Below, piece after piece: positions 1 through 64,000 of a DNA stretch of 64,000 bases. Position numbers and translations under genes: made by a program. The notes beneath the pieces were generated by a model. That model saw nothing but the letters and a program-made list of their open reading frames with translations, was not told the DNA's origin and ran no database searches. This DNA is from Occultella kanbiaonis (lineage in GTDB: Bacteria > Actinomycetota > Actinomycetes > Actinomycetales > Beutenbergiaceae), in assembly GCF_009708215.1 (NCBI RefSeq), contig NZ_CP046175.1, forward strand, positions 992,001 through 1,056,000, written 5' to 3'. Positions within the stretch are counted from its first letter, which is position 1. The number at the start of each line of letters is the position of its first letter.

Positions 1-289
1 CGAACCCTCGGTGGCGAGCCTTGACCGCCAGGATGGTCACCGTCGCGTACGTCGCGATCAGGATGGCGGACCACAGCGCGGCCACCGGCACCCGGGCCGG
101 ACTGCAGCCGGCCGGCGCCGGGTGGACCGCCGGGCAGACCGCCTGGGCCGCGGCGGGGATCGCCAGGAGCCACGTCGCCACCACTGACCAGAGCAGGATG
201 AGCGACGCCGCAACGATCACCCAGGCCGCCGCGGCCCGGCTGGGTCGGACGGGCAGGTCAACACCCACGGTCGGTTGGTCGGGTTCCAT
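1..289 (-). CDS. Small membrane protein, 3' end outside window
   Basis: The minus strand is open from an ATG at 289 to the left edge (96 codons), so the C-terminus is missing. The product starts MEPDQPTVGVDLPV, then has a hydrophobic helix at about residues 21-45 and a second one at about 70-88, separated by a loop holding two cysteines and several prolines. This looks like a two-helix membrane protein with a short outside loop. I do not recognise a family. It lies downstream of the ABC exporter pair in the same direction, but a strong hairpin lies between them, so it is probably a separate unit. Confidence 0.55.
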   Translation of the reverse strand, partial: MEPDQPTVGVDLPVRPSRAAAAWVIVAASLILLWSVVATWLLAIPAAAQAVCPAVHPAPAGCSPARVPVAALWSAILIATYATVTILAVKARHRGF

Positions 290-363
290 CGCGGCCACGC
301 TATCGGCCGCCGGTGCTCCCGGCTGACCACCGACCCTCGCCCCGGCATCTCGCACCTGCGCCG

Positions 364-396
364 TCGAGATCGCCCCTTCGCGATGGGCGATCTCGA
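364..396 (-). terminator. Hairpin downstream of ABC permease
   Basis: A perfect 12 bp inverted repeat (TCGAGATCGCCC / GGGCGATCTCGA) with a 9 nt loop lies just past the permease stop at 430. No T-tract follows, as is common for actinobacterial hairpin terminators. Confidence 0.55.
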
Positions 397-429
397 GGTG
401 TCGGGTCCGATCTCAGCGAGCGGCGGCCC

Positions 430-1755
430 TCAGGCGAGCACCGTCCGCACCACCCGGCGTGAGGCCAACGTGCCGAGCAGCACCAGTGCGCACGCGGCGG
501 CCACGCTGAGCACGAACTGCATCAGCACCGGCGTCGCGGTCAGGAACGCATACCCGAGGGCCGGCACCATGAACAGCAGTGCCCCGGCGGTGGCCACGCC
601 GACGGCAACGGCCAGCGGTATCGACGTCTCCCGCAGCCGGGCGGCATCCATGACCCGCAGGTCGGTTCCGGCCAGGTGCAGGGCGCGGTACTCGCCGCCC
701 TGATCGATGACCCGCCCGGCCTGCATCACGCCGGTGGAGACCGCGGCCAGGACGCCCGCGATCGCGAGCGTGAGGAAGCCACCCGTCGCCATGTCCCGGT
801 ACAGGTCGGCCTCGGCGCCGCTGCTGGCCGAGGCGGGGTCGTACATGGCGACGGCGGCCGCCAGGCCCGCGATGAACGTCGCCAGCGCGATACCGCCGAC
901 GCTGCGCCACGCGGTCTTCGGGGAGTCCACCAGGCGGCGTGCGGCGATCAGGGTGGCCACGTCCTTGGTGCGGCGCACCACGATCCGTCCGACCACCGAC
1001 ATCACCCAGGGCCCGAGCAGATTCAGCATCGCGAACCCGCCGGCGACCACCACGACGATCACGAGGATGCCGGCGAGGCCGGTGTTCCAGAGCACGACGA
1101 ACACGGCCGCGAACAACAGGATCGGGACCAGCCGGGACCAGTGCAACGGGTTCGGGGTGGTCCGCGCGGCCACACCGAGCGGGGTGATCGCGACCTTGCG
1201 CAGGCTCGCCCCGGCCGACAGCAGCGCCACCAGCGTCACGGCGAGCACCGCCGTCGGGTAGACCCACCACGGCGCGACGAGCTCGGCGTAGGTGAAGGAC
1301 CGGCCCTGGAACTGCAGCGGCAGCACGGTCAGGATCAGCAGGAACGAGCCGGCCACGCCGATCAGCGCGCCGGCCAGGGCCTGCGCGGCCGCGTCGAGCA
1401 TGGTCATCAGGGAGACCTGGCCGGTGGTGGCACCGGCGAGCCGTAGCGCCGCCAGCCGCTCGTCCCGGCGGGCGACGGCCAGGCGGGCGGCCGCTCCGCC
1501 GAGCGTGACGAGCGGCACCATGAGCAGGATCGTGGCGGTTCCGGCCAGCGTCACGTAGAAGCCGGCGTCGCCGTACGGATCGGGGTCCCCGGCGGCGCGC
1601 TCGGCGAAGGCGGCGAAGCCGCCGACCACGAGCAGGACGACGGCGGTCGTCACCGCGAACGCAAGAACGGCGAGCACGCTCGTCAGCCGTTGCGGGTCGG
1701 ACCGGCCCGCGCTGCGGCCACGCAGCAGCAGCCACAGGTCCAGGGCGGCCTTCAT
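430..1755 (-). CDS. FtsX-type ABC transporter permease
   Basis: The protein has 441 aa and is the membrane half of an ABC exporter of the MacB/FtsX type. It shows an N-terminal hydrophobic helix (about 26-50), a cluster of helices with an FtsX-like stretch (about 65-200), another pair near 215-255 and three more in the last 130 residues, with little extracytoplasmic domain. The start at 1755 is chosen because its ATG overlaps the stop of the upstream ATPase gene (ATGA). This coupling implies one mRNA and one complex. Such two-gene exporters often expel antimicrobial peptides or lipids; the substrate cannot be read from the sequence. Confidence 0.88.
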   Translation of the reverse strand: MKAALDLWLLLRGRSAGRSDPQRLTSVLAVLAFAVTTAVVLLVVGGFAAFAERAAGDPDPYGDAGFYVTLAGTATILLMVPLVTLGGAAARLAVARRDERLAALRLAGATTGQVSLMTMLDAAAQALAGALIGVAGSFLLILTVLPLQFQGRSFTYAELVAPWWVYPTAVLAVTLVALLSAGASLRKVAITPLGVAARTTPNPLHWSRLVPILLFAAVFVVLWNTGLAGILVIVVVVAGGFAMLNLLGPWVMSVVGRIVVRRTKDVATLIAARRLVDSPKTAWRSVGGIALATFIAGLAAAVAMYDPASASSGAEADLYRDMATGGFLTLAIAGVLAAVSTGVMQAGRVIDQGGEYRALHLAGTDLRVMDAARLRETSIPLAVAVGVATAGALLFMVPALGYAFLTATPVLMQFVLSVAAACALVLLGTLASRRVVRTVLA

Positions 1756-2684
1756 CGCGGCACCACCGTGACGCCGTCGGGCAGGCTCGAGCCGCCGACG
1801 GCGGGGGTGCCGTTCGGTCCGTACGGTGCGGTGGGTGCGGGCGCGGCTGCCGGCCACGGCCCGGGCGCCACGGGGGCGCCGGGCTGGGCGGTGGGTGCGG
1901 CCTGCGGCGCGGGTGCGGCCGGCTGTGCCAGAGGGGCGCCGGGCTGCGCCACGGGGGCGCCGGGCGCGACCGGCTGCGCGACGGGCGCGGCGGGAGTCCG
2001 GTCCTCGGACACGATCCGTCCGTCCCGCATGTGCACGGTGCGCGAGCACCACCGGGCGACCCCCGGGTCGTGGGTGACGATGACGAGCGCGGCGCCGGTG
2101 GCGCGGGTGGCCTCGGTGAGCACACCGAGCACCTCGTGGCCGGTCTGCTGGTCAAGGGCACCGGTCGGCTCGTCGGCGAACACCACGCCGGGGGAGCCGA
2201 CCAGCGCGCGGGCGATCGCGACGCGCTGAGCCTGACCACCGGAGAGTTCACCGGGCCGGCGCGACTCCATGCCGCCGAGGCCGAGATAGGCGAGCCACCG
2301 TCGGGCGGTGTCGGTCGCCTGCGCCCGCGGCGTGCCCGCGAGCATCAGCGGCAGCGCGGCGTTCTCGTCGGCCGGCAGCTCGGGGAGCAGTTGCCCGGAC
2401 TGGAACACGAAGCCGAAGTCCGTGCGGCGCAGGCCGGTGCGGGCCCCTTCGGACATCGAGGAGAGGTCCTGGCCGGCCCAGACGACCTGCCCGGACGTCG
2501 CCGGGAGCACCCCGGCGAGGCAGTGCAGCAGGGTGGTCTTGCCGGATCCGGAGGGGCCCATGATGGCCACCGACTCGCCCGGAGCGATGCTCAGGTCGAC
2601 GCCGGCGAGCGCGGTGGTTCCGGTGCCGGCGGTGCCGTAGGTCTTCACCAGGGTGTGCGCGGTGAGAGGGGTTCGTGAGGTCAT
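1752..2684 (-). CDS. ABC transporter ATP-binding protein with Pro/Ala-rich tail
   Basis: The 310 aa ATPase powers the adjacent FtsX-type permease. It shows Walker A GPSGSGKT (43-50), Q-loop Q95, signature LSGGQ (147-151), Walker B VVFADEPTG (about 167-175) and switch His 205, the layout of the MacB/LolD class. The core ends near residue 230. About 80 further residues are low complexity, rich in Pro, Ala, Gln and Gly (repeated APVAQP and AQPGAP units), which is unusual for an ABC ATPase. The ATG at 2684 starts just before the ABC core; an open frame continues upstream but overlaps the tRNA gene and is not coding. Confidence 0.9.
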   Translation of the reverse strand: MTSRTPLTAHTLVKTYGTAGTGTTALAGVDLSIAPGESVAIMGPSGSGKTTLLHCLAGVLPATSGQVVWAGQDLSSMSEGARTGLRRTDFGFVFQSGQLLPELPADENAALPLMLAGTPRAQATDTARRWLAYLGLGGMESRRPGELSGGQAQRVAIARALVGSPGVVFADEPTGALDQQTGHEVLGVLTEATRATGAALVIVTHDPGVARWCSRTVHMRDGRIVSEDRTPAAPVAQPVAPGAPVAQPGAPLAQPAAPAPQAAPTAQPGAPVAPGPWPAAAPAPTAPYGPNGTPAVGGSSLPDGVTVVPR

Positions 2685-2800
2685 GGAACCAGCCTCACGC
2701 CTGCGCCCGTGCCACGGCATCGGTCCCCGGGGGAGTCCTGGGTGCACCCGGGTCCACCGGTGGTCGTCAGGGTGAGTCCGCCCACAGTCTGATGCCCCGA

Positions 2801-2831
2801 TTGGAAACCAGCGGGGAAGAGCGGGTAGAGT
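2801..2831 (+). promoter_or_regulatory. Probable promoter of tRNA-Arg
   Basis: A TTGGAA element at 2801-2806 and TAGAGT at 2826-2831 are separated by 19 bp, 25 nt before the mature tRNA 5' end. The spacing is slightly long, so this is a moderate call. Confidence 0.45.
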
Positions 2832-2855
2832 GACCGTCGGTCCTCGTGACCGTGA

Positions 2856-2928
2856 GCGCCCGTAGCTTAATGGATAGAGCACCTGACTACGGATCAGGAG
2901 GTTGGGGGTTCGAGTCCCTCCGGGCGCG
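2856..2928 (+). tRNA. tRNA-Arg (anticodon ACG)
   Basis: The cloverleaf can be drawn in full. The acceptor stem GCGCCCG pairs with CGGGCGC (2921-2927), with G2928 as discriminator. The D-arm is around TAGCTTAATGGATAGAGC, the anticodon stem CCTGA/TCAGG encloses loop CTACGGA with ACG at 2889-2891, and the T-loop is TTCGAGT. CCA is not encoded (the sequence continues CA). ACG is normally deaminated to ICG and reads CGU, CGC and CGA. No integrase or duplicated 3' end is nearby, so there is no sign of use as an attachment site. Confidence 0.96.
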
Positions 2929-2933
2929 CAGCA

Positions 2934-2969
2934 GACCCGCTGGATTCCACGGAATCCAGCGGGTCTTTT
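2934..2969 (+). terminator. Intrinsic terminator of tRNA-Arg
   Basis: A perfect 15 bp stem (GACCCGCTGGATTCC / GGAATCCAGCGGGTC) with a tiny loop is followed by TTTT, directly after the tRNA. Confidence 0.9.
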
Positions 2970-3040
2970 GCATTCCACGCACCGGCCGGGCCGGATCAAT
3001 CGCCTTGACGGGGCTGCTCGGCGCCCCGAGGGTGGCTCGG

Positions 3041-3937
3041 ATGACCCGCATCGAGACGGCCACGCCGGAGCGCTTCAGCGCTCTCGCCCCAGACCCGACC
3101 GCCGACCTGGACCGGCTGCGGCGCAACCTCGCCGGCGGCTCGGTCCGCCCCGAGCACCTGCTCGTCGTCACGGACCCCAGCGTCGGCACCGACGTCGCCC
3201 GGGTCGGCATCTTCACCCACGAGGACGGCGCGAGCCTGACCTACGCGTTCCAGATCGTTCCCGGCCGCTCCGACGCGGAGCGGATCTACGGTGTGCTGTT
3301 CGACGGCGTCGCCGGGGCCGCGCGGTCCAGTGGGCTCGGGCGGGTGCTCGCCACGGTCGTCGACGCCGACGAGGGCGAACCGCGCGCGAAGCGTGCCGCC
3401 CTGGCGGCCGCCGGATGGGAGGTCGACGAGGACCGCCTGGAGCTGGAGGCGACGCCGTCGGCCTCGCTCCGCGGCGACGGGATCGTCGAGATCGACCCGT
3501 CGGACCCCGAGGTGGTCGCGGTCATGGCCGCCGCCATGGCGCAGAGCCTGGACGGCTACGACCAGGATCAGGTTGCCGCGCTCGGCCCGACGGCGGCAGC
3601 CGCGGCGTACCGGGACATGATGGCGCGACCCGATGGTCCACCATGGCTGGCCCACCGCGGGCCGGACGGGCTGGACGGTGTGGTCGCCATCATGGCCTTT
3701 CCCGAGCACTGGTGCCTCGGCTACCTCGGGGTGGTGCCGGGCGCCCGGCGCCGGGGAGTGGGCACCGCCCTCACGAACGCGATGCTCACCGCCACCGCCG
3801 CGGCCGGCGTACCGAGCGCCACCGCGAGTGTGGCCGTCGGCAACGCGCCGATCCGGGCGACCCTGACCGGCGCGGGCTTCGCCGTCCGCTCCCCACGGAC
3901 CGACTTCGTCCTGAGGACCTCCGGCCAGGGGAGCTGA
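3041..3937 (+). CDS. Tandem GNAT-fold acetyltransferase-like protein
   Basis: The 298 aa protein has two GNAT-like halves. The C-terminal half carries the acetyl-CoA motif A (YLGVVPGARRRGVGTAL, about residues 227-243) followed by the usual strand-helix pattern ending in GAGF. The N-terminal half has a degenerate counterpart (SSGLGRVLATVV, about 93-104) that lacks the R/Q-x-x-G-x-G/A loop. Two-domain GNATs acetylate small amines or antibiotics; the substrate here is unknown. ATG 3041 is preferred, though an in-frame GTG at 3032 is possible; neither has a strong ribosome site. The open frame extends back through the tRNA, which cannot be coding. Confidence 0.82.
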   Translation: MTRIETATPERFSALAPDPTADLDRLRRNLAGGSVRPEHLLVVTDPSVGTDVARVGIFTHEDGASLTYAFQIVPGRSDAERIYGVLFDGVAGAARSSGLGRVLATVVDADEGEPRAKRAALAAAGWEVDEDRLELEATPSASLRGDGIVEIDPSDPEVVAVMAAAMAQSLDGYDQDQVAALGPTAAAAAYRDMMARPDGPPWLAHRGPDGLDGVVAIMAFPEHWCLGYLGVVPGARRRGVGTALTNAMLTATAAAGVPSATASVAVGNAPIRATLTGAGFAVRSPRTDFVLRTSGQGS

Positions 3938-4077
3938 ACTGGGGTCAGGTGGAGCCGTGAACGTGCCAAGGGTTGCCCGATCGGGCAGTCAGTTGGAGCC
4001 CGTTGTGGAAACCACAGACACGTCGGTGCGAGTGCCGTTACTGTCTCGGAGTCACATCCGACCTCTGAGGGGCCACT

Positions 4078-6063
4078 GTGCAAGCACTTTCCGTTCCTCG
4101 CGCCACCCTGCCCGCCCGAGTCTTGCGGGCCGTGCTCCTCGTCACGGCCGCCGCGCTGGCTCTCCTGCTCATGCGGCCGACGTACGCGAACGCGGACGTC
4201 ACCGACCTGACGCCGCCGCCGGACGGCTGCCTCGCGTACGACGTCGGCGCGGTGGCGATGGAGGAGACCTCCGACGTGCAGACGATGACTCTAGATGTCG
4301 CCGGGCCGGTGGTCCAGGTCATCATCGAGTGGTCCGGGATCTGGATGCCCGCACCGACCGATCCCACGATCGGGGTCGAGGTGTCCGGGCCGGGCGGCAC
4401 GGACTCGGGTGCGTTCGCCGGCACCGAGTCGACCGACGTGACCGGCCTGCCGACCACCCCGGAGAGCATCGTGTACGGCTACGTCGCTGACATCACGGAT
4501 CTCTTCGGAGCAGGCGCGGCCGGGGCCTACACGGTGAACATCACCCCGCCGGTGGACGGGATCGACCTGCCGGAGGCCCGCTGGGGCGGCGCCACGGTGA
4601 CCGCCGTCTACGACAGTTCGCCCTGCGACGACGTCGCCACGGTGATCTGGAAGACCGGGGCAGATTACTACTTCGGCGGCAACTCCACCTCCTCGCCCAC
4701 GACCGACCTGATCGTCTACGACTGGGGCTACCCGCTCGCCGAGGACTACACCGCCTCGTTCGCCACCTCCCAGGCCGGGTCCGACCACGTCTCCACCGAC
4801 TGCCGGGTCTCGTCGATCTGGGTCGCCACCGGTGCCGGGACGGCCCCCTCGACCACCGATGATCTCGTCGACGACGACGGGGTCCCGAACCCGACGCTCG
4901 GTGGCATCGAGGGGGTCGTCTCCCCGTTCACCCCACCGAACCAGACCTGCCCGGCGCCGGCGCTGACTGCTCCCGTGGTGGCGTTCTCCGGCGGGAACGT
5001 CGGACCCGAGCAGGCCCTCGTCCAGTTCGACGTGCTGATCCCCGCCGGTGCCACGTGGGCCGCGTTCCAGATCGAGTCCCCGGCCGACAACGGCGGCAAC
5101 CCGGGGTTGCCGGAGTCGGGCGCCTGGACCGGGGCCGGCCTGCTGATCCTGCCGGCCTTCGTACCCGCGGTCCCGGACATCGCGCTCGAGAAGACCGTGC
5201 TCGACGGCGCCGGCGCGGCCTGCCCCGGCGTGGAGGGCACCGACGAGCTCGTCTCGGGCGAGCCGAACACCCCGGTGACCTACTGCTTCCGCGTCATCAA
5301 CACCGGGGAGGTCGCCCTCTTCCCGGTGGAGCTGGACGACCCCGACCTGTCCATCACGGACGCCAACATGACCCTCGTCTCCGGCGACGACACCGTGCCG
5401 CTGGAGCCGGGTGCGGAGCTGGTGTACTCCTACGACTCCACCATGACCGCGGACCTGCTGAACACCGCGACCGTGACCGGCTACCCGGAGGATGGCGGTG
5501 AGCCCGTCACGGACACGAACGACGCAGCGGTCCAGATGTACGTGATCACGGGCACCGTCACCCCGTTCTGTGAGGCGGACGCCCCGTACCTCGGGTACGA
5601 CATCCAGACGAACGCTCCGGGGACGACGGCGACCATCACCTTCACCGGTGACGGCGGCTCCGAGTCGGTCACAGTGCCGGTCGGCACGGGCGAGGTGCTC
5701 TGGCCCGGTGCCGTGGTCGGCCCCGACGGGGTCGGGATCGACTGGCCCGGCTGGGACCAGGACGCGTCCGGCGACTGGTTCGAGAACCCCGCCAACCCCT
5801 ACACCTGGGCACGCCCGGACGTGCAGATCACGGTACAGGTGAACCCGACCACGGAACCGGTCACTGTCGCCTACCCGCCGGGGACTCCGACCTGTCTGAC
5901 GGCGCCGCCGCCGAACGAGCCGCCGCCGTCGGCCGGACCGCCCCCGCCGCCGCTCGCCGACACGGGAGCCGGTGACCCGACCGGCCCAGCCGGCCTCGCC
6001 GCAGCGATGGCCCTGCTCGGCGCCGCGCTCATGGTGTTCTCCCGCCGCCTGGCACGTCGCTGA
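4078..6063 (+). CDS. Secreted LADTG cell-wall-anchored surface protein with DUF11-like domain
   Basis: The 661 aa protein starts with GTG after GAGGGG. It has a signal peptide (basic n-region, hydrophobic core about 17-32, AxA-like site near 37-40), a large beta-rich region with paired cysteines (about 45-360), a DUF11-like repeat domain (about 370-490, beginning PDIALEKTV), a further beta domain, a proline-rich wall spanner, and a C-terminal sorting signal: LADTG, hydrophobic helix and the positive tail RRLARR. LAxTG is the signal read by class E sortases of high-GC actinobacteria, so the protein is probably linked to peptidoglycan. No sortase gene lies in the window. Its role (adhesion or surface structure) is inferred only from architecture. 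Confidence 0.85.
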   Translation: MQALSVPRATLPARVLRAVLLVTAAALALLLMRPTYANADVTDLTPPPDGCLAYDVGAVAMEETSDVQTMTLDVAGPVVQVIIEWSGIWMPAPTDPTIGVEVSGPGGTDSGAFAGTESTDVTGLPTTPESIVYGYVADITDLFGAGAAGAYTVNITPPVDGIDLPEARWGGATVTAVYDSSPCDDVATVIWKTGADYYFGGNSTSSPTTDLIVYDWGYPLAEDYTASFATSQAGSDHVSTDCRVSSIWVATGAGTAPSTTDDLVDDDGVPNPTLGGIEGVVSPFTPPNQTCPAPALTAPVVAFSGGNVGPEQALVQFDVLIPAGATWAAFQIESPADNGGNPGLPESGAWTGAGLLILPAFVPAVPDIALEKTVLDGAGAACPGVEGTDELVSGEPNTPVTYCFRVINTGEVALFPVELDDPDLSITDANMTLVSGDDTVPLEPGAELVYSYDSTMTADLLNTATVTGYPEDGGEPVTDTNDAAVQMYVITGTVTPFCEADAPYLGYDIQTNAPGTTATITFTGDGGSESVTVPVGTGEVLWPGAVVGPDGVGIDWPGWDQDASGDWFENPANPYTWARPDVQITVQVNPTTEPVTVAYPPGTPTCLTAPPPNEPPPSAGPPPPPLADTGAGDPTGPAGLAAAMALLGAALMVFSRRLARR

Positions 6064-6067
6064 ACAA

Positions 6068-6109
6068 GCGAGAAGCCGCCTCCCCGACGTGGGTGAGGCG
6101 GCTTCTCGC
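6068..6109. terminator. Bidirectional hairpin between convergent genes
   Basis: A perfect 15 bp inverted repeat (GCGAGAAGCCGCCTC / GAGGCGGCTTCTCGC) lies between the LADTG surface gene (+) and the GlsB-like gene (-), whose stops face each other. Confidence 0.8.
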
Positions 6110-6121
6110 ATGGTGCCAGCG

Positions 6122-6388
6122 TCAGCGGCTGCTGCCCCGACCCGCGACCGCGCCGTAGATCACCAGGACGAGCAGGGAGCCCAGGATCGCGACGATCCAG
6201 GTCTGGATGCTCCAGAACTCCTCAAGGCCGACGTTGAAGATCGCGCTACCGATCCAGCCGCCGAGCGCGGCGCCGATGACGCCGACGATCAGCGTGGCGA
6301 GCAGACCGCCTGGGGCGCGGTCCTTGAAGATCGCCTTCGCGATGGCGCCGGCGATCAGGCCGAGGACAATCCATCCGATGAAACCCAT
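6122..6388 (-). CDS. GlsB/YeaQ/YmgE-type stress-response membrane protein
   Basis: This 88 aa protein of the transglycosylase-associated/GlsB family has three predicted membrane helices (about 3-18, 28-48, 62-82) and the family's glycine pattern (GLIAGAIAK, GGLLATLIVGVIGAALGGW). Its length is normal for the family. A ribosome site AAAGGAA precedes the ATG. In Gram-positives these proteins often sit beside Asp23/Gls24 alkaline-shock genes and respond to envelope stress; the biochemical role is unknown. The possible remnant at 6486-6761 upstream may be related to that context. Confidence 0.9.
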   Translation of the reverse strand: MGFIGWIVLGLIAGAIAKAIFKDRAPGGLLATLIVGVIGAALGGWIGSAIFNVGLEEFWSIQTWIVAILGSLLVLVIYGAVAGRGSSR

Positions 6389-6485
6389 GTGGTCGTTCCT
6401 TTCGTTGGGGGGTGGGACAAGGGGAGGTGCGGGCGCGCCGGCGTTCAGGAGGTGCGGCGAGCCGCCGCGAGGCGGACGCGACCGG

Positions 6486-6761
6486 TCAGGTCCGGGCGAC
6501 CGAGGCCGCCGATTCCGCCGCGCACTCCTGCACTACGGTGATGACATCCCGCAGGTCCGCCTGCGGGTCGATGGTCACGGTGCCTGTCAGCACCAGCGTG
6601 CCCGCCTCTGACTGGAGCCGCAACCGGGAGGGGTGGACGCGGTTGCGCCCCGCCAGCGTGGCAACCGCCGGAGGGCGGGCTGCGAGCGAGCCGGCGGAGC
6701 CGCTCCGGCCGGCGGATGACGCGAGTCCGACCAGGACCGCCCGCCCTGCGCCACAGCTGTC
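6486..6761 (-). pseudogene. Possible remnant or odd-start small ORF
   Basis: The minus strand is open for 92 codons between stops at 6764-6762 and 6488-6486. The last 50 or so codons read like real protein: two beta-strand-like segments (RLRLQSEAG, TLVLTGTVTI) and an amphipathic helix (DLRDVITVVQECAAESAASV), loosely like an Asp23/Gls24 domain. No ATG or GTG occurs in frame; only CTG or TTG codons do. It may be a decayed Asp23-like gene upstream of the GlsB-like gene, a gene using an unusual start, or chance. Confidence is low. Confidence 0.25.
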
Positions 6762-6772
6762 TCAACCTGGAT

Positions 6773-6784
6773 CGAATCGTTTCG
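6773..6784. promoter_or_regulatory. LacI-family operator-like palindrome
   Basis: CGAATCGTTTCG matches the CGAAACGTTTCG-type palindrome with central CG used by actinobacterial LacI-family repressors. It lies about 20 bp before the -10-like TAGGGT (6803-6808) of the sugar isomerase/oxidoreductase operon, where a bound repressor would block the -35 region. No LacI gene is in the window. Confidence 0.45.
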
Positions 6785-6856
6785 CTTTCGCCGTCGCGTG
6801 TGTAGGGTTGTCCGCGCGGTCAATCCATCAGGACACTCATCGAGGAGCCCCTTCAC

Positions 6857-7591
6857 ATGCCCGGAGCCATCTCCGTTCAGCTGTATTCCATCCGCGACGC
6901 CATGGCGGAAGACATGCCCGCCGCGCTGCAGCGCATTGCCGACCTCGGGTTCGAGAACGTCGAACTCTTCGGGTACGTCGACCGCGTCGACGCGCACCGG
7001 GACGCGCTCGCCGCGGCCGGCCTGCGCGCACCGTCCGGGCACGCCCGCCTCGTCGTCTCCGACGACCTCCCGGGTGTGCTGGACGCGTCCGCGGCGCTCG
7101 GCATGACCACCGTGATCGATCCGTCCATCCCCGAGGAGCAGTGGGCCACCCGCGAGCTCATCGAGGCAAGCGCCGCCCGGCTGAACGAGATCGCCAAGCA
7201 GGCGGCCGATCGCGGTCTCGAGGTCGGCTACCACAACCACTGGTGGGAGGTCGCCTCCGTCGACGGCACCCCGGGTCTTGAGATCTTCGCCGCTGCGCTC
7301 GACGACGGCGTGACCCTCGAGGTGGACACGTACTGGGCCGAGGTCGGCGGGGTCGCCGCGCCCGACCTGCTCCGCCGCCTCGGTGACAAGGTCACCCACA
7401 TCCACGTCAAGGACGGCCCGGCCACCCGCGACACCAAGGCCCAGCTGCCCGCCGGGCAGGGCGTGGTGCCGGTCGCCGAGATCCTCGCCGCGGCCCCGGA
7501 AGCGCTGCGCGTCATCGAGTTCGACGACTTCGACGGCGACGTGTTCGACGGCCTCGCGCAGAGCCTGACGTGGCTGAAGGCGCAGGCATGA
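6857..7591 (+). CDS. Sugar phosphate isomerase/epimerase (xylose isomerase-like TIM barrel)
   Basis: The 244 aa protein belongs to the AP-endonuclease-2/xylose-isomerase-like TIM-barrel family that interconverts sugars, inositols or their keto forms using a divalent metal. Metal-ligand patterns are visible: E at LFGY context (about 37), YHNHWWE (about 123-129), EVDTYW (about 155-160), HIHVKD (about 181-186) and VIEFDD near the end. The ATG follows GAGGAG. The last codon overlaps the ATG of a Gfo/Idh/MocA oxidoreductase, a frequent pairing in inositol or rare sugar catabolism. The palindrome upstream suggests repression by a LacI-type regulator. Confidence 0.88.
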   Translation: MPGAISVQLYSIRDAMAEDMPAALQRIADLGFENVELFGYVDRVDAHRDALAAAGLRAPSGHARLVVSDDLPGVLDASAALGMTTVIDPSIPEEQWATRELIEASAARLNEIAKQAADRGLEVGYHNHWWEVASVDGTPGLEIFAAALDDGVTLEVDTYWAEVGGVAAPDLLRRLGDKVTHIHVKDGPATRDTKAQLPAGQGVVPVAEILAAAPEALRVIEFDDFDGDVFDGLAQSLTWLKAQA

Positions 7592-8703
7592 GCGAGTCCC
7601 TCGGGCGCACCGGGCGGGTCGGCGTCGGCATCATCGGTGCCGGTGTGATCAGCACCCAGTACCTGACCAACGTCACGAAGTTCGCGGACCTCGAGGTCCT
7701 GTTCGTCGCGGACCTGGACGTGGAACGGGCCCGGGCGAAGGCCGACGAGTTCGGCGTGCCCGGCAGCGGGACCGTGGCCGAGCTGCTCGCCGTCGACGCG
7801 ATCGAGATCGTGATCAACCTGACCATCCCGGCCGTGCACGTCGCGGTGGGCGAGCAGATCATCGCCGCAGGCAAGCACCAGTGGAGCGAGAAGCCGCTGG
7901 CACTCGACCGCGAGTCCGGCCGCCGCCTGCTCGACTCCGCCGCGGCGGCGGGGCTGCGCGTCTCCTGCGCGCCGGACACGATCCTCGGCGCTGGGCTCCA
8001 GACGGCGCAGCGGACTCTGCTCGAGGGCCGGATCGGCACGCCGCTGAACGGTCTGGTGCTGCTCCAGAGCCCCGGCCCGGAGTCCTGGCACCCGAGCCCG
8101 GAGTTCCTCTTCGACGTGGGCGCCGGTCCGCTGTTCGACATCGGCCCGTATTACCTGACGGCGCTGGTGCAGCTGCTCGGGCCGATCGCCCGGGTGAGCG
8201 CCACGTCGTCGACGGCGCGGACCACCCGGGTGATCGGTTCCGGTCCCAAGGCCGGTACCGAGTTCCCCGTGAACGTCCCCACGCATCACGGCGCGCTGAT
8301 CGAGTTCGTCGGTGGCGCGGCCGCGCAGACGACGTTCAGCTTCGAGTCGGTCCGCAAGCGCACCCTGATCGAGGTCTCCGGCACCACCGGCACGCTGGAG
8401 GTGCCGAACCCGAACACCTTCGACGACTCCGGTCACCTCTGGCTGCCCGGCGCCGACGAGGCGGTCGAGGTCCCGCCGGTAGGCTCGACCTACGGCCGAG
8501 GGAGCGGGGCGCTGGAGCTGGCCCGGGCGATCCGGGCCGGGGTGCCCGAGCGGGCGTCCGGCGAGTTGGCCTACCACGTGCTGGACGCGATGATCTCGAT
8601 CGCCGAGTCGGCACTGTGGCACAAGCCGGTGGAACTCGAGAGCTCCGCTGCGGCCCCGGCGCCGCTGCCGGAGGGCTGGGACCCGGCGGCCCCGACGCTC
8701 TGA
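7588..8703 (+). CDS. Gfo/Idh/MocA family NAD(P)-dependent oxidoreductase
   Basis: The 371 aa protein has an N-terminal Rossmann domain (GVGIIGAGVIS, about 11-21), the EKPLALD motif (about 98-104) that carries the family's catalytic lysine, and a C-terminal beta-sheet domain. It probably oxidises or reduces a sugar or cyclitol at a hydroxyl carbon. The start at 7588 overlaps the isomerase stop (ATGA), so the two enzymes are translated together and likely act on the same substrate. A strong terminator follows at 8726. Confidence 0.9.
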   Translation: MSESLGRTGRVGVGIIGAGVISTQYLTNVTKFADLEVLFVADLDVERARAKADEFGVPGSGTVAELLAVDAIEIVINLTIPAVHVAVGEQIIAAGKHQWSEKPLALDRESGRRLLDSAAAAGLRVSCAPDTILGAGLQTAQRTLLEGRIGTPLNGLVLLQSPGPESWHPSPEFLFDVGAGPLFDIGPYYLTALVQLLGPIARVSATSSTARTTRVIGSGPKAGTEFPVNVPTHHGALIEFVGGAAAQTTFSFESVRKRTLIEVSGTTGTLEVPNPNTFDDSGHLWLPGADEAVEVPPVGSTYGRGSGALELARAIRAGVPERASGELAYHVLDAMISIAESALWHKPVELESSAAAPAPLPEGWDPAAPTL

Positions 8704-8725
8704 ACCACCCGATCGACCAACGCAC

Positions 8726-8763
8726 GAAGTGCCCGGTTCGCGTCTGACGCGGCCGGGCACTTC
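8726..8763 (+). terminator. Terminator of the sugar operon
   Basis: An 11 bp inverted repeat (GAAGTGCCCGG / CCGGGCACTTC) follows the oxidoreductase gene and precedes the convergent MFS gene, so it may serve both directions. Confidence 0.75.
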
Positions 8764-8821
8764 GGCGTTCGGGAACCTGTCGGGGCACCCGTTCTGCGCT
8801 GCCCGCGGTGCTCGGGCCGGG

Positions 8822-10030
8822 TCAGCCCAGGGGCTTGCGCGAGCCAGCGATCGTGCCGGTCACCACGATCATGACGCTCATCCCCAGGAGCAGTCCGAGG
8901 GCCGCGGTCCAGGTCCCGGTCGCGGCGTACAGCGCCCCGACGGCGACCGGCGCTAGGGCGCCGATGGAGTAGCCGACCGTCTGGGTCATCGCCGATACCC
9001 CGCGGACCTGGGCGACACTCGCCGAACGCATCGTCACGAGCGTCATCCCGAGGGCGAACGTGGCCCCTTGCGCGTACCCGGCCACCACGCACCAGACCCA
9101 GAACGCGCCCGGCATCAGCAACAGACCGCCGATGGCGATCAGCCAGGTACTTCCCACGACGGCGGTCATGGTGCGGCGGGCGCGGACCCTGGACGCCATG
9201 AGCGGCGCGGTCAGGGTGCCGAGGATCCCGGTCAGCTGATAGGCAGACGTCGCCGCGCCCGCGGTGGTGAGGTCCGTCCCGGCGACCTCCGGCAACAGGC
9301 TTGGCAGCCACGCCGTGAGCCCGTAGAACAGCCCCGACTGCATCCCGAAGTACGCCGCCAGCACCCACACCGCCGGCGTCGACCAGGGCCGCCGCACGGG
9401 CTGCCCCACGGGCGCCGGCGGCTCCGCGGGACGCGGCAGGCGGGCCCAGACCACGGCAGCGGCCACTGCCAGCACGGCCCAGGCGGCGAGCGCCGCGCGC
9501 CAGCCGAGCCAGAGCGCCAGCGGCACGGTCAGGGCGGCCGCGATCGCCGCGCCGCCGGTGAGCGAGGACGTCGAGATCGCGATCATCGGGCCCTGGCGCT
9601 TGGGGAAGTCGCGGCGCACCACCACCGGCAGCAGCACGTTCCCGGACGTGATGGCCAGCCCGACGATGGCCGTACCCGCGAGGAGTACCCACGCCGGGCC
9701 CCATGGCCGGATCGCCGTCAGCACGGCGATCACGAGCAGTCCGGTGATGATCGTGCGGTCAACCCCGAACCGGCGCACCGCGACGGCGACGATCGGTGCG
9801 CCGACCGCATAGCAGGCGACCGGGAGGCTGGTGAGCAGGCCGGCGGCCGTCGGGCCCAGACCCAGATCGGCCCGGATCTCCGGCAGGACCGCAGCCAACG
9901 ACGTGATCGGGGTGCGCATGTTGACGCCCACGAGGGCTACCCCCGCGGCCAACAACCAACCGGGACGGCCGCGCAGGACTTGCACCGGGCCGCGTCGTCC
10001 GGGCCGCGGCTTCGGACGATCGGAGGACAT
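8822..10030 (-). CDS. CynX/NimT-type MFS transporter
   Basis: The 402 aa protein has about 12 membrane helices. The segment VGVNMRTPITSLAAVLPEI near residue 30 is characteristic of the cyanate/nitroimidazole (CynX/NimT) branch of the major facilitator superfamily. The short loop PRPAEPPAPVGQ between helices 6 and 7 fits the domain border. The ATG at 10030 is preceded by a Shine-Dalgarno-poor region, and an in-frame ATG three codons upstream is also possible. It is divergent from a MarR-like regulator across 174 bp, so that regulator may control it. Substrates of this branch vary (cyanate, 2-nitroimidazole, others). Confidence 0.88.
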   Translation of the reverse strand: MSSDRPKPRPGRRGPVQVLRGRPGWLLAAGVALVGVNMRTPITSLAAVLPEIRADLGLGPTAAGLLTSLPVACYAVGAPIVAVAVRRFGVDRTIITGLLVIAVLTAIRPWGPAWVLLAGTAIVGLAITSGNVLLPVVVRRDFPKRQGPMIAISTSSLTGGAAIAAALTVPLALWLGWRAALAAWAVLAVAAAVVWARLPRPAEPPAPVGQPVRRPWSTPAVWVLAAYFGMQSGLFYGLTAWLPSLLPEVAGTDLTTAGAATSAYQLTGILGTLTAPLMASRVRARRTMTAVVGSTWLIAIGGLLLMPGAFWVWCVVAGYAQGATFALGMTLVTMRSASVAQVRGVSAMTQTVGYSIGALAPVAVGALYAATGTWTAALGLLLGMSVMIVVTGTIAGSRKPLG

Positions 10031-10204
10031 GACGGTGACCGTAGACGGTTCTCTGCCACCTTGTGGATCTGGTCCATCTCGCGATCCGGTCGGTCGGAAC
10101 GAAGGGCCGGGTCCGGGCGTTGGAGGGTGTGTAGAGCGATGGAGGCGCGGGCGACCGCGTCGACGCGAGCGATAGCGGGAACCGAACGACATGAGGAGTG
10201 CAAC

Positions 10205-10750
10205 GTGGATGCCCTGGCACAGGTCCGGTCCGACGTTCGAGGGATGGTCCCGGCGAGCTCGCTGACCGGGATACTCGGTCTCACCGATGTGCTCGGCCGG
10301 ATCGGGCAGGCCGGGATGGCACTCACCCACCGGATCGAGTCCGTCACCGGGGTCCGTGCCGGAGAACTCCAGGTTCTCGTCGCGGTCGAGGACGGTGCCG
10401 AGCACCCGCGGGCGATCGCCGCGGTCACGGGGCAGCTCCCGGAGGCCGCCGAGGTGACCGTGAAGGCACTCGTGGCGCGCGGTCTGCTCAACCGGCACGC
10501 GCACCCGGCGGACACCTCCGGCGAGCCGGCGCTCGTGCACGTCACCCCGATCGGCACGGCGGCGCTGGAGCAGGCCGAGGCGGTACAGATCAGGATCGTC
10601 GACGCGCTCGCCCGCACGCTCGGGGTCGAGCAGACGCAGGACCTGAACCGGACCCTCAAGGTGGTCGCCGACGTCCTCGAGCACGGGAACGCGATCACGG
10701 ACTTCGACGCGGTCGCACGGCCCACCCACCTTCGGACCATCGAGGCCTGA
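10205..10750 (+). CDS. MarR-like winged-helix transcriptional regulator
   Basis: The 181 aa protein starts with GTG at 10205 after GAGGAG. Its middle (about 48-115) reads as a winged helix: helices in LQVLVAVEDG, HPRAIAAVTGQL and PEAAEVTVKALVARGLL, then a wing rich in charged residues and TPIGTAALEQAE. Long helices flank it for dimerisation, as in MarR proteins. It is divergent from the CynX-type transporter and likely regulates it or itself. The ligand is unknown. An open frame runs far upstream, antisense to the transporter; it is not coding. Confidence 0.78.
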   Translation: MDALAQVRSDVRGMVPASSLTGILGLTDVLGRIGQAGMALTHRIESVTGVRAGELQVLVAVEDGAEHPRAIAAVTGQLPEAAEVTVKALVARGLLNRHAHPADTSGEPALVHVTPIGTAALEQAEAVQIRIVDALARTLGVEQTQDLNRTLKVVADVLEHGNAITDFDAVARPTHLRTIEA

Positions 10751-10764
10751 GCCCCCGCGGTACG

Positions 10765-11508
10765 TCAGCGGGCGCTCAACCAACCCACGAGGCGGTCCGG
10801 GCGGTCGGTGATGATGCCGTCGACGCCCGCCTCGACCAGCGGTGCCCACAACTCGGCGGTGTTGGGCGTCCACACGTGGGCCTCGAGGCCGGCGTCGTGG
10901 ATCGCGGTCAGCGCCTCCGGCCGCTCGAGGACCAGCGTCGCCGGCGGGTTCAGGGCAACGACCCCGAGATCCGCCCCGAGGGTCAGGGTGCTCTCGTCGA
11001 ACTCGCTGATGAGCAGGCCGCGACGCAGGCCGGGGGCGGCCTCCTGCAAGGTGCGCAGCATCGCGACGGAGAACCCCTGCGCCAGGACGCGGTCGGCGAT
11101 CCCGGCCTCGTCGATCTCCGCGAGCAGCCGGTTCGTCGGTTCCAGCGGCCAGTCGCCCTTGAGCTCGAGCAGGAGCCTGGTGTCCGGATGGCGCAGCAGG
11201 AGGTCCACCACGTCCGCGAACACCGGCAGCGGGGTGCCCGCGTAGGCCGGCGCGAACCATGAGCCGGCGTCGAGGTGGCGCACCTCGGTGCTCGGCAGCG
11301 CCGCCACCGGGCCGGCGCCGTCGGTGGTGCGGTCCACGGTGGCGTCGTGGATGACGATGCCGATGCCGTCCTCGCAGACCTGTACGTCGATCTCGATCAT
11401 GTCCGCACCGCCGAGCACGGCCGACTCGAACGCGGGCAGCGTGTTCTCGGGCGCTACGGAGGAGTTTCCGCGGTGGGCGATGATCAGTGGGCGCGTCGTT
11501 GTTGGCAC
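10765..11508 (-). CDS. Glycerophosphodiester phosphodiesterase
   Basis: The 247 aa protein belongs to the GDPD family, a TIM barrel that hydrolyses glycerophosphodiesters to glycerol-3-phosphate and an alcohol. Diagnostic motifs are present: IIAHRGNSSVAPENT (about 8-22), MIEIDVQ (about 37-43) with the metal-binding EID, and the catalytic VIHD (about 52-55); the end carries DGIITDRPD. GTG 11508 gives the usual length. The open frame continues 59 codons upstream but these residues are basic and unstructured. It faces the MarR-like gene with a 14 bp gap. Confidence 0.9.
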   Translation of the reverse strand: MPTTTRPLIIAHRGNSSVAPENTLPAFESAVLGGADMIEIDVQVCEDGIGIVIHDATVDRTTDGAGPVAALPSTEVRHLDAGSWFAPAYAGTPLPVFADVVDLLLRHPDTRLLLELKGDWPLEPTNRLLAEIDEAGIADRVLAQGFSVAMLRTLQEAAPGLRRGLLISEFDESTLTLGADLGVVALNPPATLVLERPEALTAIHDAGLEAHVWTPNTAELWAPLVEAGVDGIITDRPDRLVGWLSAR

Positions 11509-11699
11509 GGGGCACAGCCTAATCGCGCACCACGGCGGGGGCGCCAAACGACGGGAACGCTCAGCGATGGTTGGGGAAACGTTCACCGGGGATTCGTAGT
11601 CAGCATTGAAGAGTCCATCTGACCGCCACCAGTGGTGGGAATGACGCGGATGTGCCAGAGTCGGTGACAACGCATTCTGAGCCATTGGGGATTCCAGTT

Positions 11700-12728
11700 A
11701 TGCACGCACGTCCGGTGTCCGGTGCCACACCCGGCATCGTGGTGCGCTGGGTGCGGCGCGGACTCCTGACCCTCGGCACCGCCGCCGCGGGTGTTGTGAT
11801 CGGGGCAGGTGTAGCCGTCGCGGCGACTGGGGAGGCGCCGGAATCGGACGGGTCGGACGGCCCGCTCGCCTCGACCCTCGGCCTCGTGCAGGACATCGCG
11901 GCCCCGGTGACCGAGCCGCTCGTGTCCGAAGTGGTCGCGCCGCTCACTGCGCCGATCCTGGACGCTGCCGCGCCGGTCACTGATCCGGTGGTCGACCACG
12001 TCGTCGCGCCGGTCACCGCCCCCGTGGTCGAGGCCGTCGCGCCCGTGATCACCGAGGTGACCGAGCCGCTCCGCCCCGTCCTCGATCCGGTCCGGCAGGA
12101 GGTCCTGGACCCGGTGCTCGACGTGGTCGAGCCGGCCACCGGTGGAGTCGTCGGGGACGTGGTGGACCTCGTGAGTCCGGCGGTGGACGCCGTGATCCCG
12201 CCTCAGCCCGTTGAGTCCGTGCCATCAGACCCGACTGTGTCACCTGGACCCGGTTCGAGTCTTCCGGGCCTCGTCGCCGAATCGGTCGATGGCGTTGACC
12301 TGCCCAGTGACCTCCTGCCGCCGGGTGCGGACCCCGGACTTGTCGAGCCGGTCCCCGGTGCCCTCACGGACACCGGGTCGTCGCAGCAGGCGAGCAACTT
12401 GGCGGGTCCGCCGGCGCCCGGTCACGGGCTCACGATGACCTCCCAGCTCGCTGGAGCAGTCCGGGCGGCTGGTGCCCCGACGGCTCTCGATGCCGACCGG
12501 GCGGGAAGCGACGACGTCCCGTCCCACGCGCCACCGCGCCCGTACGGCACCGACCCCGGGCTACAGAAGGTGCCCGTCCCGACGACCGGGCAGCCCCGCC
12601 CGGTGGACGCCACGCCCGTTCTCGGAACCGATGTCCGGCCGCCTGCCGCGCGGGGTGCCGTGCACCCCGCGGATCTGGCTCCGCGGGTCACCGCGGACCC
12701 GTTCGACATTCCAGTCTCGCCTGGATGA
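11700..12728 (+). CDS. Secreted Pro/Val-rich repeat protein, family unknown
   Basis: The 342 aa protein begins with a signal peptide (RRGLLTLGTAAAGVVIGAGVAVA, cleavage near 38). Residues about 55-150 are an imperfect repeat of units such as APVTEPLVSEV, APVTDPVVDHV and APVTAPVVEAV, roughly 11-15 residues long, alternating Val/Leu with Pro and acidic residues. The C-terminal half is Pro/Gly/Ser-rich and looks disordered. There is no sorting signal. ATG 11700 follows GGGGA by 8 nt; GTG 11652 is an alternative. It sits 87 bp before the chaplin-like gene in the same direction, so a role at the cell surface with that protein is plausible but unproven. Confidence 0.72.
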   Translation: MHARPVSGATPGIVVRWVRRGLLTLGTAAAGVVIGAGVAVAATGEAPESDGSDGPLASTLGLVQDIAAPVTEPLVSEVVAPLTAPILDAAAPVTDPVVDHVVAPVTAPVVEAVAPVITEVTEPLRPVLDPVRQEVLDPVLDVVEPATGGVVGDVVDLVSPAVDAVIPPQPVESVPSDPTVSPGPGSSLPGLVAESVDGVDLPSDLLPPGADPGLVEPVPGALTDTGSSQQASNLAGPPAPGHGLTMTSQLAGAVRAAGAPTALDADRAGSDDVPSHAPPRPYGTDPGLQKVPVPTTGQPRPVDATPVLGTDVRPPAARGAVHPADLAPRVTADPFDIPVSPG

Positions 12729-12738
12729 TCTGAGCCTT

Positions 12739-12758
12739 CCGTGAGCTGTTACTCACGG
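12739..12758 (+). terminator. Small hairpin between the two surface-protein genes
   Basis: CCGTGAG and CTCACGG form a 7 bp stem with a 6 nt loop just after the stop at 12728. It may be a weak terminator or attenuator ahead of the chaplin-like gene. Confidence 0.35.
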
Positions 12759-12815
12759 CCGCGCTAAACCCGGTTTCAATTCGGGCATTTCAGATCATTG
12801 GACAGGAGTGGAATC

Positions 12816-14369
12816 ATGCATGCCATTTTCAGAACTGCATTACGCACATTAGTGGTGACCGGCGGCCTCGTGGTCGCAGGCGCCGGGGCCGCACAGGCGG
12901 CGGAGGGCGACCTCCTGGACCTCGGCCTCGTGGAGGACCTGACGACCACTGTCTCCGAGACAGTCGGCGGCGATCTCCTCACGGACGTCGTGGCGGACAA
13001 CACGGTGACCGCGCCGATCTCGATCCCGGTGACGATCGGGGACGTCGCCCTCGGTGTTGGAGGTGACGCGGCCGCGAGTTCCACCGAGTCGGCGCCACCA
13101 CCAGCGCAGCCACGGGAGGTCGTTGCGGTCTCGTCGGCCAGCGGCGATTCGTTGGTGGAGGATGTCGCGGCCGACAGCACGGTAACGGCGCCGATCTCGA
13201 TCCCGGTCACGGTCGGTGACATTGCGGTCGGGGTTGCTGGTGACTCCGCGGTGTCCTCGACCAGCTCGGGTGAGACCGGTGCGTCGGACCCGGTCTCCGT
13301 CGAGGCAGCGTCCCCCGCGAACGGCGACGCGTCAGTCGAGGATGTGGTGGCTGATAACACGGTGACGGCGCCGGTCGGTGTTCCGGTGTCGGTGGGTGGT
13401 ATTGCGTTGGGGGTGCTGGGTGACGCTGGTGTCTCTTCCTCGCAGGGGCAGGAGGAGGCGGCTTCTTCTCCGGTGGACGTCTCGACCGGTGGCGGTGAGG
13501 CAGCTACCGGCGGTCTCGCTTCCGATGTGGTGGCTGATAACACGGTGACGGCGCCGGTCGGTGTTCCGGTGTCGGTGGGTGGTATTGCGTTGGGGGTGCT
13601 GGGTGACGCTGGTGTCTCTTCCTCGCAGGGGCAGGAGGAGGCGGCTTCTTCTCCGGTGGACGTCTCGACCGGTGGCGGTGAGGCAGCTACCGGCGGTCTC
13701 GCTTCCGATGTGGTCGCCGACAACGCCGTGACGGCGCCTGTCACGATCCCGGTGAACGTCAACTGCATCAACGCCGGAGTGCTCGGCGACGCCTCCGCGG
13801 AGTGCTCGACGGCGGCCGCACCGGCCGCTGGTCCGGTCACCGTGGACACCGGCTCCGGTGAGGACGCACCGCCCACTGCGGGCTTGGCGTCTCTCGTGCC
13901 CGACGTGATCACTGGAACCACTTTGACGGCGCCGATCGGCGTGCCGGTGGAGGTCGGATGCATCTCGGCCGGGGTGCTCGGTGACGCGGCCGCGACCTGC
14001 GCGACCGGTGCCACGGCTCCGACCGATCCGACGGCGCCGACCGATCCGACCGATCCGACGGCTCCGACGGCTCCGACGGCTCCGACCGATCCGACCGATC
14101 CGACGGCTCCGACGGCTCCGACGGATCCGACCGCACGGACGACCCCGTCGACGCCCGGCCAGCCCGGCGCGCGGTCCCCACAGGGGCCGGTGCCGAACGC
14201 CCCGACGGGCGTGGCGCCGTCGAACGCGGGCGGCATGGCGCCGGCCGAGGCGGGCGGCGCGCTCGCGGAGACCGGTCCGGGCGACACGGCACCCGCGGCC
14301 GCGTTCGCCCTGGCGCTGGTCACGCTGGGTGGCCTGCTCGTGGGGTTGCGGAGGTTCGGTGACCGCTGA
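12816..14369 (+). CDS. Six-module chaplin-like LAETG surface protein
   Basis: The 517 aa protein has a signal peptide ending AGAGAAQA (about 21-28) and six modules of about 60 residues starting near residues 57, 116, 176, 237, 298 and 363. Each holds a core like DNTVTAPVxxPVxVGxIALGVLGDA, recalling the beta-strand core of chaplins, the amyloid-forming surface proteins of Streptomyces. Modules 5 and 6 each have a Cys pair 13 residues apart (C317/C330, C382/C395), as chaplins do; modules 1-4 have none. A Thr/Pro-rich PTD/PTA repeat follows, then LAETG, a hydrophobic helix and the tail RRFGDR, a class E sortase signal like that of long chaplins. The ribosome site AGGAGTGG precedes ATG 12816. The chaplin link is my inference from pattern. 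Confidence 0.75.
   Translation: MHAIFRTALRTLVVTGGLVVAGAGAAQAAEGDLLDLGLVEDLTTTVSETVGGDLLTDVVADNTVTAPISIPVTIGDVALGVGGDAAASSTESAPPPAQPREVVAVSSASGDSLVEDVAADSTVTAPISIPVTVGDIAVGVAGDSAVSSTSSGETGASDPVSVEAASPANGDASVEDVVADNTVTAPVGVPVSVGGIALGVLGDAGVSSSQGQEEAASSPVDVSTGGGEAATGGLASDVVADNTVTAPVGVPVSVGGIALGVLGDAGVSSSQGQEEAASSPVDVSTGGGEAATGGLASDVVADNAVTAPVTIPVNVNCINAGVLGDASAECSTAAAPAAGPVTVDTGSGEDAPPTAGLASLVPDVITGTTLTAPIGVPVEVGCISAGVLGDAAATCATGATAPTDPTAPTDPTDPTAPTAPTAPTDPTDPTAPTAPTDPTARTTPSTPGQPGARSPQGPVPNAPTGVAPSNAGGMAPAEAGGALAETGPGDTAPAAAFALALVTLGGLLVGLRRFGDR
13341..13706 (+). repeat. Perfect 2 x 183 bp tandem duplication
   Basis: Positions 13341-13523 and 13524-13706 are identical base for base by eye. Each copy encodes 61 residues (modules 3 and 4 of the chaplin-like protein). 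The copies use many T-ending codons (GCT, GGT, GTT, ATT, TCT), unlike the flanking modules, which are C/G-ending. The duplication is recent or kept identical by recombination. Confidence 0.95.
14019..14135 (+). repeat. 9 bp PTD/PTA minisatellite
   Basis: About 13 in-frame units of CCGACCGAT or CCGACGGCT/GCG encode a Pro-Thr-Asp/Pro-Thr-Ala linker before the LAETG signal, a likely wall-spanning stalk with variable copy number. Confidence 0.85.
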
Positions 14370-14382
14370 CCCGTTGACCGGT

Positions 14383-14411
14383 CGCGGCCGTGGCGTACGC
14401 CAACGGCCGCG
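14383..14411 (+). terminator. Terminator after chaplin-like gene
   Basis: CGCGGCCGT and ACGGCCGCG form a 9 bp stem around an 11 nt loop, starting 14 nt past the stop at 14369. Confidence 0.65.
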
Positions 14412-14521
14412 GCTCGGTCATGGGCACCTCTGGCCATCGCGCCGGCCACCCGAGGCCGTTACGGTGCCATCAGTGCTCCGCGTCGAGGGGGCCGGGGGTC
14501 AAACACGTAGGGGAGTCCTTG

Positions 14522-14833
14522 GTGGCGAGTGTCGAGGTAGTGCCTGCCGACGTCGCTGCCGCTGCCGCGCGGCTCGAGGAGGCGCGCGACGGCGTCGCCT
14601 CGGTTCGCACGGCCGACGACCTCGCGACCGTGACGTCCGCGCTCGCCGGCGCCGAGAGCACGCGTGCGGCCGAGGAGCTGGCCACGGCCTGGAAGCAACG
14701 GTTCCGCGCGTGGGACAGCGCCGCGCAGAACCAGACCGAGGCCATGGGTGTCAGCGCGCAGGCCTACGAGGAGCAGGACGGCGAGGGCGCCACCGCCTTC
14801 AACGCCATCGGTCCGGCGCTGGGGGCACGCTGA
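14522..14833 (+). CDS. WXG100/ESX-like small helical protein
   Basis: The 103 aa all-helical protein is the size of WXG100 secretion substrates. It has a helix (about 9-50), a turn region with a Trp (AWKQRFRAWDSA, about 62-73) in place of a strict WxG, a second helix, and AYEEQDG near 85-91, which fits the YxxxD/E export signal of type VII secretion. GTG 14522 follows GGGGAG at good spacing; TTG 14519 is possible. It is followed after 2 bp by a DUF1023 hydrolase with a helical N-terminus. The pair probably forms a secreted complex, but no secretion ATPase is in the window. Confidence 0.68.
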   Translation: MASVEVVPADVAAAAARLEEARDGVASVRTADDLATVTSALAGAESTRAAEELATAWKQRFRAWDSAAQNQTEAMGVSAQAYEEQDGEGATAFNAIGPALGAR

Positions 14834-14835
14834 CC

Positions 14836-16491
14836 ATGGTGACGATGTCCCAGGTGCGGTCCTGGCGGCCGGCCACGCTCGGCCTCGTCGCCGACGCGAT
14901 GGTCCAGCGCCGTCGCACGCTCGTCGCACTCCAGGACGAGATGGACGACGCAGCCCCGCCGTCGACCTGGGTCTCCGAGTCGCGGGACGCGGCCGTCGCC
15001 TCGCACACGACGTTGCGTGTGTCCCTGGCGGACCTCGTCGCCGAGGTGGCGCAGGTGGCCGCAGCCCTGGATATCGCCGTCGACGCGGTCACCCGCGCAC
15101 AGGGCGAACTCGACGAGGCGCTTGGTGTCGCCTCCGGCAACGGGTTCAGCGTCTCCACGACCGGGCGGGTCACGGACAACCGGGACACCCTCACCGACGT
15201 CCAGGAGGTCGCCGACCGGCGGGCGATCCGCGACGAGATCGTCGACAAGATCGAACAGGCGCTGCGCAACGCGGGGCACGCGGACACCTCGCTCGCGGCC
15301 GCGCTGCGCAGCGCAGCGGGAGGGGTCGACGGCGGAACCGTCTCGCTCGCACAGGCTGCGGCCACCGGGACCGCGGGTGGGCAACGCGGTGTGCTCGCGC
15401 CGCCGACCGGCGGCAGCGATCACGACCTGAACTCGTGGTGGGAGGGCCTCACCGAGGACGAACAGGCCTCCGTGATCAGCGAGCACCCCGAGTGGATCGG
15501 GAACACCGACGGCATCCCGGCCTGGGCACGCGACGACGCGAACCGGGAGCTCATCGACGACTACCGGGCGGACCTGACCGGCCAGCTCGCAGCCGCGCAG
15601 GAGGCAGGAGACAACGGCCTCGCCGAGACGCTCACCGAGAAGCTCGACGGGCTCGATGCGGTCGAGGACACCCTCGAGCTCGGCAACCGGCAGTTGCTGA
15701 TGCTCGACATCACCGGCGAGGACCAGCTGATGGCCGCGATCGCCTACGGGGACGTCGACACCGCCGACCACGTCGCCGTCTTCACGCCCGGCTTCACCAC
15801 CACCGTCGCGGGGGACATGGCCGGCTACGACAGCCAGATGGCGAACCTCGTCGAGGGGGCCGCCGCGCAGTCGGACAAGTACGGCGACGGAGGCACGGTC
15901 GCCGCCGTGAGCTGGCTCGGCTACGAGGCACCACAGTGGGACAACGTGCTCGACCCGGGCTCGTCCGTAGCCTCGCGTGCTCCGGCCGAGGCCGGCGCCG
16001 GCAACCTGGCCTCCTTCTACAACGGCATCGACGCCTCCCGGGACGCAGATCCGCACCTGACCGCGCTCGGGCACTCCTACGGCTCGCTCACCACGGGCCT
16101 GGCCCTGCAGGAGCAGACCGGGGTCGATGACGCGATCCTGTTCGGCTCACCCGGCATCGGCACCTCGCACGTGGAGGACCTCGACGTCTCCGACGGGCAC
16201 GTCTACCGGCTCGAGGCCCGCCGCGACGCCGTCGCCGACGTCGGTGGCCTCGGACAGTTCGGCATCGACCCCTCCTACATCGACGGGATGACCGGCCTGA
16301 GCACCGAAGGGGGTTCCATCGGTGGCGTGGATTACGGGGAGTCCGTCGGTCACAGCGACTACCTGACCCGGGGGTCGATGAGCCAGCACAACATGGCCGC
16401 CATCGTCGCCGGGGTGCCCGAACAGACCGTCGAAGGGGATACGCGCGGCTTCGGCGACATCCTCTCCTGGCCGCTGCCCTGGACCTACTGA
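14836..16491 (+). CDS. DUF1023-type alpha/beta hydrolase with helical N-terminal domain
   Basis: The 551 aa protein has two parts. Residues about 1-150 form long helices resembling a WXG100/LXG-type targeting region. Residues about 290-540 are an alpha/beta hydrolase of the DUF1023 group with the nucleophile elbow GHSYGS (Ser about 414) and a late His in SQHNMAAI or GHSDYL. There is no classical signal peptide, so export through a type VII system with the upstream small protein is likely. The substrate is unknown; lipids or esters are possible. Start ATG 14836 lies 2 bp past the upstream stop, and the stop overlaps the next gene. Confidence 0.82.
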   Translation: MVTMSQVRSWRPATLGLVADAMVQRRRTLVALQDEMDDAAPPSTWVSESRDAAVASHTTLRVSLADLVAEVAQVAAALDIAVDAVTRAQGELDEALGVASGNGFSVSTTGRVTDNRDTLTDVQEVADRRAIRDEIVDKIEQALRNAGHADTSLAAALRSAAGGVDGGTVSLAQAAATGTAGGQRGVLAPPTGGSDHDLNSWWEGLTEDEQASVISEHPEWIGNTDGIPAWARDDANRELIDDYRADLTGQLAAAQEAGDNGLAETLTEKLDGLDAVEDTLELGNRQLLMLDITGEDQLMAAIAYGDVDTADHVAVFTPGFTTTVAGDMAGYDSQMANLVEGAAAQSDKYGDGGTVAAVSWLGYEAPQWDNVLDPGSSVASRAPAEAGAGNLASFYNGIDASRDADPHLTALGHSYGSLTTGLALQEQTGVDDAILFGSPGIGTSHVEDLDVSDGHVYRLEARRDAVADVGGLGQFGIDPSYIDGMTGLSTEGGSIGGVDYGESVGHSDYLTRGSMSQHNMAAIVAGVPEQTVEGDTRGFGDILSWPLPWTY

Positions 16492-16967
16492 TGGACGAAC
16501 CGATGACCCCGACCCCACCCGCGTCCCCGGGATCCGCCCCGACCATGGAGCAGGTGCTGACCGACTACACCGCGATGCGCGAGGAGATGGTCGCCGCGCT
16601 CGCCAGGGCGCTGGGGGAGCGGGCCTGGCGGGAGTCGCCGAACTCGCCCGGCCTGCGCCGGTCGCGGGTCGGTGGCGCGGACGCCGCGGCCGAGCAGGTG
16701 GGCCTGGTGACCTGGTCCTTCGAGGGCACCTACGCCGTCGACGACTGGCACGGGGCCGCCCGGCTCGTCGCCGAGGTGGGCCGCCGGCACCACTTCGCCG
16801 ACGGTGGCATCACCGTGGACCGCCCGGGGGACCTGGAGATCTTCGGCGTCGACGCCCACGGCGGCCGCTACACGTTCGGGATGGCCACGAACACCATCCT
16901 GACCCTGCGAACCGGGCCGCACCGGTGGGAGCACCCACCGGAACCGGCCGACCAGCAGCGGACCTGA
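16491..16967 (+). CDS. LppA-like hypothetical protein downstream of DUF1023 hydrolase
   Basis: The 158 aa protein starts at ATG 16491, sharing one base with the hydrolase stop (TGATG), so it is translationally coupled. It has a helix (MEQVLTDYTAMREEMVAAL), then a mixed region with GLVTWSF, GITVDRPGDLEIFGVD and GRYTFGMATNTILTL strands, similar in outline to LppA-type proteins found beside type VII substrates in actinobacteria. It lacks a lipobox or membrane helix, so it probably stays in the cytoplasm. By position it could be a chaperone or an immunity protein for the hydrolase; neither is shown. Confidence 0.7.
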   Translation: MDEPMTPTPPASPGSAPTMEQVLTDYTAMREEMVAALARALGERAWRESPNSPGLRRSRVGGADAAAEQVGLVTWSFEGTYAVDDWHGAARLVAEVGRRHHFADGGITVDRPGDLEIFGVDAHGGRYTFGMATNTILTLRTGPHRWEHPPEPADQQRT

Positions 16968-16968
16968 C

Positions 16969-17007
16969 CTTCCGCGGGAGCGGCTCGGGGGTTCGCTCCC
17001 GCGGAAG
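16969..17007. terminator. Strong bidirectional terminator
   Basis: A perfect 14 bp inverted repeat (CTTCCGCGGGAGCG / CGCTCCCGCGGAAG) with an 11 nt loop fills the gap between the LppA-like gene (+) and the sigma factor gene (-). Confidence 0.85.
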
Positions 17008-17011
17008 CCGC

Positions 17012-18193
17012 TCACGCGTCGCGAAGGCGCGCCGCCTGCCGGGTGAGGTGATCGCGCTCGGCGGCACTCGCCGCAAGCCGCGCCGCCTCCAGGTACTCCT
17101 CGCGCGCCGTGTGCGCCTCGCCCGCCCGCTCGTGCAGGTGCGCCGCCACGGCCGTGCGCCGGGGTACGTCCACCGGCACCGCCGCGAGCGCGCGCAACCC
17201 GGCGAGCGGGCCGTCGGCCTCGCCGAGTGCGACCACCCGGTTCAGCGCCACCACGGGGCTGTCGGTGAGCGCGAGCAACTCGTCGTACCAACCGAGGATC
17301 TGCGTCCAGTCCGTCTCCTCGGCCCGCCGCGCGTCGGCATGCAGCGCCGCGATCGCGGCCTGCGCCTGGAACTCGCCGACCCGATCCTGGGCGAGCGCCT
17401 GCTGCAGGATCCCGATGCCCTCCGCGATCCGGACGGTGTCCCAGCGGGACCGGTCCTGCTCCGCCAGAGGCACCAGCGCGCCGTCGGGGGTGAACCGGGA
17501 CGCCCGCCGGGCGTGGTGCAGCAGCATCAGCGCGAGCAATCCGGCAACCTCCGGGTCCTGCGTTCCCGCGGCGAGCTGGCGAGTGAGCCGGATCGCCTCG
17601 GCGGCCAGGTCGACGTCCCCGCCGTACCCCTCGTTGAAGATCAGGTACAGCACCCGCAGCACCCGGCCGAGGTCGCCCGGACCCTGCACCCCCTGCGCGG
17701 CGACCGTCCGCTTGGCGCGGCTGATCCGTTGCGCCATGGTCGCCTCGGGAACGAGGTAGGCCTCGGCGATCTGCCGGGTGGTCAGGCCGCCGACCGCGCG
17801 GAGCGTCAGGGCCACGGCGGACGACGGCGTCAGGTCGCGATGGCAGCACAGGAACAGCAGGAGCAGGGTGTCGTCGCCGGTCTCGGCCGGTCCGGCCGGT
17901 GGCTCGGCGTGGTCGATCAGCTCCCGACGGCGGCGGGCCGCCTCCGAGCGCAGCACGTCGAGGTGTTTGCGCCACGCCACGGTGACGAGCCACCCCTTCG
18001 GGTCGTCGGGCCGGCCTTCGGGCCAACGCTGGACCGCCTCGAAGAGGGCCTCCTGCACGGCGTCCTCGGCCGCAGCGAACTCGACGCCGCGACGGACGAG
18101 GACGGCCAGCACCTGCGGGCCGAGTGTCCTGAGCAGGTCGTCCGGGTCGCCCGGCGCCCCGGACGCGTCGCTCGCCGTCCCCGACGCGGTCAC
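17012..18193 (-). CDS. ECF42-type RNA polymerase sigma factor
   Basis: The 393 aa protein has sigma-70 region 2 (about 20-85, with AVQEALFEAVQRW and PKGWLVTVAWRKHLD), region 4 (about 115-170, GGLTTRQIAEAYLVPEATMAQRISRAKR) and a long C-terminal extension of about 200 residues with TPR-like helices. This size and the partner below are the hallmarks of ECF42 sigma factors, which lack an anti-sigma factor. GTG 18193 overlaps the stop of the DGPF gene (GTGA). The pair probably has an autoregulated promoter at 18653-18679. Confidence 0.92.
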   Translation of the reverse strand: MTASGTASDASGAPGDPDDLLRTLGPQVLAVLVRRGVEFAAAEDAVQEALFEAVQRWPEGRPDDPKGWLVTVAWRKHLDVLRSEAARRRRELIDHAEPPAGPAETGDDTLLLLFLCCHRDLTPSSAVALTLRAVGGLTTRQIAEAYLVPEATMAQRISRAKRTVAAQGVQGPGDLGRVLRVLYLIFNEGYGGDVDLAAEAIRLTRQLAAGTQDPEVAGLLALMLLHHARRASRFTPDGALVPLAEQDRSRWDTVRIAEGIGILQQALAQDRVGEFQAQAAIAALHADARRAEETDWTQILGWYDELLALTDSPVVALNRVVALGEADGPLAGLRALAAVPVDVPRRTAVAAHLHERAGEAHTAREEYLEAARLAASAAERDHLTRQAARLRDA

Positions 18194-18603
18194 TCGGTGA
18201 CGGTCGGCGGGTTGCCGAGGAACGGCCGGACCTCGATCCACTCCTGGAGCGGCAGGCCGCCGGGCCCCGGCGCCGAGGACAGGTACGCGGCCTTCTCCTG
18301 CGCCTGCTCGAGCGTGTCCACGTCGATCATCATCCACCCGGCGATCAGGTCCTTCGTCTCCGCGAACGGCCCGTCGGTCACCGGCGGCCGACCCTCGCCG
18401 TCGTACCGGACGAACGCGCCCTCCGGCGAGAGTGCGGCGCCGGCGACCCACTCGCCACGCTCGCGCAGGTCGTCCTCCATCCGGTCCATGAACGCGATGT
18501 GGTCGGTGACCTCCTGCGGCGTCCACTCGTCCATCGGCCTCTCGGCGTTGGGCATCTGCTTCGGTCCGCCGCGGTAGTGCTTGAGCAACAGGTACTTGGC
18601 CAT
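18190..18603 (-). CDS. YCII-related DGPF-domain protein
   Basis: The 137 aa protein carries the family-defining DGPFAETKD motif (about 78-86) and the N-terminal MAKYLLLKHYRGG strand. DGPF/YCII proteins are the conserved partners of ECF42 sigma factors; how they control or serve the sigma factor is not known. It has a good ribosome site (AGGAGGA) and is the first gene of the two-gene operon. Confidence 0.93.
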   Translation of the reverse strand: MAKYLLLKHYRGGPKQMPNAERPMDEWTPQEVTDHIAFMDRMEDDLRERGEWVAGAALSPEGAFVRYDGEGRPPVTDGPFAETKDLIAGWMMIDVDTLEQAQEKAAYLSSAPGPGGLPLQEWIEVRPFLGNPPTVTE

Positions 18604-18652
18604 GGGAGTCCTCCTGGTTTGTGGCGGCCATTGTGGCTGCCCTCACCCCTGG

Positions 18653-18679
18653 GACGGAACCCCTTGCCGGCTCTCGACA
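18653..18679 (-). promoter_or_regulatory. ECF42-type promoter of the DGPF-sigma operon
   Basis: On the minus strand TGTCGA (18679-18674) and CGTC (18656-18653) are separated by 17 nt, 50 nt before the DGPF start. This fits the published ECF42 target motif as I recall it (TGTCGA at -35, CGA/TC at -10), so the sigma factor likely drives its own operon. Confidence 0.65.
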
Positions 18680-18761
18680 TGGTCCGGGCACCGAATTCTG
18701 CTGGACGGTTCGGTTAGCCTCCCAACGACCACCGGAAGCGACCGGGAAGGCGGTGTGGATC

Positions 18762-19676
18762 GTGACGGACCTCGACGTCGCCGCCATCCTGGCCGAGTAC
18801 GGCCTGCGCGCCACCGGCCCCGCGGTCCCGCTCACGGGCGGCGAGGACAACCGCAACCTCCGTGTCGCGACCGACGGTCCCGAGGTGGTCCTGCGCGCCT
18901 ACCGGTTCTCCGGCCCCGAGAAGATCCGGGCCGAGCTGCGGTTGGTCGCCTTCCTCGCGGAACACGGGTACCCGACGCCGGCGCCGCTGCGAACCCGGGG
19001 CGGCGAGGTCCTCGCGATGGCCGGGTCCCCGGTCGCGCTGTTCCCCCTCGTGCCGGGCGCGATCCCCGAAACGGTCACCGTGCCGTTGGCCGAGCAGGTC
19101 GGTGAGCTGCTGGCGGGCCAGCACCTGCTGACCGCCGGCTGGGCCGACGCGCGAATCCCCACGATCGACCGCCGCGGCGTCATCGACCGAGCCCTGGCCT
19201 CACGGCCCGACCTCGACGGCGTCGCCGAGTGGCACACGCAGCTGCGACGCTTCCTCCACGACCACGGAGCCGATCTGGCCCGCCTGGACGAGCTGCCGAC
19301 CGGCCCGCTCCACCACGACCTGCACCGCCACAACCTGCTGGTCACCGACGGCACGGTGACCGCGGTCCTCGACTTCGATGAACTCAACGAGGGACCGCTC
19401 GTCCTCGACCTCGCCCGGGCCCTGCAGTACCTGGCCCTCGACCGCGATGACGGGCGCCTGCCGCGCGACCTGGCCGACGCCGTCGTGGCGGGATACGACC
19501 GCAACCGGGCGCTCACCGCGGCCGAGCGTCGCCTGCTGCCGGTCGCGCTGGACCTGGTGGGCATCGTCGACGCCGCGGGCGTCCTCATGTGGGCCGCGCC
19601 CGAGCTGGGTCTGCGGCGGGTCGACGAGTGCAGGAGCTGGGTGGCCTACCTTCGCAATGCGGGGACCCGACTCTGA
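18762..19676 (+). CDS. APH/homoserine-kinase-II-fold phosphotransferase
   Basis: The 304 aa protein belongs to the aminoglycoside phosphotransferase superfamily. It has the N-lobe strand GGEDNRNLRV (about 24-33), catalytic loop HHDLHRHN (about 186-193) with the HxDxxxxN pattern, and metal-binding DFDE (about 207-210). The overall length and PLTGGEDN start resemble homoserine kinase type II and related sugar or amine kinases more than resistance enzymes. GTG 18762 is chosen from the GGAAGG site; GTG 18753 is possible but too close. It is divergent from the DGPF-sigma operon. Confidence 0.85.
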   Translation: MTDLDVAAILAEYGLRATGPAVPLTGGEDNRNLRVATDGPEVVLRAYRFSGPEKIRAELRLVAFLAEHGYPTPAPLRTRGGEVLAMAGSPVALFPLVPGAIPETVTVPLAEQVGELLAGQHLLTAGWADARIPTIDRRGVIDRALASRPDLDGVAEWHTQLRRFLHDHGADLARLDELPTGPLHHDLHRHNLLVTDGTVTAVLDFDELNEGPLVLDLARALQYLALDRDDGRLPRDLADAVVAGYDRNRALTAAERRLLPVALDLVGIVDAAGVLMWAAPELGLRRVDECRSWVAYLRNAGTRL

Positions 19677-19840
19677 TCGTGCCGGCCAACCCCAACCGGG
19701 ACGGGGTCGATGTCGTTAGCATGGAGCTGCGCCCGGCGGACAGGCAGCGCCAGCGTCGGCGCGATGATGCGTCCCCGGCTCCGGTCGGTGCTTCGGGGCA
19801 TTCCCACTCGGTCCGCGACGGTCGACGGGAGGTGACGGCG

Positions 19841-20398
19841 ATGGCGACGGTTGAGAGCCCGCGGCGATCCGTCTCGTGGGCGGCCGCACTGCTTCTGGGC
19901 GCAGCGGTCGCCGTCGGGCTCGGTGTCTACGGCAGGCTCCACGAACCCGGTTCGGTGGCGCTGTACACCCTGGGCTTCTCCGGCCAACTGCCGATGAAGG
20001 CGTGGCTGAGCACGGTGGTGCTGATCTTCGCGGTCCTCCAGGTGGTCAGCGCGCTCTGGATGTGGGGTCGCCTTCCGGGGGTCGGCACGGCCCCGGCCTG
20101 GGTCGGTCCGGTGCACCGGTGGAGCGGCACGATCGCGTTCGTGGTGAGCCTGCCGGTGGCCTTCGCGTGCCTGTGGACGCTGGGATTCCGTTCCGGCGAT
20201 GTTCGGGTTCTGGTGCACTCGATCGCCGGGTGCCTGTTCTATGGCGCGTTCGCGGCGAAGATGATCGGACTGCGGCTGAGGGCAGCGCCCCGGTGGGCAC
20301 TCCCGGTGCTTGGCGGGACGGCGTTCACGCTGATCGTGCTGCTGTGGCTGACCTCGGCGTTGTGGCTGTTCACGACGCCTGGCTTGGCGAAGGTCTGA
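19841..20398 (+). CDS. DUF6529-type integral membrane protein
   Basis: The 185 aa protein has about five membrane helices (near 12-32, 48-72, 92-112, 125-145, 152-178) with histidines in the helices (PVHRWSG, LVHSIAG). This is the pattern of small b561-like cytochromes, where such histidines would hold haem; haem binding is only a guess here. The ATG follows GGGAGG. It starts an operon with a Rieske protein and a 48-residue membrane protein, a recurring actinobacterial arrangement, which suggests electron transfer at the membrane. Confidence 0.82.
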   Translation: MATVESPRRSVSWAAALLLGAAVAVGLGVYGRLHEPGSVALYTLGFSGQLPMKAWLSTVVLIFAVLQVVSALWMWGRLPGVGTAPAWVGPVHRWSGTIAFVVSLPVAFACLWTLGFRSGDVRVLVHSIAGCLFYGAFAAKMIGLRLRAAPRWALPVLGGTAFTLIVLLWLTSALWLFTTPGLAKV

Positions 20399-20411
20399 GC
20401 GGGTGGTGGCG

Positions 20412-20867
20412 ATGTCGAATCACGTGTCCCGTCGCCTGATGCTCGGCGCCGGCGTGGTGCTGGCCGCTGCTTCGGCGGGGTACGTGGTGGCTCGCAACGT
20501 GTCTCTCGCCGAGAGGCTCGCTGACACGCGGTACCCGCTGCCCGGGGAGCCCTCCAGCGAGGTGGGGGACTCCACGGATCCAGGGGCGGTACTGCTTGCG
20601 GTCGATGAGATTCCGGACGGCGGCGGCGTGGTCCTGGCCGAGCAGCAATTGGTGCTGACTCGATCTGGTGACACGGTCCACGGCTTCTCGGCGGTGTGTA
20701 CCCATCAGGGTTGCCTGGTCGACGCGGTGCGGGACGGCAGCATCGTCTGCCCCTGCCACGGCAGCCACTTCGATGCCGAGACCGGTGCGGTGCTCACCGG
20801 CCCGGCCAGTCAGCCGCTGCCGGACGTGGCGGTCACCGTGACGGACGGGGAGGTGAGGCTCGGATGA
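20412..20867 (+). CDS. Rieske [2Fe-2S] protein with Tat-like signal anchor
   Basis: The 151 aa protein binds a Rieske cluster through CTHQGC (96-101) and CPCHGSHF (113-120): Cys96, His98, Cys113 and His116 bind iron, and Cys101/Cys115 form the usual disulfide. The N-terminus SRRLMLGAGVVLAAASAGY looks like a twin-arginine signal anchor, so the folded domain would face outside. It follows the DUF6529 gene by 13 bp and overlaps the next small gene (ATGA). It likely passes electrons to or from the membrane partners; it is far shorter than a bc1-complex Rieske subunit. Confidence 0.92.
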   Translation: MSNHVSRRLMLGAGVVLAAASAGYVVARNVSLAERLADTRYPLPGEPSSEVGDSTDPGAVLLAVDEIPDGGGVVLAEQQLVLTRSGDTVHGFSAVCTHQGCLVDAVRDGSIVCPCHGSHFDAETGAVLTGPASQPLPDVAVTVTDGEVRLG

Positions 20868-21010
20868 CCGCCGGCCGGTCTGCCCCAGGAGGGGACCGGA
20901 CAGCATCGACGAGACCCCACGCAACCTCCGGGTTCTGGCGGTTCCTACCCACGTTGATCTGGCTCGCCGCCCTCGGATTCGCCCTCGGAGCCCTCATCGG
21001 GTTGCCCTGA
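20864..21010 (+). CDS. 48-residue single-pass membrane protein
   Basis: This very short gene starts at an ATG that overlaps the Rieske stop (ATGA). The product has a basic, polar N-terminus and one membrane helix (FLPTLIWLAALGFALGALIGL, about 27-47) ending almost at the C-terminus. Its coupling to the Rieske gene suggests a small subunit of the same membrane complex. No family was recognised. Confidence 0.7.
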   Translation: MTAGRSAPGGDRTASTRPHATSGFWRFLPTLIWLAALGFALGALIGLP

Positions 21011-21173
21011 GGGCCGACGCTGACCATGATCGGTGCCTCCGGCCGTCACCGCGATCGACGGACCGGGAAATGTGGCGCCGCCCGCAGCCGAACGCGGCCT
21101 TGCTAGCCTCGCCGAGGGCCCCGCGCGGCCCGGCCGGGGTCACCCTCGGACCTCACCATGGAGCGGAGCGGGC

Positions 21174-21983
21174 ATGGCGGCGCAGACCACGCGGATCACG
21201 GACCGGGTCGAGCTCCTCAGGTGTGACAACCCGGGCCCGATGACGCTGGAGGGCACGAACACCTACCTGCTGCGCGAGCCCGGTAGCGCGGAGGTCCTGG
21301 TGGTCGATCCCGGGCCCCTGGATCCCGCCGACCCGCGGTATCCCGAGCACCTCGCACACCTCGACCGGGTCCGCGCCCGCGCCGAGGCCGACGGTGGCCG
21401 GGTCGCCGCGATCTGGCTCACCCACCATCACCTCGATCACACCGGCGCGGCGGACCGGCTCGCCGACCTCACGGGCGCGCCCGTCCGGGGAGCCGGCCGC
21501 GGCACGGCGTTCACCGACGGAGAGCGGGTCGCGTTCGGAGGGCTCGAGGTGGTGGTGCACCTCGCGCCCGGACACACGGCGGACTCCGTGCTCGTGCGCG
21601 CGCCCGCCGAGACGCTGCTGCTGTCCGGGGACACCCTGCTCGGCCGCGGCACCACGGTGATCATGTGGCCGGACGGTGATCTCGGCGCCTACCTGGAGAC
21701 GCTCGCCGCGATCGCCGCGGACATCGACGCCGGACTCGTCACCCGGATCGCCCCCGGGCACGGCCCGCTGATCACCGAGCCCGCCGCATTCGTGGCCGGA
21801 GTACACCGGCACCGGCTGGACCGGCTCGACCAGGTGCGCGCCGCCGTCGGGCAGGGCGCCGAAGGCGTCACCGGCGTGGTCCGCGCCGTCTACGGCGACC
21901 AGGACCCGAAGCTCGCGGCGGCCTGCGCGCGGATCGTGCAGGCGCAGTTCGCCTACCTCGGCCTGGACCCGGAGACGGACTGA
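21174..21983 (+). CDS. Metallo-beta-lactamase-fold hydrolase (LACTB2/glyoxalase II-like)
   Basis: The 269 aa protein has the zinc motif HxHxDH as H84-H86-D88-H89 (THHHLDH), a third-site His in APGHTADS, the bridging Asp in LSGDTLLG and a late His in APGHGPLI. NPGPMTLEGTNTYLL near the start and the C-terminal helical domain (VTGVVRAVYG) are typical of LACTB2-like proteins, which cleave thioesters or RNA. The substrate is open. ATG 21174 follows GGAGCGG. Confidence 0.88.
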   Translation: MAAQTTRITDRVELLRCDNPGPMTLEGTNTYLLREPGSAEVLVVDPGPLDPADPRYPEHLAHLDRVRARAEADGGRVAAIWLTHHHLDHTGAADRLADLTGAPVRGAGRGTAFTDGERVAFGGLEVVVHLAPGHTADSVLVRAPAETLLLSGDTLLGRGTTVIMWPDGDLGAYLETLAAIAADIDAGLVTRIAPGHGPLITEPAAFVAGVHRHRLDRLDQVRAAVGQGAEGVTGVVRAVYGDQDPKLAAACARIVQAQFAYLGLDPETD

Positions 21984-22041
21984 ACCCAACCGGGTCAAGA
22001 CCTCGACGGCCCGGCCGCCGGCCCCGACCGAGGCGAACGGT

Positions 22042-22419
22042 TCAGGCCTTCGGCGGGTGCTCGGCGATACAGAAGAGGTTGCCCTCGGGGTCGGCGAGGG
22101 TGGACCACTGCACCCAAGGCACCTCGTCCAGGACGTCCCAGCGATGCGTCGCGCCGAGGGCAACGGCCCGCGCGACCTGGGCGGTGCGGGTACCCCAGAC
22201 GACGGTCAGGTCCAGGTGGGTGCCCTGGCGGTCCGGGCGCGGGCCGTTGGCAGGCGCGAAGAACATCCCGAACCCCCCGGGGGCCGGTTCGAGGTAGACA
22301 TTGCCGCCTGCCTCGTTCGACGTGCTGCCGAGGAACTCGGCCCAGAACGCGGCGAGAGCGGGCGGGTCCTCGGCTTCCATGTTGACGGCCCCGAGGGTGA
22401 TCGCTGCAGTGGTGGTCAT
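22042..22419 (-). CDS. VOC-superfamily (glyoxalase-like) protein
   Basis: The 125 aa protein has two beta-alpha-beta-beta-beta modules of the vicinal oxygen chelate fold. It opens with AITLGAVNMEAEDPPALAAFWAEFLG and closes with WSTLADPEGNLFCIAEHP, the usual second-module signature with a Glu ligand near the end. Such stand-alone proteins act as dioxygenases, isomerases or drug-binding resistance proteins; no specific role is visible. It is convergent with the metallo-hydrolase gene. Confidence 0.88.
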   Translation of the reverse strand: MTTTAAITLGAVNMEAEDPPALAAFWAEFLGSTSNEAGGNVYLEPAPGGFGMFFAPANGPRPDRQGTHLDLTVVWGTRTAQVARAVALGATHRWDVLDEVPWVQWSTLADPEGNLFCIAEHPPKA

Positions 22420-22496
22420 CGGGAAAGCGTACGAGGACGGTGCGACAAGCAGACGTCACCTACCTCGACGACCTCGCTGACATCTAGGGACGCGGA

Positions 22497-23252
22497 TCAG
22501 GCGTCCGGCTTGAACTTCCGGCGGGTCCGCTCCGAGAGTGCCCCGAGGGTCAGGCCCGCAACACCGGTCCGACCGGCGCGCAGGTGGAGCACCTGACCGG
22601 CCCGCGGGCCGCCGGGCACGTCCCTGGGCAGCGAGGCTGACGCGATCAGCCAGGTCGGCAGCGTGAGCAGCCGCAGCACCGAGCGCAACCGGTCCGACTC
22701 GCTCTCGCTCTCGGTCAGCTCCTCGTCCAGGAGTTCCTCGACGTCCTCGGCCGGGTCGGACTCCTCATCGTCGGGCGCTCCCGGGCTCACGCAGACCCGG
22801 ACCAGCTCGGCGGCACTCTGCGCGCCGGAGCCGCCGAGAGCGAGCATCGCCTCCGGCAGCGGGTCGCCGAACTCATCCAGCGGGATCTGGCCGACTGCGA
22901 GGTCCTCGTCATCCTCGGGTGCGCTGTCGAAGCGACCGATCCGCTCGTCCGCCTCGTAGGCCCACAGCCGCAACCGTTGGTCCCGGTCCACCTCGAGGGC
23001 GACCGCGACGGCGCCGAGGCTGCCCGCCAGGTCGCGGGCCAGGGCGTCGATGGTCCGCTTGCCGGCAGCGACCGCCCCGCGTGCGTTCGTCGCGACCGCG
23101 AGCACCCAGCGGCCCTCCTGCGGCCCGACGAACCCGGTGAAGGCGGCCCCGGCCAGCTCTGCGGCGACGGCGTCCCGCGTGGCCGCGACGTACACACCGG
23201 CGTAGCTCTCGCCCACCACCTTGTCCGGATCGGAGGAGCCCATGGGAATCAT
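22497..23252 (-). CDS. Conserved-looking hypothetical protein, acidic central segment
   Basis: I do not recognise this 251 aa protein. The N-terminal half (about 15-120) alternates strands and helices (AGVYVAATRDAVAAEL, RWVLAVATNARGAVAAGKRTIDALA). Residues about 150-195 are strongly acidic (many Glu, Asp and Ser) and probably flexible. The C-terminus is basic (RTRRKFKPDA) after a hydrophobic stretch LLTLPTWLIASA. It has normal high-GC codon use. Its start lies 39 bp from the twin PadR-type site, so it could share that control. Confidence 0.72.
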   Translation of the reverse strand: MIPMGSSDPDKVVGESYAGVYVAATRDAVAAELAGAAFTGFVGPQEGRWVLAVATNARGAVAAGKRTIDALARDLAGSLGAVAVALEVDRDQRLRLWAYEADERIGRFDSAPEDDEDLAVGQIPLDEFGDPLPEAMLALGGSGAQSAAELVRVCVSPGAPDDEESDPAEDVEELLDEELTESESESDRLRSVLRLLTLPTWLIASASLPRDVPGGPRAGQVLHLRAGRTGVAGLTLGALSERTRRKFKPDA

Positions 23253-23290
23253 CGGGCCAGTCTGACACCGGCGGGCCAGGGCTAGGCATG

Positions 23291-23322
23291 GTTACCGAGT
23301 AACGCTATGGTTACCGGGTAAT
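23291..23322. promoter_or_regulatory. Twin palindrome, probable PadR operator
   Basis: Two near-identical sites, GTTACCGAGTAAC (23291-23303) and GTTACCGGGTAAT (23310-23322), lie 19 bp apart, about two helical turns, 33 bp upstream of the padR-like gene. The TATGGT between and overlapping them (23306-23311) could be the -10 element, so binding would repress the PadR-ABC operon. Confidence 0.6.
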
Positions 23323-23354
23323 CGTCGCCACGGTGGCGGCACGGGAGGGGTGTC

Positions 23355-23948
23355 ATGTCCGTCAAACAGAGCCTGCTCGCCCTGCTCACCGAGGAGCCGA
23401 TGGGCGTGTACGCCCTCCGCAAGGAGTTCGAGGCGCGCACCGGTGGCACCTGGCCGCTGAACATCGGGCAGGTCTACACGACGATCCAGCGCCTGGAGCG
23501 GGACGGGCTGGTCGAGCGCACCGACGACGCCGATGGGGACGGGGACGTCGAGCGGTTCGCGCTGACCGACCCGGGGAGGGCCGCCGCCCAGGGTTGGTGG
23601 CTCTCCCCGGTGCGGCGCGGTGCGCCCGAACGGGACGAGCTCGTCATCAAGCTCGCGCTCGCCGTCGGCGCCCCAGGCGTGGACATCCGCGCCGTCGTGC
23701 AGACGCAGCGCAGCGAGACGATGCGCGCCCTGCGCGACTTCACGCGGCTCAAGGCCGCTGAGCCCGACGGCGGAACTCGCCCGGGCGGTGACCTCGCCTG
23801 GTCGCTCGTGCTCGATCACCACGTGTTCGCAGCCGAGGCGGAGATGCGCTGGCTCGATCACGTCGAGGCCCGGGCGAGCCGGGCCGCGGCCGCGGCCACC
23901 CGCTCGGCCGCGACCGCGGCCGACGCGCCGGCCCGGAGCCGGCGATGA
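23355..23948 (+). CDS. PadR-family transcriptional regulator
   Basis: The 197 aa protein has the PadR winged helix in residues 1-80 (SVKQSLLALLTEEPMGVYALRKEFEARTG, then GQVYTTIQRLERDGLVER and FALTDPGR), and a C-terminal helical dimerisation domain (Vir_act_alpha_C type, about 95-180). PadR proteins commonly repress the exporter genes next to them. The stop overlaps the ABC ATPase start (ATGA), giving a padR-ATPase-permease operon, and the twin palindrome upstream is its likely operator. Confidence 0.92.
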   Translation: MSVKQSLLALLTEEPMGVYALRKEFEARTGGTWPLNIGQVYTTIQRLERDGLVERTDDADGDGDVERFALTDPGRAAAQGWWLSPVRRGAPERDELVIKLALAVGAPGVDIRAVVQTQRSETMRALRDFTRLKAAEPDGGTRPGGDLAWSLVLDHHVFAAEAEMRWLDHVEARASRAAAAATRSAATAADAPARSRR

Positions 23949-24688
23949 GCGCCGCACCGGTCATCCTCGAACTCATCGGCGCCACCCGGGTGCACGGCGA
24001 GGGCGTGCGAGCCGTCCGGGCGCTCGACGACGTCACCCTGAGCGTCCGGATGGGCGAACTCGTCGCCGTGATGGGCCCGTCCGGATCCGGCAAGTCCACC
24101 CTGCTGAACCTCGCGGGCGGACTGGACACCCCGACGTCGGGCGCCGTGCGCCTCGCCGGGGAAGCCCTCTCGGATCTGGACGCGAAGGGCCGGGCCGCGC
24201 TACGCCGTCGGCGGATCGGCTATGTCTTCCAGGACCTGAACCTGATCCCCGCCCTCACCGCCGCGGAGAACGTCTCGCTGCCCCGCGAGCTCGACGGCGC
24301 GCGGCCCCGCAAGGCGAAGCACGAGGCCCTGGTCGCTCTGGAACAGGTCGGCGTCGGGCACCTCGCCGGCCGATTCCCGGACGAGCTGTCCGGCGGGCAG
24401 CAGCAACGCGTCGCGATCGCGCGGGCACTCGTCGGTCCGCGCCGCCTGGTCCTTGCCGACGAGCCGACCGGTGCGCTGGACTCGGTGACCGGCGAGGCCG
24501 TGATGCGGGTCCTGCGGGCCCGGGTGGACGCCGGCGCGGCCGGCCTGCTCGTGACCCACGAGCCGCGGTTCGCCGCGTGGGCGGACCGGACCGTGTTCCT
24601 GCGTGACGGCGTGCTCGTGGACAGCACCAGCGACGAGCAACCCGAGGCGCTCCTGGCGGCATCCGGCCCGCGCCACCGGGACGATTGA
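23945..24688 (+). CDS. ABC transporter ATP-binding protein (MacB/LolD type)
   Basis: The 247 aa ATPase shows Walker A GPSGSGKS (44-51), Q-loop in YVFQDLNL (about 93-100), signature LSGGQ (148-152) and Walker B LVLADEP (168-174), with switch His in VTHEPRF. It is coupled on both sides: ATGA with padR, and a 1 bp overlap with the large permease. It powers that permease, and such sets typically expel antimicrobial compounds or sense envelope stress. Confidence 0.93.
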   Translation: MSAAPVILELIGATRVHGEGVRAVRALDDVTLSVRMGELVAVMGPSGSGKSTLLNLAGGLDTPTSGAVRLAGEALSDLDAKGRAALRRRRIGYVFQDLNLIPALTAAENVSLPRELDGARPRKAKHEALVALEQVGVGHLAGRFPDELSGGQQQRVAIARALVGPRRLVLADEPTGALDSVTGEAVMRVLRARVDAGAAGLLVTHEPRFAAWADRTVFLRDGVLVDSTSDEQPEALLAASGPRHRDD

Positions 24689-27378
24689 TGCAGCGCTGGC
24701 TGACCCGCTGGCGGGCGGCGCTGCGGATCGCGCGCCGGGACGCGTTGCGCCATCGTGGCCGCACCCTGCTCGTGGTCGCGATGATCGCGCTGCCGGTGTT
24801 CGGGGCCACGTTCCTGGCCACCGTGATCCGTTCGTCCAGCCCGACCGTGGCCACCACGCTGCAGCAGACGCTGGGGGACGACGCCCAGGCGCTGGTCACG
24901 GTGGACTCGTGCGGCTTCGTGATCCTGCAGGTCCCGACCGGCGGGCGGACCTGCCTGACTAACCAGCCGGTCGAGGAGGTCGGTGAGGCCGATATCGCGG
25001 CACTGGTGCCGACCGGAGCCGAACTCGTCCCGCGGCGCGAGTTCGCCGTCGACCTCTACACCGACGACGTGCGGATCAGCGATGAGGTCCTCGCAGCCAC
25101 GGACGCCGAGCGGGTACCTGGGCTACTGCCGCTGACCGCAGGCGGGATGCCGACCGCGCCGGGTGAGGTGGTGCTCGCTCAGCGGCTCGTCGACCGGCTG
25201 CGGATCGAGGTGGGGGACACATTCACGATCGTCACGGGCGAGACCGAGGTGCCCACCACGCTCGTCGGGATCATCCGGAGCGGGGACCAGTCCGGGCTGG
25301 CGGCGGAGGGCACCCTGCCCGAGGAGGGCGCGCTCTCCCGGTCCTGGTACGTACTCGGCACCGACGCCGTCACCTGGCCGGACGTGCTGGCCCTGAATGA
25401 GATCGGGGTGGGCGCCCTCAGCAGGGCCGTCCTCCTGGATCCGCCGCCGCGTTCCGACGTCCCGTATCACGCGTCATTCGGCGCGGACCCCCGCCTTGCC
25501 GGCAGCACCATCGGGCTGATCGCTGCAGTCGCCGGGATCGGCCTGCTCGAGGTCGTGCTGCTCGTGGGTCCGGCGTTCGCTGTCGGGGCCAAGAGCAGCA
25601 CCCGGCAGCTCGCTCTCGTCGCGGCATCCGGCGGCCGGCCCGCAGATCTGCGCCGGATCGTGCTCTCGGCAGGGCTGGTGGCCGGGCTCGGTGCCGCCGC
25701 GATCGGGGTCGCGCTCGGGCTGCTCGGCGGCGCCATCTTCTACCTGATCCAGAGTCGTGGCGACTACCCGCCGCCGAACCTCGTACTGCCCACCTGGGAA
25801 CTCGCAGCGATCGCCGCCGTCGCGGTCGTGCTCGGGCTCGCGGCGGCCTGGCTGCCCGCCCGCGCCGCCTCGCGGGCCGACGTGGTCGCGGCCCTCGCCG
25901 GACGGCGCTCCGAGGCCGGAGCCCGACGGCGAGTACCCTGGATCGGGGTGGGGCTCACCGTGGTCGGTCTCGGGCTCGCGATCGTCGGCGCGAGCCAGGC
26001 TGCGATGGCGATGCTCGTGGCCGGCGTCCTCGTCATGGAGGTCGGCCTGATCCTCGCCGCCGGCGGGATCATCGCGCTCCTCGGTCGCGTGGCGCCGCGG
26101 CTGGGGGCCTCCGCGCGGATCGCTGTGCGGGACGCCGACCGCCAGCGCGGCCGGACCGCGCCGGCCGTCGCTGCCGTGCTCGCCGCCGTCGCGGCCGCCA
26201 CCGCAGGGATGGTCTACACCACCAGCGAGGCACGGGCGCAGGACGCGTCCTGGGCGCCTCTGGCCGCCGACGGCACGGGCTACCTGACCACCTACGGGTT
26301 CACCGTGCCCGGCGAGGACGCCCAGGGCTTGTTCGACGACGCCCTGGCGGTGGTCTCGGCCGAGCGACCGGACCTGGCGTCCACGCCCGTGCTTGGCCTG
26401 ATCCCCGATGACCCGGCCGGCTACGTGGAGCTCTGGGCCGACCCCGATCCCGCGACGGTGTGCCCGGACGAACTCACGGAGGATGAGCGTGTCGACGATG
26501 CACGGTGTTCGTCATGGAGCATTCAGAGTGGCTACGGGTGGGGTGCGCAATTCTTGGTCGACGACGGCACCATGGTCACCGCCGCGGGTCTGCCAGGTGC
26601 GGCCGAGGCGGCCGCCGCGCTCGCGGCCGGGCAGGTCCTGGTCAATGATCCGGACCTCATCTGGCCTGACGGGCTGGTGCACCTCACCCTCGCCGCTCCG
26701 CGGGACGAGGCCGGCAACGAGACCGCCGACCCGCTTGAGCTGACCGCGCCCGCACACGTGGTGGACTGGCGGCACTGGACCTACGGACTCCTGTTCTCCC
26801 CTGAGGTCGCCGAACAGCTCGACCCGACGAACCTGGCCGCCCGAGTTGCGCCGGTCGGCGCCCTCCTCACGACTCAGGGCGGGCTCACGCAAGCCGACGT
26901 GGACGAGGTGAGCCGCGGCTTGGCTGACGCGGGCTCCTCGGTTGACCTTTCGGTCGAAGGCCTGCAGAAGAGCCAGGACACCGTCGGCATCAGCCTGCTC
27001 GTTGCCGGCGCCGCACTCGCGATCGCTCTCGCCGCTACCGGCCTCAGCGTCGGCCTCGCGGCGGCCGAGTCCCGCCCGGACCTCGCCACCCTGGCTGCCA
27101 TCGGTGCCAGCCCCGGCCTGCGCCGGAAGGTGGCGGGCGCGCAGGCGGGCGTGATCGCCGTCATCGGCGCGGTTGTCGGGGTCGGGACCGGGCTGCTCCT
27201 CGGCTATGTGCTCACCCTCTGGCAGCAGACTGCGGGGCAGTGGGGCACCCTCTGGGAGATGTCCGTGCCGTGGCCGGCCGTGGCGCTGCTCGCCGTCGGG
27301 CTCCCGGCGCTGGCGATCGGCGGCGCGATGTTGCTCACCCGGGCGCGGCTGCCGATGGTGCGCCGGGTCGCGCAGTAG
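24688..27378 (+). CDS. Large FtsX/MacB-type ABC transporter permease
   Basis: The 896 aa protein has an N-terminal membrane helix (about 17-40), an extracytoplasmic core (about 45-270), a first FtsX block of helices (about 280-400), a second helix pair (about 415-510), a second extracytoplasmic region (about 520-745) and a last FtsX block (about 760-890). The domain duplication fits the large actinobacterial MacB-like permeases that work with one ATPase. ATG 24688 shares a base with the ATPase stop. The substrate is unknown. Confidence 0.92.
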   Translation: MQRWLTRWRAALRIARRDALRHRGRTLLVVAMIALPVFGATFLATVIRSSSPTVATTLQQTLGDDAQALVTVDSCGFVILQVPTGGRTCLTNQPVEEVGEADIAALVPTGAELVPRREFAVDLYTDDVRISDEVLAATDAERVPGLLPLTAGGMPTAPGEVVLAQRLVDRLRIEVGDTFTIVTGETEVPTTLVGIIRSGDQSGLAAEGTLPEEGALSRSWYVLGTDAVTWPDVLALNEIGVGALSRAVLLDPPPRSDVPYHASFGADPRLAGSTIGLIAAVAGIGLLEVVLLVGPAFAVGAKSSTRQLALVAASGGRPADLRRIVLSAGLVAGLGAAAIGVALGLLGGAIFYLIQSRGDYPPPNLVLPTWELAAIAAVAVVLGLAAAWLPARAASRADVVAALAGRRSEAGARRRVPWIGVGLTVVGLGLAIVGASQAAMAMLVAGVLVMEVGLILAAGGIIALLGRVAPRLGASARIAVRDADRQRGRTAPAVAAVLAAVAAATAGMVYTTSEARAQDASWAPLAADGTGYLTTYGFTVPGEDAQGLFDDALAVVSAERPDLASTPVLGLIPDDPAGYVELWADPDPATVCPDELTEDERVDDARCSSWSIQSGYGWGAQFLVDDGTMVTAAGLPGAAEAAAALAAGQVLVNDPDLIWPDGLVHLTLAAPRDEAGNETADPLELTAPAHVVDWRHWTYGLLFSPEVAEQLDPTNLAARVAPVGALLTTQGGLTQADVDEVSRGLADAGSSVDLSVEGLQKSQDTVGISLLVAGAALAIALAATGLSVGLAAAESRPDLATLAAIGASPGLRRKVAGAQAGVIAVIGAVVGVGTGLLLGYVLTLWQQTAGQWGTLWEMSVPWPAVALLAVGLPALAIGGAMLLTRARLPMVRRVAQ

Positions 27379-27433
27379 GAGGTGGGGTCATTCGCCTCGG
27401 CGCTAGGGTGACCGTGACGAAGGGGTCGACATC

Positions 27434-27616
27434 ATGAATCTGGAAGAAGTGCTGATTCTGCTGATCATGGCAGGCATCGTCGTGGGTGCAGTCCTGTTGC
27501 TCCGGAAGTCGCGGCGGTCGTTCCACGAAGGAGTTCGGGAGGCGGTGCGAGACGGCGTCTCAGAGGCCCAGCAGGCCGGCGTCCAGAGCACGAGGACTCC
27601 GAGAGACTCCGAGTGA
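27434..27616 (+). CDS. 60-residue single-pass membrane protein
   Basis: The product has an N-terminal membrane helix (EEVLILLIMAGIVVGAVLLL, about 4-23), a basic patch RKSRRS and an amphipathic helix (HEGVREAVRDGVSEAQQAG). The topology is plausible for a small membrane regulator or assembly factor. The ribosome site is weak (GGGG 8 nt upstream of ATG). No family was recognised. Confidence 0.5.
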   Translation: MNLEEVLILLIMAGIVVGAVLLLRKSRRSFHEGVREAVRDGVSEAQQAGVQSTRTPRDSE

Positions 27617-27732
27617 CGTGCTCCTCGGGCGCGTGCTGACGCCGACCAGATCGCCGTCGGAGCAACGCTGACGGATGCCGCTGGGGACGTACGTCCCACG
27701 CCCCGCTCCCGACGGTCGCCCACCATGGGACG

Positions 27733-28386
27733 GTGAGCAGCACCGTCGATCCGAGCGCAGACCCGGACGTGGACGAGGGACCGGCACTGGCCGGCCGGCG
27801 GCATAGCCCGCGGCTGCTGTTCGCGACCATGATGGTCTCGTCGATCGTCTGCCTGATCGCCTCCGCGGTGCTGGCGATCGACGCCGTCATCCTCGCCGCC
27901 GAGCCGGCCGCCTCCCTCAGCTGCGACATCAATGCCGTCGTCAGCTGCGCCACGGTGGCGCAGTCCTGGCAGGCGAACGTCTTCGGGTTCCCGAATGCGT
28001 TCATCGGCGTGGCGACCGAGCCGGTGATCCTGACGATCGCCGTCGCCGGCCTCGGCGGGACCCGGTTCCCGCGCTGGTTCCTGTTCGCCGCCCAGATCGG
28101 CTACGCACTCGGCCTGATCTTCGCGTACTGGCTGTTCGTCCAGTCACTCACCGCGATCGGCGCCCTGTGCCCGTGGTGCCTGACCATCACGGTATTCACC
28201 ACGATCACGTTCTTCACATTGCTGCACCTGAACGTGGTGCAGGGCAACCTCTACCTGCGCCCGCACGCGCAGGACTGGGCCGCCTCGATGATCCGGTCCG
28301 GCGCCGACTACCTGATCCCGGTGCTCCTGGTGGCGATGATCGTCCTCGCGATCCTGCTCACACACGGTGCGGGACTCTTCGTGTGA
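27733..28386 (+). CDS. Vitamin K epoxide reductase-family protein
   Basis: The 217 aa membrane protein has about five helices and both VKOR cysteine pairs: loop Cys64 and Cys72 (SCDINAVVSC) and the redox centre CPWC (146-149) at the end of a helix. Bacterial VKOR homologues reoxidise DsbA-like proteins with quinone and so support disulfide formation outside the cytoplasm. This one lacks a fused thioredoxin domain, so a separate DsbA partner is expected elsewhere. The start is GTG 27733; the first 25 residues are a polar cytoplasmic tail. Confidence 0.93.
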   Translation: MSSTVDPSADPDVDEGPALAGRRHSPRLLFATMMVSSIVCLIASAVLAIDAVILAAEPAASLSCDINAVVSCATVAQSWQANVFGFPNAFIGVATEPVILTIAVAGLGGTRFPRWFLFAAQIGYALGLIFAYWLFVQSLTAIGALCPWCLTITVFTTITFFTLLHLNVVQGNLYLRPHAQDWAASMIRSGADYLIPVLLVAMIVLAILLTHGAGLFV

Positions 28387-28616
28387 GGTGCGCGGTCTCC
28401 GGTTCGGCGTCACGTTCTCCGCAGCATCTCCGAGTCGGAACACGCTTGGTCCAGCGGCAGTTCGTTGGCGACAAGGTACTGCCGCGCCGCGCCGTCGCTC
28501 CTCGGCGGAGGGACGAAAGCCCGCTGATCTGTGCCCCGGCTAGACTGACCGGACAAGTCAGGGAATCAGCGCTACCGGGGTGGGAGGAGCGCACCCCGTC
28601 GAGCCCGGGAGACGCC

Positions 28617-29828
28617 CTGTCTGTTCTCTCCTCCTACCGCAGCCTGTTCGCCCTGACCGGACGGGCCTACGTCGTGGTCGCGTTCATCGCCCGGTTGCCA
28701 CTCGCGATGTCCCAGATGGGCACCCTGCTGCTCGTCGCTGGTGTGTCCGGCAGCTACGGCGCCGGAGGCGTCGCCGCTGGCGCGATCGCGATCACGAACG
28801 CGATCGGCTCGCCCCTGGGTGGGGCGATCAGCGACCGGATCGGCCAGCGGCCGGTCCTGCTCTTCCAGTCGGTGGCCGGGTCCGCCCTGCTGGCGCTGCT
28901 CGTGGTGCTCTCGACCATCGGCGCCCCGTGGCAGGCGCTCGCCGCCGTGGCCGGCGCGGCCGGTCTGTTCCTACCGCAGGTCGGTACCATGGCCCGGGTG
29001 CGCTGGCGGGAGATCGCCGCTGACAAGGGGAGCGACCGGTTCCGGCTCACGTCGGCGGCCTTCTCCTACGAGGGCGCCGCGGACGAGGCGTCGTTCGTGC
29101 TCGGTCCGGCCATCGTTGGCCTCGGGGCCGCGTTCGTGTCCCCGTCCGGCTCGCTGATCCTGGCCGCGGTGCTGCTCGCCGTGTTCGGGCTCTGGTTCGC
29201 GCTGCACCCGACCGCCGCCGTAGCCGCCGGGCATCCCGCCGGTCCTCGGTCCGGCCCGCTGCTGACCCCGTTGCTGGTCGGGCTGACCCTTGGCACGCTC
29301 TGTGTCGGCGCGGTCTTCGGTTCCGTACAGACCGGTACGACGGCGTTGGCCACCGAGGCCGGTCAGGCCGGGTACGCGGGGCTGCTGCACGCCCTGCTCG
29401 GCGTCGGCAGCGTGGTGGCCGGCCTCACGGTCGCGGCCATCCCGGCCCGGTTCGCGTTCGCTGACCGGTTGCCCGTGTTCGGGGTCGCGCTCGCGGTGTT
29501 CGCGCTGCCGCTGCTGGCCGTGCATACCGTCGGAGCCCTCGCCGCCGTCCTGTTGATCCTCGGCCTGGCGGTCGCGCCGTACCTGATCACCGTGTACTCG
29601 GCCTGCGAGGCGACCGTCGATCCCCGGCGGCTCGGCGCAGCCATGATGGCCCTTGCTGCGTCCACGAGCCTCGGGTACGCACTTGGCTCGAGCCTGGCCG
29701 GGCAGATCGCCGACCGCAGCGGGTACCCCGGGGCCTATCTGGTGACGGTCAGTGCCTGCGTGGCTGCCCTGATGCTTGCGCTGGTGATCCGACCGGCCCT
29801 GCGTCGCACCGAACGCTTCAGCGGGTGA
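28617..29828 (+). CDS. MFS transporter, apparent CTG start
   Basis: The protein is about 403 aa with 12 helices. It begins SVLSSYRSLFALTGRAYVVVAFI, typical of a group of actinobacterial MFS proteins. The loop DRIGQRPVLL (about 68-77) is the MFS motif A. No ATG, GTG or TTG in frame lies close to the expected N-terminus. CTG 28617, about 8 nt after GGGAGA, best fits the family length. A -10-like TAGACT lies at 28541-28546. The substrate is unknown. A sequencing change or genuine CTG initiation would both explain the start. Confidence 0.85.
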   Translation: MSVLSSYRSLFALTGRAYVVVAFIARLPLAMSQMGTLLLVAGVSGSYGAGGVAAGAIAITNAIGSPLGGAISDRIGQRPVLLFQSVAGSALLALLVVLSTIGAPWQALAAVAGAAGLFLPQVGTMARVRWREIAADKGSDRFRLTSAAFSYEGAADEASFVLGPAIVGLGAAFVSPSGSLILAAVLLAVFGLWFALHPTAAVAAGHPAGPRSGPLLTPLLVGLTLGTLCVGAVFGSVQTGTTALATEAGQAGYAGLLHALLGVGSVVAGLTVAAIPARFAFADRLPVFGVALAVFALPLLAVHTVGALAAVLLILGLAVAPYLITVYSACEATVDPRRLGAAMMALAASTSLGYALGSSLAGQIADRSGYPGAYLVTVSACVAALMLALVIRPALRRTERFSG

Positions 29829-29873
29829 CGGCCGCCGCCGGGTCACCCCTCCGGTGACGCGTCAGGCCCTAGA

Positions 29874-30599
29874 ATGCCGACGGTGGGCCTGCAGTTCGAG
29901 ACGCGTTCATCGGACTCGCCAGGGATCGACTCCGTCTGGACCTGCCGGAGCGAGCAGGTCGCGCAGATGACGTCGGTGGCGACCGAGACATGGGGTCTGG
30001 TGTTCTGGTCGCAGGGTGGGACGGCTCACGCGGCGGTCACCGGTCCGGAGAGCCGTACCGGCACCGCTCCCGTGCCCGAGGATGCGACATTCGTCGGCAT
30101 CCAGTTCGCCGTCGGCACGGCACTGCGGATGGCGACCACCGCGTCCCTGGTCGACGGCGGGATCGTCCTGCCCGACGCCACCCGGCGGACGTTCTGGTTG
30201 GACGGGCATCGCTGGCAGCGACCGCACTCCGAAGACGCCGAGGCGCTCGTCCAGTGGCTCGTCCGGGGCGATGTGGTGCGCCGAGACCCGCTGGTCACGC
30301 AGGTCGTGCGGGGTCAAGGAGACCTTCGCGCCGTCTCCGACCGGACGCTCGAGCGGCGGTTCCGTGCGGTCACGGGGTTGAGCCGGGGAACCGTCCGTCA
30401 GATCGAGCGCGTCCGCGCCGCCGCCGACCTCCTCACCGCCGGCGAGGTCGTCAGCGACGTGGTCGACACGCTCGGGTACTACGACGAGCCCCACCTCGCT
30501 CGCGCGCTGCGACGATACGTGGGGCGCACGGCGGCCCAGCTCCGCGAAGTCCTGGGCGGCACGATCGCGCTCGACACCGGTCAGCGCACGACGTCGTAG
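29874..30599 (+). CDS. AraC-family transcriptional regulator
   Basis: The 241 aa protein has a C-terminal double helix-turn-helix (about 150-230): SDRTLERRFRAVTGLSRGTVRQIERVRAA, then VVDTLGYYDEPHLARALRRYVGRTAAQLRE, the AraC/XylS signature. The N-terminal half is probably a small beta-rich ligand domain resembling the DUF6597 type. It faces the DHFR-like reductase gene and their 3' ends overlap by 19 bp, so sense-antisense effects are possible. The start is ATG 29874, with GTG 29883 as an alternative. Confidence 0.88.
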   Translation: MPTVGLQFETRSSDSPGIDSVWTCRSEQVAQMTSVATETWGLVFWSQGGTAHAAVTGPESRTGTAPVPEDATFVGIQFAVGTALRMATTASLVDGGIVLPDATRRTFWLDGHRWQRPHSEDAEALVQWLVRGDVVRRDPLVTQVVRGQGDLRAVSDRTLERRFRAVTGLSRGTVRQIERVRAAADLLTAGEVVSDVVDTLGYYDEPHLARALRRYVGRTAAQLREVLGGTIALDTGQRTTS

Positions 30600-31156
30600 A
30601 GAAGTTTGGCCACCCCGTTGGAGTAGGCCGCGGACTCCCGCAGGCGCAACTTCTGGATGTCTCGGTCCGCCGTGCTGAACAGGCTCTTTCCCGCACCCAG
30701 TAACACGGGGAAGACGAGGAGGTTGTACCGGTCGATCAGGTCGGCGTCCGAGAGCCGCCGGGCGAGTTCGGCACTGCCATGGATGAAGATGGCGCCACCC
30801 TCTCCCCGCTTGAGTTCGGCGACGTCGTCGGTAGACCGGAGGATCGTGATCTCGCCCCACTCCCGGACGAGGGCGTCGTCAGCAAGGCTGCTCGAGACGA
30901 CGTACTTGGGAAGGTCCTTGTAGGCGGCATGATCCGATGAGCCCGGCCAGAACGGTGCGAACGCCTCGTAACTGCGGCGCCCGAACATCAGCGCCGACGT
31001 CTCCTCGATCTCTTCCGCCTTGAGCGAGTACGCCTCGGGTACGAACTCGGTGTCGAAGACCCATCCACCGCTGCGGTGGCCCTCGAGCGTGCCGCCCGGC
31101 GAGTCGACGACGCCGTCGAGCGTCATGAAGCCCGTGTAGACCAGTTCCCGTGCCAA
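30581..31156 (-). CDS. DHFR/RibD-C-like reductase
   Basis: The 191 aa protein has the bacterial bifunctional deaminase-reductase C-terminal fold, used alone by many DHFR-like reductases. Motifs include TGFMTLDGVVDSPGG (about 8-22), ALMFGRRSYEAFAPFW (about 55-70), GSAELARRLSDADLIDRY and FPVLLGAGKSLF. It probably binds NADPH; the substrate is unknown, and true folate reduction is unlikely to be its main job. An AGGAGG-like site precedes the ATG. The 3' end overlaps the araC gene. Confidence 0.88.
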   Translation of the reverse strand: MARELVYTGFMTLDGVVDSPGGTLEGHRSGGWVFDTEFVPEAYSLKAEEIEETSALMFGRRSYEAFAPFWPGSSDHAAYKDLPKYVVSSSLADDALVREWGEITILRSTDDVAELKRGEGGAIFIHGSAELARRLSDADLIDRYNLLVFPVLLGAGKSLFSTADRDIQKLRLRESAAYSNGVAKLLYDVVR

Positions 31157-31385
31157 GAGACCTCCTGAGATCGGCCGGCGAGGATCGCCGGGTAGATGCG
31201 GCCGGGGTCAGGTCGACCCACGGCTCGACGCCAGCGAGCATAGGCGGCGGTCAGGGGTGTGGTCTTGGACGAAAACGACGCCACGCGCCAGTGCGGCCGG
31301 ACCGGGCTGATCGATGCGGCAGGACCTCGCCGCGGATACCTTGCAGGGGGGCGATCACCGGCGCGACCCGAGCCCGCCAGGCCGT

Positions 31386-32084
31386 CTACTCCCTGAGGTT
31401 GCTCGAGCCGCTCTGAACGTCCGGCGGGAGGATCGCGCGGGCATCGAGACCCACGACGTCCACCGGTGGCGAGTCGACGACGACGACCGCGGCGCGATGG
31501 TTCACGTCCACGACGACGTCGTGCACCTGGAGCCGTGGGGAGCCCTCCGGCAGGGCCGGTGACGTCGCCTTGACGGCCGCCTCCCTGCGGACCCACATCC
31601 CGGTGAACTCCCAGGCCCGCTGGGCGTCGCCGAGCCCCAGCAGGGCATTCGCATCGCGATCCCCCAGGGCGACCCGGGCCAGCCCCACGTGGTCCAGCGC
31701 CGGGTCGACCGCCTCGACATCGACGCCCACGGGCCCATCGCGACCCGCCGCGACCACCACCCAGGTGCCCGAGTGCGAGACCGACACCTCGAGGGTCTCG
31801 CCGGGTTGGCGGAGGTGGTCGGCGAGTCGGACCTTGCCATGGGGACGACCGCAGTTCGGACAGGTCCGGTCGAGCGGCACACGGTGCGGGGCCATGGCCA
31901 GGTCGTCCGCGAAGATCCGGCGTACGGCGACCGCGCCGACCAGGAACCGGGCCCGGTCGGCGCTCTGACGGTAGGCGGCGTAGCGGCGAGTCTCCACCGG
32001 GTCCAGCAGTTCGAGCCAGGTCGGGTCCGCCGCGGCGAAGGGCGCCCACCACAGCGTCACTGTCCCGTGCCGCAACCGCACCAC
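31386..32084 (-). CDS. 4'-phosphopantetheinyl transferase (Sfp type)
   Basis: The 232 aa protein activates acyl or peptidyl carrier proteins by transferring phosphopantetheine from CoA. It shows the CPNCGRPHGK loop (about 75-84), EVSVSHSG (about 98-105), the magnesium motif GVDVEAVD (about 118-125) and WVRREAAVKA (about 164-173), in which the Glu would be the third acidic ligand. This length and two-lobe form mark Sfp-type enzymes of secondary metabolism. No polyketide or peptide synthetase is in the window. The start is GTG 32084. Confidence 0.93.
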   Translation of the reverse strand: MVRLRHGTVTLWWAPFAAADPTWLELLDPVETRRYAAYRQSADRARFLVGAVAVRRIFADDLAMAPHRVPLDRTCPNCGRPHGKVRLADHLRQPGETLEVSVSHSGTWVVVAAGRDGPVGVDVEAVDPALDHVGLARVALGDRDANALLGLGDAQRAWEFTGMWVRREAAVKATSPALPEGSPRLQVHDVVVDVNHRAAVVVVDSPPVDVVGLDARAILPPDVQSGSSNLRE

Positions 32085-32117
32085 CCCGCGACTGTACAGC
32101 GGGTAGGAGCGACGCCC

Positions 32118-32984
32118 TCAGGCCAGCGGCAACCCAGGCCCGGCCAGGGTGGCGCGGTCGTGGGCGTCGAGGATCAGGCCCTCGTCCGCGGTCGGGGTGG
32201 GGCCGAGGCGCTCGACCAGGTGGCAGGTGGCGTAGCCGCGGCAGTGCTGCCGGTAGTCCTGGATCCAGGTCTCGGTCCGCGCCTGGGTAGCAGCGTCGGG
32301 ATACGGCCACGCGATGGTGACGCGCGGCGCCCCGCAGCGCCACGGCTTGGGGGTGAGCCGGGCCCGATAGGTCTTGTGGGTCGCGCACAGCGTCACGTAG
32401 ACCGGGTCCGAGGCGAGCTCGTGCAGGATCCGCTCGGCCTCCGGGGAGTCCGGGGCTGCGGCGGTGCCCGTCACGATCACCCGCAGCCCGGCGGCGGTCC
32501 GGTACACGTGCGCGCCGAGCGCGGCGTTCGCCGCGGTGAACGCACGGACCCGTTCCAGGGCCACCTCCCCGGGCGTACCTTCCGGCTCCGGCGTGGGCGC
32601 TCCGCCGAACAACCGGCGCAGGAGTCCGCCGGCGCGTGCGAGGGGCGCGGGGGCGGGCAGGTCCACGTCCGCGATCAGCAGCCGGTCGGTGTTCAGTACC
32701 TCGGCGCCGTAGCGGTTCCGGGTGGTCGCGGCGATGAGCGTGCCGTCGGCGCCGTGGAACTCCTGCAGGGTCTGCTCCCGCAGCGGCATGCGCGGGTAGT
32801 ACCGGCCCGGCCTGGCTCCCGCCGCCAGGCGCGCCACGGTCTCGGCCAGGCGCCGGCCCGCGACCTCACGGGCGTGGCCGAAGGAGGTGGTGGACCAACC
32901 CCAGATCGTGAGCCGCAGCGGCGTCCCGTCGGCGGAGGTCGCCGGGCCGACCACCTTCTCCCAGAATCTCGGGATCGGCTGCAT
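32118..32984 (-). CDS. Conserved hypothetical protein with DxD and RLTPKPWRCG motifs
   Basis: The 288 aa protein is of unknown function. It has a strand NTDRLLIADVDLP (about 97-109) with DVD, a second strand-like segment VYRTAAGLRVIVTG (about 152-165), and a strongly patterned stretch YVTLCATHKTYRARLTPKPWRCG (about 185-207, given in part). It ends with AWPYPDA, a Trp/Tyr-rich helix and a Cys pair in CRGYATC. The acidic pair plus the later conserved basic block recall nucleotidyl-transferase or primase-like folds, but this is only a suggestion. It lies 33 bp upstream of the phosphopantetheinyl transferase gene in the same direction. Confidence 0.8.
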   Translation of the reverse strand: MQPIPRFWEKVVGPATSADGTPLRLTIWGWSTTSFGHAREVAGRRLAETVARLAAGARPGRYYPRMPLREQTLQEFHGADGTLIAATTRNRYGAEVLNTDRLLIADVDLPAPAPLARAGGLLRRLFGGAPTPEPEGTPGEVALERVRAFTAANAALGAHVYRTAAGLRVIVTGTAAAPDSPEAERILHELASDPVYVTLCATHKTYRARLTPKPWRCGAPRVTIAWPYPDAATQARTETWIQDYRQHCRGYATCHLVERLGPTPTADEGLILDAHDRATLAGPGLPLA

Positions 32985-33129
32985 GAGGAGATCCTATGGT
33001 GGGTCGCACCTGCTGCACGCGCTGGGCTCGGCGCCGAGTCGCGCTGACTTCGTACTTGAGGTGCTGAGCTCGTGCCTGCAGATGTGCGATCTCAGGGTGC
33101 CGGGTACGAGGTCGGGGCGGCCACGCTCG

Positions 33130-33786
33130 TCAGGCGCGCGCCAGCGCGACGCTCGTCATACTCTCGGGTTCGGCCCGCACCCGCACGCGGATCCGGTCGG
33201 ACATCGCCTCGGCGCGCGTCGCGGCCGCGTCGAGCGTCGTGATCGCGGCGCGCAGCGGCAGCCCGGCCCCGTTGCTGTCCCCGGCCCGGGCGGCGCACGC
33301 CAGGTCCACCTCGATCATCAGGACCGACGCCCGCAGCGCTGCCGCGAGGCTCGAGGCGGCGACCCCGAGGTCGGAGATCACGACCGGGTTGCCGTGGGTG
33401 GCCAGGGCCGCGAGGTCGGGCATCAGGTCGAGCCCGGCCCGGCCAAGTTCGACGGCCGTCAGCGCCGCCGCGATCGAGGCGGCCACGATCGCAGCGTCCC
33501 GGTCACGCCGCTGCGCCGGGCTGGTCTCGGGCAGGCGGAAGGCGGCGGCGAAGCGGGCGGAGGCGGCGCCGTCGGCCTCGACCAGGTCCGCCGCCCGCGC
33601 CCGGATCACCTCGGTGCGCCGACGCAGGGCGGCGATCGGGGTGGGCCCGTTCGGCCAGTCGGTGCTGTACCCGGCCACCATCGAGGCGAGCGCGGCCGCC
33701 ACGCCGAGCAGCGCGCCGGCGGCGGCGCCACCACCGGGGTCGGGCTGCGGTGCGGCCAGGCGGTCGAGCCAGGTGGGGGTGCTCAC
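33130..33786 (-). CDS. Cyclodeaminase/cyclohydrolase-family protein (FTCD-C type)
   Basis: The 218 aa all-helical protein matches the formimidoyl-tetrahydrofolate cyclodeaminase fold: LAAPQPDPGGGAAAGALLGVAAALASMVAGY (about 10-40, given here as a region) is the typical N-terminal signature, followed by long helices with a central DAAIVAAS. Family members release ammonia from formimino-folate or act in one-carbon transfer. GTG 33786 overlaps the upstream stop (GTGA). It is the last gene of the amidase-isochorismatase-cyclodeaminase operon, which points to processing of a one-carbon, nitrogen-bearing fragment. Confidence 0.86.
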   Translation of the reverse strand: MSTPTWLDRLAAPQPDPGGGAAAGALLGVAAALASMVAGYSTDWPNGPTPIAALRRRTEVIRARAADLVEADGAASARFAAAFRLPETSPAQRRDRDAAIVAASIAAALTAVELGRAGLDLMPDLAALATHGNPVVISDLGVAASSLAAALRASVLMIEVDLACAARAGDSNGAGLPLRAAITTLDAAATRAEAMSDRIRVRVRAEPESMTSVALARA

Positions 33787-34586
33787 GGTCGCGGCTCCAG
33801 GTCGGTGGGTGATTCGCGGCCCGGTGAGCCGAGCGCGGTGAGCAGGTCGGCTCCGGTCGCCGTGAAGCCGAAGCACTGCCGGACGTTGTACACGGTGGCA
33901 TCCATGCAGAACTCGGGGCTGGTGGTGGCGACCGCGTCCTGGAGCATCACCACGTCGTAGCCGAGGTTCGCGGCGTCGATCAGCGTCGCGAACACGCACT
34001 GGTCCGCGTTCACGCCGGTCAGCAGCAGGGTGTCGACCCGGAGGTTGCGCAGGATCGAGTCCAGCGGGGTGTCGGTGAACCCGCTCATCCGGTACTTGTC
34101 CACACGCAGGTCGCCCGGCTCCGCGGTGAGCCCGTCCACGACGGCCGCCGCCCACGAGTCCTTCTGGAGCACCGCGGACCCGGTCGGGGAGTCGGTGGAG
34201 CCGATCCCGCCGCCGGTGCCGTCGGCGTCGTACACGTGCAGCACCCCGGGCGGCAGGTTCGCCCGATCCGGCCGGTTGCCCCAGTTCACCCACACGACCG
34301 GCACACCCGCCATGCGCAGCGCCGGCAGCAGTCCGGACAGGACCCCGGTCGGCGCGGCCGCACCGCTGACGTCCACGCCGATCCCGCCGAGCCAGCCGTC
34401 CGGGTGGCAGAAGTCGTTCTGCATGTCGATCACGAGCACGGCGGTGCGGGCCAGATCGAGGGTGAGTCGCTGCGGTTGCGCGGGAATCGTCACCGGGGCC
34501 TCGGGCCGGGACGGTCGCCGCAGGTCGACGGCGGACGCAGACAGTCCCCAGCTGTTGCGTGGCCGGTCGGTCGCCGTGAGCGTCAT
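33783..34586 (-). CDS. Isochorismatase-family cysteine amidohydrolase
   Basis: The 267 aa protein carries the catalytic triad of nitrogen-specific isochorismatase-like hydrolases: Asp in VLVIDMQNDF (about 50-59), Lys in VDKYRMSGF (about 157-165) and Cys in GVNADQCV (about 188-195). Biuret hydrolase, N-carbamoylsarcosine amidohydrolase and RutB share this layout and cleave ureido or amide bonds. A 35-residue N-terminal extension precedes the core. It is overlapped on both sides (ATGA with the amidase, GTGA with the cyclodeaminase). It probably hydrolyses a carbamoyl or amide intermediate of the island's pathway. Confidence 0.9.
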   Translation of the reverse strand: MTLTATDRPRNSWGLSASAVDLRRPSRPEAPVTIPAQPQRLTLDLARTAVLVIDMQNDFCHPDGWLGGIGVDVSGAAAPTGVLSGLLPALRMAGVPVVWVNWGNRPDRANLPPGVLHVYDADGTGGGIGSTDSPTGSAVLQKDSWAAAVVDGLTAEPGDLRVDKYRMSGFTDTPLDSILRNLRVDTLLLTGVNADQCVFATLIDAANLGYDVVMLQDAVATTSPEFCMDATVYNVRQCFGFTATGADLLTALGSPGRESPTDLEPRP

Positions 34587-36241
34587 CGGGCCTCCTGGGT
34601 GAGCAGCGCGAGCAGGGAGCGGTCCGCGCCGGGCCCACCGACGAGGCCGAGCCCGACTGGCAGGGTGCCGACCCGTGCCGCCGGGATGCTGACCTGCGGC
34701 AGCCCGGCGAGCGAGGCGAGGCAGGTCAGCCGCAGGGTCGCCGCCCGGGTGGACTCGACCACGGCCGCCTTCGCGCCGACCGGCGGGGCCGTCGAGGAGG
34801 TGGACGGCAGGGCGAGCAGGACGCCGTCGGGCAGTGCCCCGACGAGGGCATCGCGGGCCGCCGCCAACACCTCGGTCGCGCTCTCGCGCAGTTCGTCGTC
34901 GACCTCGGCGCCGGCGCGGAACCGGGCGGCCACGGCCGCGTCGAGGCGGTCACCGTGGCCCTGCACGAAGGACCGGTGGGTCGCCCAGGCCTGAGCCTGC
35001 TGGACGGTGCGGAACGCGGCGAACCAGGAGGCGAGCAGTTCGGGGTCGAGGTCCGCCGCCTCCACCCGGGCGCCGGCGCGCAACGCGAGCGCTCGCAGTG
35101 CGGCCTCCGTGGCCAGGCGGGCGTCGGGCTCTGCCAGCCCCATGAGTTCGTCGACGACGACGATGGTCTCGGTCGGGACCACCGCGGCCGGCGGCAGCAG
35201 CGCGCCCGCCGCGCGGCTCAGCGTCGCGGCGTCCCGGGTGAGCACGCCGACGGTGTCGAACGACGGCGCCAACCCGACGAGCCCGTCCCGGCTGACGGCG
35301 TCGTGGGTGGTGCGCAGACCGTACAGTCCGCAGTACGAAGCCGGCACCCGGATCGAGCCGGCGGTGTCGGTGCCAAGCCCGATGTCCGCGACGCCCGCAG
35401 CGACGGCAGCGGCCGGCCCGCTCGTGGACCCGCCGGTGATCCGCCCGGGTGCGGCCGGGTTCGGTGGGGCGCCGTAGTGGACGTTCTCCCCGGCCAGGGC
35501 GAACGCGAGCTCGTCGGTGTGGGCGATCCCGGCGACGTCCGCGCCGGCCTCGAGCAGGGCACGCACGGCGTCGGCGTCGGTGGCCTCGATCGGTGCGGCG
35601 TCGACCCACGTCGGGTTGCCCGCCCCGATCCGTTCGCCGGCGACCGCGAACAGGTCCTTCACGGCCACCCGGGCGCCCGTGAGAGGGCCGCCGGGGGACC
35701 CCGCCCGCAATGGGGCCGGCCCGGGCGGCACCCGCCAGATCGTCGGGTCGACGTCCGCGCCGGGCACCGGTGCGAAGGCGGGCGCGGGCACCGTCGAGAC
35801 GTGCGCCGTGCTCACCCGCCAGGAGCCGCCGTCGCCACGTTCCCAGACCTGGGTCTGCACGCCGGTGCCGCCGTCGGCGCGGACGCTCTCGGCGACGAGC
35901 ACGGCGACGCCGTCGGCGAGCGCGCGCAGGTGCACCCGGGTGAGCTGACGGTGCGGCACCCCGCCGCGGCCGGCCCGGAACGCCGCGATGTGGTCGTGGC
36001 CGACAAGGACGGCGCCGGCATCCGCGCGAAGGGTGCGCCCACCGGGTGCGAACAGCCCGTCCAGCTCGGGCACGTCGTTGCCGATCAGGGCACGCTCGTA
36101 GCGCCAGAACGCCTCGAGCAGGGCCGGGTCGCCGAGCGGAGCCGGATCGGGCCCCGGACCGGTCGCACCGGGCGGTCCGGCACCCGGTTCGGGCACGGCC
36201 GGCGCGGGGACGGAATGCAGCGAGCGGGTGTGGGGGGTCAC
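34583..36241 (-). CDS. AtzH-like domain fused to amidase-signature hydrolase
   Basis: The 552 aa protein joins two units that are separate in cyanuric acid pathways. Residues about 40-150 are an AtzH/DUF3225 SnoaL-like domain (LLEAFWRYERALIGNDVPEL, HRQLTRVHLRALADG). Residues about 170-550 are an amidase-signature enzyme with the Ser-Ser-Lys triad: Lys in VAVKDLF, Ser in GGSTSGPAA and Ser in TDTAGSIRVPA. It should hydrolyse a small amide such as a biuret or carboxybiuret-like compound; the substrate is inferred. GTG 36241 lies 21 bp from a regulon palindrome. The open frame extends 23 codons further but crosses that palindrome. Confidence 0.9.
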   Translation of the reverse strand: MTPHTRSLHSVPAPAVPEPGAGPPGATGPGPDPAPLGDPALLEAFWRYERALIGNDVPELDGLFAPGGRTLRADAGAVLVGHDHIAAFRAGRGGVPHRQLTRVHLRALADGVAVLVAESVRADGGTGVQTQVWERGDGGSWRVSTAHVSTVPAPAFAPVPGADVDPTIWRVPPGPAPLRAGSPGGPLTGARVAVKDLFAVAGERIGAGNPTWVDAAPIEATDADAVRALLEAGADVAGIAHTDELAFALAGENVHYGAPPNPAAPGRITGGSTSGPAAAVAAGVADIGLGTDTAGSIRVPASYCGLYGLRTTHDAVSRDGLVGLAPSFDTVGVLTRDAATLSRAAGALLPPAAVVPTETIVVVDELMGLAEPDARLATEAALRALALRAGARVEAADLDPELLASWFAAFRTVQQAQAWATHRSFVQGHGDRLDAAVAARFRAGAEVDDELRESATEVLAAARDALVGALPDGVLLALPSTSSTAPPVGAKAAVVESTRAATLRLTCLASLAGLPQVSIPAARVGTLPVGLGLVGGPGADRSLLALLTQEAR

Positions 36242-36261
36242 GGTCCGACCGTACCGACGAG

Positions 36262-36279
36262 TGTTGATGGGACGAACAT
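36262..36279. promoter_or_regulatory. Regulon palindrome, copy 1 (amidase promoter)
   Basis: TGTTGATGGGACGAACAT matches 14 of 18 positions of the best copy at 47384. The left arm TGTTGATG is intact and the right arm keeps AACAT. It lies directly upstream of the AtzH-amidase gene. Confidence 0.6.
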
Positions 36280-36358
36280 CCGTCACAAAGGTCTTACCTG
36301 CGCGAAACACAGGGCGGCGCGGCGCCTCCCCGGCACCGTGGGCGGTGGGCCTGGCGGC

Positions 36359-36970
36359 TCAGGGCAGCACGGGAAAGCTGCGCCACCCGGCGCCGTCGGA
36401 GCGGAACCGGGTCTTCGCGGCCGGGGTCGTCTCGGTGCCGACCTGCCAGAAGTCCACGCCGCAGGGCCGCAGCTCGATCGTGGTCCAGCTCGCGGGGGCG
36501 GGCAGGGTCTGCGGGTCCCGCGCGGCCGCTGCCGCGAAGGCCTTCTCGACGGCGCCCGCCGGGACCTCGTAGTCGGGTCCCCTCAGCGCGGGGGTCAGGT
36601 CCTCGTACGCCCACGCGACCAGCTGCAGCGTCCGGGGCCGGGTCGGGTAGGCGGCCGTGGTGACCGCGCGGTCGAGCTCGGTCGCCGCACCGGTCAGGAT
36701 GGCCTGCCGGCCGAGCGCCGGCCAGTGGAACACCGCGCTCACCCGAGGGTTGTCGGCCAGGTCCCGGGTCTTGGCCGTGGGGGAGGAGGAGTGGAACCGG
36801 AGCGAGTGATCGTCGATCGTCGTCACCAGCACCGTGCGGGCATGCGGGTTCCCGTCGGCGTCGGCGGTGGCCAGGGTCATCGTGGACGGCATCGGGACAC
36901 CGGCCGCCTCGGCCTCGGCGACCCATCGGGCCAGGACGTCCAGCGGGTTGCCGGTGAGGGTCTCGATCAT
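36359..36970 (-). CDS. Pyridoxamine 5'-phosphate oxidase-like flavin protein
   Basis: The 203 aa protein has the split-barrel flavin fold of PNPOx: PSTMTLATADADGNPHARTVLV (region about 28-49), FHSSSPTAKTRDLADNPRVSAVFHW (region about 59-83) and, near the C-terminus, the PNPOx-type end (FWQVGTETTPAAKTRF). It retains the GNPHAR and TAKTRDL patterns that bind FMN. In this island it may be a flavin-dependent oxidase or reductase acting on the pathway's substrate instead of making PLP. The start overlaps the regulator's stop, so it is expressed with the XRE-cupin regulator. Confidence 0.85.
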   Translation of the reverse strand: MIETLTGNPLDVLARWVAEAEAAGVPMPSTMTLATADADGNPHARTVLVTTIDDHSLRFHSSSPTAKTRDLADNPRVSAVFHWPALGRQAILTGAATELDRAVTTAAYPTRPRTLQLVAWAYEDLTPALRGPDYEVPAGAVEKAFAAAAARDPQTLPAPASWTTIELRPCGVDFWQVGTETTPAAKTRFRSDGAGWRSFPVLP

Positions 36971-37614
36971 GCGGTGGGTTCCTCCTGGAGATCGGTGGTG
37001 GACGCGTCGCCGGGTTCGGCGGCGTGGATGACGAGGACGACGCTGGGGGTCTGGCCGACCTGACGGAACCGGTGCTCGGTGCGGCCCGGGTAGCCGACCG
37101 AGTCCCGCGGGCCGAGCGTCTCCAGGCGAGGGCCGCCGTCGCCGACGATCTCGACCTCGATGGCCCCGGCGACCACGTACAGGAACTCATGGGAGTCGTG
37201 CTGGAAGAAGTCCGCGAACTCCGTCGGTGAGTTCACGAACTCCGTGACGTCGATGTGGCGGTCGTGCACGAGCAGCCGGGCGCCACCGGTCAGCACGTCC
37301 ACGAGGTCGGCGTCGCTGCCGCGCACCACGGCGTCCGCCGAGGACGCCGCCGCGGCGGACAACAACGCCTGCTGGGTGGTGCCGAGGGCCTGCGCGATCT
37401 GGAACAGCGACCGCATCGAGGGGCGGGCCCGGCCACGCTCCAACTGGGACAGGAACGGGTGCGACAGCCCGCTCGCGGCAGCCACCTGGACCAGCGTCAG
37501 CGAGCGCTCCTTGCGGAGCCCGCGGATCGCCTGGCCGAGCCGCACATCCGCCTCCCGTTCGGCGCCGGCCGGGCGTCTCGGACGGCGTTTCGCCTGCTCT
37601 GCGGTCATGTTCAC
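36967..37614 (-). CDS. XRE-cupin transcriptional regulator
   Basis: The 215 aa protein has an N-terminal XRE helix-turn-helix (about 28-85: IRGLRKERSLTLVQVAAASGLSHPFLSQLERGRARPS, as a region) and a C-terminal cupin domain (about 130-205, QHDSHEFLYVVAGAIEVE, GYPGRTEHRFRQ) that should bind the pathway's effector. It lies between the main operons and is divergent from the metallo-hydrolase operon, with one regulon palindrome between them. It is the obvious candidate to bind all three palindromes. Repressor or activator cannot be told from sequence. Confidence 0.92.
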   Translation of the reverse strand: MNMTAEQAKRRPRRPAGAEREADVRLGQAIRGLRKERSLTLVQVAAASGLSHPFLSQLERGRARPSMRSLFQIAQALGTTQQALLSAAAASSADAVVRGSDADLVDVLTGGARLLVHDRHIDVTEFVNSPTEFADFFQHDSHEFLYVVAGAIEVEIVGDGGPRLETLGPRDSVGYPGRTEHRFRQVGQTPSVVLVIHAAEPGDASTTDLQEEPTA

Positions 37615-37668
37615 ACACCCGGTTCGGTTCGGTTACGTCTCGGAAACAGTCGCTGCCTACGTTTCTCG

Positions 37669-37687
37669 ATGTTACTCACATCAACAT
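37669..37687. promoter_or_regulatory. Regulon palindrome, copy 2 (regulator/metallo-hydrolase divergon)
   Basis: ATGTTACTCACATCAACAT matches 15 of 19 positions of the best copy. The right arm CATCAACAT is intact and the left arm keeps ATGTT. It lies 26 bp before the metallo-hydrolase ATG and 55 bp before the regulator ATG. Confidence 0.65.
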
Positions 37688-37712
37688 TCCTCGACGAGCC
37701 AGGGAGGTGGCC

Positions 37713-38648
37713 ATGACCGCCGTACACGAAGCCGAGATCACCGCGGGCCGGGTCGGCGCCGAGCCGTCCGCGGCCGACTGGTTCCACACCCGTGACCTGG
37801 GCGCCGGCGTGGTGCTGATCGCCGAACCGGGGCACGTGAACTCGTTCCTCGTGATCGGGGCCGAGCGGGCCCTGCTGTTCGACACCGGCATGGGCATCGC
37901 GTCGATCGGCGAAGCGGTCGCCGCCCTCACCGACCTCCCGGTGCTCGCCGTCAACTCCCACGACCACCTCGACCACCGGGGTGGCAACGCCGACCTCGTC
38001 GAGAACGCGGCACTGGTCGACCTCGAGGACCTGTGCGCCCACCCGGCCGGCCGCCACGACGCCGTCGACCCGGCGTACCTGGCCGCGTACGCGACCGCCA
38101 TGGGCGCCGTCCACGCCGACCACGAGACCTACCGACGCCTCGACGCGAGCGCCTTCTTCGCCGTCGGGGATCTGCCCAGGATGCACGCGCTCCCGGACCT
38201 CGGCGGGTGGCAGGTCGGTGCCGTGCCGCCCACCCGGCGCCTGGCCGACGGCGAACGGATCGACCTCGGCGGCCGCACGCTGCGGGTGCTGCACACCCCC
38301 GGGCACAGCCCCGACGGGCTCGCCCTCTGGGACGAGGCCACCGGCACCCTGCTCGCCGGGGACACGGTCCTCGCGGCCGCGCACTGGCTGCACGGCGAGG
38401 GCGCGGACGTCGCCGCCTTCGACGGCACCCTGCAACGCCTCGCGGCGCTGCGGCCGGCCCGGGTCCTGGTCGCCCACAACCTGCGCCACGAACTGCCCGG
38501 TGACGCGGTCGAGCGGGTCGCCGCCGCCGTGCGGGCGGTGCGCTCGGGCAGCTCCGTCGGGCGGCCCGGCCACGACCTGCTCGGCGGGCCCGCCTGCCGT
38601 CACGACGTCGATGGCGTCGTCCTGCTCACGCCCTCGGAGGCTTCATGA
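37713..38648 (+). CDS. Metallo-beta-lactamase-fold hydrolase of the catabolic island
   Basis: The 311 aa protein has the HxHxDH zinc motif as H83-H85-D87-H88 (NSHDHLDH), the third-site His in HTPGHSPDG, the bridging Asp in LAGDTVLAA and a late His in VAHN. It is distinct from the LACTB2-like protein at 21174. ATG 37713 follows AGGGAGG; the GTG at 37707 overlaps that site and is less likely. It is the first gene of the seven-gene plus-strand operon, overlaps the next gene (ATGA), and probably hydrolyses a ring-opened or ester/amide intermediate. Confidence 0.9.
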   Translation: MTAVHEAEITAGRVGAEPSAADWFHTRDLGAGVVLIAEPGHVNSFLVIGAERALLFDTGMGIASIGEAVAALTDLPVLAVNSHDHLDHRGGNADLVENAALVDLEDLCAHPAGRHDAVDPAYLAAYATAMGAVHADHETYRRLDASAFFAVGDLPRMHALPDLGGWQVGAVPPTRRLADGERIDLGGRTLRVLHTPGHSPDGLALWDEATGTLLAGDTVLAAAHWLHGEGADVAAFDGTLQRLAALRPARVLVAHNLRHELPGDAVERVAAAVRAVRSGSSVGRPGHDLLGGPACRHDVDGVVLLTPSEAS

Positions 38649-39958
38649 CCACGGACACCTCAACCAGCCCGGCGCGGCTCGCGCCGACCGTCGCGGTCGG
38701 CGCCCCGGGCGGCCCCGCGCACCTGGCCGGCACCGCCGTGGCCGCGATCCTCGGGGTGCGTCTGCCGGACGGCGCGCTCGCCGACCTCACCCTCACCGAT
38801 GGCTGGATCACCGACGTCCGGCCCGTGGGCGCCGCCGGTCCGGCGCCGAGGCCCGACGGCGCAGCCGTCCTCGACGCGTCCGGCTGGCGGTTCGTGCCTG
38901 CCGCGAGTGAGCCCCACGCCCACCTCGACAAGGCGCTCACCGCGCCGCGGATGGACCCGGGCGCGGGAAACGACCTGGTCTCGGCCGTCGCCTCGTGGCG
39001 CGAGCTCCTGCCCACGGTCACGTCGGCGGACGTGCACGAGCGGGCGCTCGCGGCCGTGCACCGGTACGCGGCGAACGGCATCACCACGATCCGTTCCCAC
39101 GTGGACATGCCCGCCGAGGGGGACCCGATGCGCGGCGTCGACGCCCTGCTGGCCCTGCGCGAGGAGCTCTCGGGCCGGATCGCCCTGCAGGTGTGCATCC
39201 TGGCCGGCTCCGAGACCCCGGACTGGGCGGTTGCGGAGGCCGTCGCACGCGGGGTCGACGTGATCGGCGGCTGCCCGCACCTCTCGCCCGACCCGCACTT
39301 CGAGACCTCCCGCATGCTCGACGTCGCCGAACGGCACGGGCTCCCGGTCGACCTGCACACGGACGAGCAGACCGACGCACCGGAACTCGACATCGTCGAC
39401 CTCGCCGAGCAGGTCCAGGCCCGCGGCCTCACGCAGCGGGTCACCGCCAGTCACTGCGTCCGTCTCGGATCCCTGCCGCCGGAGCGGCTCGCCCCGGTCC
39501 TCGAGGTCGTCGCCCGCGCCGGCCTCGGCGTGGTGACCCTGCCGATCACGAACCTCTACCTGCAGGGCTGGGACGCCACCCACCTCGCCCCCCGTGGGCT
39601 CACCGCCATGCGGGCACTCCTGGACGCGGGCATCCCGCTCGCCGCGGGCGCCGACAACCTGCGCGACCCGTTCAACCCGGCCGGGCGGGCGGACCCGTTC
39701 GAGACCACCGCCCTGCTCATGACCGCCGGCCACCTACGCGCCGAGGAGGCGCTCGCCGCCGTGACCACCGGCGCGCGAACGGTACTCGGACTGCCCCAGG
39801 TGGGCGCCGCCGTCGGGCATGCCGCGGACCTGATGCTCGTCCCCGACGGCGACCTCGGCGACCTGCTCGCCGGCACCCCCGACGCCCGGGTGGTGCTGCA
39901 CGGCGGACGAGTCGTCGCCGACACCCGGATGAACCGCTCCCTCGACCTGTTCCACTGA
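38645..39958 (+). CDS. Cytosine-deaminase-type amidohydrolase
   Basis: The 437 aa enzyme belongs to the metal-dependent amidohydrolases of the cytosine deaminase branch. It has HAHLDK (91-96) with both metal His and the branch-specific LDK, SHVDMP (about 152-157), DLHTDE (about 237-242) with His and the proton-shuttle Glu, ASHC (about 270) and GADNLRDPF (about 336-344) with the metal Asp. The GADNLRDPF block is typical of cytosine and isocytosine deaminases, so deamination of a pyrimidine- or imidazole-like ring is the likely reaction. ATGA overlap links it to the metallo-hydrolase; the importer genes follow. Confidence 0.92.
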   Translation: MTTDTSTSPARLAPTVAVGAPGGPAHLAGTAVAAILGVRLPDGALADLTLTDGWITDVRPVGAAGPAPRPDGAAVLDASGWRFVPAASEPHAHLDKALTAPRMDPGAGNDLVSAVASWRELLPTVTSADVHERALAAVHRYAANGITTIRSHVDMPAEGDPMRGVDALLALREELSGRIALQVCILAGSETPDWAVAEAVARGVDVIGGCPHLSPDPHFETSRMLDVAERHGLPVDLHTDEQTDAPELDIVDLAEQVQARGLTQRVTASHCVRLGSLPPERLAPVLEVVARAGLGVVTLPITNLYLQGWDATHLAPRGLTAMRALLDAGIPLAAGADNLRDPFNPAGRADPFETTALLMTAGHLRAEEALAAVTTGARTVLGLPQVGAAVGHAADLMLVPDGDLGDLLAGTPDARVVLHGGRVVADTRMNRSLDLFH

Positions 39959-39993
39959 CCGACCCGCCCGACCGATCCGAAAGGTGACACCGA

Positions 39994-40764
39994 ATGGCCG
40001 CACCTGCTTCCACGATCGCACCACCCGCCTCGATGACCCGGACCCTCGTGATGGAGGGGGTCTCGAAGAGGTTCGACACCGGCACCGTCGCGCTGACCGA
40101 CGTCGACCTGCACCTGGCCGCCGGGGACTTCGTCTCCGTCGTCGGGCCCTCCGGCTGTGGCAAGTCCACGCTGCTGCGGCTGGCTTCGGGCCTCGACCAC
40201 GTGACCGGCGGCACCATCGAGGTGAACGCCCATTCCACCAGCTACGTGTTCCAGGAACCCGCCCTCCTGGAATGGCGGTCCGCGATCCGTAACGTCGAAC
40301 TGACCGGCGAGCTGCGCGGGGTGCCGACCTCCGACCGTCGCGCCCGAGCCCAGGAGGCGCTCGACCTGGTCGGCCTGACCGGCTTCGAGCAGCAGTTCCC
40401 GCGACAACTGTCCGGCGGCATGCGGATGCGCGTGTCGATCGCCCGCGCCCTCGTCACCGAACCCGACCTCGCGCTCTTCGACGAACCGTTCGGTGCGCTC
40501 GACGAGATCACCCGGCTGCGGATGCAGACCGAGCTGCAGCGGATCTTCCAGCTCAAGCAGTTCGCCGGGCTGTTCATCACCCACTCGGTCTCCGAGGCCG
40601 TGTACCTGTCCAACCGGGTGATCGTGATGAGCGGCCGGCCCGGCCGCGTGGTCGCGGACATTCCGATCCCCTGGGACTACCCCCGACCGCCCGAACTGCG
40701 TTACGAACCCGAGTTCGGCGCCATCACCGGCGAGGTCTCGGCCGCACTGGGAGAGCACTCATGA
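39994..40764 (+). CDS. ABC importer ATPase (nitrate/taurine/SsuB type)
   Basis: The 256 aa ATPase has Walker A GPSGCGKS (51-58), the Q-loop in YVFQEPALLEWRSAIRNVEL that defines the SsuB/TauB group, signature LSGGM (an LSGGQ variant usual in this group), Walker B LALFDEPFGALD and switch His in FITHSVSEA. AAAGG precedes the ATG. It overlaps the permease gene (ATGA). With the next two genes it makes a complete uptake system for the island's substrate. Confidence 0.94.
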   Translation: MAAPASTIAPPASMTRTLVMEGVSKRFDTGTVALTDVDLHLAAGDFVSVVGPSGCGKSTLLRLASGLDHVTGGTIEVNAHSTSYVFQEPALLEWRSAIRNVELTGELRGVPTSDRRARAQEALDLVGLTGFEQQFPRQLSGGMRMRVSIARALVTEPDLALFDEPFGALDEITRLRMQTELQRIFQLKQFAGLFITHSVSEAVYLSNRVIVMSGRPGRVVADIPIPWDYPRPPELRYEPEFGAITGEVSAALGEHS

Positions 40765-41732
40765 AGACCACCACGACCAAGGCGGGGCCGGAGCGGGACG
40801 CCCTGGACGCCGTCGGAGCGGAGATCACAGAGAGGGCCGTCGCCCCCATGACCCCCACCGAGACCGACGTCGAGTCGGCAGCCGCGGCGGACGTCGCGGA
40901 CGAGACCGCCGAACAGGCCCACGGCGGCGGTGCCCCGACCACCCCGTGGTGGCGCTCGGCGATCCGGCAGTCCGCCCCGATCCTGCTCGCCCTCGCCGGG
41001 ATCGCCGCGATCTGGTACCTCGTCTCCCTCGCCCTGCTGCCGCAGGACCAGCGGTTCCTGCTCCCGCCGCCGCACGAGGTGTTCAGCCGGGCCCTGACGA
41101 ACAGCGCCCTGATGACCCCGATGCTCGAGGCCCTCGGCCGGACGATGGTGGTCGCGATGATCGGCCTCGTCATCGCCGTGGCCCTTGGCATCGGCTGGGC
41201 CGTGGTGATGTCCTCGTCCGGCTGGGCGGAGCGGATCCTGTACCCGTACGCCGTGATCATGCAGACGATCCCGATCCTCGCGCTCGTGCCGCTGATCGGG
41301 ATCTGGTTCGGGTACGGGTTCCCGGCGCGGGTGATCGTGTGCGTGATCATCGCCCTGTTCCCGATGATCTCCAACACCCTGTTCGGCCTGCAGTCGGCGT
41401 CGCCGTCCGCCCATGACCTGTTCACCCTGAACAAGGCGACCGCACTGCAACGGCTCACCAAGCTGAAGTTCCCAGCCGCGCTGCCGTCGATCTTCACCGG
41501 CCTGCGCAACGCCGCCGGCCTGAGCGTCATCGGCGCCATGGTGGGGGACTACTTCTTCCAGCAGGGCCCGGTCGGCATCGGCGGGCTGCTGCGCACCTAC
41601 ACGCTACGCCTGCAGATGGACGCCCTGTTCACCGCGATCGCCCTCACCGCCGTGTTCGGCGTGCTCGTGTTCACCATCTTCGCCGTGCTGGACCGGCTCG
41701 TCATCGGCCGCTGGTACGGCCTCAAGCGCTGA
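40761..41732 (+). CDS. ABC importer permease (SsuC/TauC type)
   Basis: The 323 aa protein has an 60-residue acidic, cytoplasmic N-terminal extension and then six or seven membrane helices. The binding-protein-dependent transport loop (FPMISNTLFGLQSASPSAHDLF ... FPAALPSIFTGLRNA, about 200-245) contacts the ATPase. Its overlap with the ATPase gene and the following binding-protein gene define a three-part importer. Confidence 0.93.
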   Translation: MKTTTTKAGPERDALDAVGAEITERAVAPMTPTETDVESAAAADVADETAEQAHGGGAPTTPWWRSAIRQSAPILLALAGIAAIWYLVSLALLPQDQRFLLPPPHEVFSRALTNSALMTPMLEALGRTMVVAMIGLVIAVALGIGWAVVMSSSGWAERILYPYAVIMQTIPILALVPLIGIWFGYGFPARVIVCVIIALFPMISNTLFGLQSASPSAHDLFTLNKATALQRLTKLKFPAALPSIFTGLRNAAGLSVIGAMVGDYFFQQGPVGIGGLLRTYTLRLQMDALFTAIALTAVFGVLVFTIFAVLDRLVIGRWYGLKR

Positions 41733-41773
41733 CCTCCCCCTCACCCCGACCCCCACCCGAGGAGAACCACGTC

Positions 41774-42952
41774 ATGAACCGAAAGATGAGTATCGCGGGC
41801 CTGAGCGCCGCGGGCCTGCTCGCCCTCACCGCCTGCGGCGGAGCCTCCGACGCGGCCGACGACCCGACCGGCAGCGAGCTCGACGCGACCGTCGCGGAGG
41901 CGGGCAGCGCCTTCGACCTCTCCGACGTGTGCCCGGCCACCGTGGTCATGCAGCAGGACTGGCAGCCAGAGGCCGAGCACGGCGCCATGTACAACCTGGT
42001 CGGCTCGGACTACACGATCGACACCGACGCCAAGTCGGTCACCGGGTCCCTCGTGGTCGACGGCGTCGACACCGGCGTGGACATCGAGGTGCGGCCCGGC
42101 GGGCCGAACGTCGGGTTCCAGTCGGTGCCGGCCCTGATGTACCTGGACGACGACATCACCCTCGGCGCCGTGAACACCGACACCGCCATCAGCGGCTACG
42201 AGACCCAGCCCACGATCGCCGTCACCTCCCAGATGACGGTCAGCCCGCAGATCCTGATGTGGGACCCGGACACCTACCCGGGGGCCACGACCATCGAGGA
42301 GGTCGTCTCACAGGGTGCGGTGGTGGTCACCTCCGGTGACGTGATCCCGACGCTGCTCGCGGAGACCACCGCCTTCGACCTGGCCAACTCCGACACCAGC
42401 TACGAGGGCACACCGGCCCGGTTCGTCTCCGACACCACGATCACCCAGCAGGGCTTCGCCACCGCGGAGCCGTACATCTACGAGAACGAGATCGCCGAGT
42501 GGGGCCGCCCGGTGGCCTACCAGCTGCTCGCCGAGGTGGGCTACAACATCTACCCGGAGCCGCTCGCGGTGCGGGCCGACAAGCTCGACGAGCTCTCCGA
42601 CTGCCTCGCCAGGCTCGTGCCGATCATGCAGCAGTCCCAGATCGACTACCTGGCCGACCCGGGGCCGACGAACGAGCTGATCGTCGAGCTCGTCGAGGCC
42701 TACGACCTGTCCTGGACGTACTCGCTCGGCGTCGCCGACTTCTCGGCCGCCGCGCAGGTCTCCGAGGGCATCGTCACCGACGACCCGGCGTCCGGGGTGT
42801 TCGGTCAGTTCGACCCCGAGCGGATGCAGGCGATCGTGGACACGTTCGTGCCGTTGCTCGAGGCCCAGGGTCTGATCACCGTCACGGACATCGACCCGAC
42901 CGAGCTGTACACGAACGAGTTCATCGACGCCTCGATCTCGATGGAGAACTGA
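41774..42952 (+). CDS. Substrate-binding lipoprotein of the island's importer (NMT1/TauA-like)
   Basis: The 392 aa lipoprotein has a signal peptide with lipobox LTAC (Cys19) followed by an acidic linker. The mature part resembles NMT1/THI5/SsuA-type periplasmic-binding proteins (WQPEAEHGAMYNLVG near the start, where these proteins contact ligand). In Gram-positives it would be anchored to the outer membrane face. GAGGAG precedes the ATG. The ligand is not predictable, but the family binds pyrimidine precursors, taurine, sulfonates and similar small molecules. Confidence 0.92.
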   Translation: MNRKMSIAGLSAAGLLALTACGGASDAADDPTGSELDATVAEAGSAFDLSDVCPATVVMQQDWQPEAEHGAMYNLVGSDYTIDTDAKSVTGSLVVDGVDTGVDIEVRPGGPNVGFQSVPALMYLDDDITLGAVNTDTAISGYETQPTIAVTSQMTVSPQILMWDPDTYPGATTIEEVVSQGAVVVTSGDVIPTLLAETTAFDLANSDTSYEGTPARFVSDTTITQQGFATAEPYIYENEIAEWGRPVAYQLLAEVGYNIYPEPLAVRADKLDELSDCLARLVPIMQQSQIDYLADPGPTNELIVELVEAYDLSWTYSLGVADFSAAAQVSEGIVTDDPASGVFGQFDPERMQAIVDTFVPLLEAQGLITVTDIDPTELYTNEFIDASISMEN

Positions 42953-42956
42953 GCCG

Positions 42957-44315
42957 ATGACCATCAGCGCCACCCCCAGCGTTGCCGAGAGGTCGCACCG
43001 CCTCGCCGAGCTCCTCACCTTCGAGCTCGGCGAGGGGGCGGTCTCCACGGAGCCCGAACTGATCCGGAAGGTCTCCTCGGACTGGTCCCGGATGTCCCCG
43101 ATCCTGCAGGAGAAGGTCCCCGCAGGCCGGTACCTCGCAGACCTCGTGGTCCGGCCGAACGCCCCGGAGGAGGTGCCCGTCGTCCTGGCCCTCGCCCTCG
43201 AGGCCCGGGTGCCGGTCACCCCCCGCGGCGCCGGCACCGGCAACTACGGCCAGCTCACGCCGTTCGAGGGCGGCGTCACGCTGGACCTGCGCGGCCTCGA
43301 CACGATCACCGTCGAAGAGCAGACCATCACCGCCGGTCCCGGTGCGAAACTCACCGCGATGGACGCGGCCGGCCGGGCCGCCGGGCGGGACATCTGGATG
43401 TTCCCGTCCACCAAGGGGTCCACGATCGGCGGGTTCATCGGTGGCGGCAGCGCCGGCACCGGGACGACTCTGCGCGGCACCACCACGGACGGGTTCGTGG
43501 AGTCGCTGACCATCGCCCCGATGGACGGCAGTGCCCGTGCCTTCACGGTGCATGGCGAGGACACCCAGCCCTACATCCACACCTACGGGGTCACCGGCGT
43601 CATCACGTCGGCGACGGTGCGCACCGACCCGGCCCGGGACTGGGTGGCCATCTACGCCGCCTTCGACGGCTACGCCGACCTGGTCGACGTGCACCGGAGC
43701 CTGCTCGACCTTCCGGTGCTGCCCCGGCTCGCCTCCGCGGACGAGCCTGCCCTGGTGCCGACGCTGCCGGCGTCGGTGCCGCTGGACCCGGAGCGGTACA
43801 GCCTCCGGGTGATCGCCGAGGCGTCGACGGTCGCCGAGATCGAGCGCCGGATCCGGGCCGCGGGTGGGTCGGTGGTCGCGGTGCTGGAGGACTACGCGGA
43901 GACGGACAAGCTCTCCTCGATGTCCTACAACCACCCGATCTACTTCTGGCAGCAGGCCGAGGGGAACCCGCCCTGCTTCCACCTGGAGACCGGTGGCACC
44001 GTGCTCTGGGACGACCCGGACGCCATCCGCGCCGTGTACCCGAACACCCGTCTGCACCTGGAGCTGATGGGCACCGGGCCGCTCGCGATGGTGGTCGGTG
44101 ACTACGTGGACGAGGCCCAGGTCCTGGCCGGCATCCCGGCCCTTGAGGCGGCCGGGCTCGGCGTGCACTCGCCGCACCAGTGGTACGTCGACCGGAACGT
44201 TGCCCTGGCGGTCGAGACCGCCCGACGCACCGACCCACGCGGCCTGCTGAACCCCGGCAAGCTCGATCCGGGGCTGGCCCGCCCGGACACCCGCTCCACG
44301 ATCGGGACCCACTGA
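42957..44315 (+). CDS. FAD-linked oxidase (GlcD/VAO type)
   Basis: The 452 aa flavoenzyme has an FAD_binding_4 (PCMH) domain in residues about 45-230: VVRPNAPEEVPVVLALA, PRGAGTGNYGQ (about 84-94) and STIGGFIGGGSAGTGTTLRG, as in glycolate oxidase and related VAO-family enzymes. The C-terminal 200 residues form a cap domain not typical of GlcD. It could oxidise a hydroxy acid or an amine produced by the pathway. It follows the binding-protein gene by 4 bp and shares a base with the creatininase stop-start. Confidence 0.88.
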   Translation: MTISATPSVAERSHRLAELLTFELGEGAVSTEPELIRKVSSDWSRMSPILQEKVPAGRYLADLVVRPNAPEEVPVVLALALEARVPVTPRGAGTGNYGQLTPFEGGVTLDLRGLDTITVEEQTITAGPGAKLTAMDAAGRAAGRDIWMFPSTKGSTIGGFIGGGSAGTGTTLRGTTTDGFVESLTIAPMDGSARAFTVHGEDTQPYIHTYGVTGVITSATVRTDPARDWVAIYAAFDGYADLVDVHRSLLDLPVLPRLASADEPALVPTLPASVPLDPERYSLRVIAEASTVAEIERRIRAAGGSVVAVLEDYAETDKLSSMSYNHPIYFWQQAEGNPPCFHLETGGTVLWDDPDAIRAVYPNTRLHLELMGTGPLAMVVGDYVDEAQVLAGIPALEAAGLGVHSPHQWYVDRNVALAVETARRTDPRGLLNPGKLDPGLARPDTRSTIGTH

Positions 44316-45097
44316 TGGGCGCGCCGAAGTTCATCGACCTGACCTTCCGGCAGGTCGAGGCGCTACCCGCCGACACCGTCGCGGTGCTGCCGCTCGGTGC
44401 GATCGAGCAGCACGGTCCGCACCTGCCCGTATCCACCGACTACGTGACCGCGACCGAGGCGGCCGAGGCGGCGGTCGCCTCGGTCGCCGAGGCCGGCGCC
44501 GCGAGCGTGGTGCTGCTGCCCGGGCTCGCCTTCACGAAGTCCGACGAGCACCACTGGGCACCCGGCACGATCTGGCTGACCTGGGAGACGCTCATGGCCA
44601 CCCTGGTGGACATCGGCCGGTCCCTGCAGACGTCCGGGATCACGCGGCTCATGTTCGTCAACGGCCACGGCGGCAACTCCGCGCTCGGCCAGGTCGCGTG
44701 CCGGGAGATCCGGCGCAGGTTCGGGCTGCGCACGTTCTTCTCGCACCTGTCCGTGCCGCCGGACCAGGCCCGGGACGTCGCGAACCCGCACGAGCTCGGT
44801 CTCGGTGTCCACGGCGGGCACAGCGAGACCTCGCTGATGCTGCACCTGCGCCCCGAGCTCGTGCACATGGAGCTCGCCGAGCGGCGCGTACCCGAGCACC
44901 TCGCCGACTACGAGCTGATCGGGTTCGGCAAGCCGGTCAGCTTCGGCTGGCTGTCGGACGACTTCGGCCCGGACGGCCACATCGGCGACCCGACCACCGC
45001 GGACGCGGACACCGGCAAGATCCTCTTCACCGCCGCCGTCGAGCGGATCGCCCGGGCGATCGTGGAGGCATCGGTCTTCGACCCCACCCCGCGCTGA
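44315..45097 (+). CDS. Creatininase-family hydrolase
   Basis: The 260 aa enzyme has the creatininase metal motifs: EQHGPHLPVSTD (about 30-41; Glu, His, Asp ligands), NGHGGN (about 117-122) and HGGHSETS (about 169-176; ligand Glu). Members hydrolyse cyclic amides such as creatinine or formamides (FAPy, MftE, riboflavin pathway), so ring opening of a lactam-like intermediate is likely. ATG 44315 overlaps the oxidase stop by one base, and a strong terminator follows at 45137, which closes the operon. Confidence 0.92.
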   Translation: MGAPKFIDLTFRQVEALPADTVAVLPLGAIEQHGPHLPVSTDYVTATEAAEAAVASVAEAGAASVVLLPGLAFTKSDEHHWAPGTIWLTWETLMATLVDIGRSLQTSGITRLMFVNGHGGNSALGQVACREIRRRFGLRTFFSHLSVPPDQARDVANPHELGLGVHGGHSETSLMLHLRPELVHMELAERRVPEHLADYELIGFGKPVSFGWLSDDFGPDGHIGDPTTADADTGKILFTAAVERIARAIVEASVFDPTPR

Positions 45098-45136
45098 CCC
45101 CGTCCCGGTCCGGGCTCCTCGCCCTGCCGCGGTGAG

Positions 45137-45180
45137 ACAGACCCTCACGCCTGAGGAAGAAGGGCGTGGGGGTCTGTTTC
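45137..45180. terminator. Bidirectional terminator between convergent operons
   Basis: ACAGACCCTCACGCC pairs with GGCGTGGGGGTCTGT (one G-T pair), followed by TTTC on the plus strand. It separates the creatininase operon (+) from the formamidase operon (-). Confidence 0.82.
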
Positions 45181-45272
45181 GGGTGCCAGGTTCTGGCTCG
45201 CCGCGGGGCGGACCGGCGGCGGGTGCGGCGGGTGCGGCGGGTCCGGGCGGGGTCGCGCGCGGTCGCGCGGGT

Positions 45273-46370
45273 TCAGGCGAGGTCGGTCAGGTCCGCCTTG
45301 CGGATCTTGCCGTGCACGCCGCGGACCCGATCGACCACCTGGGAGACGGCGAAGTCACCGGCGGCGGACAGGTAGGCGTACGCGTGCGCCGGGTGCATGC
45401 CCAGGTCGGTGAGGAGAGCGACGGCGGAGCGTACGGCCGCGCGCATCGCCACGTTCAGGTCCGGGTCGAGCCCGATCGGGACGAGCAGGTCGGGCGTCTC
45501 CGCCCAGAGCTCGCCCGGGCGGGGCAGGTGCGCGGCCGGGATGAGGTCGAACCGCACACTCGCGCGCAGGGGCGCCTCGAACGCGGTGAGGGCGACCTCG
45601 CCGTCGCCCTGGGCGTAGTGCGGGTCGCCGACGTAGGCCAGCGCCCCGTCGACCTGGACCGGCACGTGCAGCGTGGACCCGACCGTCAGCAGCGAGACGT
45701 CGACGTTGCCGCCGTGCGCGCCGGGCGGCACCGAGTGGGCCCGCTCGGATCCCGCCACGGCCACGCCCATGGTGCCGAGGAAGGGCGCGAGCGGAAACCG
45801 GACCCGCCGATCGTCGCTCGGGCCGACGGCCATGGTGCCCACCAGCGACGGCGACGACGACGCGCCCGGGTGGGCGCCGCCGTCGGGCATCGGCTCGACC
45901 CGGGCCAGGATCGAGGTGACCGGCGCGCCCTCGAGCGGGAACTGCTCGGGCAGCGCCCCGCGCCCGTGCCGGCTCGAGACGATGCCGTAGTCGGCGCGCA
46001 TCCGCAGGTCCAGGACGGTCATCGAGAGCACGTCGCCCGGGCGGGCGCCGCGGACCCGGATCGGCCCGGTGACCACGTGCGGGCCGTGCGCGGCAGGGTC
46101 GTGGGATACCTCGGCGGCGACCGCGACGGCGTCCCGGAGCACCTCGGTGATGCCGTGGCCGGCGAAGAACGCGGCGGGGTCGCGGCCCTGGTCCTCGAGG
46201 ATGCCCTCGTGGGAGACGGTGTCGATCAGCACGGTCTCGCCGGGGTCGATCGTGAGCACCGGGTCGTCGCCGGCGCAAGGCAGCTCACCCCACAACACGG
46301 TCCCAGGGGTGGCCGGGAGGTACCGGCCACCCCCGGGACGTGAGTCGAGGGGTTGGAGGAGGGTGCTCAC
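45273..46370 (-). CDS. Acetamidase/formamidase-family protein
   Basis: The 365 aa enzyme of the FmdA/AmdA family hydrolyses formamide or acetamide to ammonia and the acid. The motifs SERAHSVPPGAHGGNVDV (about 213-230), GDPHYAQGDGE (about 254-264) and SAAGDFAVSQVVD (about 338-350) are family hallmarks and hold the metal and catalytic residues. The start overlaps the cupin stop (ATGA), and it is the last gene of the flavin reductase-cupin-formamidase operon. It probably removes a one-carbon amide released by the pathway. Confidence 0.92.
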   Translation of the reverse strand: MSTLLQPLDSRPGGGRYLPATPGTVLWGELPCAGDDPVLTIDPGETVLIDTVSHEGILEDQGRDPAAFFAGHGITEVLRDAVAVAAEVSHDPAAHGPHVVTGPIRVRGARPGDVLSMTVLDLRMRADYGIVSSRHGRGALPEQFPLEGAPVTSILARVEPMPDGGAHPGASSSPSLVGTMAVGPSDDRRVRFPLAPFLGTMGVAVAGSERAHSVPPGAHGGNVDVSLLTVGSTLHVPVQVDGALAYVGDPHYAQGDGEVALTAFEAPLRASVRFDLIPAAHLPRPGELWAETPDLLVPIGLDPDLNVAMRAAVRSAVALLTDLGMHPAHAYAYLSAAGDFAVSQVVDRVRGVHGKIRKADLTDLA

Positions 46371-46810
46371 ACCACCTGCGGGAGGCCGGCGCAGAGCACC
46401 GAGCGGTCGGCTGCGGTGAGCGCGACCTCGGTGCCGTCCGTGACGAGCTTCGCGAAGCCACCGTCGTTGGACATGATCGTGATCGTGTAGAGGTCCTCGG
46501 TCTCGGAGGTGTTGATGATCCGGTGCTCGGAGCCCTCCTGGAGGATCAGCACGTCACCGGCGGTGAGGGTCACCACGGCCTCGTCGCTGTGGGCCTGCGC
46601 CTCGCCCTTGAGGACGATGAAGATCTCGGCGGACTCCTCGTGGGAGTTCAGCGGTTGGGCGCCGCCCGGCTCCCAGACCTCCAGGAACACGCTGGTGTTC
46701 GTGCCGTCCTTCGGTCCGGCCAGGCAGGCGAGCTTCACCGTGTCCTCCGGGCCGATCAGGAAGGCCGGGGTGTCCGCGAGCTTGCGGATGACGGGTGCTG
46801 CTCCACTCAT
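46367..46810 (-). CDS. Small cupin-domain protein
   Basis: The 147 aa single-domain cupin has the two motifs: LNSHEESAEIFIVLKGEAQAHSD (region about 62-84; with His and Glu metal ligands) and a second with GDVLILQEGSEHRIIN (about 93-108; His ligand). It could be an isomerase, dioxygenase or binding protein for the pathway. It is overlapped with the formamidase and lies 34 bp after the flavin reductase gene, with a GAGAGG ribosome site. Confidence 0.9.
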   Translation of the reverse strand: MSGAAPVIRKLADTPAFLIGPEDTVKLACLAGPKDGTNTSVFLEVWEPGGAQPLNSHEESAEIFIVLKGEAQAHSDEAVVTLTAGDVLILQEGSEHRIINTSETEDLYTITIMSNDGGFAKLVTDGTEVALTAADRSVLCAGLPQVV

Positions 46811-46844
46811 GGTGGTGTTCCTCTCGTTGGTGGTGCGGGTGGGG

Positions 46845-47357
46845 TCAGGAACGCGGGAGTGTGTGGAAGCGCCGGTCCACGTAGGCGAGGGCCGAACCGC
46901 CGACGACGGCGGGGGCGTGCACCGCGTCGACGGCGCCGAGGATGATGACGTGGTCCCCGGCGTCGGCGGTCTGCGTGATGGTGCACTCGACCGAGCGCAG
47001 GCTGTGCTCGGCGAGCCAGGGCAGGCCGCCCGGGGTGAAGCGGTGCGGGGTGCGCGCGAACTTGTCCGTGGCGCGGGACGCGAACAGGGTCGCGACGTCC
47101 TGCGCGCCGCCGTGCAGCACGTTCGCGACGAACGCGCCGCGCTCGAGCACGGCCGGCAGGGTGCGCGACCGGACGTCCACGCACAGCCCGAACATCGGCG
47201 GTGTCACGCTGACACTGAACCCGGTGGAGACCGTCAGCCCGCTCGGGCTGCCGTCCGCGCCGGTGGTGGTGATGACGCAGACCCCGGCGGCCAGGCCCGC
47301 CATGGCGGCGCGGAACTCATCGGTGACGGCGGTGCCGGGCGGTGCGGTGGTGGTCAT
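46845..47357 (-). CDS. Flavin reductase-like protein of a two-component system
   Basis: The 170 aa protein has the split-barrel flavin reductase domain: RAAMAGLAAGVCVITTTG (about 16-33), PSGLTVSTGFSVSVTPP (about 38-54) and FVANVLHGGAQDVATLFAS (about 77-95), as in HpaC and RutF. Such proteins feed reduced FMN to a separate oxygenase. No clear class-D oxygenase is in the island; the LLM protein at 57213 is too far away to be the obvious partner. It heads the operon controlled by the best palindrome. Confidence 0.92.
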   Translation of the reverse strand: MTTTAPPGTAVTDEFRAAMAGLAAGVCVITTTGADGSPSGLTVSTGFSVSVTPPMFGLCVDVRSRTLPAVLERGAFVANVLHGGAQDVATLFASRATDKFARTPHRFTPGGLPWLAEHSLRSVECTITQTADAGDHVIILGAVDAVHAPAVVGGSALAYVDRRFHTLPRS

Positions 47358-47383
47358 GGAGAGGCTCCCCGGGACTCAGAAGG

Positions 47384-47402
47384 ATGTTGATGTCATCAAC
47401 AT
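47384..47402. promoter_or_regulatory. Regulon palindrome, copy 3 (perfect)
   Basis: ATGTTGATGTCATCAACAT is a perfect 9+1+9 inverted repeat. It lies in the 115 bp between the divergent flavin reductase and TRZ/ATZ amidohydrolase genes, 27 bp from the first and 71 bp from the second start. Confidence 0.8.
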
Positions 47403-47472
47403 TCACGGTAGGGGCGCGATGTTTCGGTCACGTGACGCGCCGTTAATATCCCGGTGACGTCTCGCCGGGAGC

Positions 47473-48927
47473 ATGCGAGTCATGACCCCCGCGCTCCTGC
47501 TCACCGACGCCCTGCTCCTGCCGATGGCCGACCCGCGCCCGGGTGAGCCCGACTGGTTCCGGGGCTGGCTCGCGGTGGGGCACGACGGGCGGATCTGCGG
47601 CATCGGCCCGGGCGAGGCCCCGACGGCGCTGCTCGCCCCGGGCGTCCAGGTGCGCGCGCTCGGTGGGGCGATCGTGGCGCCGGGCTTCATCTCCGCGCAC
47701 TCGCACCTGTTCACCTCCGGCCTGCGGGGGATCGCGCCGGAGTCGACGCTCTACCCGTGGGTCGGCGCGATGATGGACGTGTTCGCCCACACCGACGCCG
47801 AGGACATGTACTGGTCCACGCTGCACGGCGCCCTGGACTTCATCGCGAACGGGATCACCAGCGCCTACAACTTCACCCAGTCCCGGGTCACCTGGCGCTA
47901 CGACCCCGCCACGGCACGCAACGTGCTCGCCGCCGTGCACCCGCCGGAGAACCTCACCCGCCAGTTCGACGGCGCCGCCGACGCCGGGCTGCGCACCATC
48001 GCCTCGATCCGCCTGGACGACGAGGCCGGTCCGCGGGCCGAGGTGCTCGCCACGTTCGCGGACATGGTCGCCGCCGCCCGCACGCACACCCCGCCGGAGC
48101 TGTTCCTCGGTGCGTCCGTGATGGGCGCCGTCCAGTGGGCGGCCGGCCCGAGCACCGCCGAGGTCGAGGCGCGCGCGATGCGCACCCACGGGATCACGAA
48201 CCAGGCTCACTTCGTGGAGACCGCGCAGGGCCTGGACGTGCAGCGGGCGAAGTTCGACTGGTACGTCCGCGCCGGTGCGCTCGGGCCGGACCTGCTGTTC
48301 GGGCACTTCATCCACCCGACCGACCAGATGGTCGACGCCGTGGCCGCGGCCGGCGGGCGGATGGTGTGGCAGCCGACCTCGAACGGGCGCCTGGCCTCCG
48401 GCGTCGCGGACGTGGTGCGGTACGCCCGGGCCGGGATCGGCATCGGGATGGGGCTGGACGACCAGGCCTGCACCGACATCTCCGACCCGTTCGGGAACAT
48501 GCGCCTCGGCCTGTACTCCCAGCGTGCGCTGCACCACGACGCCGCGGTGATGTCGGCCCGGCAGGTGCTGCGCCTGCACACGTTGGGATCCGCGGAGGTG
48601 CTCGGGGTCGCCGACCGGGTCGGCAGCCTCGAGGTGGGCAAGTTCGCTGACTTCCTCGTGGTCGATCACACCGCGCCGGACACCGGGCCGGTCTGGGACG
48701 TCTACGCCACGTACGTGATGGCCTGCGGGCTGCGCAACCTCAAGGACGTCTACATCGGCGGGCGGCTGGCCGCGCGGGAGGGCACCTGCACCGCCCCGCG
48801 CGCGGCCGACGCGCCCGGGCAGCTGCGCGAGCGGATCGGCCGGGCCGCGGCGGCCGCGGGGACGCCGCTGCCGGACCTGGCCGCGGCGCGGGCCACCCCG
48901 TCCGAGGAGCCCGCGGCACTCGTGTGA
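47473..48927 (+). CDS. TRZ/ATZ-type amidohydrolase
   Basis: The 484 aa enzyme belongs to the chlorohydrolase/guanine deaminase branch of amidohydrolases. It shows HSHLF (metal His76 and His78), NQAHFVET (about 239-246; His and catalytic Glu), FGHFIHP (about 276-282; His) and GLDDQACTD (about 331-339; metal Asp), then the C-terminal beta-domain (ADFLVVD). Relatives deaminate or dechlorinate triazines, 8-oxoguanine and thioadenosines. It differs from the cytosine-deaminase type enzyme at 38645, so the island has two ring-deaminating or hydrolytic steps. ATG 47482 is an alternative start. Confidence 0.92.
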   Translation: MRVMTPALLLTDALLLPMADPRPGEPDWFRGWLAVGHDGRICGIGPGEAPTALLAPGVQVRALGGAIVAPGFISAHSHLFTSGLRGIAPESTLYPWVGAMMDVFAHTDAEDMYWSTLHGALDFIANGITSAYNFTQSRVTWRYDPATARNVLAAVHPPENLTRQFDGAADAGLRTIASIRLDDEAGPRAEVLATFADMVAAARTHTPPELFLGASVMGAVQWAAGPSTAEVEARAMRTHGITNQAHFVETAQGLDVQRAKFDWYVRAGALGPDLLFGHFIHPTDQMVDAVAAAGGRMVWQPTSNGRLASGVADVVRYARAGIGIGMGLDDQACTDISDPFGNMRLGLYSQRALHHDAAVMSARQVLRLHTLGSAEVLGVADRVGSLEVGKFADFLVVDHTAPDTGPVWDVYATYVMACGLRNLKDVYIGGRLAAREGTCTAPRAADAPGQLRERIGRAAAAAGTPLPDLAAARATPSEEPAALV

Positions 48928-49054
48928 GCAAATCGGGCTCCCACGATGTGGACGCCCGGCCGCCAGCATCCGGGACCGTCGGGCGCCGTCGACCACCGTC
49001 CGAGGCACCCGCCGAGGATGGGCGTCGTACCCGTCATCCACAGGAGGCAGCCCC

Positions 49055-49954
49055 GTGAGCATCACCGACAACCCCGTCCGTCCCAGCGGCTCGACCGACA
49101 CGACCGAGGCGGTTGTGCAGTGGCGGGACTGGCACGCCGCCCGCGAGGAGCAGCTGCGCGGCAAGCACGACTGGCTGTCCCTGGTGGACTACCTCTGGGT
49201 GCCGCGCGCGGAGCGTGCGCTGGCGAACCTGCCCGGCGCCTGGTGGGCCGACGAGGACGGCCTGCACCTGCGGGCAACCGCCGTCGACGGCGTCCGTGTG
49301 CTCGGTCCTGACGGCGAACCCGGCGCGGTGCTCGACGGCGTCGCCGGCGTGGTGGTCGGCGAGGCCAAGTCGGCGAGGTTCGCGCTCACCGCAGACGACG
49401 TGCTCGTCGAGGTCATCCTCCGCGGGGGCCTGTACGCGCTGCGCGTCCGGGACCCGCGCTCTGCGACCCTGGCCGGCTTCGAGGGCGTGCCGACCTATGA
49501 CTACGACCCGTCCTGGGTGCTCGAGGTGAGCACCACGACCTACCCGCAGGCACGGCCGACCACCGTCCTCGCCGCCGCCCCCGGCCTGACCCAGGTGGCC
49601 TCCGCCGTCGGAGAGGTCACCTTCACCCGGGACGGCGCCGAGCACCGGCTGATCGCGGTCGGAAAGGGCGATTCGTGGGCCGTGCTGTTCAGCGACGAGA
49701 CCTCCGGGGTGACCAGTTCCGGCTGGCGCGTCGCCGGCGTCACCGGCGACCCGGGTACGGGCACCGCGACCCTTGACCTGAACCGCGCCGTGAACCTGCC
49801 GTACGCGTTCACCGACTACGGCACCTGCCCGCGCCCGATCGAGGGCAACCACCTCGCCCTTGCCGTCACGGCGGGGGAGAAGGCGCCGACCGGCCGGACC
49901 GGGGTGCCCGGCGAGGACGTGCCGAGCAGGGTCCCCGCCGAGCAGCCCGCCTGA
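49055..49954 (+). CDS. DUF1684-family protein
   Basis: The 299 aa protein matches DUF1684 by its end: a strand DLNRAVNLPYAFTDYGTCPRP (as a region about 247-267) and LALAVTAGEKAP, a pattern close to the family signature of Asn-Pro-rich, Cys-containing segments that resemble thioesterase or NADPH-binding scaffolds. The N-terminal WRDWHAAREEQLRGKHDWLSLVDYLWV block is also typical. The function is unknown. The start is GTG 49055. It lies 127 bp after the TRZ/ATZ amidohydrolase in the same direction. Confidence 0.85.
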   Translation: MSITDNPVRPSGSTDTTEAVVQWRDWHAAREEQLRGKHDWLSLVDYLWVPRAERALANLPGAWWADEDGLHLRATAVDGVRVLGPDGEPGAVLDGVAGVVVGEAKSARFALTADDVLVEVILRGGLYALRVRDPRSATLAGFEGVPTYDYDPSWVLEVSTTTYPQARPTTVLAAAPGLTQVASAVGEVTFTRDGAEHRLIAVGKGDSWAVLFSDETSGVTSSGWRVAGVTGDPGTGTATLDLNRAVNLPYAFTDYGTCPRPIEGNHLALAVTAGEKAPTGRTGVPGEDVPSRVPAEQPA

Positions 49955-50048
49955 CGCAGGACGGACCGACTCGGCGCACCGACACCTGCCGGGCCGGCCC
50001 CGCAGCATTGCGCTCGTACCCGGGCGGAGCGAGGTCTAGCCTGAGCGC

Positions 50049-52154
50049 ATGGGTGCGGCCGAGCCGCCGGGGCTCGGACAGCCGGATCGGCTGTCCGAGG
50101 AGTTGGCCCGGACCCGCGAGCTCGGCTTCGTGGGCCGGGCCGCCGAACTGCGGTCGTTCAGGGACGCGCTCGCGGGCACCTCGGCGAGCCGGATCCTGTT
50201 CGTGCACGGTCCCGGAGGCATCGGCAAGACGACCCTCCTCGATGCGTTCTCCCGCCACGCGCGCGGCGCCGGCCGCGAGCCCGTCTACGTCGACGCCCGG
50301 GACCTGGAGTGCACCGCCGCCGCCATCGGTTCCGCCGTGGCCGAGCAGGCCCGGCGGTGTGGCTACCCGGCGGGGCGGGAGCCGGACGTACTGCTCATCG
50401 ACGGCTACGAGCTGCTGGTGCCACTGGACCGATGGGTGCGCGAGGACCTCCTCGCGGCCCGGCCGACCACCTCCGTGACCGTCCTCGCCGGCAGGGAGCC
50501 GCCGCCGGCGAGCTGGCGGCTGGACCCCGGCTGGCGCCGGCTTGCGCAGGTGCATCCGCTGGCCGGGCTGGACGCCGCGGACAGCGACGAACTGCTCGCG
50601 CGGTTCGGCCTGCCCCGGGATCGGCGCACGGTGCTCGCCGGAGTGGGCCGTGGACACCCGCTCGTGCTCGCCATGCTGGCCGAGGCGGACCGCGGCGGGT
50701 CAGCACCTGCCGCTCTCACCGAGGCGCCGGACGTCGTGGCCCAGCTGTGCCGGCTGATCATCGACGACATCCCCGATGCCGCACACCGGGCCGGACTGGC
50801 CACCTGCGCGCACGCCACCCGAATGACGGCGGACCTGCTCGCCCGCACCGTCGGCTCCCGCGCCGAGGAGGTCTGGGCGTGGCTCGGCTCCCGCCCGTAC
50901 GTGCGGCGGGGCGTGCTCGGCCTGCACGTGCACGACGTCGTCCGGGAGATCTTCGAGGCCGAGTTCATGCACCGCTCGCCGGACGCCTACGTCGCGCTGC
51001 ACATCGCCGTGCGCGGCTACTTCCTGGACCGGCTCGCCGACCCCGCCGAACCACGTCCGGATCGCGCGGCCGCCGAGATCCTCTTCCTGCACCGGGCCGG
51101 GCCGCTCTCGGACCGGGTCGCGGGGCTGCGCGAGGGCGGCATCCTGCCCGTGGCCACCGCGGGCCCCGAGGACCGGGCCGGGATCCTCGCACTCATCGAG
51201 GAAGGGGAGGGTGCAGCCTCGGCCGAACTGGCCCGCCGGTGGATCGCCGAGCAGCCGGGTTGCCTGTACCGGGCCCGGTCGGACACGGGGGTCGAGGGGT
51301 TCTCGATGCAGGTGTACCTGCCGACCGGCGCTGCCCTGGACGTCGACGACCCGGTCGCCGTGGGGGTGCTGGCCGCTGCCGCGGAACGCGGGCCGCTGCG
51401 GCCCGGGGAACGGATCAACGTCAACCGGTTCGCCGGTGCGTCCGGCTCCTATCAGCAGGAGCCGATGCTGCTCCTGGTCAACGGGGTGTCCTGCCTGCTC
51501 GAGTGGGCTCGCCGGCCGGCCGCCTGGACGTTCATCGTCACCGTGGAGCCCGAGACCTACGGGCCCTACTTCGGCTACCTCGGGATGAGCGAGATGTGGC
51601 GTGGCCCGGCCGGGCCGCCCGCCCGCGGCGGCGGAGCGCCCCGGGAGGCGGTCGCCTACGGCTGGGACCGACGCCGGTTCCCCGCCGAGTCGCTCTTCGA
51701 GATGATGGCTCGGCGCGAGCTCACCGGGGAGCAGGGTCCCCCGCCCGCCGACCTCGTGCGGCCCGCCCCGTTGAGCCACACCGCCTTCGCCACCGAGGTC
51801 CGCGCGGCACTGCACCAGCTCGCCCGCCCGGACCGGCTGGCCGGGTCCGCGCTGCTCGGCTCGGCGCTGGTCGACGTGACCGCCACCGACCCGGCCGGCG
51901 GCCTCGCCCGGACCCTGACCGGTGCGATCGCCTCCCTCTCGAACGAGCGGAACGGCGGCGAGCACCGACGAGTGCTGGAACGCACCTACGTCAGGGCGGC
52001 TCCGTCGCAGGAGGCCGCTGCCGAACTGCTCGGGTTGCCGTTCAGCACCTACCGCCGCCACCTCGCGCGCGCCCAGGAGCGTCTCGTCGAGGTGCTCTGG
52101 GCGATCGAGATCGGCGAGCGGGGCCTGCCTGGGGCGGAACCGGACAGGAACTGA
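50049..52154 (+). CDS. P-loop signalling ATPase with C-terminal helix-turn-helix
   Basis: The 701 aa protein has an N-terminal STAND-like ATPase (about 25-260): FVGRAAELRSF, Walker A GPGGIGKT (54-61), Walker B DVLLIDGYE and a sensor-like VLAGREPP. A helical arm follows (260-360), then a sensor-like alpha/beta region with CLLEWARRP and EPETYGPYFGYLGMSE (about 420-540). The last 60 residues form a helix-turn-helix like sigma region 4 (AAAELLGLPFSTYRRHLARAQERL). Such proteins are signal-dependent transcription activators. The next gene, a FAD oxidoreductase, is a likely target. Confidence 0.85.
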   Translation: MGAAEPPGLGQPDRLSEELARTRELGFVGRAAELRSFRDALAGTSASRILFVHGPGGIGKTTLLDAFSRHARGAGREPVYVDARDLECTAAAIGSAVAEQARRCGYPAGREPDVLLIDGYELLVPLDRWVREDLLAARPTTSVTVLAGREPPPASWRLDPGWRRLAQVHPLAGLDAADSDELLARFGLPRDRRTVLAGVGRGHPLVLAMLAEADRGGSAPAALTEAPDVVAQLCRLIIDDIPDAAHRAGLATCAHATRMTADLLARTVGSRAEEVWAWLGSRPYVRRGVLGLHVHDVVREIFEAEFMHRSPDAYVALHIAVRGYFLDRLADPAEPRPDRAAAEILFLHRAGPLSDRVAGLREGGILPVATAGPEDRAGILALIEEGEGAASAELARRWIAEQPGCLYRARSDTGVEGFSMQVYLPTGAALDVDDPVAVGVLAAAAERGPLRPGERINVNRFAGASGSYQQEPMLLLVNGVSCLLEWARRPAAWTFIVTVEPETYGPYFGYLGMSEMWRGPAGPPARGGGAPREAVAYGWDRRRFPAESLFEMMARRELTGEQGPPPADLVRPAPLSHTAFATEVRAALHQLARPDRLAGSALLGSALVDVTATDPAGGLARTLTGAIASLSNERNGGEHRRVLERTYVRAAPSQEAAAELLGLPFSTYRRHLARAQERLVEVLWAIEIGERGLPGAEPDRN

Positions 52155-52164
52155 GCAGCAACTG

Positions 52165-52175
52165 ACCTGTCAGGT
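52165..52175. promoter_or_regulatory. Short palindrome before FAD oxidoreductase
   Basis: ACCTGTCAGGT is a perfect 5+1+5 inverted repeat in the 70 bp gap between the ATPase and FAD oxidoreductase genes, with TGACCTGTCAGGTGA as a wider imperfect form. It could bind a regulator; the evidence is limited to symmetry and position. Confidence 0.3.
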
Positions 52176-52224
52176 GAGCAGCTGACGGCGAGATCGTGGC
52201 GATCCACCCACCGAGGAGATCGTC

Positions 52225-53664
52225 GTGACCGCCCACCGCAACCTGAGCATCGCCGTCGTCGGCGCCGGGATGACCGGCCTGACCGCCGCACTCCTGCTGG
52301 CCCGGGACGGGCACCGGGTCACCGTGCTCGAGCGCGACCCGCACCCGCCGACAGCCGCCGCGCTCGCCGCATGGACGGACTGGGCGCGCCCCGGCGTCAA
52401 CCAGTTCCGGCAACCGCACCTGATGTTGCCCCGCTGGACGGCGCAGCTGCGCCGCGAGCTGCCCGACCTGGTCCACGCGCTCGAGTCGGCCGGGGCCGCC
52501 CGGGTCAACCTGCTCCACCTCCAGGCCGACCGGGTCACCCACGGCTGGCAGCCCGGCGACGAACGCTTCGACACGGTGACCGCACGCCGGCCCGTGCTCG
52601 AGGCCGTGCTCGCCCGACTGGTCGACGACGAACCCGGGGTGACCATCCGGCGTGGTGCACGGGCCACCGGCCTCGCCGTGCGCGACGGTGCCCGCCCGCC
52701 GCACGTGCTCGGGGTCGGCACCACCGCCGGCTTCGTGCCGGCCGACCTCGTCGTCGACGCCGCCGGCCGCCGGACACCCGTCCCGGGCTGGGTCAGGCAG
52801 GCTGCGGAACACGCTCCGGTGGAGCTGCGCGAGCCCTGCGGCTTCATCTACTACAGCCGGCACTACCAGGGTCGCGACCGGCACCTGCCCACCGGGGCCG
52901 GGCCGGTGCTCAGCCACCACCCGTCCCTGTCGGTCCTGACCGTGCCGGGCGAGGCGGCGACGTGGTGCGTGGTCCTGATCACGAGCTCGCGGGACCGCGC
53001 GCTGCGCTCCCTGCGCGAGACGACGGCGTGGGAGGCGGTCGTGCGGTGCAGCCCGGTCGACACGGCGTGGGCCGGGCAGGGCATCCCGAGCACCCGGGTC
53101 GAGCCGATCGCGGGCATCGAGGACGTCCGCCGCAGCTACCTGCGCGACGGCCGTCCGCTGGTGACGGGCCTGGTCGCGGTAGGGGACGCCGTCGCCGCGA
53201 CCAACCCGTCGCTCGGGCGCGGCGCGACGATCGGGGTGCTGCAGGCCGCTGCCCTGCGCGATGTCCTCGCCAGCGGCGGGACCGACCCGGACGACGTCGC
53301 CCTCGCCTTCGACGGCGCCTGCGCCGAACAGGTCAATCCCTGGGTCGAGGCCACGCTGCGGTTCGACCGCCACCGCCTCGGCGAGATCGACGCCGACGTC
53401 GCCGGCAACCACTACGTCACGGACGACCCGTCCTGGGCGATGACGACGGCGTTGCTGCGGGGTGCCACCCAGGACCCGGTGCTCGCCCGTGCGTCCGCCC
53501 GGATCGCCGGCATGGTCGACCTGCCGGCCGCCGTCCTCGGCGACCCCGACACCCGGCGCCGGCTCGGCCCGCACCGCGCGGCCCCGCGCTACGCGAGCAC
53601 CGATCCCAGCCGTGCCGATCTGCTCGCCGCTCTGGCCGGGGCCAATCTCGCCGTCTCCACGTGA
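52225..53664 (+). CDS. FAD-dependent oxidoreductase (monooxygenase-like)
   Basis: The 479 aa protein has the Rossmann FAD motif GAGMTG (13-18) with the dinucleotide-binding Glu at the end of strand 2 (VTVLERD), a substrate domain, and the second FAD motif GDAVAATNPSLGRGA (about 319-333) typical of the PHBH/tetracycline-oxygenase class, with GD and the P-x-x-G-x-G pattern. It probably hydroxylates or epoxidises an aromatic or polyketide-like substrate, or reduces geranylgeranyl-type lipids. The GTG start follows GAGGAG. The upstream ATPase may control it. Confidence 0.88.
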   Translation: MTAHRNLSIAVVGAGMTGLTAALLLARDGHRVTVLERDPHPPTAAALAAWTDWARPGVNQFRQPHLMLPRWTAQLRRELPDLVHALESAGAARVNLLHLQADRVTHGWQPGDERFDTVTARRPVLEAVLARLVDDEPGVTIRRGARATGLAVRDGARPPHVLGVGTTAGFVPADLVVDAAGRRTPVPGWVRQAAEHAPVELREPCGFIYYSRHYQGRDRHLPTGAGPVLSHHPSLSVLTVPGEAATWCVVLITSSRDRALRSLRETTAWEAVVRCSPVDTAWAGQGIPSTRVEPIAGIEDVRRSYLRDGRPLVTGLVAVGDAVAATNPSLGRGATIGVLQAAALRDVLASGGTDPDDVALAFDGACAEQVNPWVEATLRFDRHRLGEIDADVAGNHYVTDDPSWAMTTALLRGATQDPVLARASARIAGMVDLPAAVLGDPDTRRRLGPHRAAPRYASTDPSRADLLAALAGANLAVST

Positions 53665-53765
53665 GGCCGCCGTCCGTGCGCTCGTGATCGCTCACCCAGC
53701 AGGTGTCGGCACGAGCAGCACCACCACAGAGAACCGATCCACCCAGCTCAGCAAAGGAACCCATC

Positions 53766-54239
53766 ATGTCTCTGCTCGACGACCTCGTCACCGCGATCGA
53801 GGACTACCCACACACCGACCTGACCCTCGAGATCATCGAGGTGGATCCGGAGGGCGACAGCATCAACGTCGGTGAGACCGGCACCTTCACCGTGCAGGTC
53901 ACCAACTCCGGAGCGCTGACCGTCCGCAACCTCGTGCTCACGGCAACGGGCAGGAGCGGGGTGGAGGTCGCCGGCGCCGGGGCCGGTCAGCCCTTCGCCC
54001 ACACGGCGCTCAGCAACACCTTCGACGTCCTCCCGGGGCACCAGCCCGGTCAGCCCATCCGGATGCCCGGGAGTCGGATGCGCTTCTCGGCGCCCGGCCG
54101 GGCCAAGGCCGAGACCGACCTCATCGAGGTCAGCGTCGAGTCCTGGGACACCGACTTCGACCACATGACGGGCGCGCACTCGAAGGAGGACGCGGCGGCG
54201 AAGGGCGTCTACCGCGCCGAGGTGCTCCCACCGTCGTGA
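53766..54239 (+). CDS. Small CARDB-like beta-sandwich protein
   Basis: The 157 aa protein has an AAAGGAA ribosome site before the ATG. Its core (about 18-135) alternates beta strands, including TGTFTVQVTNSGALTVRNLVLTA (as a region about 38-60), a pattern of CARDB/DUF11-type immunoglobulin-like domains. No signal peptide or membrane helix is visible, so it is predicted to be cytoplasmic, which is unusual for such a domain. It follows the FAD oxidoreductase by 100 bp and may be part of the same unit. Its function is unknown. Confidence 0.75.
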   Translation: MSLLDDLVTAIEDYPHTDLTLEIIEVDPEGDSINVGETGTFTVQVTNSGALTVRNLVLTATGRSGVEVAGAGAGQPFAHTALSNTFDVLPGHQPGQPIRMPGSRMRFSAPGRAKAETDLIEVSVESWDTDFDHMTGAHSKEDAAAKGVYRAEVLPPS

Positions 54240-54257
54240 CGCATGCCCGATCCCGAC

Positions 54258-54304
54258 GGGCGGGTCTCGAAGCGGTGGCGTCGCCACTCGCTCGAGGCCC
54301 GCCC
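54258..54304 (+). terminator. Large GC-rich hairpin after CARDB-like gene
   Basis: GGGCGGG and CCCGCCC (7 bp) enclose CTCGA/TCGAG and GTGGC/GCCAC stems, a long interrupted hairpin starting 18 nt past the stop at 54239. It probably terminates that transcript. It could also be a regulatory fold of the methionine importer leader. Confidence 0.6.
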
Positions 54305-54592
54305 GCCGGTGCCCGGACCACCGTGGGAAGGCGACCCGGTGGCGACCAGGGTCCGGGTGTCGCCGAGCCGGGCGATCAGGCCGGCCGCCCGCGGGAATGC
54401 GTCCCGTCTCGACCGGTGAGACGATTTCCGGGCGCTCGTCGAGTCGATCGGCGCCGCCGTTACCGTCGATGGGCCCGATGCGGCGTCGGCCGCGCTCGCG
54501 CGTGCCGCAACGACGAGCCGACCACGGGCCGCCGGAACATCTCAAGGGCGTTCGACGCCCGCCGTCATCCCCCACACCGAAACGAGCCAGCC
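54305..54592 (+). other. Intergenic region before metN, 288 bp
   Basis: Together with the hairpin before it, this is a 353 bp gap. It is GC-rich with several short inverted repeats near 54330-54420. I looked for SAM riboswitch cores known upstream of methionine importers and did not find a convincing one, nor an open frame with a good start. It must hold the metN promoter. Confidence 0.5.
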
Positions 54593-55570
54593 ATGATCAC
54601 GCTGCAGGACCTGCGGAAGGTCTACCCGACCCGCAGCGGCGAGGTCGTGGCGCTCGACGGCATCAGCCTCGAGATCCCCCAGGGACAGATCCACGGCATC
54701 GTCGGCCAGTCCGGGGCCGGGAAGTCCACCCTGATCCGCTGCCTGACCGCGCTCGAGCGGCCCACCAGCGGGTCGGTGGTCGTCGACGGCGCGGAGGTGA
54801 GCGCGCTCAGCGAGACCATGCTCCGGCAGGCCCGGCGCCGGATCGGAATGGTGTTCCAGCACGTCAACCTGTTCGAGGCCCGCACCGCGGCGGCCAACAT
54901 CGCCTACCCGCTCGCGATCGCCGGCGTACCCCGGGCGCAGCGCGCCACCCGGGTGCAGGAGCTCCTCGACCTGGTCGGGCTGGGCGACCGCGGCGACGCG
55001 TACCCGGCGCAGTTGTCCGGCGGTCAGAAGCAGCGGGTCGGCATCGCCCGGGCGCTGGCGACCGAGCCCGCGGTGCTGCTCTGCGACGAACCCACGTCCG
55101 CGCTCGACTCGACGACCACCCGGCAGATCCTCCGGCTGATCCGCGACGTGCGGGACCGGCTCGGCATCACGGTCGTGATCATCACGCACGAGACGGCCGT
55201 GGTCCGCGAGGTCTGCGACGCCGCCACCCTCCTCGCGGATGGCCGGATCGTCGAGTCCGGGCCGCTCGCGGACGTCGTCACCCGCCCGGGCTCGCCGCTG
55301 TCCCAGGCGCTCGTGCCGGTGCCGGACGTGGGCGTCGGCGACCAGCGCACACTCGTCCAGGTGAGCGCCGGCGGCGCGCAGACGCAGATCGCGCACGCCC
55401 TGCACGCGATCGCGACCGAGCCGGACGCCCACGTCGTCGCGGGCTCGATCGAGACCCTTGGCGGGGTGCGGGTGGGCCGATGGCACCTGGACGTGGCCGA
55501 CGGCGATCGCGTGGCCGTGCTCGGACGCCTGCGTGCCGCGGGCCTCGCCATCGAGGAGGACGCCGCGTGA
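54593..55570 (+). CDS. metN: Methionine ABC importer ATPase MetN
   Basis: The 325 aa ATPase of the D-/L-methionine uptake system has Walker A GQSGAGKS (38-45), FQHVNLFEARTAAANIAYPL (Q-loop and the MetN-type VNLFEARTAA motif, in part), signature LSGGQKQR, Walker B LLCDEPTSALD and switch His in ITHETAVV. The C-terminal 80 residues (from about 245) form the NIL/ACT-like domain that binds methionine and inhibits transport when methionine is high. ATG 54593. It overlaps metI (GTGA). Confidence 0.94.
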   Translation: MITLQDLRKVYPTRSGEVVALDGISLEIPQGQIHGIVGQSGAGKSTLIRCLTALERPTSGSVVVDGAEVSALSETMLRQARRRIGMVFQHVNLFEARTAAANIAYPLAIAGVPRAQRATRVQELLDLVGLGDRGDAYPAQLSGGQKQRVGIARALATEPAVLLCDEPTSALDSTTTRQILRLIRDVRDRLGITVVIITHETAVVREVCDAATLLADGRIVESGPLADVVTRPGSPLSQALVPVPDVGVGDQRTLVQVSAGGAQTQIAHALHAIATEPDAHVVAGSIETLGGVRVGRWHLDVADGDRVAVLGRLRAAGLAIEEDAA

Positions 55571-56244
55571 ACTGGTGGAACGAACTCCTCGCCAACCCCG
55601 CGATCAGCGAGAAGCTGCCCGAGGCCACGCTCGAGACGCTGGGCATGGTCACGTTCGCGTCGTTCTGGACCGCGCTCGTCGGCCTGCCGCTCGGGCTCGT
55701 GCTGCACGCCACCGGCAAGGGCGGCACCCGCCCGGTCCCGGTGCTCTACGCGGTGCTGTCCGCCCTGGTGAACATCGGGCGGGCGATCCCGTTCATCATC
55801 CTGATCATCCTGCTCATCCCGGTGACCCGCGCCGTGGTCGGCACCCCGCTCGGCTGGCAGGCGGCGGTGCTGCCCCTCGCCGTCGGCGCCGTGCCGTTCT
55901 ACGCCCGGCTCGTGGAGACCTCCGCCCGGGAGGTCGCCCCCGGCAAGATCGAGGCCGCCCTGATGGTGGGCGCGTCCCGGCTGCGGATGACCGGGGGCGT
56001 GATCGTCCGCGAGGCGCTGCCCTCCCTGATCGCCGGGTTCACCGTCACCGTGATAGCCCTGGTCGGCTACTCCGCGATGGCCGGCGCGGTCGGCGGCGGC
56101 GGCCTCGGCTTCCTCGCAATCACCTACGGCTACCAACGTTTCGACGCCGCCGTGATGTTCGCGGCGGTCATCGTCATCCTGGCGATCGTCTTCCTCATCC
56201 AGTTCCTCGGCGACCGGGCCGCCCGGCTCGTCGATCACCGCTGA
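55567..56244 (+). CDS. metI: Methionine ABC importer permease MetI
   Basis: The 225 aa permease starts at GTG 55567 within metN's end. It has five membrane helices and the conserved coupling loop (EVAPGKIEAALMVGASRLRM, about 122-141) that docks on MetN. The GRAIPFIILIILLIP segment and GAVGGGGLG near the end are typical of MetI. It forms a 2:2 complex with MetN. Confidence 0.95.
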   Translation: MNWWNELLANPAISEKLPEATLETLGMVTFASFWTALVGLPLGLVLHATGKGGTRPVPVLYAVLSALVNIGRAIPFIILIILLIPVTRAVVGTPLGWQAAVLPLAVGAVPFYARLVETSAREVAPGKIEAALMVGASRLRMTGGVIVREALPSLIAGFTVTVIALVGYSAMAGAVGGGGLGFLAITYGYQRFDAAVMFAAVIVILAIVFLIQFLGDRAARLVDHR

Positions 56245-56293
56245 CCCGACCCCCGCTGCACCCAGCGACAACACACCGAAAGGGACACCCCCA

Positions 56294-57139
56294 ATGCGTA
56301 GAACCCTGCTGGCCGCCTCGACCCTCACCGTGGCTGCGCTCACCCTGGCCGCCTGCGGAGGCGGTGGCGACGGCGCGGGTGGATCCGGCGACGACGAGAG
56401 CGCCGCGTCGGACGGTCACATCGTCATCGGCGCCTCCCCGACGCCGCACGCCGAGATCCTGGAGTTCGTCCAGGACAACCTCGCCGCGGACGCCGGCCTC
56501 GACCTCGAGATCGTCACCTACGACGACTACGTGCTGCCCAACACCGCCCTCTCCGAGGGCGACCTGGACGCGAACTACTTCCAGCACCTGCCCTACTTCG
56601 AGGAGCAGGTCGAGTCCCAGGGCTTCGACTTCGACCACTTCGAGGGCATCCACATCGAACCGTTCGCCCTCTACTCGGACACGCTGACGGACGTCGCGGA
56701 CCTGCCCGAGGGTGGCCAGATCGGGATCACGAACGACCCGTCGAACCAGGCCCGCGCCCTGGATCTGCTCGTGCAGGCGGGGATCATCACCCTGACCGCG
56801 GACGCGCCGGAGTCAGCGGGCCTGACCGACATCGACGAGAACGAGCTCGGCCTCGAGTTCATCGAGGCGGACCCCGCCTCCCTGGTGCGCACCCTGCAGG
56901 ACGTCGACGCCGCGATCATCAACGGCAACTTCGCCCTCGAGGGTGGCCTGAACCCGGCCACCGACTCCCTGCTCATCGAGGACGGCGAGGGCAACCCCTA
57001 CGCGAACTTCGTCGCGGTGCGCTCCGAGGACATCGACGACCCCGACCTGGTGGCGCTCGACGGGCTGCTCCACTCCGACGAGGTCCGGGCCTTCATCGAG
57101 GAGACTTGGCCGGCCGGCGAGATCATCCCCGCCTTCTGA
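56294..57139 (+). CDS. metQ: Methionine-binding lipoprotein MetQ
   Basis: The 281 aa lipoprotein of the NlpA/MetQ family has a signal peptide with lipobox LAAC (Cys about 18), then a Gly/Ser/Asp-rich linker. The binding domain shows GASPTPHAEIL (about 50-60), DLDANYFQHLPYF (about 94-106), DPSNQARAL and NGNFALEGGL, the usual ligand-contacting segments. It delivers methionine to MetNI. AAAGGGA precedes the ATG. Confidence 0.94.
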   Translation: MRRTLLAASTLTVAALTLAACGGGGDGAGGSGDDESAASDGHIVIGASPTPHAEILEFVQDNLAADAGLDLEIVTYDDYVLPNTALSEGDLDANYFQHLPYFEEQVESQGFDFDHFEGIHIEPFALYSDTLTDVADLPEGGQIGITNDPSNQARALDLLVQAGIITLTADAPESAGLTDIDENELGLEFIEADPASLVRTLQDVDAAIINGNFALEGGLNPATDSLLIEDGEGNPYANFVAVRSEDIDDPDLVALDGLLHSDEVRAFIEETWPAGEIIPAF

Positions 57140-57160
57140 GCAAGCACCCCAGCGTGACCG

Positions 57161-57187
57161 CGGCCCCCGGGATCAACCCGGGGGCCG
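57161..57187. terminator. Terminator after metNIQ
   Basis: CGGCCCCCGGG and CCCGGGGGCCG form a perfect 11 bp stem around ATCAA. It lies between the metNIQ operon and the convergent LLM gene. Confidence 0.82.
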
Positions 57188-57212
57188 CCGTCGTCCATTG
57201 GGGCCGAGCCGA

Positions 57213-58028
57213 TCAGACCAGCCGCGACCGCGCCTGGGCCACCGCGTCCACGAGCCCCAGCACCGCCTCGGTGCCGTCGGGCATGCCGTTGGCGTCCAGG
57301 CCGCAGACCGGGACCCGGCTGACCCCCACGGCCAGGTACGGGCGCACGGCCGCCTCGATGGCATCCGCCGAGGCACCCACCGGCACGTTCACCGTCATGA
57401 CGACGTCGAACGGGCTGGTGCTGCCCTGCGCCGCACGCGCGTGCGTGGCCACCCGGATGCTCTGGGCCACCGCCTCCGGCGACTCGTTTCCGGCGCCCAG
57501 CAGGACGCCGTCGCCCAACTCGCCGGCGAGCGCGAGCGTCTTCGGCTTGACGGCGCCGACCAGCAGCGGCGGCGCCGGGTCCGGCGGGTACCGGAGCTGA
57601 ACGGCGTCGAGGTGGACGTACGCGCCACTCGTGGTGACGGACTCGCCGTCGAGCAGGGCGCGCAACGCGGTCGTGTACTCGCGAAGGAGGGTCAGCGGCG
57701 ACGTCGCGCGGGCGCCGACCTGCCCCATCCAGTCGAGCACGCCGTGACCGACACCCGGCAGGAACCGGCCGGGAAAGAGCCGGGAGATCGTGGCGATCTC
57801 CATGGCGGTGATCGCGACATTGCGCAGCGGGACCGGGAACAGGCCGATGCCGACGGTGATCCGTTCGGTCCAAGCGAGCACGGCCGAGGCGGGCGCGACA
57901 CCGGATTCCGAGAAGCAGTCCTCCCAGAGCCAGAGTTCGTCCAGGCCGGCGGACTCGGCGGCGATGGCGACGTCGCGCAGACGCTCCGGGGGTTGATCGG
58001 GCGGGAAGACGATACCGAGGGTGGTCAT
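57213..58028 (-). CDS. LLM-class flavin-dependent oxidoreductase
   Basis: The 271 aa protein has the luciferase-like monooxygenase TIM-barrel pattern: TLGIVFPPDQPPERLRDVAIAAESAGLDELWLWED (as a region, about 3-37), TVGIGLFPVPLRN, LFPGRFLPGVGHG (about 103-115) and LLVGAVKPKTLALAGELGDGVLL. It uses FMN or coenzyme F420; the GVGHG segment and the actinobacterial origin favour F420, but this is not settled. ATG 58028. It sits next to Lsr2 in the same direction, with a 54 bp gap. Confidence 0.9.
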   Translation of the reverse strand: MTTLGIVFPPDQPPERLRDVAIAAESAGLDELWLWEDCFSESGVAPASAVLAWTERITVGIGLFPVPLRNVAITAMEIATISRLFPGRFLPGVGHGVLDWMGQVGARATSPLTLLREYTTALRALLDGESVTTSGAYVHLDAVQLRYPPDPAPPLLVGAVKPKTLALAGELGDGVLLGAGNESPEAVAQSIRVATHARAAQGSTSPFDVVMTVNVPVGASADAIEAAVRPYLAVGVSRVPVCGLDANGMPDGTEAVLGLVDAVAQARSRLV

Positions 58029-58082
58029 GCCGCCCACCCTAGGTGGCCCCACCGACGCGCCGTCAGGACGCTGGGGCGGGCG

Positions 58083-58409
58083 TCAGTAACCGGCCTCGCG
58101 GAACGCGTCGACGACCTCACGCGGCACCCGGCTCCGCGGCGGGATCGCGATGCCGCGCGAACGGGCCCACTCCCGGACCGCCCGCGGGTCCACCGGGGTC
58201 TCCTCACGCACCGTCGCGGGCTCGACGACCCCGCCGCGGACGCGACGTGCGGCGGCGGCGAACGGCGCGAGGGCGGTGAGCAGCGCGTCCCGGTTCGCCT
58301 TGTTCAGGTCGATCTCGTAGATGGTGTCCTCGAGCGAGAACCGCACGGTGTGCTGCGCCGGACCACCGTCGAGATCGTCGGTGAGTTCGGTGACTGTCCT
58401 GGTGGCCAT
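58083..58409 (-). CDS. Lsr2-family nucleoid-associated protein
   Basis: The 108 aa protein has the Lsr2 N-terminal oligomerisation domain (VTELTDDLDGGPAQHTVRF, EDTIYEIDLNKANRDALLTAL, about 4-48) and the C-terminal DNA-binding domain (AVREWARSRGIAIPPRSRVPREVVDAFREAG, as a region about 76-107). Lsr2 silences AT-rich DNA and bridges strands, the actinobacterial counterpart of H-NS. The AT-hook-like RGR of Mycobacterium Lsr2 reads RSR here. The start follows a CGA-rich leader; it is divergent from a single-pass membrane protein gene. Confidence 0.93.
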   Translation of the reverse strand: MATRTVTELTDDLDGGPAQHTVRFSLEDTIYEIDLNKANRDALLTALAPFAAAARRVRGGVVEPATVREETPVDPRAVREWARSRGIAIPPRSRVPREVVDAFREAGY

Positions 58410-58494
58410 CGTGTCCTCTGATCGGCAACCTGCTGGGATCACCATGCTATGCGGTGCGGGGTCGCGACCAGCGCAATCGGCGTACTCTAGGCGC

Positions 58495-59127
58495 GTGGCC
58501 AACGACGTGGGGGCGCTGTTGAGCGTGCCGGGGATCGCGCGCTGGACCGTGCGTACCTGGCCGCGGCGGATCGCCATCGCGATGGTCGGGGTCCTGATCC
58601 TGGTGATCGCCGCCGTCGGGGGCTTCGCGAGGGTCGCACCCGAGCCCGCCCGCCAGCTCGCCGTGGGTGAGGCCGTGGACGTCGGCCCGTACACGGTGAC
58701 CGTGGAGTCCTTCTTCGTCTCCGACCAGGTGGACATCTACGGCATCCCGGACGAGGCGGACGCCTGGGTCGGGGTGGTGATGGTGCTCGAGACCTCCGAG
58801 CTCGAAGGGATCCTCACCGACTACCAGAACTTCCGCCTGAGCGGCGCGGACCTGGTCGAGGAGCGGTTCCAGCAGGTGCTCCTGCTGGCCGACGACTCAC
58901 GCGCGAACTTCCTGACCGCGGACCTGCCGGTCCACGTCGCGATGCTCTGGCCCGTGCGGGACTCCGGCGCCATCGGGGACGAGGTGGAGCTCACCCTCAC
59001 CGAGACCTACGAGGACATCAGCTTCCTGTTCCAGACACCCACCTGGTTCGCGGGGGACCGGATCGGCGCCATCGCCGTGCCCCGCGACGACGAGGTCCCG
59101 CCCGCGCTCGTGGACGAGGAACCGTGA
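58495..59127 (+). CDS. Single-pass membrane protein with DUF4352-like outer domain
   Basis: The 210 aa protein starts at GTG 58495. It has an N-terminal cytoplasmic segment, one membrane helix (IAIAMVGVLILVIAAVGGFA, about 22-41) and an outer beta-sandwich domain (about 55-205) like DUF4352/telomeric-repeat-binding immunoglobulin-type modules. TACTCT just 10 nt before the start suggests a leaderless transcript. It is the first of three related coupled genes. Their shared design suggests a multi-subunit surface complex; the role is unknown. Confidence 0.78.
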   Translation: MANDVGALLSVPGIARWTVRTWPRRIAIAMVGVLILVIAAVGGFARVAPEPARQLAVGEAVDVGPYTVTVESFFVSDQVDIYGIPDEADAWVGVVMVLETSELEGILTDYQNFRLSGADLVEERFQQVLLLADDSRANFLTADLPVHVAMLWPVRDSGAIGDEVELTLTETYEDISFLFQTPTWFAGDRIGAIAVPRDDEVPPALVDEEP

Positions 59128-59705
59128 CCGGGCGGTCCGTCCCACGCTGGGCGATCACCGTGACCATGCTCGCCGTGCTGGTGGGCGCCGGGCTCGGGGT
59201 CAACGCCCTCGAGGCCAACGCACCCCCGAACGGGCCCATCGGCGTGCGGATGACCCTCGGGAGGGACTCGGTGGTGCATCCCCTCCAGGTGAACGTCTCG
59301 GGTGCGCGTGCCTACGAGACGATCCTCGACGAGGACGAGAACCCCCTCGAGACCGTCGGGGTCTGGGTGCTCGTGGACCTGTCCTACGCCACCACCGACG
59401 AGCCGAACCTGCCCGGTGACTTCGTCCTGGTGGACGCGCACGGCCGCCGGTACCCCACGACCGGCCGCGCCTTCAGCGAATGGTTCGCCAGCCCGGACCT
59501 CTGGCACCGGGGCACCTTGGCCTTCGAGGTGCCGCTGGACGCGCTCGGCGACCTGACCTTCGAGGCCTGGCCGTCGGGTCAGGGAACGGCCTCCGACACC
59601 CCGATGCCCTACGGCGTGCTCGCGCTGCGGGTGGACCCCGGCGCGGTCGAGCCCGGTCCGGCGGTCGTGGCTGAACCAGAGCTGCTACCGGCGGGTGAAC
59701 GGTGA
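59124..59705 (+). CDS. Related single-pass membrane protein, second of three
   Basis: The 193 aa protein starts at a GTG overlapping the upstream stop (GTGA). It has a short cytoplasmic end, one membrane helix (WAITVTMLAVLVGAGLGVNAL, about 9-29) and an outer beta-rich domain with the shared VLVDLSYATTDEPNL and LVDAHGRRYPTTGRAF segments. The C-terminus is Pro/Glu-rich. The segment D-x-x-GRR-Y/F recurs in the third protein (DTQGRRFETG), supporting common ancestry of the two. Confidence 0.78.
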   Translation: MTGRSVPRWAITVTMLAVLVGAGLGVNALEANAPPNGPIGVRMTLGRDSVVHPLQVNVSGARAYETILDEDENPLETVGVWVLVDLSYATTDEPNLPGDFVLVDAHGRRYPTTGRAFSEWFASPDLWHRGTLAFEVPLDALGDLTFEAWPSGQGTASDTPMPYGVLALRVDPGAVEPGPAVVAEPELLPAGER

Positions 59706-60355
59706 GCGGACCGATGGCGTACCCGCCCCCGTATCACCCTGGGCAGAGCCGCGAGGACTGGATGGCGCCGGCCCGTGAGCCGCTCCCGGCCGCGCCCCCG
59801 CCGCTGCCGCAGCACCGGTCCCGGCGTGCCACGGCGGCCCTCGCGGTGGTGGGGATCCTGGTTCTGGGTGCGCTCGGCTGGCGGGTGAGCGCGGAGGCCC
59901 GGGACACCTGGTGGCACGGTGAGTCGCACGTGCCGGTACGCCTCGATGCCAACGGCGTGGCCAGCCACGAGGGCATCAGCGTCGAACTGGTCGGGGTCGA
60001 ACGACTCGACGACGGTGTCACCACCTACGACGAGTGGTGGGAGCCGCCCGCGGGCACGGTGTTGTGGCAGTTCGGCCTCGCGGTGGAGAGCACGAACACC
60101 GAGATCTACAGCCTGGACGTCCTGGTCCAGGACACCCAGGGCCGGCGGTTCGAGACGGGCAACGACGTGCCCTACGGCGTGGACGGCGTCCAGGACACCC
60201 TCGACGTGGCGCAGCCGGAACCGGGCGACGATCCGTTGCCCGACGTCCAGTACCTGCTCGTCCTGATGCCGGAGGACGCGGAACCGGCCACGATCCGGCT
60301 CGAGTCGAACTGGGGCCTGGCCCCGGACTACTTCAGGCTGCCCGTGACCGACTGA
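59702..60355 (+). CDS. Related single-pass membrane protein, third of three
   Basis: The 217 aa protein overlaps the second gene (GTGA-type overlap). It has a 45-residue Pro-rich cytoplasmic tail, one membrane helix (ATAALAVVGILVLGALGWRV, about 43-62) and an outer beta domain with FGLAVESTNTEIYSLDVLVQDTQGRRF segments. Its 3' end overlaps the convergent polytopic protein gene by 28 bp. Function is unknown. Confidence 0.78.
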   Translation: MSGPMAYPPPYHPGQSREDWMAPAREPLPAAPPPLPQHRSRRATAALAVVGILVLGALGWRVSAEARDTWWHGESHVPVRLDANGVASHEGISVELVGVERLDDGVTTYDEWWEPPAGTVLWQFGLAVESTNTEIYSLDVLVQDTQGRRFETGNDVPYGVDGVQDTLDVAQPEPGDDPLPDVQYLLVLMPEDAEPATIRLESNWGLAPDYFRLPVTD

Positions 60356-61806
60356 CCCAGCCGGTGGGTCCCGGCGGCCGGTTCGGGCGCCGCCTGCGGC
60401 GTCGTGATGCCCGACGGCGACCGGTCGCCCCAGGCCGGGTCGGCGCCCGGGTTCGTGGTGCCGCGGGCGTAGCCGAGCTGGTCGGCGTTCTCCCTGCGGC
60501 GAGGGAGCGGCAGCCGTAGCGACGGGTTGGCGCCGTAGCGTTGCAGCAGACTGTCCGCGGCCGCGGCGAGCAGGGCCGCGGAGACCATCAGCACGAGGAC
60601 CTCGGCAATGACGTCGAGCGGGTCCCAGAGGGCGAACCAGCCGAGCGTGGTGATGTTACCGGCGAGCAGACGTGCCACTCCCCAGACCAGGTAGGGGATC
60701 TGGGTGATGAGGACGTAGCCGAGGCAGAAGACCAACACGGTGATCCAGCCGGCCCGCACGATCATGGCCATCCCGCCCATCAGCGCGCCGAACCGGCCGT
60801 TCGGCTCGGCCAGGGCGTGCCAGGCCTTGGTGATGGTGGTGTCGCCGAACCGGCGGGTGATGCGGCTCAGGAGTGGCGCGCGGCCGCCGAGGCGGGCCAC
60901 CTCATCATCGGCGATGACGTCACTGGCCTCGATCCCGTAGATGATCGTGCCGATGGCGAGCCAGGCGATCGGTACGATCAGGGCAGTCCCGAGCGCAGCG
61001 GCGACCGGGCCGATCGCGCCGATCGCCCAGTCGCCGACGCCGCCGATGACCGGGAAGTCGATCCGTACCCCGGCCCAGAGGTCCATGACCCAGTGCGTCA
61101 CCGCGCGGCTGCCCAGCCACCCGACCGCGGTGGCCACAAGGCTGCCGACCACGTAGGCACCGAGGACGATCCAGACCAGCTCGAGGTAGCCGACCAGCGC
61201 TTGCAGCGCGGTGCGGCGGGGATCGTCGCGGCCCTTCCAGAACCGCCCGGACGTGACGAAGTAGCCGCCGATGAGGCGGCCGAGCAGTGCGGCTCCCACG
61301 ATCGCCAGCACCAGCGTGGAGGCCGCGTCCGGGATCCGGGCGGCGCCATCGATGTCGGTGGTCTCGAACCGGGAGAAGTCGTCCTGGATCCCGAAGTAGG
61401 AATGGTGGCGCAGGTCGTCGTCCAACCGGCCGCCGCTCTGGTAGACGACCAGGAACGGCAGGAGCACGCTGCCGGTGGCGGCGAGCAGGTCGACCGCGAC
61501 GTGCCGCGAGCGTTCCCGGCGTCGCAGCACCAGGAGCATCCCGATCACCGCGAGCATGGTGCTGAACGGGACCAGCGACAGCCCGAGCATGCCGGGCACG
61601 GCCCCGAACCGGCCGAGCCACACCGCGAGGTCCAGCAGGTACCAGTGCGCCGCGACCCCGGCTACGGCGATCACCGCGAGCGGGAGCCAGTGCCGGGCCA
61701 GGAGCCGGCCGGTGGTGCGGAACAGGGACAGGCTCTCACTGAGCAGCGACCGGCCGTGACCTGAGTGCACCGGTGCTCCCTGGGGTGGGGGCGCCGGCTC
61801 GGTCAT
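60328..61806 (-). CDS. Polytopic membrane protein of unknown function
   Basis: The 492 aa protein has about 9-10 hydrophobic helices between residues 35 and 435, with a proline-rich cytoplasmic N-terminus and a long disordered C-terminus (GTTNPGADPAWGD, TTPQAAPEPAAG). No transporter signature is visible. The final 28 bp overlap the end of the third single-pass gene on the other strand. It lies 10 bp downstream of the alpha/beta hydrolase gene in the same direction, so the two probably share a transcript. Confidence 0.8.
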   Translation of the reverse strand: MTEPAPPPQGAPVHSGHGRSLLSESLSLFRTTGRLLARHWLPLAVIAVAGVAAHWYLLDLAVWLGRFGAVPGMLGLSLVPFSTMLAVIGMLLVLRRRERSRHVAVDLLAATGSVLLPFLVVYQSGGRLDDDLRHHSYFGIQDDFSRFETTDIDGAARIPDAASTLVLAIVGAALLGRLIGGYFVTSGRFWKGRDDPRRTALQALVGYLELVWIVLGAYVVGSLVATAVGWLGSRAVTHWVMDLWAGVRIDFPVIGGVGDWAIGAIGPVAAALGTALIVPIAWLAIGTIIYGIEASDVIADDEVARLGGRAPLLSRITRRFGDTTITKAWHALAEPNGRFGALMGGMAMIVRAGWITVLVFCLGYVLITQIPYLVWGVARLLAGNITTLGWFALWDPLDVIAEVLVLMVSAALLAAAADSLLQRYGANPSLRLPLPRRRENADQLGYARGTTNPGADPAWGDRSPSGITTPQAAPEPAAGTHRLGQSVTGSLK

Positions 61807-61816
61807 GGGCCCCACC

Positions 61817-62800
61817 TTAGCGAGCGGTCGCGCCGGTCCTGAGGCGGGCCGCGAGCCAGTCGAAGACGGTGCGCTCGTACTCGGCGCGGGCGACCGGCCC
61901 GGAGAGGGCGAGGTCGTGCCACCCGCCGGTGATGCGCACCGCGGTGACGTCGGGTCCGACGCGCCCGATCCGGGCATGCATGTGCTCGACGTCCAGGACG
62001 CAGTCGGCCCCGTTGAGATCGTCCTCGCTCGGCCGGCTCGCGGATCCGGACCGGGCGGACGTGCACATCAGCACCGGCGCGTCCACGTCGAGCCCGCGTG
62101 CGATCCGGGCATGGCCGCGGCGGATCGCGCGCAGCCACCCGGCGTGGACGTCGAAACCCTCGAACGGCTTCCAGGCGAGGTCGTAGTCGTGCGGGCCGCC
62201 GGTGGAGACGTGCAGGTGCCGACCGTAGTCCTCGCCGAGGCTGCCGACGTTCAGATGGGGCACCCTGGGCGCGATGAGGTCCACGACCCGCGTGGCGATC
62301 ACCCGGTTGAACCAGTTCTCGTTGAGGTCGAACCACGGACTGTTCAGGACCAGGGCGTCCACGGCTCCGGGATGGTCGCTCGCGTACAGCGTCGTGACCA
62401 GTCCGCCGGTCGAGTGACCGAGCAGAACGACCGCGCGGTACCCCTCGGCGCGGATCGAGGCGAGCGCGGCGTCCAGCTCCTCGTCGTAGCTGCGCAGGTC
62501 CTCGACCCAGCCGGGTTGGCGGCCGGGCCGGATCGACCGGCCGTAGTCGCGCAGGTCGAGCGCGAAGAAGTCGTAGCCGTGCGCCGCCCAGGCGGCCGCA
62601 TGGTCGGCCTGGAAGAAGTAGTCGCAGAACCCGTGCACGTACAGGACCGCGACGTCCCGGGTGCGCTCGGCGCCCAGCCGGACCAGCGTCGCGACCGGTG
62701 GCCCGGCCGCAGCGCCGTCGGGGGCGAGCGTGATCGTCCGGGCGGTGAACTCCCCGCCGAGCACGTCGGGAACGGGAGCGTCGAGACTTGTCACGGACAC
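61817..62800 (-). CDS. Alpha/beta-hydrolase (lysophospholipase-like)
   Basis: The 327 aa protein has the alpha/beta-hydrolase fold: YVHGFCDYFF (about 54-63; oxyanion HG), LDLRDYGRS (about 82-90), nucleophile elbow GHSTGG (Ser about 128), catalytic acid region near DVEHMHARI and late His in GGWHDL (about 294-299). YGRSIRPGRQPGWVEDLRSYDEELD (as a region) resembles monoglyceride lipase/PldB-type enzymes. The start GTG 62800 follows a GGAGG site. Confidence 0.87.
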   Translation of the reverse strand: MSVTSLDAPVPDVLGGEFTARTITLAPDGAAAGPPVATLVRLGAERTRDVAVLYVHGFCDYFFQADHAAAWAAHGYDFFALDLRDYGRSIRPGRQPGWVEDLRSYDEELDAALASIRAEGYRAVVLLGHSTGGLVTTLYASDHPGAVDALVLNSPWFDLNENWFNRVIATRVVDLIAPRVPHLNVGSLGEDYGRHLHVSTGGPHDYDLAWKPFEGFDVHAGWLRAIRRGHARIARGLDVDAPVLMCTSARSGSASRPSEDDLNGADCVLDVEHMHARIGRVGPDVTAVRITGGWHDLALSGPVARAEYERTVFDWLAARLRTGATAR

Positions 62801-62903
62801 ATCATCCCCCACCTCCGCCCCCGGCGGGGCGGGGGTACGGCCGTGCGGCGGATGGACCGGACGAGGCGCACCGGCGCCTCCGCGAGCGGTTGGGTCCGGG
62901 CGG

Positions 62904-64000
62904 TCAACTCGTGCCGAACCGCGCGGCATGGGCGGTCCAACCGGACTCTGCGGGCAGCGCCCTCAGGCCGCGGTTGGTGATCGCCAGGAGTGTCGCGACG
63001 GCACAGAGCGCCGCGCAGACGGCAATCGTGCCCTCGCGTCCGATCCAGGCGAGCCCGAAGCCCGCGATCAGCGGACCGAGCGGCATCGCCCCGATCCCGA
63101 GGACCATGGACGCACTGTTCGCCCGGCCGAGGAGTTCGCTCGGCGTCGCGACCATGAAGTACCCCATCAGAGCCGCGTTCAGGGCGGGGACGGCGAGCAC
63201 CGAGGCCGCGAGCACGGCGGTGATCGCCCAGACCGAGTCCACGAGCGAGAGGGAGTAGGCGCCGACGGCCGCCACGGTCAGCCCCACGATCGTCAGTGCG
63301 CCGGCCGGCACCCGGGACACCAGCATCGGCGCGACGACAGCCCCGAGCAGCATCGCGGCACCCGCCCCGGCCGAGACCCAACCGATCGCAGCCGGCGACT
63401 GCCCGTCCTGCTGCAACGCGTACACCACGGTCGTGATGGCAGCGTTGAAGCCGAGGTTGATGATCGTGGACACCAGCAGGACGCCGCGCAGGTCCGTGCG
63501 GGAGAGCAGCCAGGCGAAGCCGGCGCGCAGCTCCGCGAGCGCGTTCCGCTCGGGTGCCCGCGCACCCGCCGTGGCGGTGCCCGCGGCGGGCGTGGCCGGG
63601 ACGTCCGGGTCGGTCGGAGGGTGTGCCTCGGGCGCGGGGTTCGCCTCGGCCGCACGCGACGACCGGCCGAGCCACCACGCGGCGACCGCCGCGATCAGGT
63701 GACAGGCGGTCATGGCGGCGCCGACCACCCAGCCGCCGACTGCGAGCAGGGCGCCGCCGAGAGGGCCGCCGGCGAGCTGGAGCACGGCGTCCCGTCCCTG
63801 GTTCGCCGCCTGGGCGCGGCCCATCGCGCCGTCCGGCACGACCTCCTTCAGGGCGCTCTCGCCGGCGACGTCGAAGAGGCCGGTGCGCGCCGCAAGTCCC
63901 ACGGCGACGACCAGGAGGGTCGTGAACGTGAGGGCGTCTCGGAGTGCGAGCAGGGTGAACGAGCCGGCGATCACGACGCCGACGGACGAGCCGAGCACCA
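62904..64000 (-). CDS. MFS transporter, 5' end outside window
   Basis: At least 364 codons are present and the frame stays open to the right edge, so the N-terminus (probably the first two or three helices) is missing. The protein resembles the MFS_3/enterobactin-exporter-like group: GLFDVAGESALKEVVPDGAMGRAQAANQGRDAVLQLAGGPLGG (as a region) is the characteristic central segment of this group. A cytoplasmic Pro/Ala-rich loop (about 130-160) is long. The substrate is unknown; drug efflux is typical. Confidence 0.87.
   Translation of the reverse strand, partial: VLGSSVGVVIAGSFTLLALRDALTFTTLLVVAVGLAARTGLFDVAGESALKEVVPDGAMGRAQAANQGRDAVLQLAGGPLGGALLAVGGWVVGAAMTACHLIAAVAAWWLGRSSRAAEANPAPEAHPPTDPDVPATPAAGTATAGARAPERNALAELRAGFAWLLSRTDLRGVLLVSTIINLGFNAAITTVVYALQQDGQSPAAIGWVSAGAGAAMLLGAVVAPMLVSRVPAGALTIVGLTVAAVGAYSLSLVDSVWAITAVLAASVLAVPALNAALMGYFMVATPSELLGRANSASMVLGIGAMPLGPLIAGFGLAWIGREGTIAVCAALCAVATLLAITNRGLRALPAESGWTAHAARFGTS

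What the first reader, a model, noticed from the sequence alone, without database searches (positions are those of the whole stretch)
33130..49954. Uncharacterised catabolic island for a nitrogen-rich, probably heterocyclic compound
About 17 kb holds a dedicated ABC importer and a dense set of C-N hydrolases: two different amidohydrolases, a creatininase-family enzyme, an AtzH-amidase fusion, an isochorismatase-type hydrolase, a formamidase and a cyclodeaminase, plus flavin reductase, VAO-type oxidase, PNPOx-like protein, cupin and DUF1684. Family knowledge links these to triazine, pyrimidine, creatinine and purine breakdown, but I know no pathway with this exact set. The inferred logic is uptake, ring deamination, ring opening, amide and ureido cleavage, and capture of formamide or formimino carbon. 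The substrate is unknown.
Basis: partly seen in the sequence, partly recalled or inferred. Interest (0 to 1): 0.78.

Follow-up and report, generated by a model that had tools for sequence, protein, structure and literature searches.

The report
Bacterial folate/pterin breakdown gene island
A 17-kilobase block of bacterial genes probably imports and breaks down the nitrogen-rich ring of the vitamin folate (pterin), a breakdown route whose genes are still mostly unassigned.

Summary
In detail: 17 genes at 33130-49954 form a discrete unit. A sister genome has 126 bp where the window has 33000-50031.

The conserved core is a cytosine-deaminase-like amidohydrolase (AH1), a creatininase-family hydrolase, an FAD oxidoreductase and an ABC importer. 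The three enzymes occur together in 37 of 50 loci chosen by the binding protein, 17 of 20 regions chosen by the FAD profile, and 10 of 14 proteobacterial plasmid regions read.

The substrate lead is the FAD enzyme. Its profile matches PDB 6v42 nearly full length (237.5 bits; next hit 80.9). The depositors titled 6v42 'flavin oxygenase ... involved in folate catabolism'. A 67%-identical relative of 6v42 sits in the same core cluster. MTHFR-like or FTCD_C proteins join some related clusters, and the binding protein's fold is nearest formylaminopyrimidine/thiamin binders.

Best reading: an elaborate actinobacterial folate/pterin catabolic cluster. AH1 would be a pterin deaminase, followed by flavin-dependent ring oxidation and hydrolytic ring dismantling. 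Only homology and gene context support this; no activity was tested.

The parts
33130..33786 (-). FTCD_C (formiminotransferase-cyclodeaminase C-terminal) family protein, 218 aa
   Evidence: Pfam PF04961 E 7.8e-29 in a longer frame; trimmed frame translates without stops
33783..34586 (-). isochorismatase-family hydrolase; nearest NCBIfam RutB and biuret hydrolase, both below their cut-offs
34583..36310 (-). AtzH-like domain fused to amidase-signature amidase
   Evidence: PF11533 and PF01425; best NCBIfam PRK08310 amidase, just below cut-off
36359..36970 (-). PNPOx/PhzG-like split-barrel protein (FMN binding inferred from the family)
   Evidence: PF01243; PRK05679, pdxH and PhzG models below cut-off
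36967..37614 (-). XRE HTH + cupin regulator, divergent from the importer operon
   Evidence: PF01381 and PF07883
37707..38648 (+). MBL-fold metallohydrolase
   Evidence: PF00753 E 9.5e-18
38645..39958 (+). AH1: cytosine-deaminase-like amidohydrolase, candidate pterin deaminase
   Evidence: PF07969; PRK07583 191 bits, below cut-off; catalytic residues aligned to CodA
39994..40764 (+). ABC importer ATPase (SsuB/TauB type)
40761..41732 (+). ABC importer permease
   Evidence: PF00528
41774..42952 (+). ABC substrate-binding protein, no Pfam match; fold nearest ThiY/Thi5
42957..44315 (+). FAD_binding_4 oxidoreductase, homologue of the folate-catabolism flavin oxygenase 6v42
44315..45097 (+). creatininase-family hydrolase, overlapping the FAD gene stop
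   Evidence: PF02633 E 2.6e-67; nearest NCBIfam MftE 130.5 bits vs cut-off 172
45273..46370 (-). FmdA/AmdA formamidase-acetamidase family protein
   Evidence: PF03069 E 1.1e-28
46367..46810 (-). small cupin
   Evidence: PF07883
46845..47357 (-). flavin reductase (PF01613), candidate supplier of reduced flavin
47473..48927 (+). AH2: TRZ/ATZ-type amidohydrolase; at 66-98% identity in 11 of the 50 SBP loci
   Evidence: PF01979
49055..49954 (+). DUF1684 protein, accessory, seen only in Occultella among the 50 SBP loci
   Evidence: PF07920; 1 of 50 loci

Best explanation
The island is an actinobacterial variant of a folate/pterin catabolic cluster. Inferred order: (1) the ABC importer takes up a pterin or folate-derived pteridine; (2) AH1 removes the 2-amino group (pterin to lumazine type); (3) the FAD enzyme, fed or supported by the flavin reductase and the PNPOx-like protein, oxidises the pteridine ring; (4) the creatininase-family enzyme hydrolyses a ring amide; (5) AH2, AtzH-amidase, the RutB/BiuH-like isochorismatase, the MBL hydrolase and FmdA remove the remaining amino, ureido, amide and formamide nitrogen; (6) the FTCD_C protein here, with MTHFR-like proteins in some relatives, handles one-carbon units on or from folate. 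The XRE-cupin protein regulates it from the divergent promoter region. Shown here: gene content, conservation, discrete island limits, homology of the FAD enzyme to 6v42, intact catalytic residues in AH1. Inferred: substrate, order, regulation and every individual reaction.
For: FAD profile vs PDB: 6v42 237.5 bits over profile positions 15-437 of 450, next best 80.9 bits; Foldseek top hit 6v42, titled 'flavin oxygenase with cofactor bound involved in folate catabolism'. 6v42 is up to 67% identical to Rhizobium plasmid proteins; the one whose surroundings I read lies in creatininase-LysR-SBP-ABC-'cytosine deaminase'-FAD-NAD(P)H oxidoreductase-RidA. The core recurs in other Rhizobium, Klebsiella, Comamonadaceae and roseobacter plasmids. 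Trio in 37 of 50 and 17 of 20 loci, and 10 of 14 plasmid regions read. AH1 keeps HxH, H, E, H, D of cytosine deaminase, but the residue after HxHLD is K in 16 of 16 (T in CodA) and the residue aligned with CodA D314 (5-position contact, recalled) is N in 16 of 16. The pterin deaminase of Variovorax F1 lies in a branch of cyclic-amidine hydrolases, and endoribonuclease genes lie downstream of its V. paradoxus orthologues (PMC9513972, passages); RidA-family proteins bear that older name (recalled) and occur in 9 of the 11 plasmid loci with the FAD gene. MTHFR-like hits in 15 of 50 and 14 of 20 loci, FTCD_C in 9 of 50. SBP fold nearest formylaminopyrimidine- and thiamin-binding proteins. Lumichrome precedent: a ring hydrolase, a ureidohydrolase and a third hydrolase dismantle a fused pyrimidine ring (PMC12746152).
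Against: The folate link rests on a PDB title by the depositors; no paper on 6v42 was found. The window FAD protein is only about 25% identical to 6v42 by structure alignment, so the exact substrate may differ. AH1 could not be compared with Arad3529 or the Variovorax pterin deaminase, whose sequences were not to hand. AH1 scores about equally with two cytosine deaminase models (191 and 189 bits). The importer family also occurs without the trio: of the 13 of 50 SBP loci lacking it, 8 are short or end near the SBP, but 5 (L060, L071, L075, L082, L083) are 17-21 kb long. No RidA gene in the island; no carboxypeptidase G or p-aminobenzoate gene was recognised among the genes scanned. FTCD_C was in 0 of the 20 FAD-selected regions. 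The SBP fold family also binds taurine, alkanesulfonates and PQQ. No Rfam match at gathering score in 28000-55600, so no THF riboswitch.
Confidence: 0.62

Rival explanations
1. Catabolism of another fused or modified nucleobase (methylated or oxidised purine, isoguanine type); AH1 and AH2 deaminate it and the FAD enzyme oxidises the ring.
For: AH1 and AH2 belong to superfamilies with guanine, 8-oxoguanine, isocytosine and dimethylguanine substrates (PMC13054789 section 8; PMC6186785 passages). A 35% AH1 relative sits in a stretch with urate hydroxylase PuuD in Aminobacter. One Nitratireductor locus has a gene annotated ureidoglycolate lyase beside the core.
Against: The nearest solved relative of the FAD enzyme is titled as folate catabolism; no xanthine dehydrogenase, uricase or allantoinase match among the island genes scanned.
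Confidence: 0.18
2. Thiamin-pyrimidine (HMP) or other aminopyrimidine catabolism.
For: SBP fold closest to 3ix1 (formylaminopyrimidine) and 4nmy (thiamin); AH1 resembles cytosine deaminase.
Against: The same fold list holds taurine-, alkanesulfonate- and PQQ-binding proteins; the FAD enzyme points elsewhere; no thiaminase or TenA match among the island genes scanned.
Confidence: 0.08
3. Triazine/cyanurate-type or barbiturate-type degradation.
For: AtzH domain, amidase, biuret-hydrolase-like isochorismatase, and AtzC- and TrzN-related amidohydrolases.
Against: No cyanuric acid hydrolase/barbiturase match among the island genes scanned; AtzH-amidase is in only 7 of 50 and isochorismatase in 6 of 50 loci, so these are not the core.
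Confidence: 0.05
4. Creatinine or N-methylhydantoin degradation.
For: Creatininase-family gene; the deaminase could act as creatinine deiminase and the isochorismatase as N-carbamoylsarcosine amidase (recalled).
Against: No creatinase, sarcosine oxidase or ATP-dependent hydantoinase match among the island genes scanned; the FAD enzyme has no role there; creatininase model 96.5 bits vs cut-off 235.
Confidence: 0.04

Closest known systems
6v42/6v43 'flavin oxygenase involved in folate catabolism' (PDB title of 6v42) and its Rhizobium plasmid relatives
   Same: Nearly full-length profile match of the FAD enzyme; shared TGNYGQ motif; the same core cluster around a 67%-identical relative
   Different: About 25% identity to the window protein; the Rhizobium loci read have LysR and an NAD(P)H oxidoreductase, two of three also RidA, and no match to the AtzH-amidase, isochorismatase, FmdA, MBL, PNPOx or XRE-cupin genes
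Pterin deaminase (Arad3529; Variovorax sp. F1 PDA, PMC9513972)
   Same: Cyclic-amidine deaminase; endoribonuclease genes next to the Variovorax orthologues, as RidA in proteobacterial versions of this cluster
Lumichrome (riboflavin) catabolic cluster lum of Nocardioides simplex (PMC12746152)
   Same: Stepwise hydrolysis of a fused pyrimidine ring by several C-N hydrolases
   Different: lum uses a P450, thiamin-dependent decarboxylase, xanthine oxidase, Rieske and catechol dioxygenases, none of which was matched in this island
Atrazine/cyanurate pathway (AtzB, AtzC, AtzE, AtzF, AtzH, biuret hydrolase)
   Same: AtzH domain, amidase, biuret-hydrolase-like isochorismatase, related amidohydrolases
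   Different: No cyanuric acid hydrolase matched; FAD oxidase, creatininase family and dedicated ABC importer form the core
Rut uracil pathway
   Same: RutB-like isochorismatase and a flavin reductase (RutF analogue)
   Different: No RutA-type luciferase-like monooxygenase matched in the island; RutB model 129.7 bits vs cut-off 377.95

Membership tests
Folate-catabolism flavin oxygenase (6v42) family | Full-length homology, clearly closer than to other FAD_binding_4 enzymes | tested here: met
   237.5 bits vs 80.9 for the next PDB sequence; Foldseek rank 1
Folate-catabolism flavin oxygenase (6v42) family | TGNYGQ segment in the FAD domain | tested here: met
   Invariant in 14 of 14 aligned proteins; present in 6v42 and Klebsiella
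Folate-catabolism flavin oxygenase (6v42) family | Oxygenase activity on a folate-derived substrate | not testable with these tools
   no assay
Folate/pterin catabolic core cluster | AH1 + creatininase family + FAD oxidase + ABC importer together | tested here: met
   window; the three enzymes together in 37 of 50 and 17 of 20 loci and in 10 of the 11 plasmid loci with the FAD gene
Folate/pterin catabolic core cluster | RidA gene in the cluster (proteobacterial form) | tested here: not met
   RidA in 9 of 11 plasmid loci but none in the island; six RidA-family genes elsewhere in the genome
Pterin deaminase | Metal and catalytic residues of the cytosine-deaminase group (HxH, H, E, H, D) | tested here: met
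   H91, H93, H238, E241, H270, D337 invariant in 16 of 16, aligned to CodA
Pterin deaminase | Closest relationship to Arad3529 / Variovorax F1 PDA | not tested
Cytosine deaminase (NCBIfam PRK07583) | Score above the family cut-off | tested here: not met
   AH1 191.3 bits vs 403; the Rhizobium cluster member passes with 701.9 and the Klebsiella one does not, 229.9
Creatininase (TIGR04448) | Score above the family cut-off | tested here: not met
   96.5 vs 235 bits; MftE model scores higher, 130.5 vs cut-off 172
Atrazine/cyanurate pathway | Cyanuric acid hydrolase (AtzD/barbiturase family) | tested here: not met
   no such match among the island genes scanned
Rut pathway | RutA luciferase-like monooxygenase | tested here: not met
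   no Bac_luciferase match in the island genes scanned
Lumichrome catabolic cluster | P450, ThDP decarboxylase, catechol dioxygenase | tested here: not met
   none among the island genes scanned; lum content from PMC12746152

The most novel reading that the evidence does not exclude
The island encodes a complete aerobic route that strips one-carbon units from natural folates (FTCD_C here, MTHFR-like proteins in relatives), deaminates the pterin, oxidises it with a VAO-fold flavin oxygenase and dismantles the pyrimidine half by hydrolysis. By extension, the family annotated 'cytosine deaminase' PRK07583 would be largely pterin deaminases.
Probability: 0.3. Interest if true: 0.8.

Novelty: new variant of a known kind. 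Interest (0 to 1): 0.6.

Why it matters
Folate breakdown by bacteria has been studied for decades, but its genes are mostly unassigned. The 2025 riboflavin paper lists only B6, NAD and B2 catabolism as well characterised (PMC12746152, discussion), and the Variovorax paper leaves open how the products pteroate and deaminopteroate are broken down further (PMC9513972, discussion). A conserved, dispensable cluster gives a testable gene list for the missing steps, corrects a probable 'cytosine deaminase' misannotation, and bears on vitamin turnover in soil, rhizosphere and perhaps gut (a Klebsiella plasmid carries a version).

Tried and rejected
Rejected substrates: riboflavin/lumichrome (key lum enzymes not matched), triazine and creatinine as the main reading, and the Rut pathway; see rivals and membership test. 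Paper searches with gene-family terms (listings only) showed no described cluster; searches for 6v42 and for folate/pterin catabolism gave no paper on the flavin oxygenase; one search gave nothing relevant in the 8 of 3,423 listed. Promoter and terminator scan gave no signal above shuffles. Rfam scan gave none. The MTHFR-like relative in the own genome lies about 2 Mb away with 34% identity to the Microbacterium cluster protein and was not counted as part of the island. PDB comparison of AH1 and the F6 amidohydrolase of related loci did not single out one substrate. A tree placing AH1 against characterised deaminases was not built because reference sequences were not to hand.

In the 20 FAD-selected regions the three misses (L141, L145, L147) lie at contig ends. 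Of the 14 plasmid regions read, six came from creatininase hits (L092, L093, L095, L097, L100, L101), three from AH1 hits (L090, L091, L096), four from FAD hits (L094, L102, L103, L104) and one from 6v42 hits (L168), so their rate is not unbiased; one search was given 11 of the 14, leaving out L090, L091 and L097, which show no such FAD gene in their annotation. One search found the FAD family in 25 of 394 class genomes, own included; 20 of the other 24 places were fetched. Only one MTHFR-like protein of the clusters (L065) was itself scanned against Pfam, besides the own-genome one. MTHFR-like and other counts take any hit in the stretch, not only next to the core.
Full report
What is there. 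The window lies in a single-contig 5.65 Mb genome. Searches give 17 genes at 33130-49954 in four blocks: leftward regulator-PNPOx-AtzH/amidase-isochorismatase-FTCD_C; rightward MBL-AH1-ABC ATPase-permease-binding protein-FAD-creatininase; leftward flavin reductase-cupin-FmdA; rightward AH2-DUF1684. Gene ends overlap by one to four bases at seven junctions. The regulator and the importer operon are divergent across 92 bp. Promoters could not be scored.

The island is discrete. In sister genome G009, matches to window 26003-32999 (in four pieces) end 126 bp before a 68-bp match to window 50032-50098; the next match starts at window 54449, about 1 kb further on, all on one contig. So 33000-50031 is absent there, and the neighbouring 50.1-54.4 kb is variable too. 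Two other Occultella genomes carry the island at 85-99.6% protein identity; one (G010/L029) lacks AH2 and DUF1684. Three genomes of another genus of the family carry most of it, and one more family member (G005) has regulator, PNPOx, AH1, importer, a more distant FAD enzyme (43%) and creatininase.

The core. A scan of genome contigs with the binding protein gave 50 loci, actinobacterial except one doubtful alphaproteobacterial hit, L089. In them AH1 is in 41, creatininase in 41, FAD enzyme in 41, and all three in 37. Of the 13 without the trio, 8 are short or cut near the binding protein, but 5 (L060, L071, L075, L082, L083) are 17-21 kb long: the importer family also occurs without these enzymes. 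A less biased sample, 394 genomes of the class searched with the FAD profile, gave 25 with a match at E 1e-60, own included. In 20 regions fetched from the other 24, all three were in 17; the three misses (L141, L145, L147) lie at contig ends. Of 14 plasmid regions of Proteobacteria read, 10 have the trio; of the 11 with the FAD gene, 10 have the trio and 9 have RidA. The redox partner varies: flavin reductase and PNPOx here; a small NAD(P)H oxidoreductase, FMN-reductase type by inference, in Rhizobium; PDR/VanB oxidoreductase and a 2OG-Fe oxygenase at the Klebsiella cluster; Rieske genes near one Nitratireductor cluster; a Fer2 reductase in Microbacterium.

The substrate clue. The FAD enzyme is not a plain D-lactate dehydrogenase relative. 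A profile of 14 orthologues hits 6v42 at 237.5 bits over nearly its whole length, the next PDB sequence at 80.9. The AlphaFold model (mean pLDDT 82) finds 6v42 first, and Foldseek prints its title: 'Crystal structure of the flavin oxygenase with cofactor bound involved in folate catabolism'. 6v42 is up to 67% identical to Rhizobium plasmid proteins (113 of 184 matching records at 60-80%). The one whose surroundings I read, in R. leguminosarum WSM1325, is in creatininase-LysR-SBP-ATPase-permease-'cytosine deaminase'-FAD-NAD(P)H oxidoreductase-RidA. Two other Rhizobium loci share this order, one of them without RidA. So the solved folate enzyme's close relatives belong to the same cluster type as the island. 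The cluster of 6v42's own organism was not seen.

Fit of the other parts. AH1 has the complete catalytic set of cytosine deaminase, but K follows the HxHLD stretch in 16 of 16 proteins where CodA has T, and N stands at CodA D314 (a residue that limits the pyrimidine 5-position, recalled) in 16 of 16; this argues for a ring other than cytosine. The Rhizobium AH1 passes the NCBIfam 'cytosine deaminase' PRK07583 cut-off (701.9 vs 403 bits), the Klebsiella (229.9) and window (191.3) proteins do not; the name is probably wrong for this group. A biochemically shown pterin deaminase from Variovorax F1 has orthologues with endoribonuclease genes downstream (PMC9513972, passages read), a pattern like AH1 with RidA. 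The MTHFR-like and FTCD_C proteins in related clusters are members of folate enzyme families. The binding protein's model (pLDDT 89) is closest to proteins for formylaminopyrimidine and thiamin, which fits a small N-heteroaromatic but is not specific. The creatininase-family protein keeps E29, H31, D40, H116 and E169 in 17 of 17, the usual metal and catalytic positions of the family (recalled); its best NCBIfam model is the mycofactocin peptidase MftE, below cut-off, so its reaction is open.

Mechanism proposed. Import; 2-deamination by AH1; flavin-dependent oxidation of the pteridine; ring-amide hydrolysis by the creatininase-family protein; removal of remaining nitrogen by AH2, AtzH-amidase, isochorismatase, MBL hydrolase and FmdA. 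The lumichrome pathway is a tested precedent for the last part: LumH opens the fused pyrimidine ring, LumI cleaves the urea moiety, LumM hydrolyses the imidamide (PMC12746152, sections 10 and 16 read). All reactions in the island are inferred.

Against. The folate label rests on a depositor's title; no paper behind it was found. Identity between window FAD enzyme and 6v42 is about 25%. Arad3529 was not available for comparison. No p-aminobenzoylglutamate genes were recognised among the island genes, so the pathway may treat free pterins rather than whole folate. FTCD_C is in 9 of 50 and 0 of 20 loci, so the one-carbon reading is weak. Rfam shows no riboswitch.

Verdict. A real, conserved catabolic island, present or absent between sister genomes; best read as an elaborate variant of a folate/pterin catabolic cluster whose biochemistry I did not find in print in the searches named.

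Noticed in passing
L190 (own genome C1:2563001-2583000): A second locus has an AH1 paralogue (42% identity), another amidohydrolase, molybdenum hydroxylase subunits, XdhC, a luciferase-like monooxygenase, an enolase-superfamily protein and an SBP. AH1 paralogue and an amidohydrolase lie about 4 kb apart in all four Occultella genomes searched.
   Followed up: partly
L168:7620-8933: NCBIfam equivalog PRK07583 'cytosine deaminase' matches the amidohydrolase next to the 6v42-type flavin oxygenase gene far above cut-off: probable misannotation of a family.
   Followed up: partly
50049-54448: Next to the island, an AAA-domain protein (possible LuxR-type regulator) and an FAD oxidoreductase are missing from G009 (match resumes at 54449) and mostly missing from the other two Occultella genomes: a second variable stretch.
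   Followed up: no
L092:2399-14915: Klebsiella pneumoniae plasmid p2B17602 carries the core with RidA, PDR/VanB oxidoreductase, a second amidohydrolase and a 2OG-Fe oxygenase; AH1 and creatininase hits of the same identity occur in other Klebsiella records.
   Followed up: partly
L168:1-2622: A molybdenum aldehyde oxidoreductase (PaoABC) is annotated beside the Rhizobium cluster, a possible oxidase of pterin aldehyde (inference).
   Followed up: no
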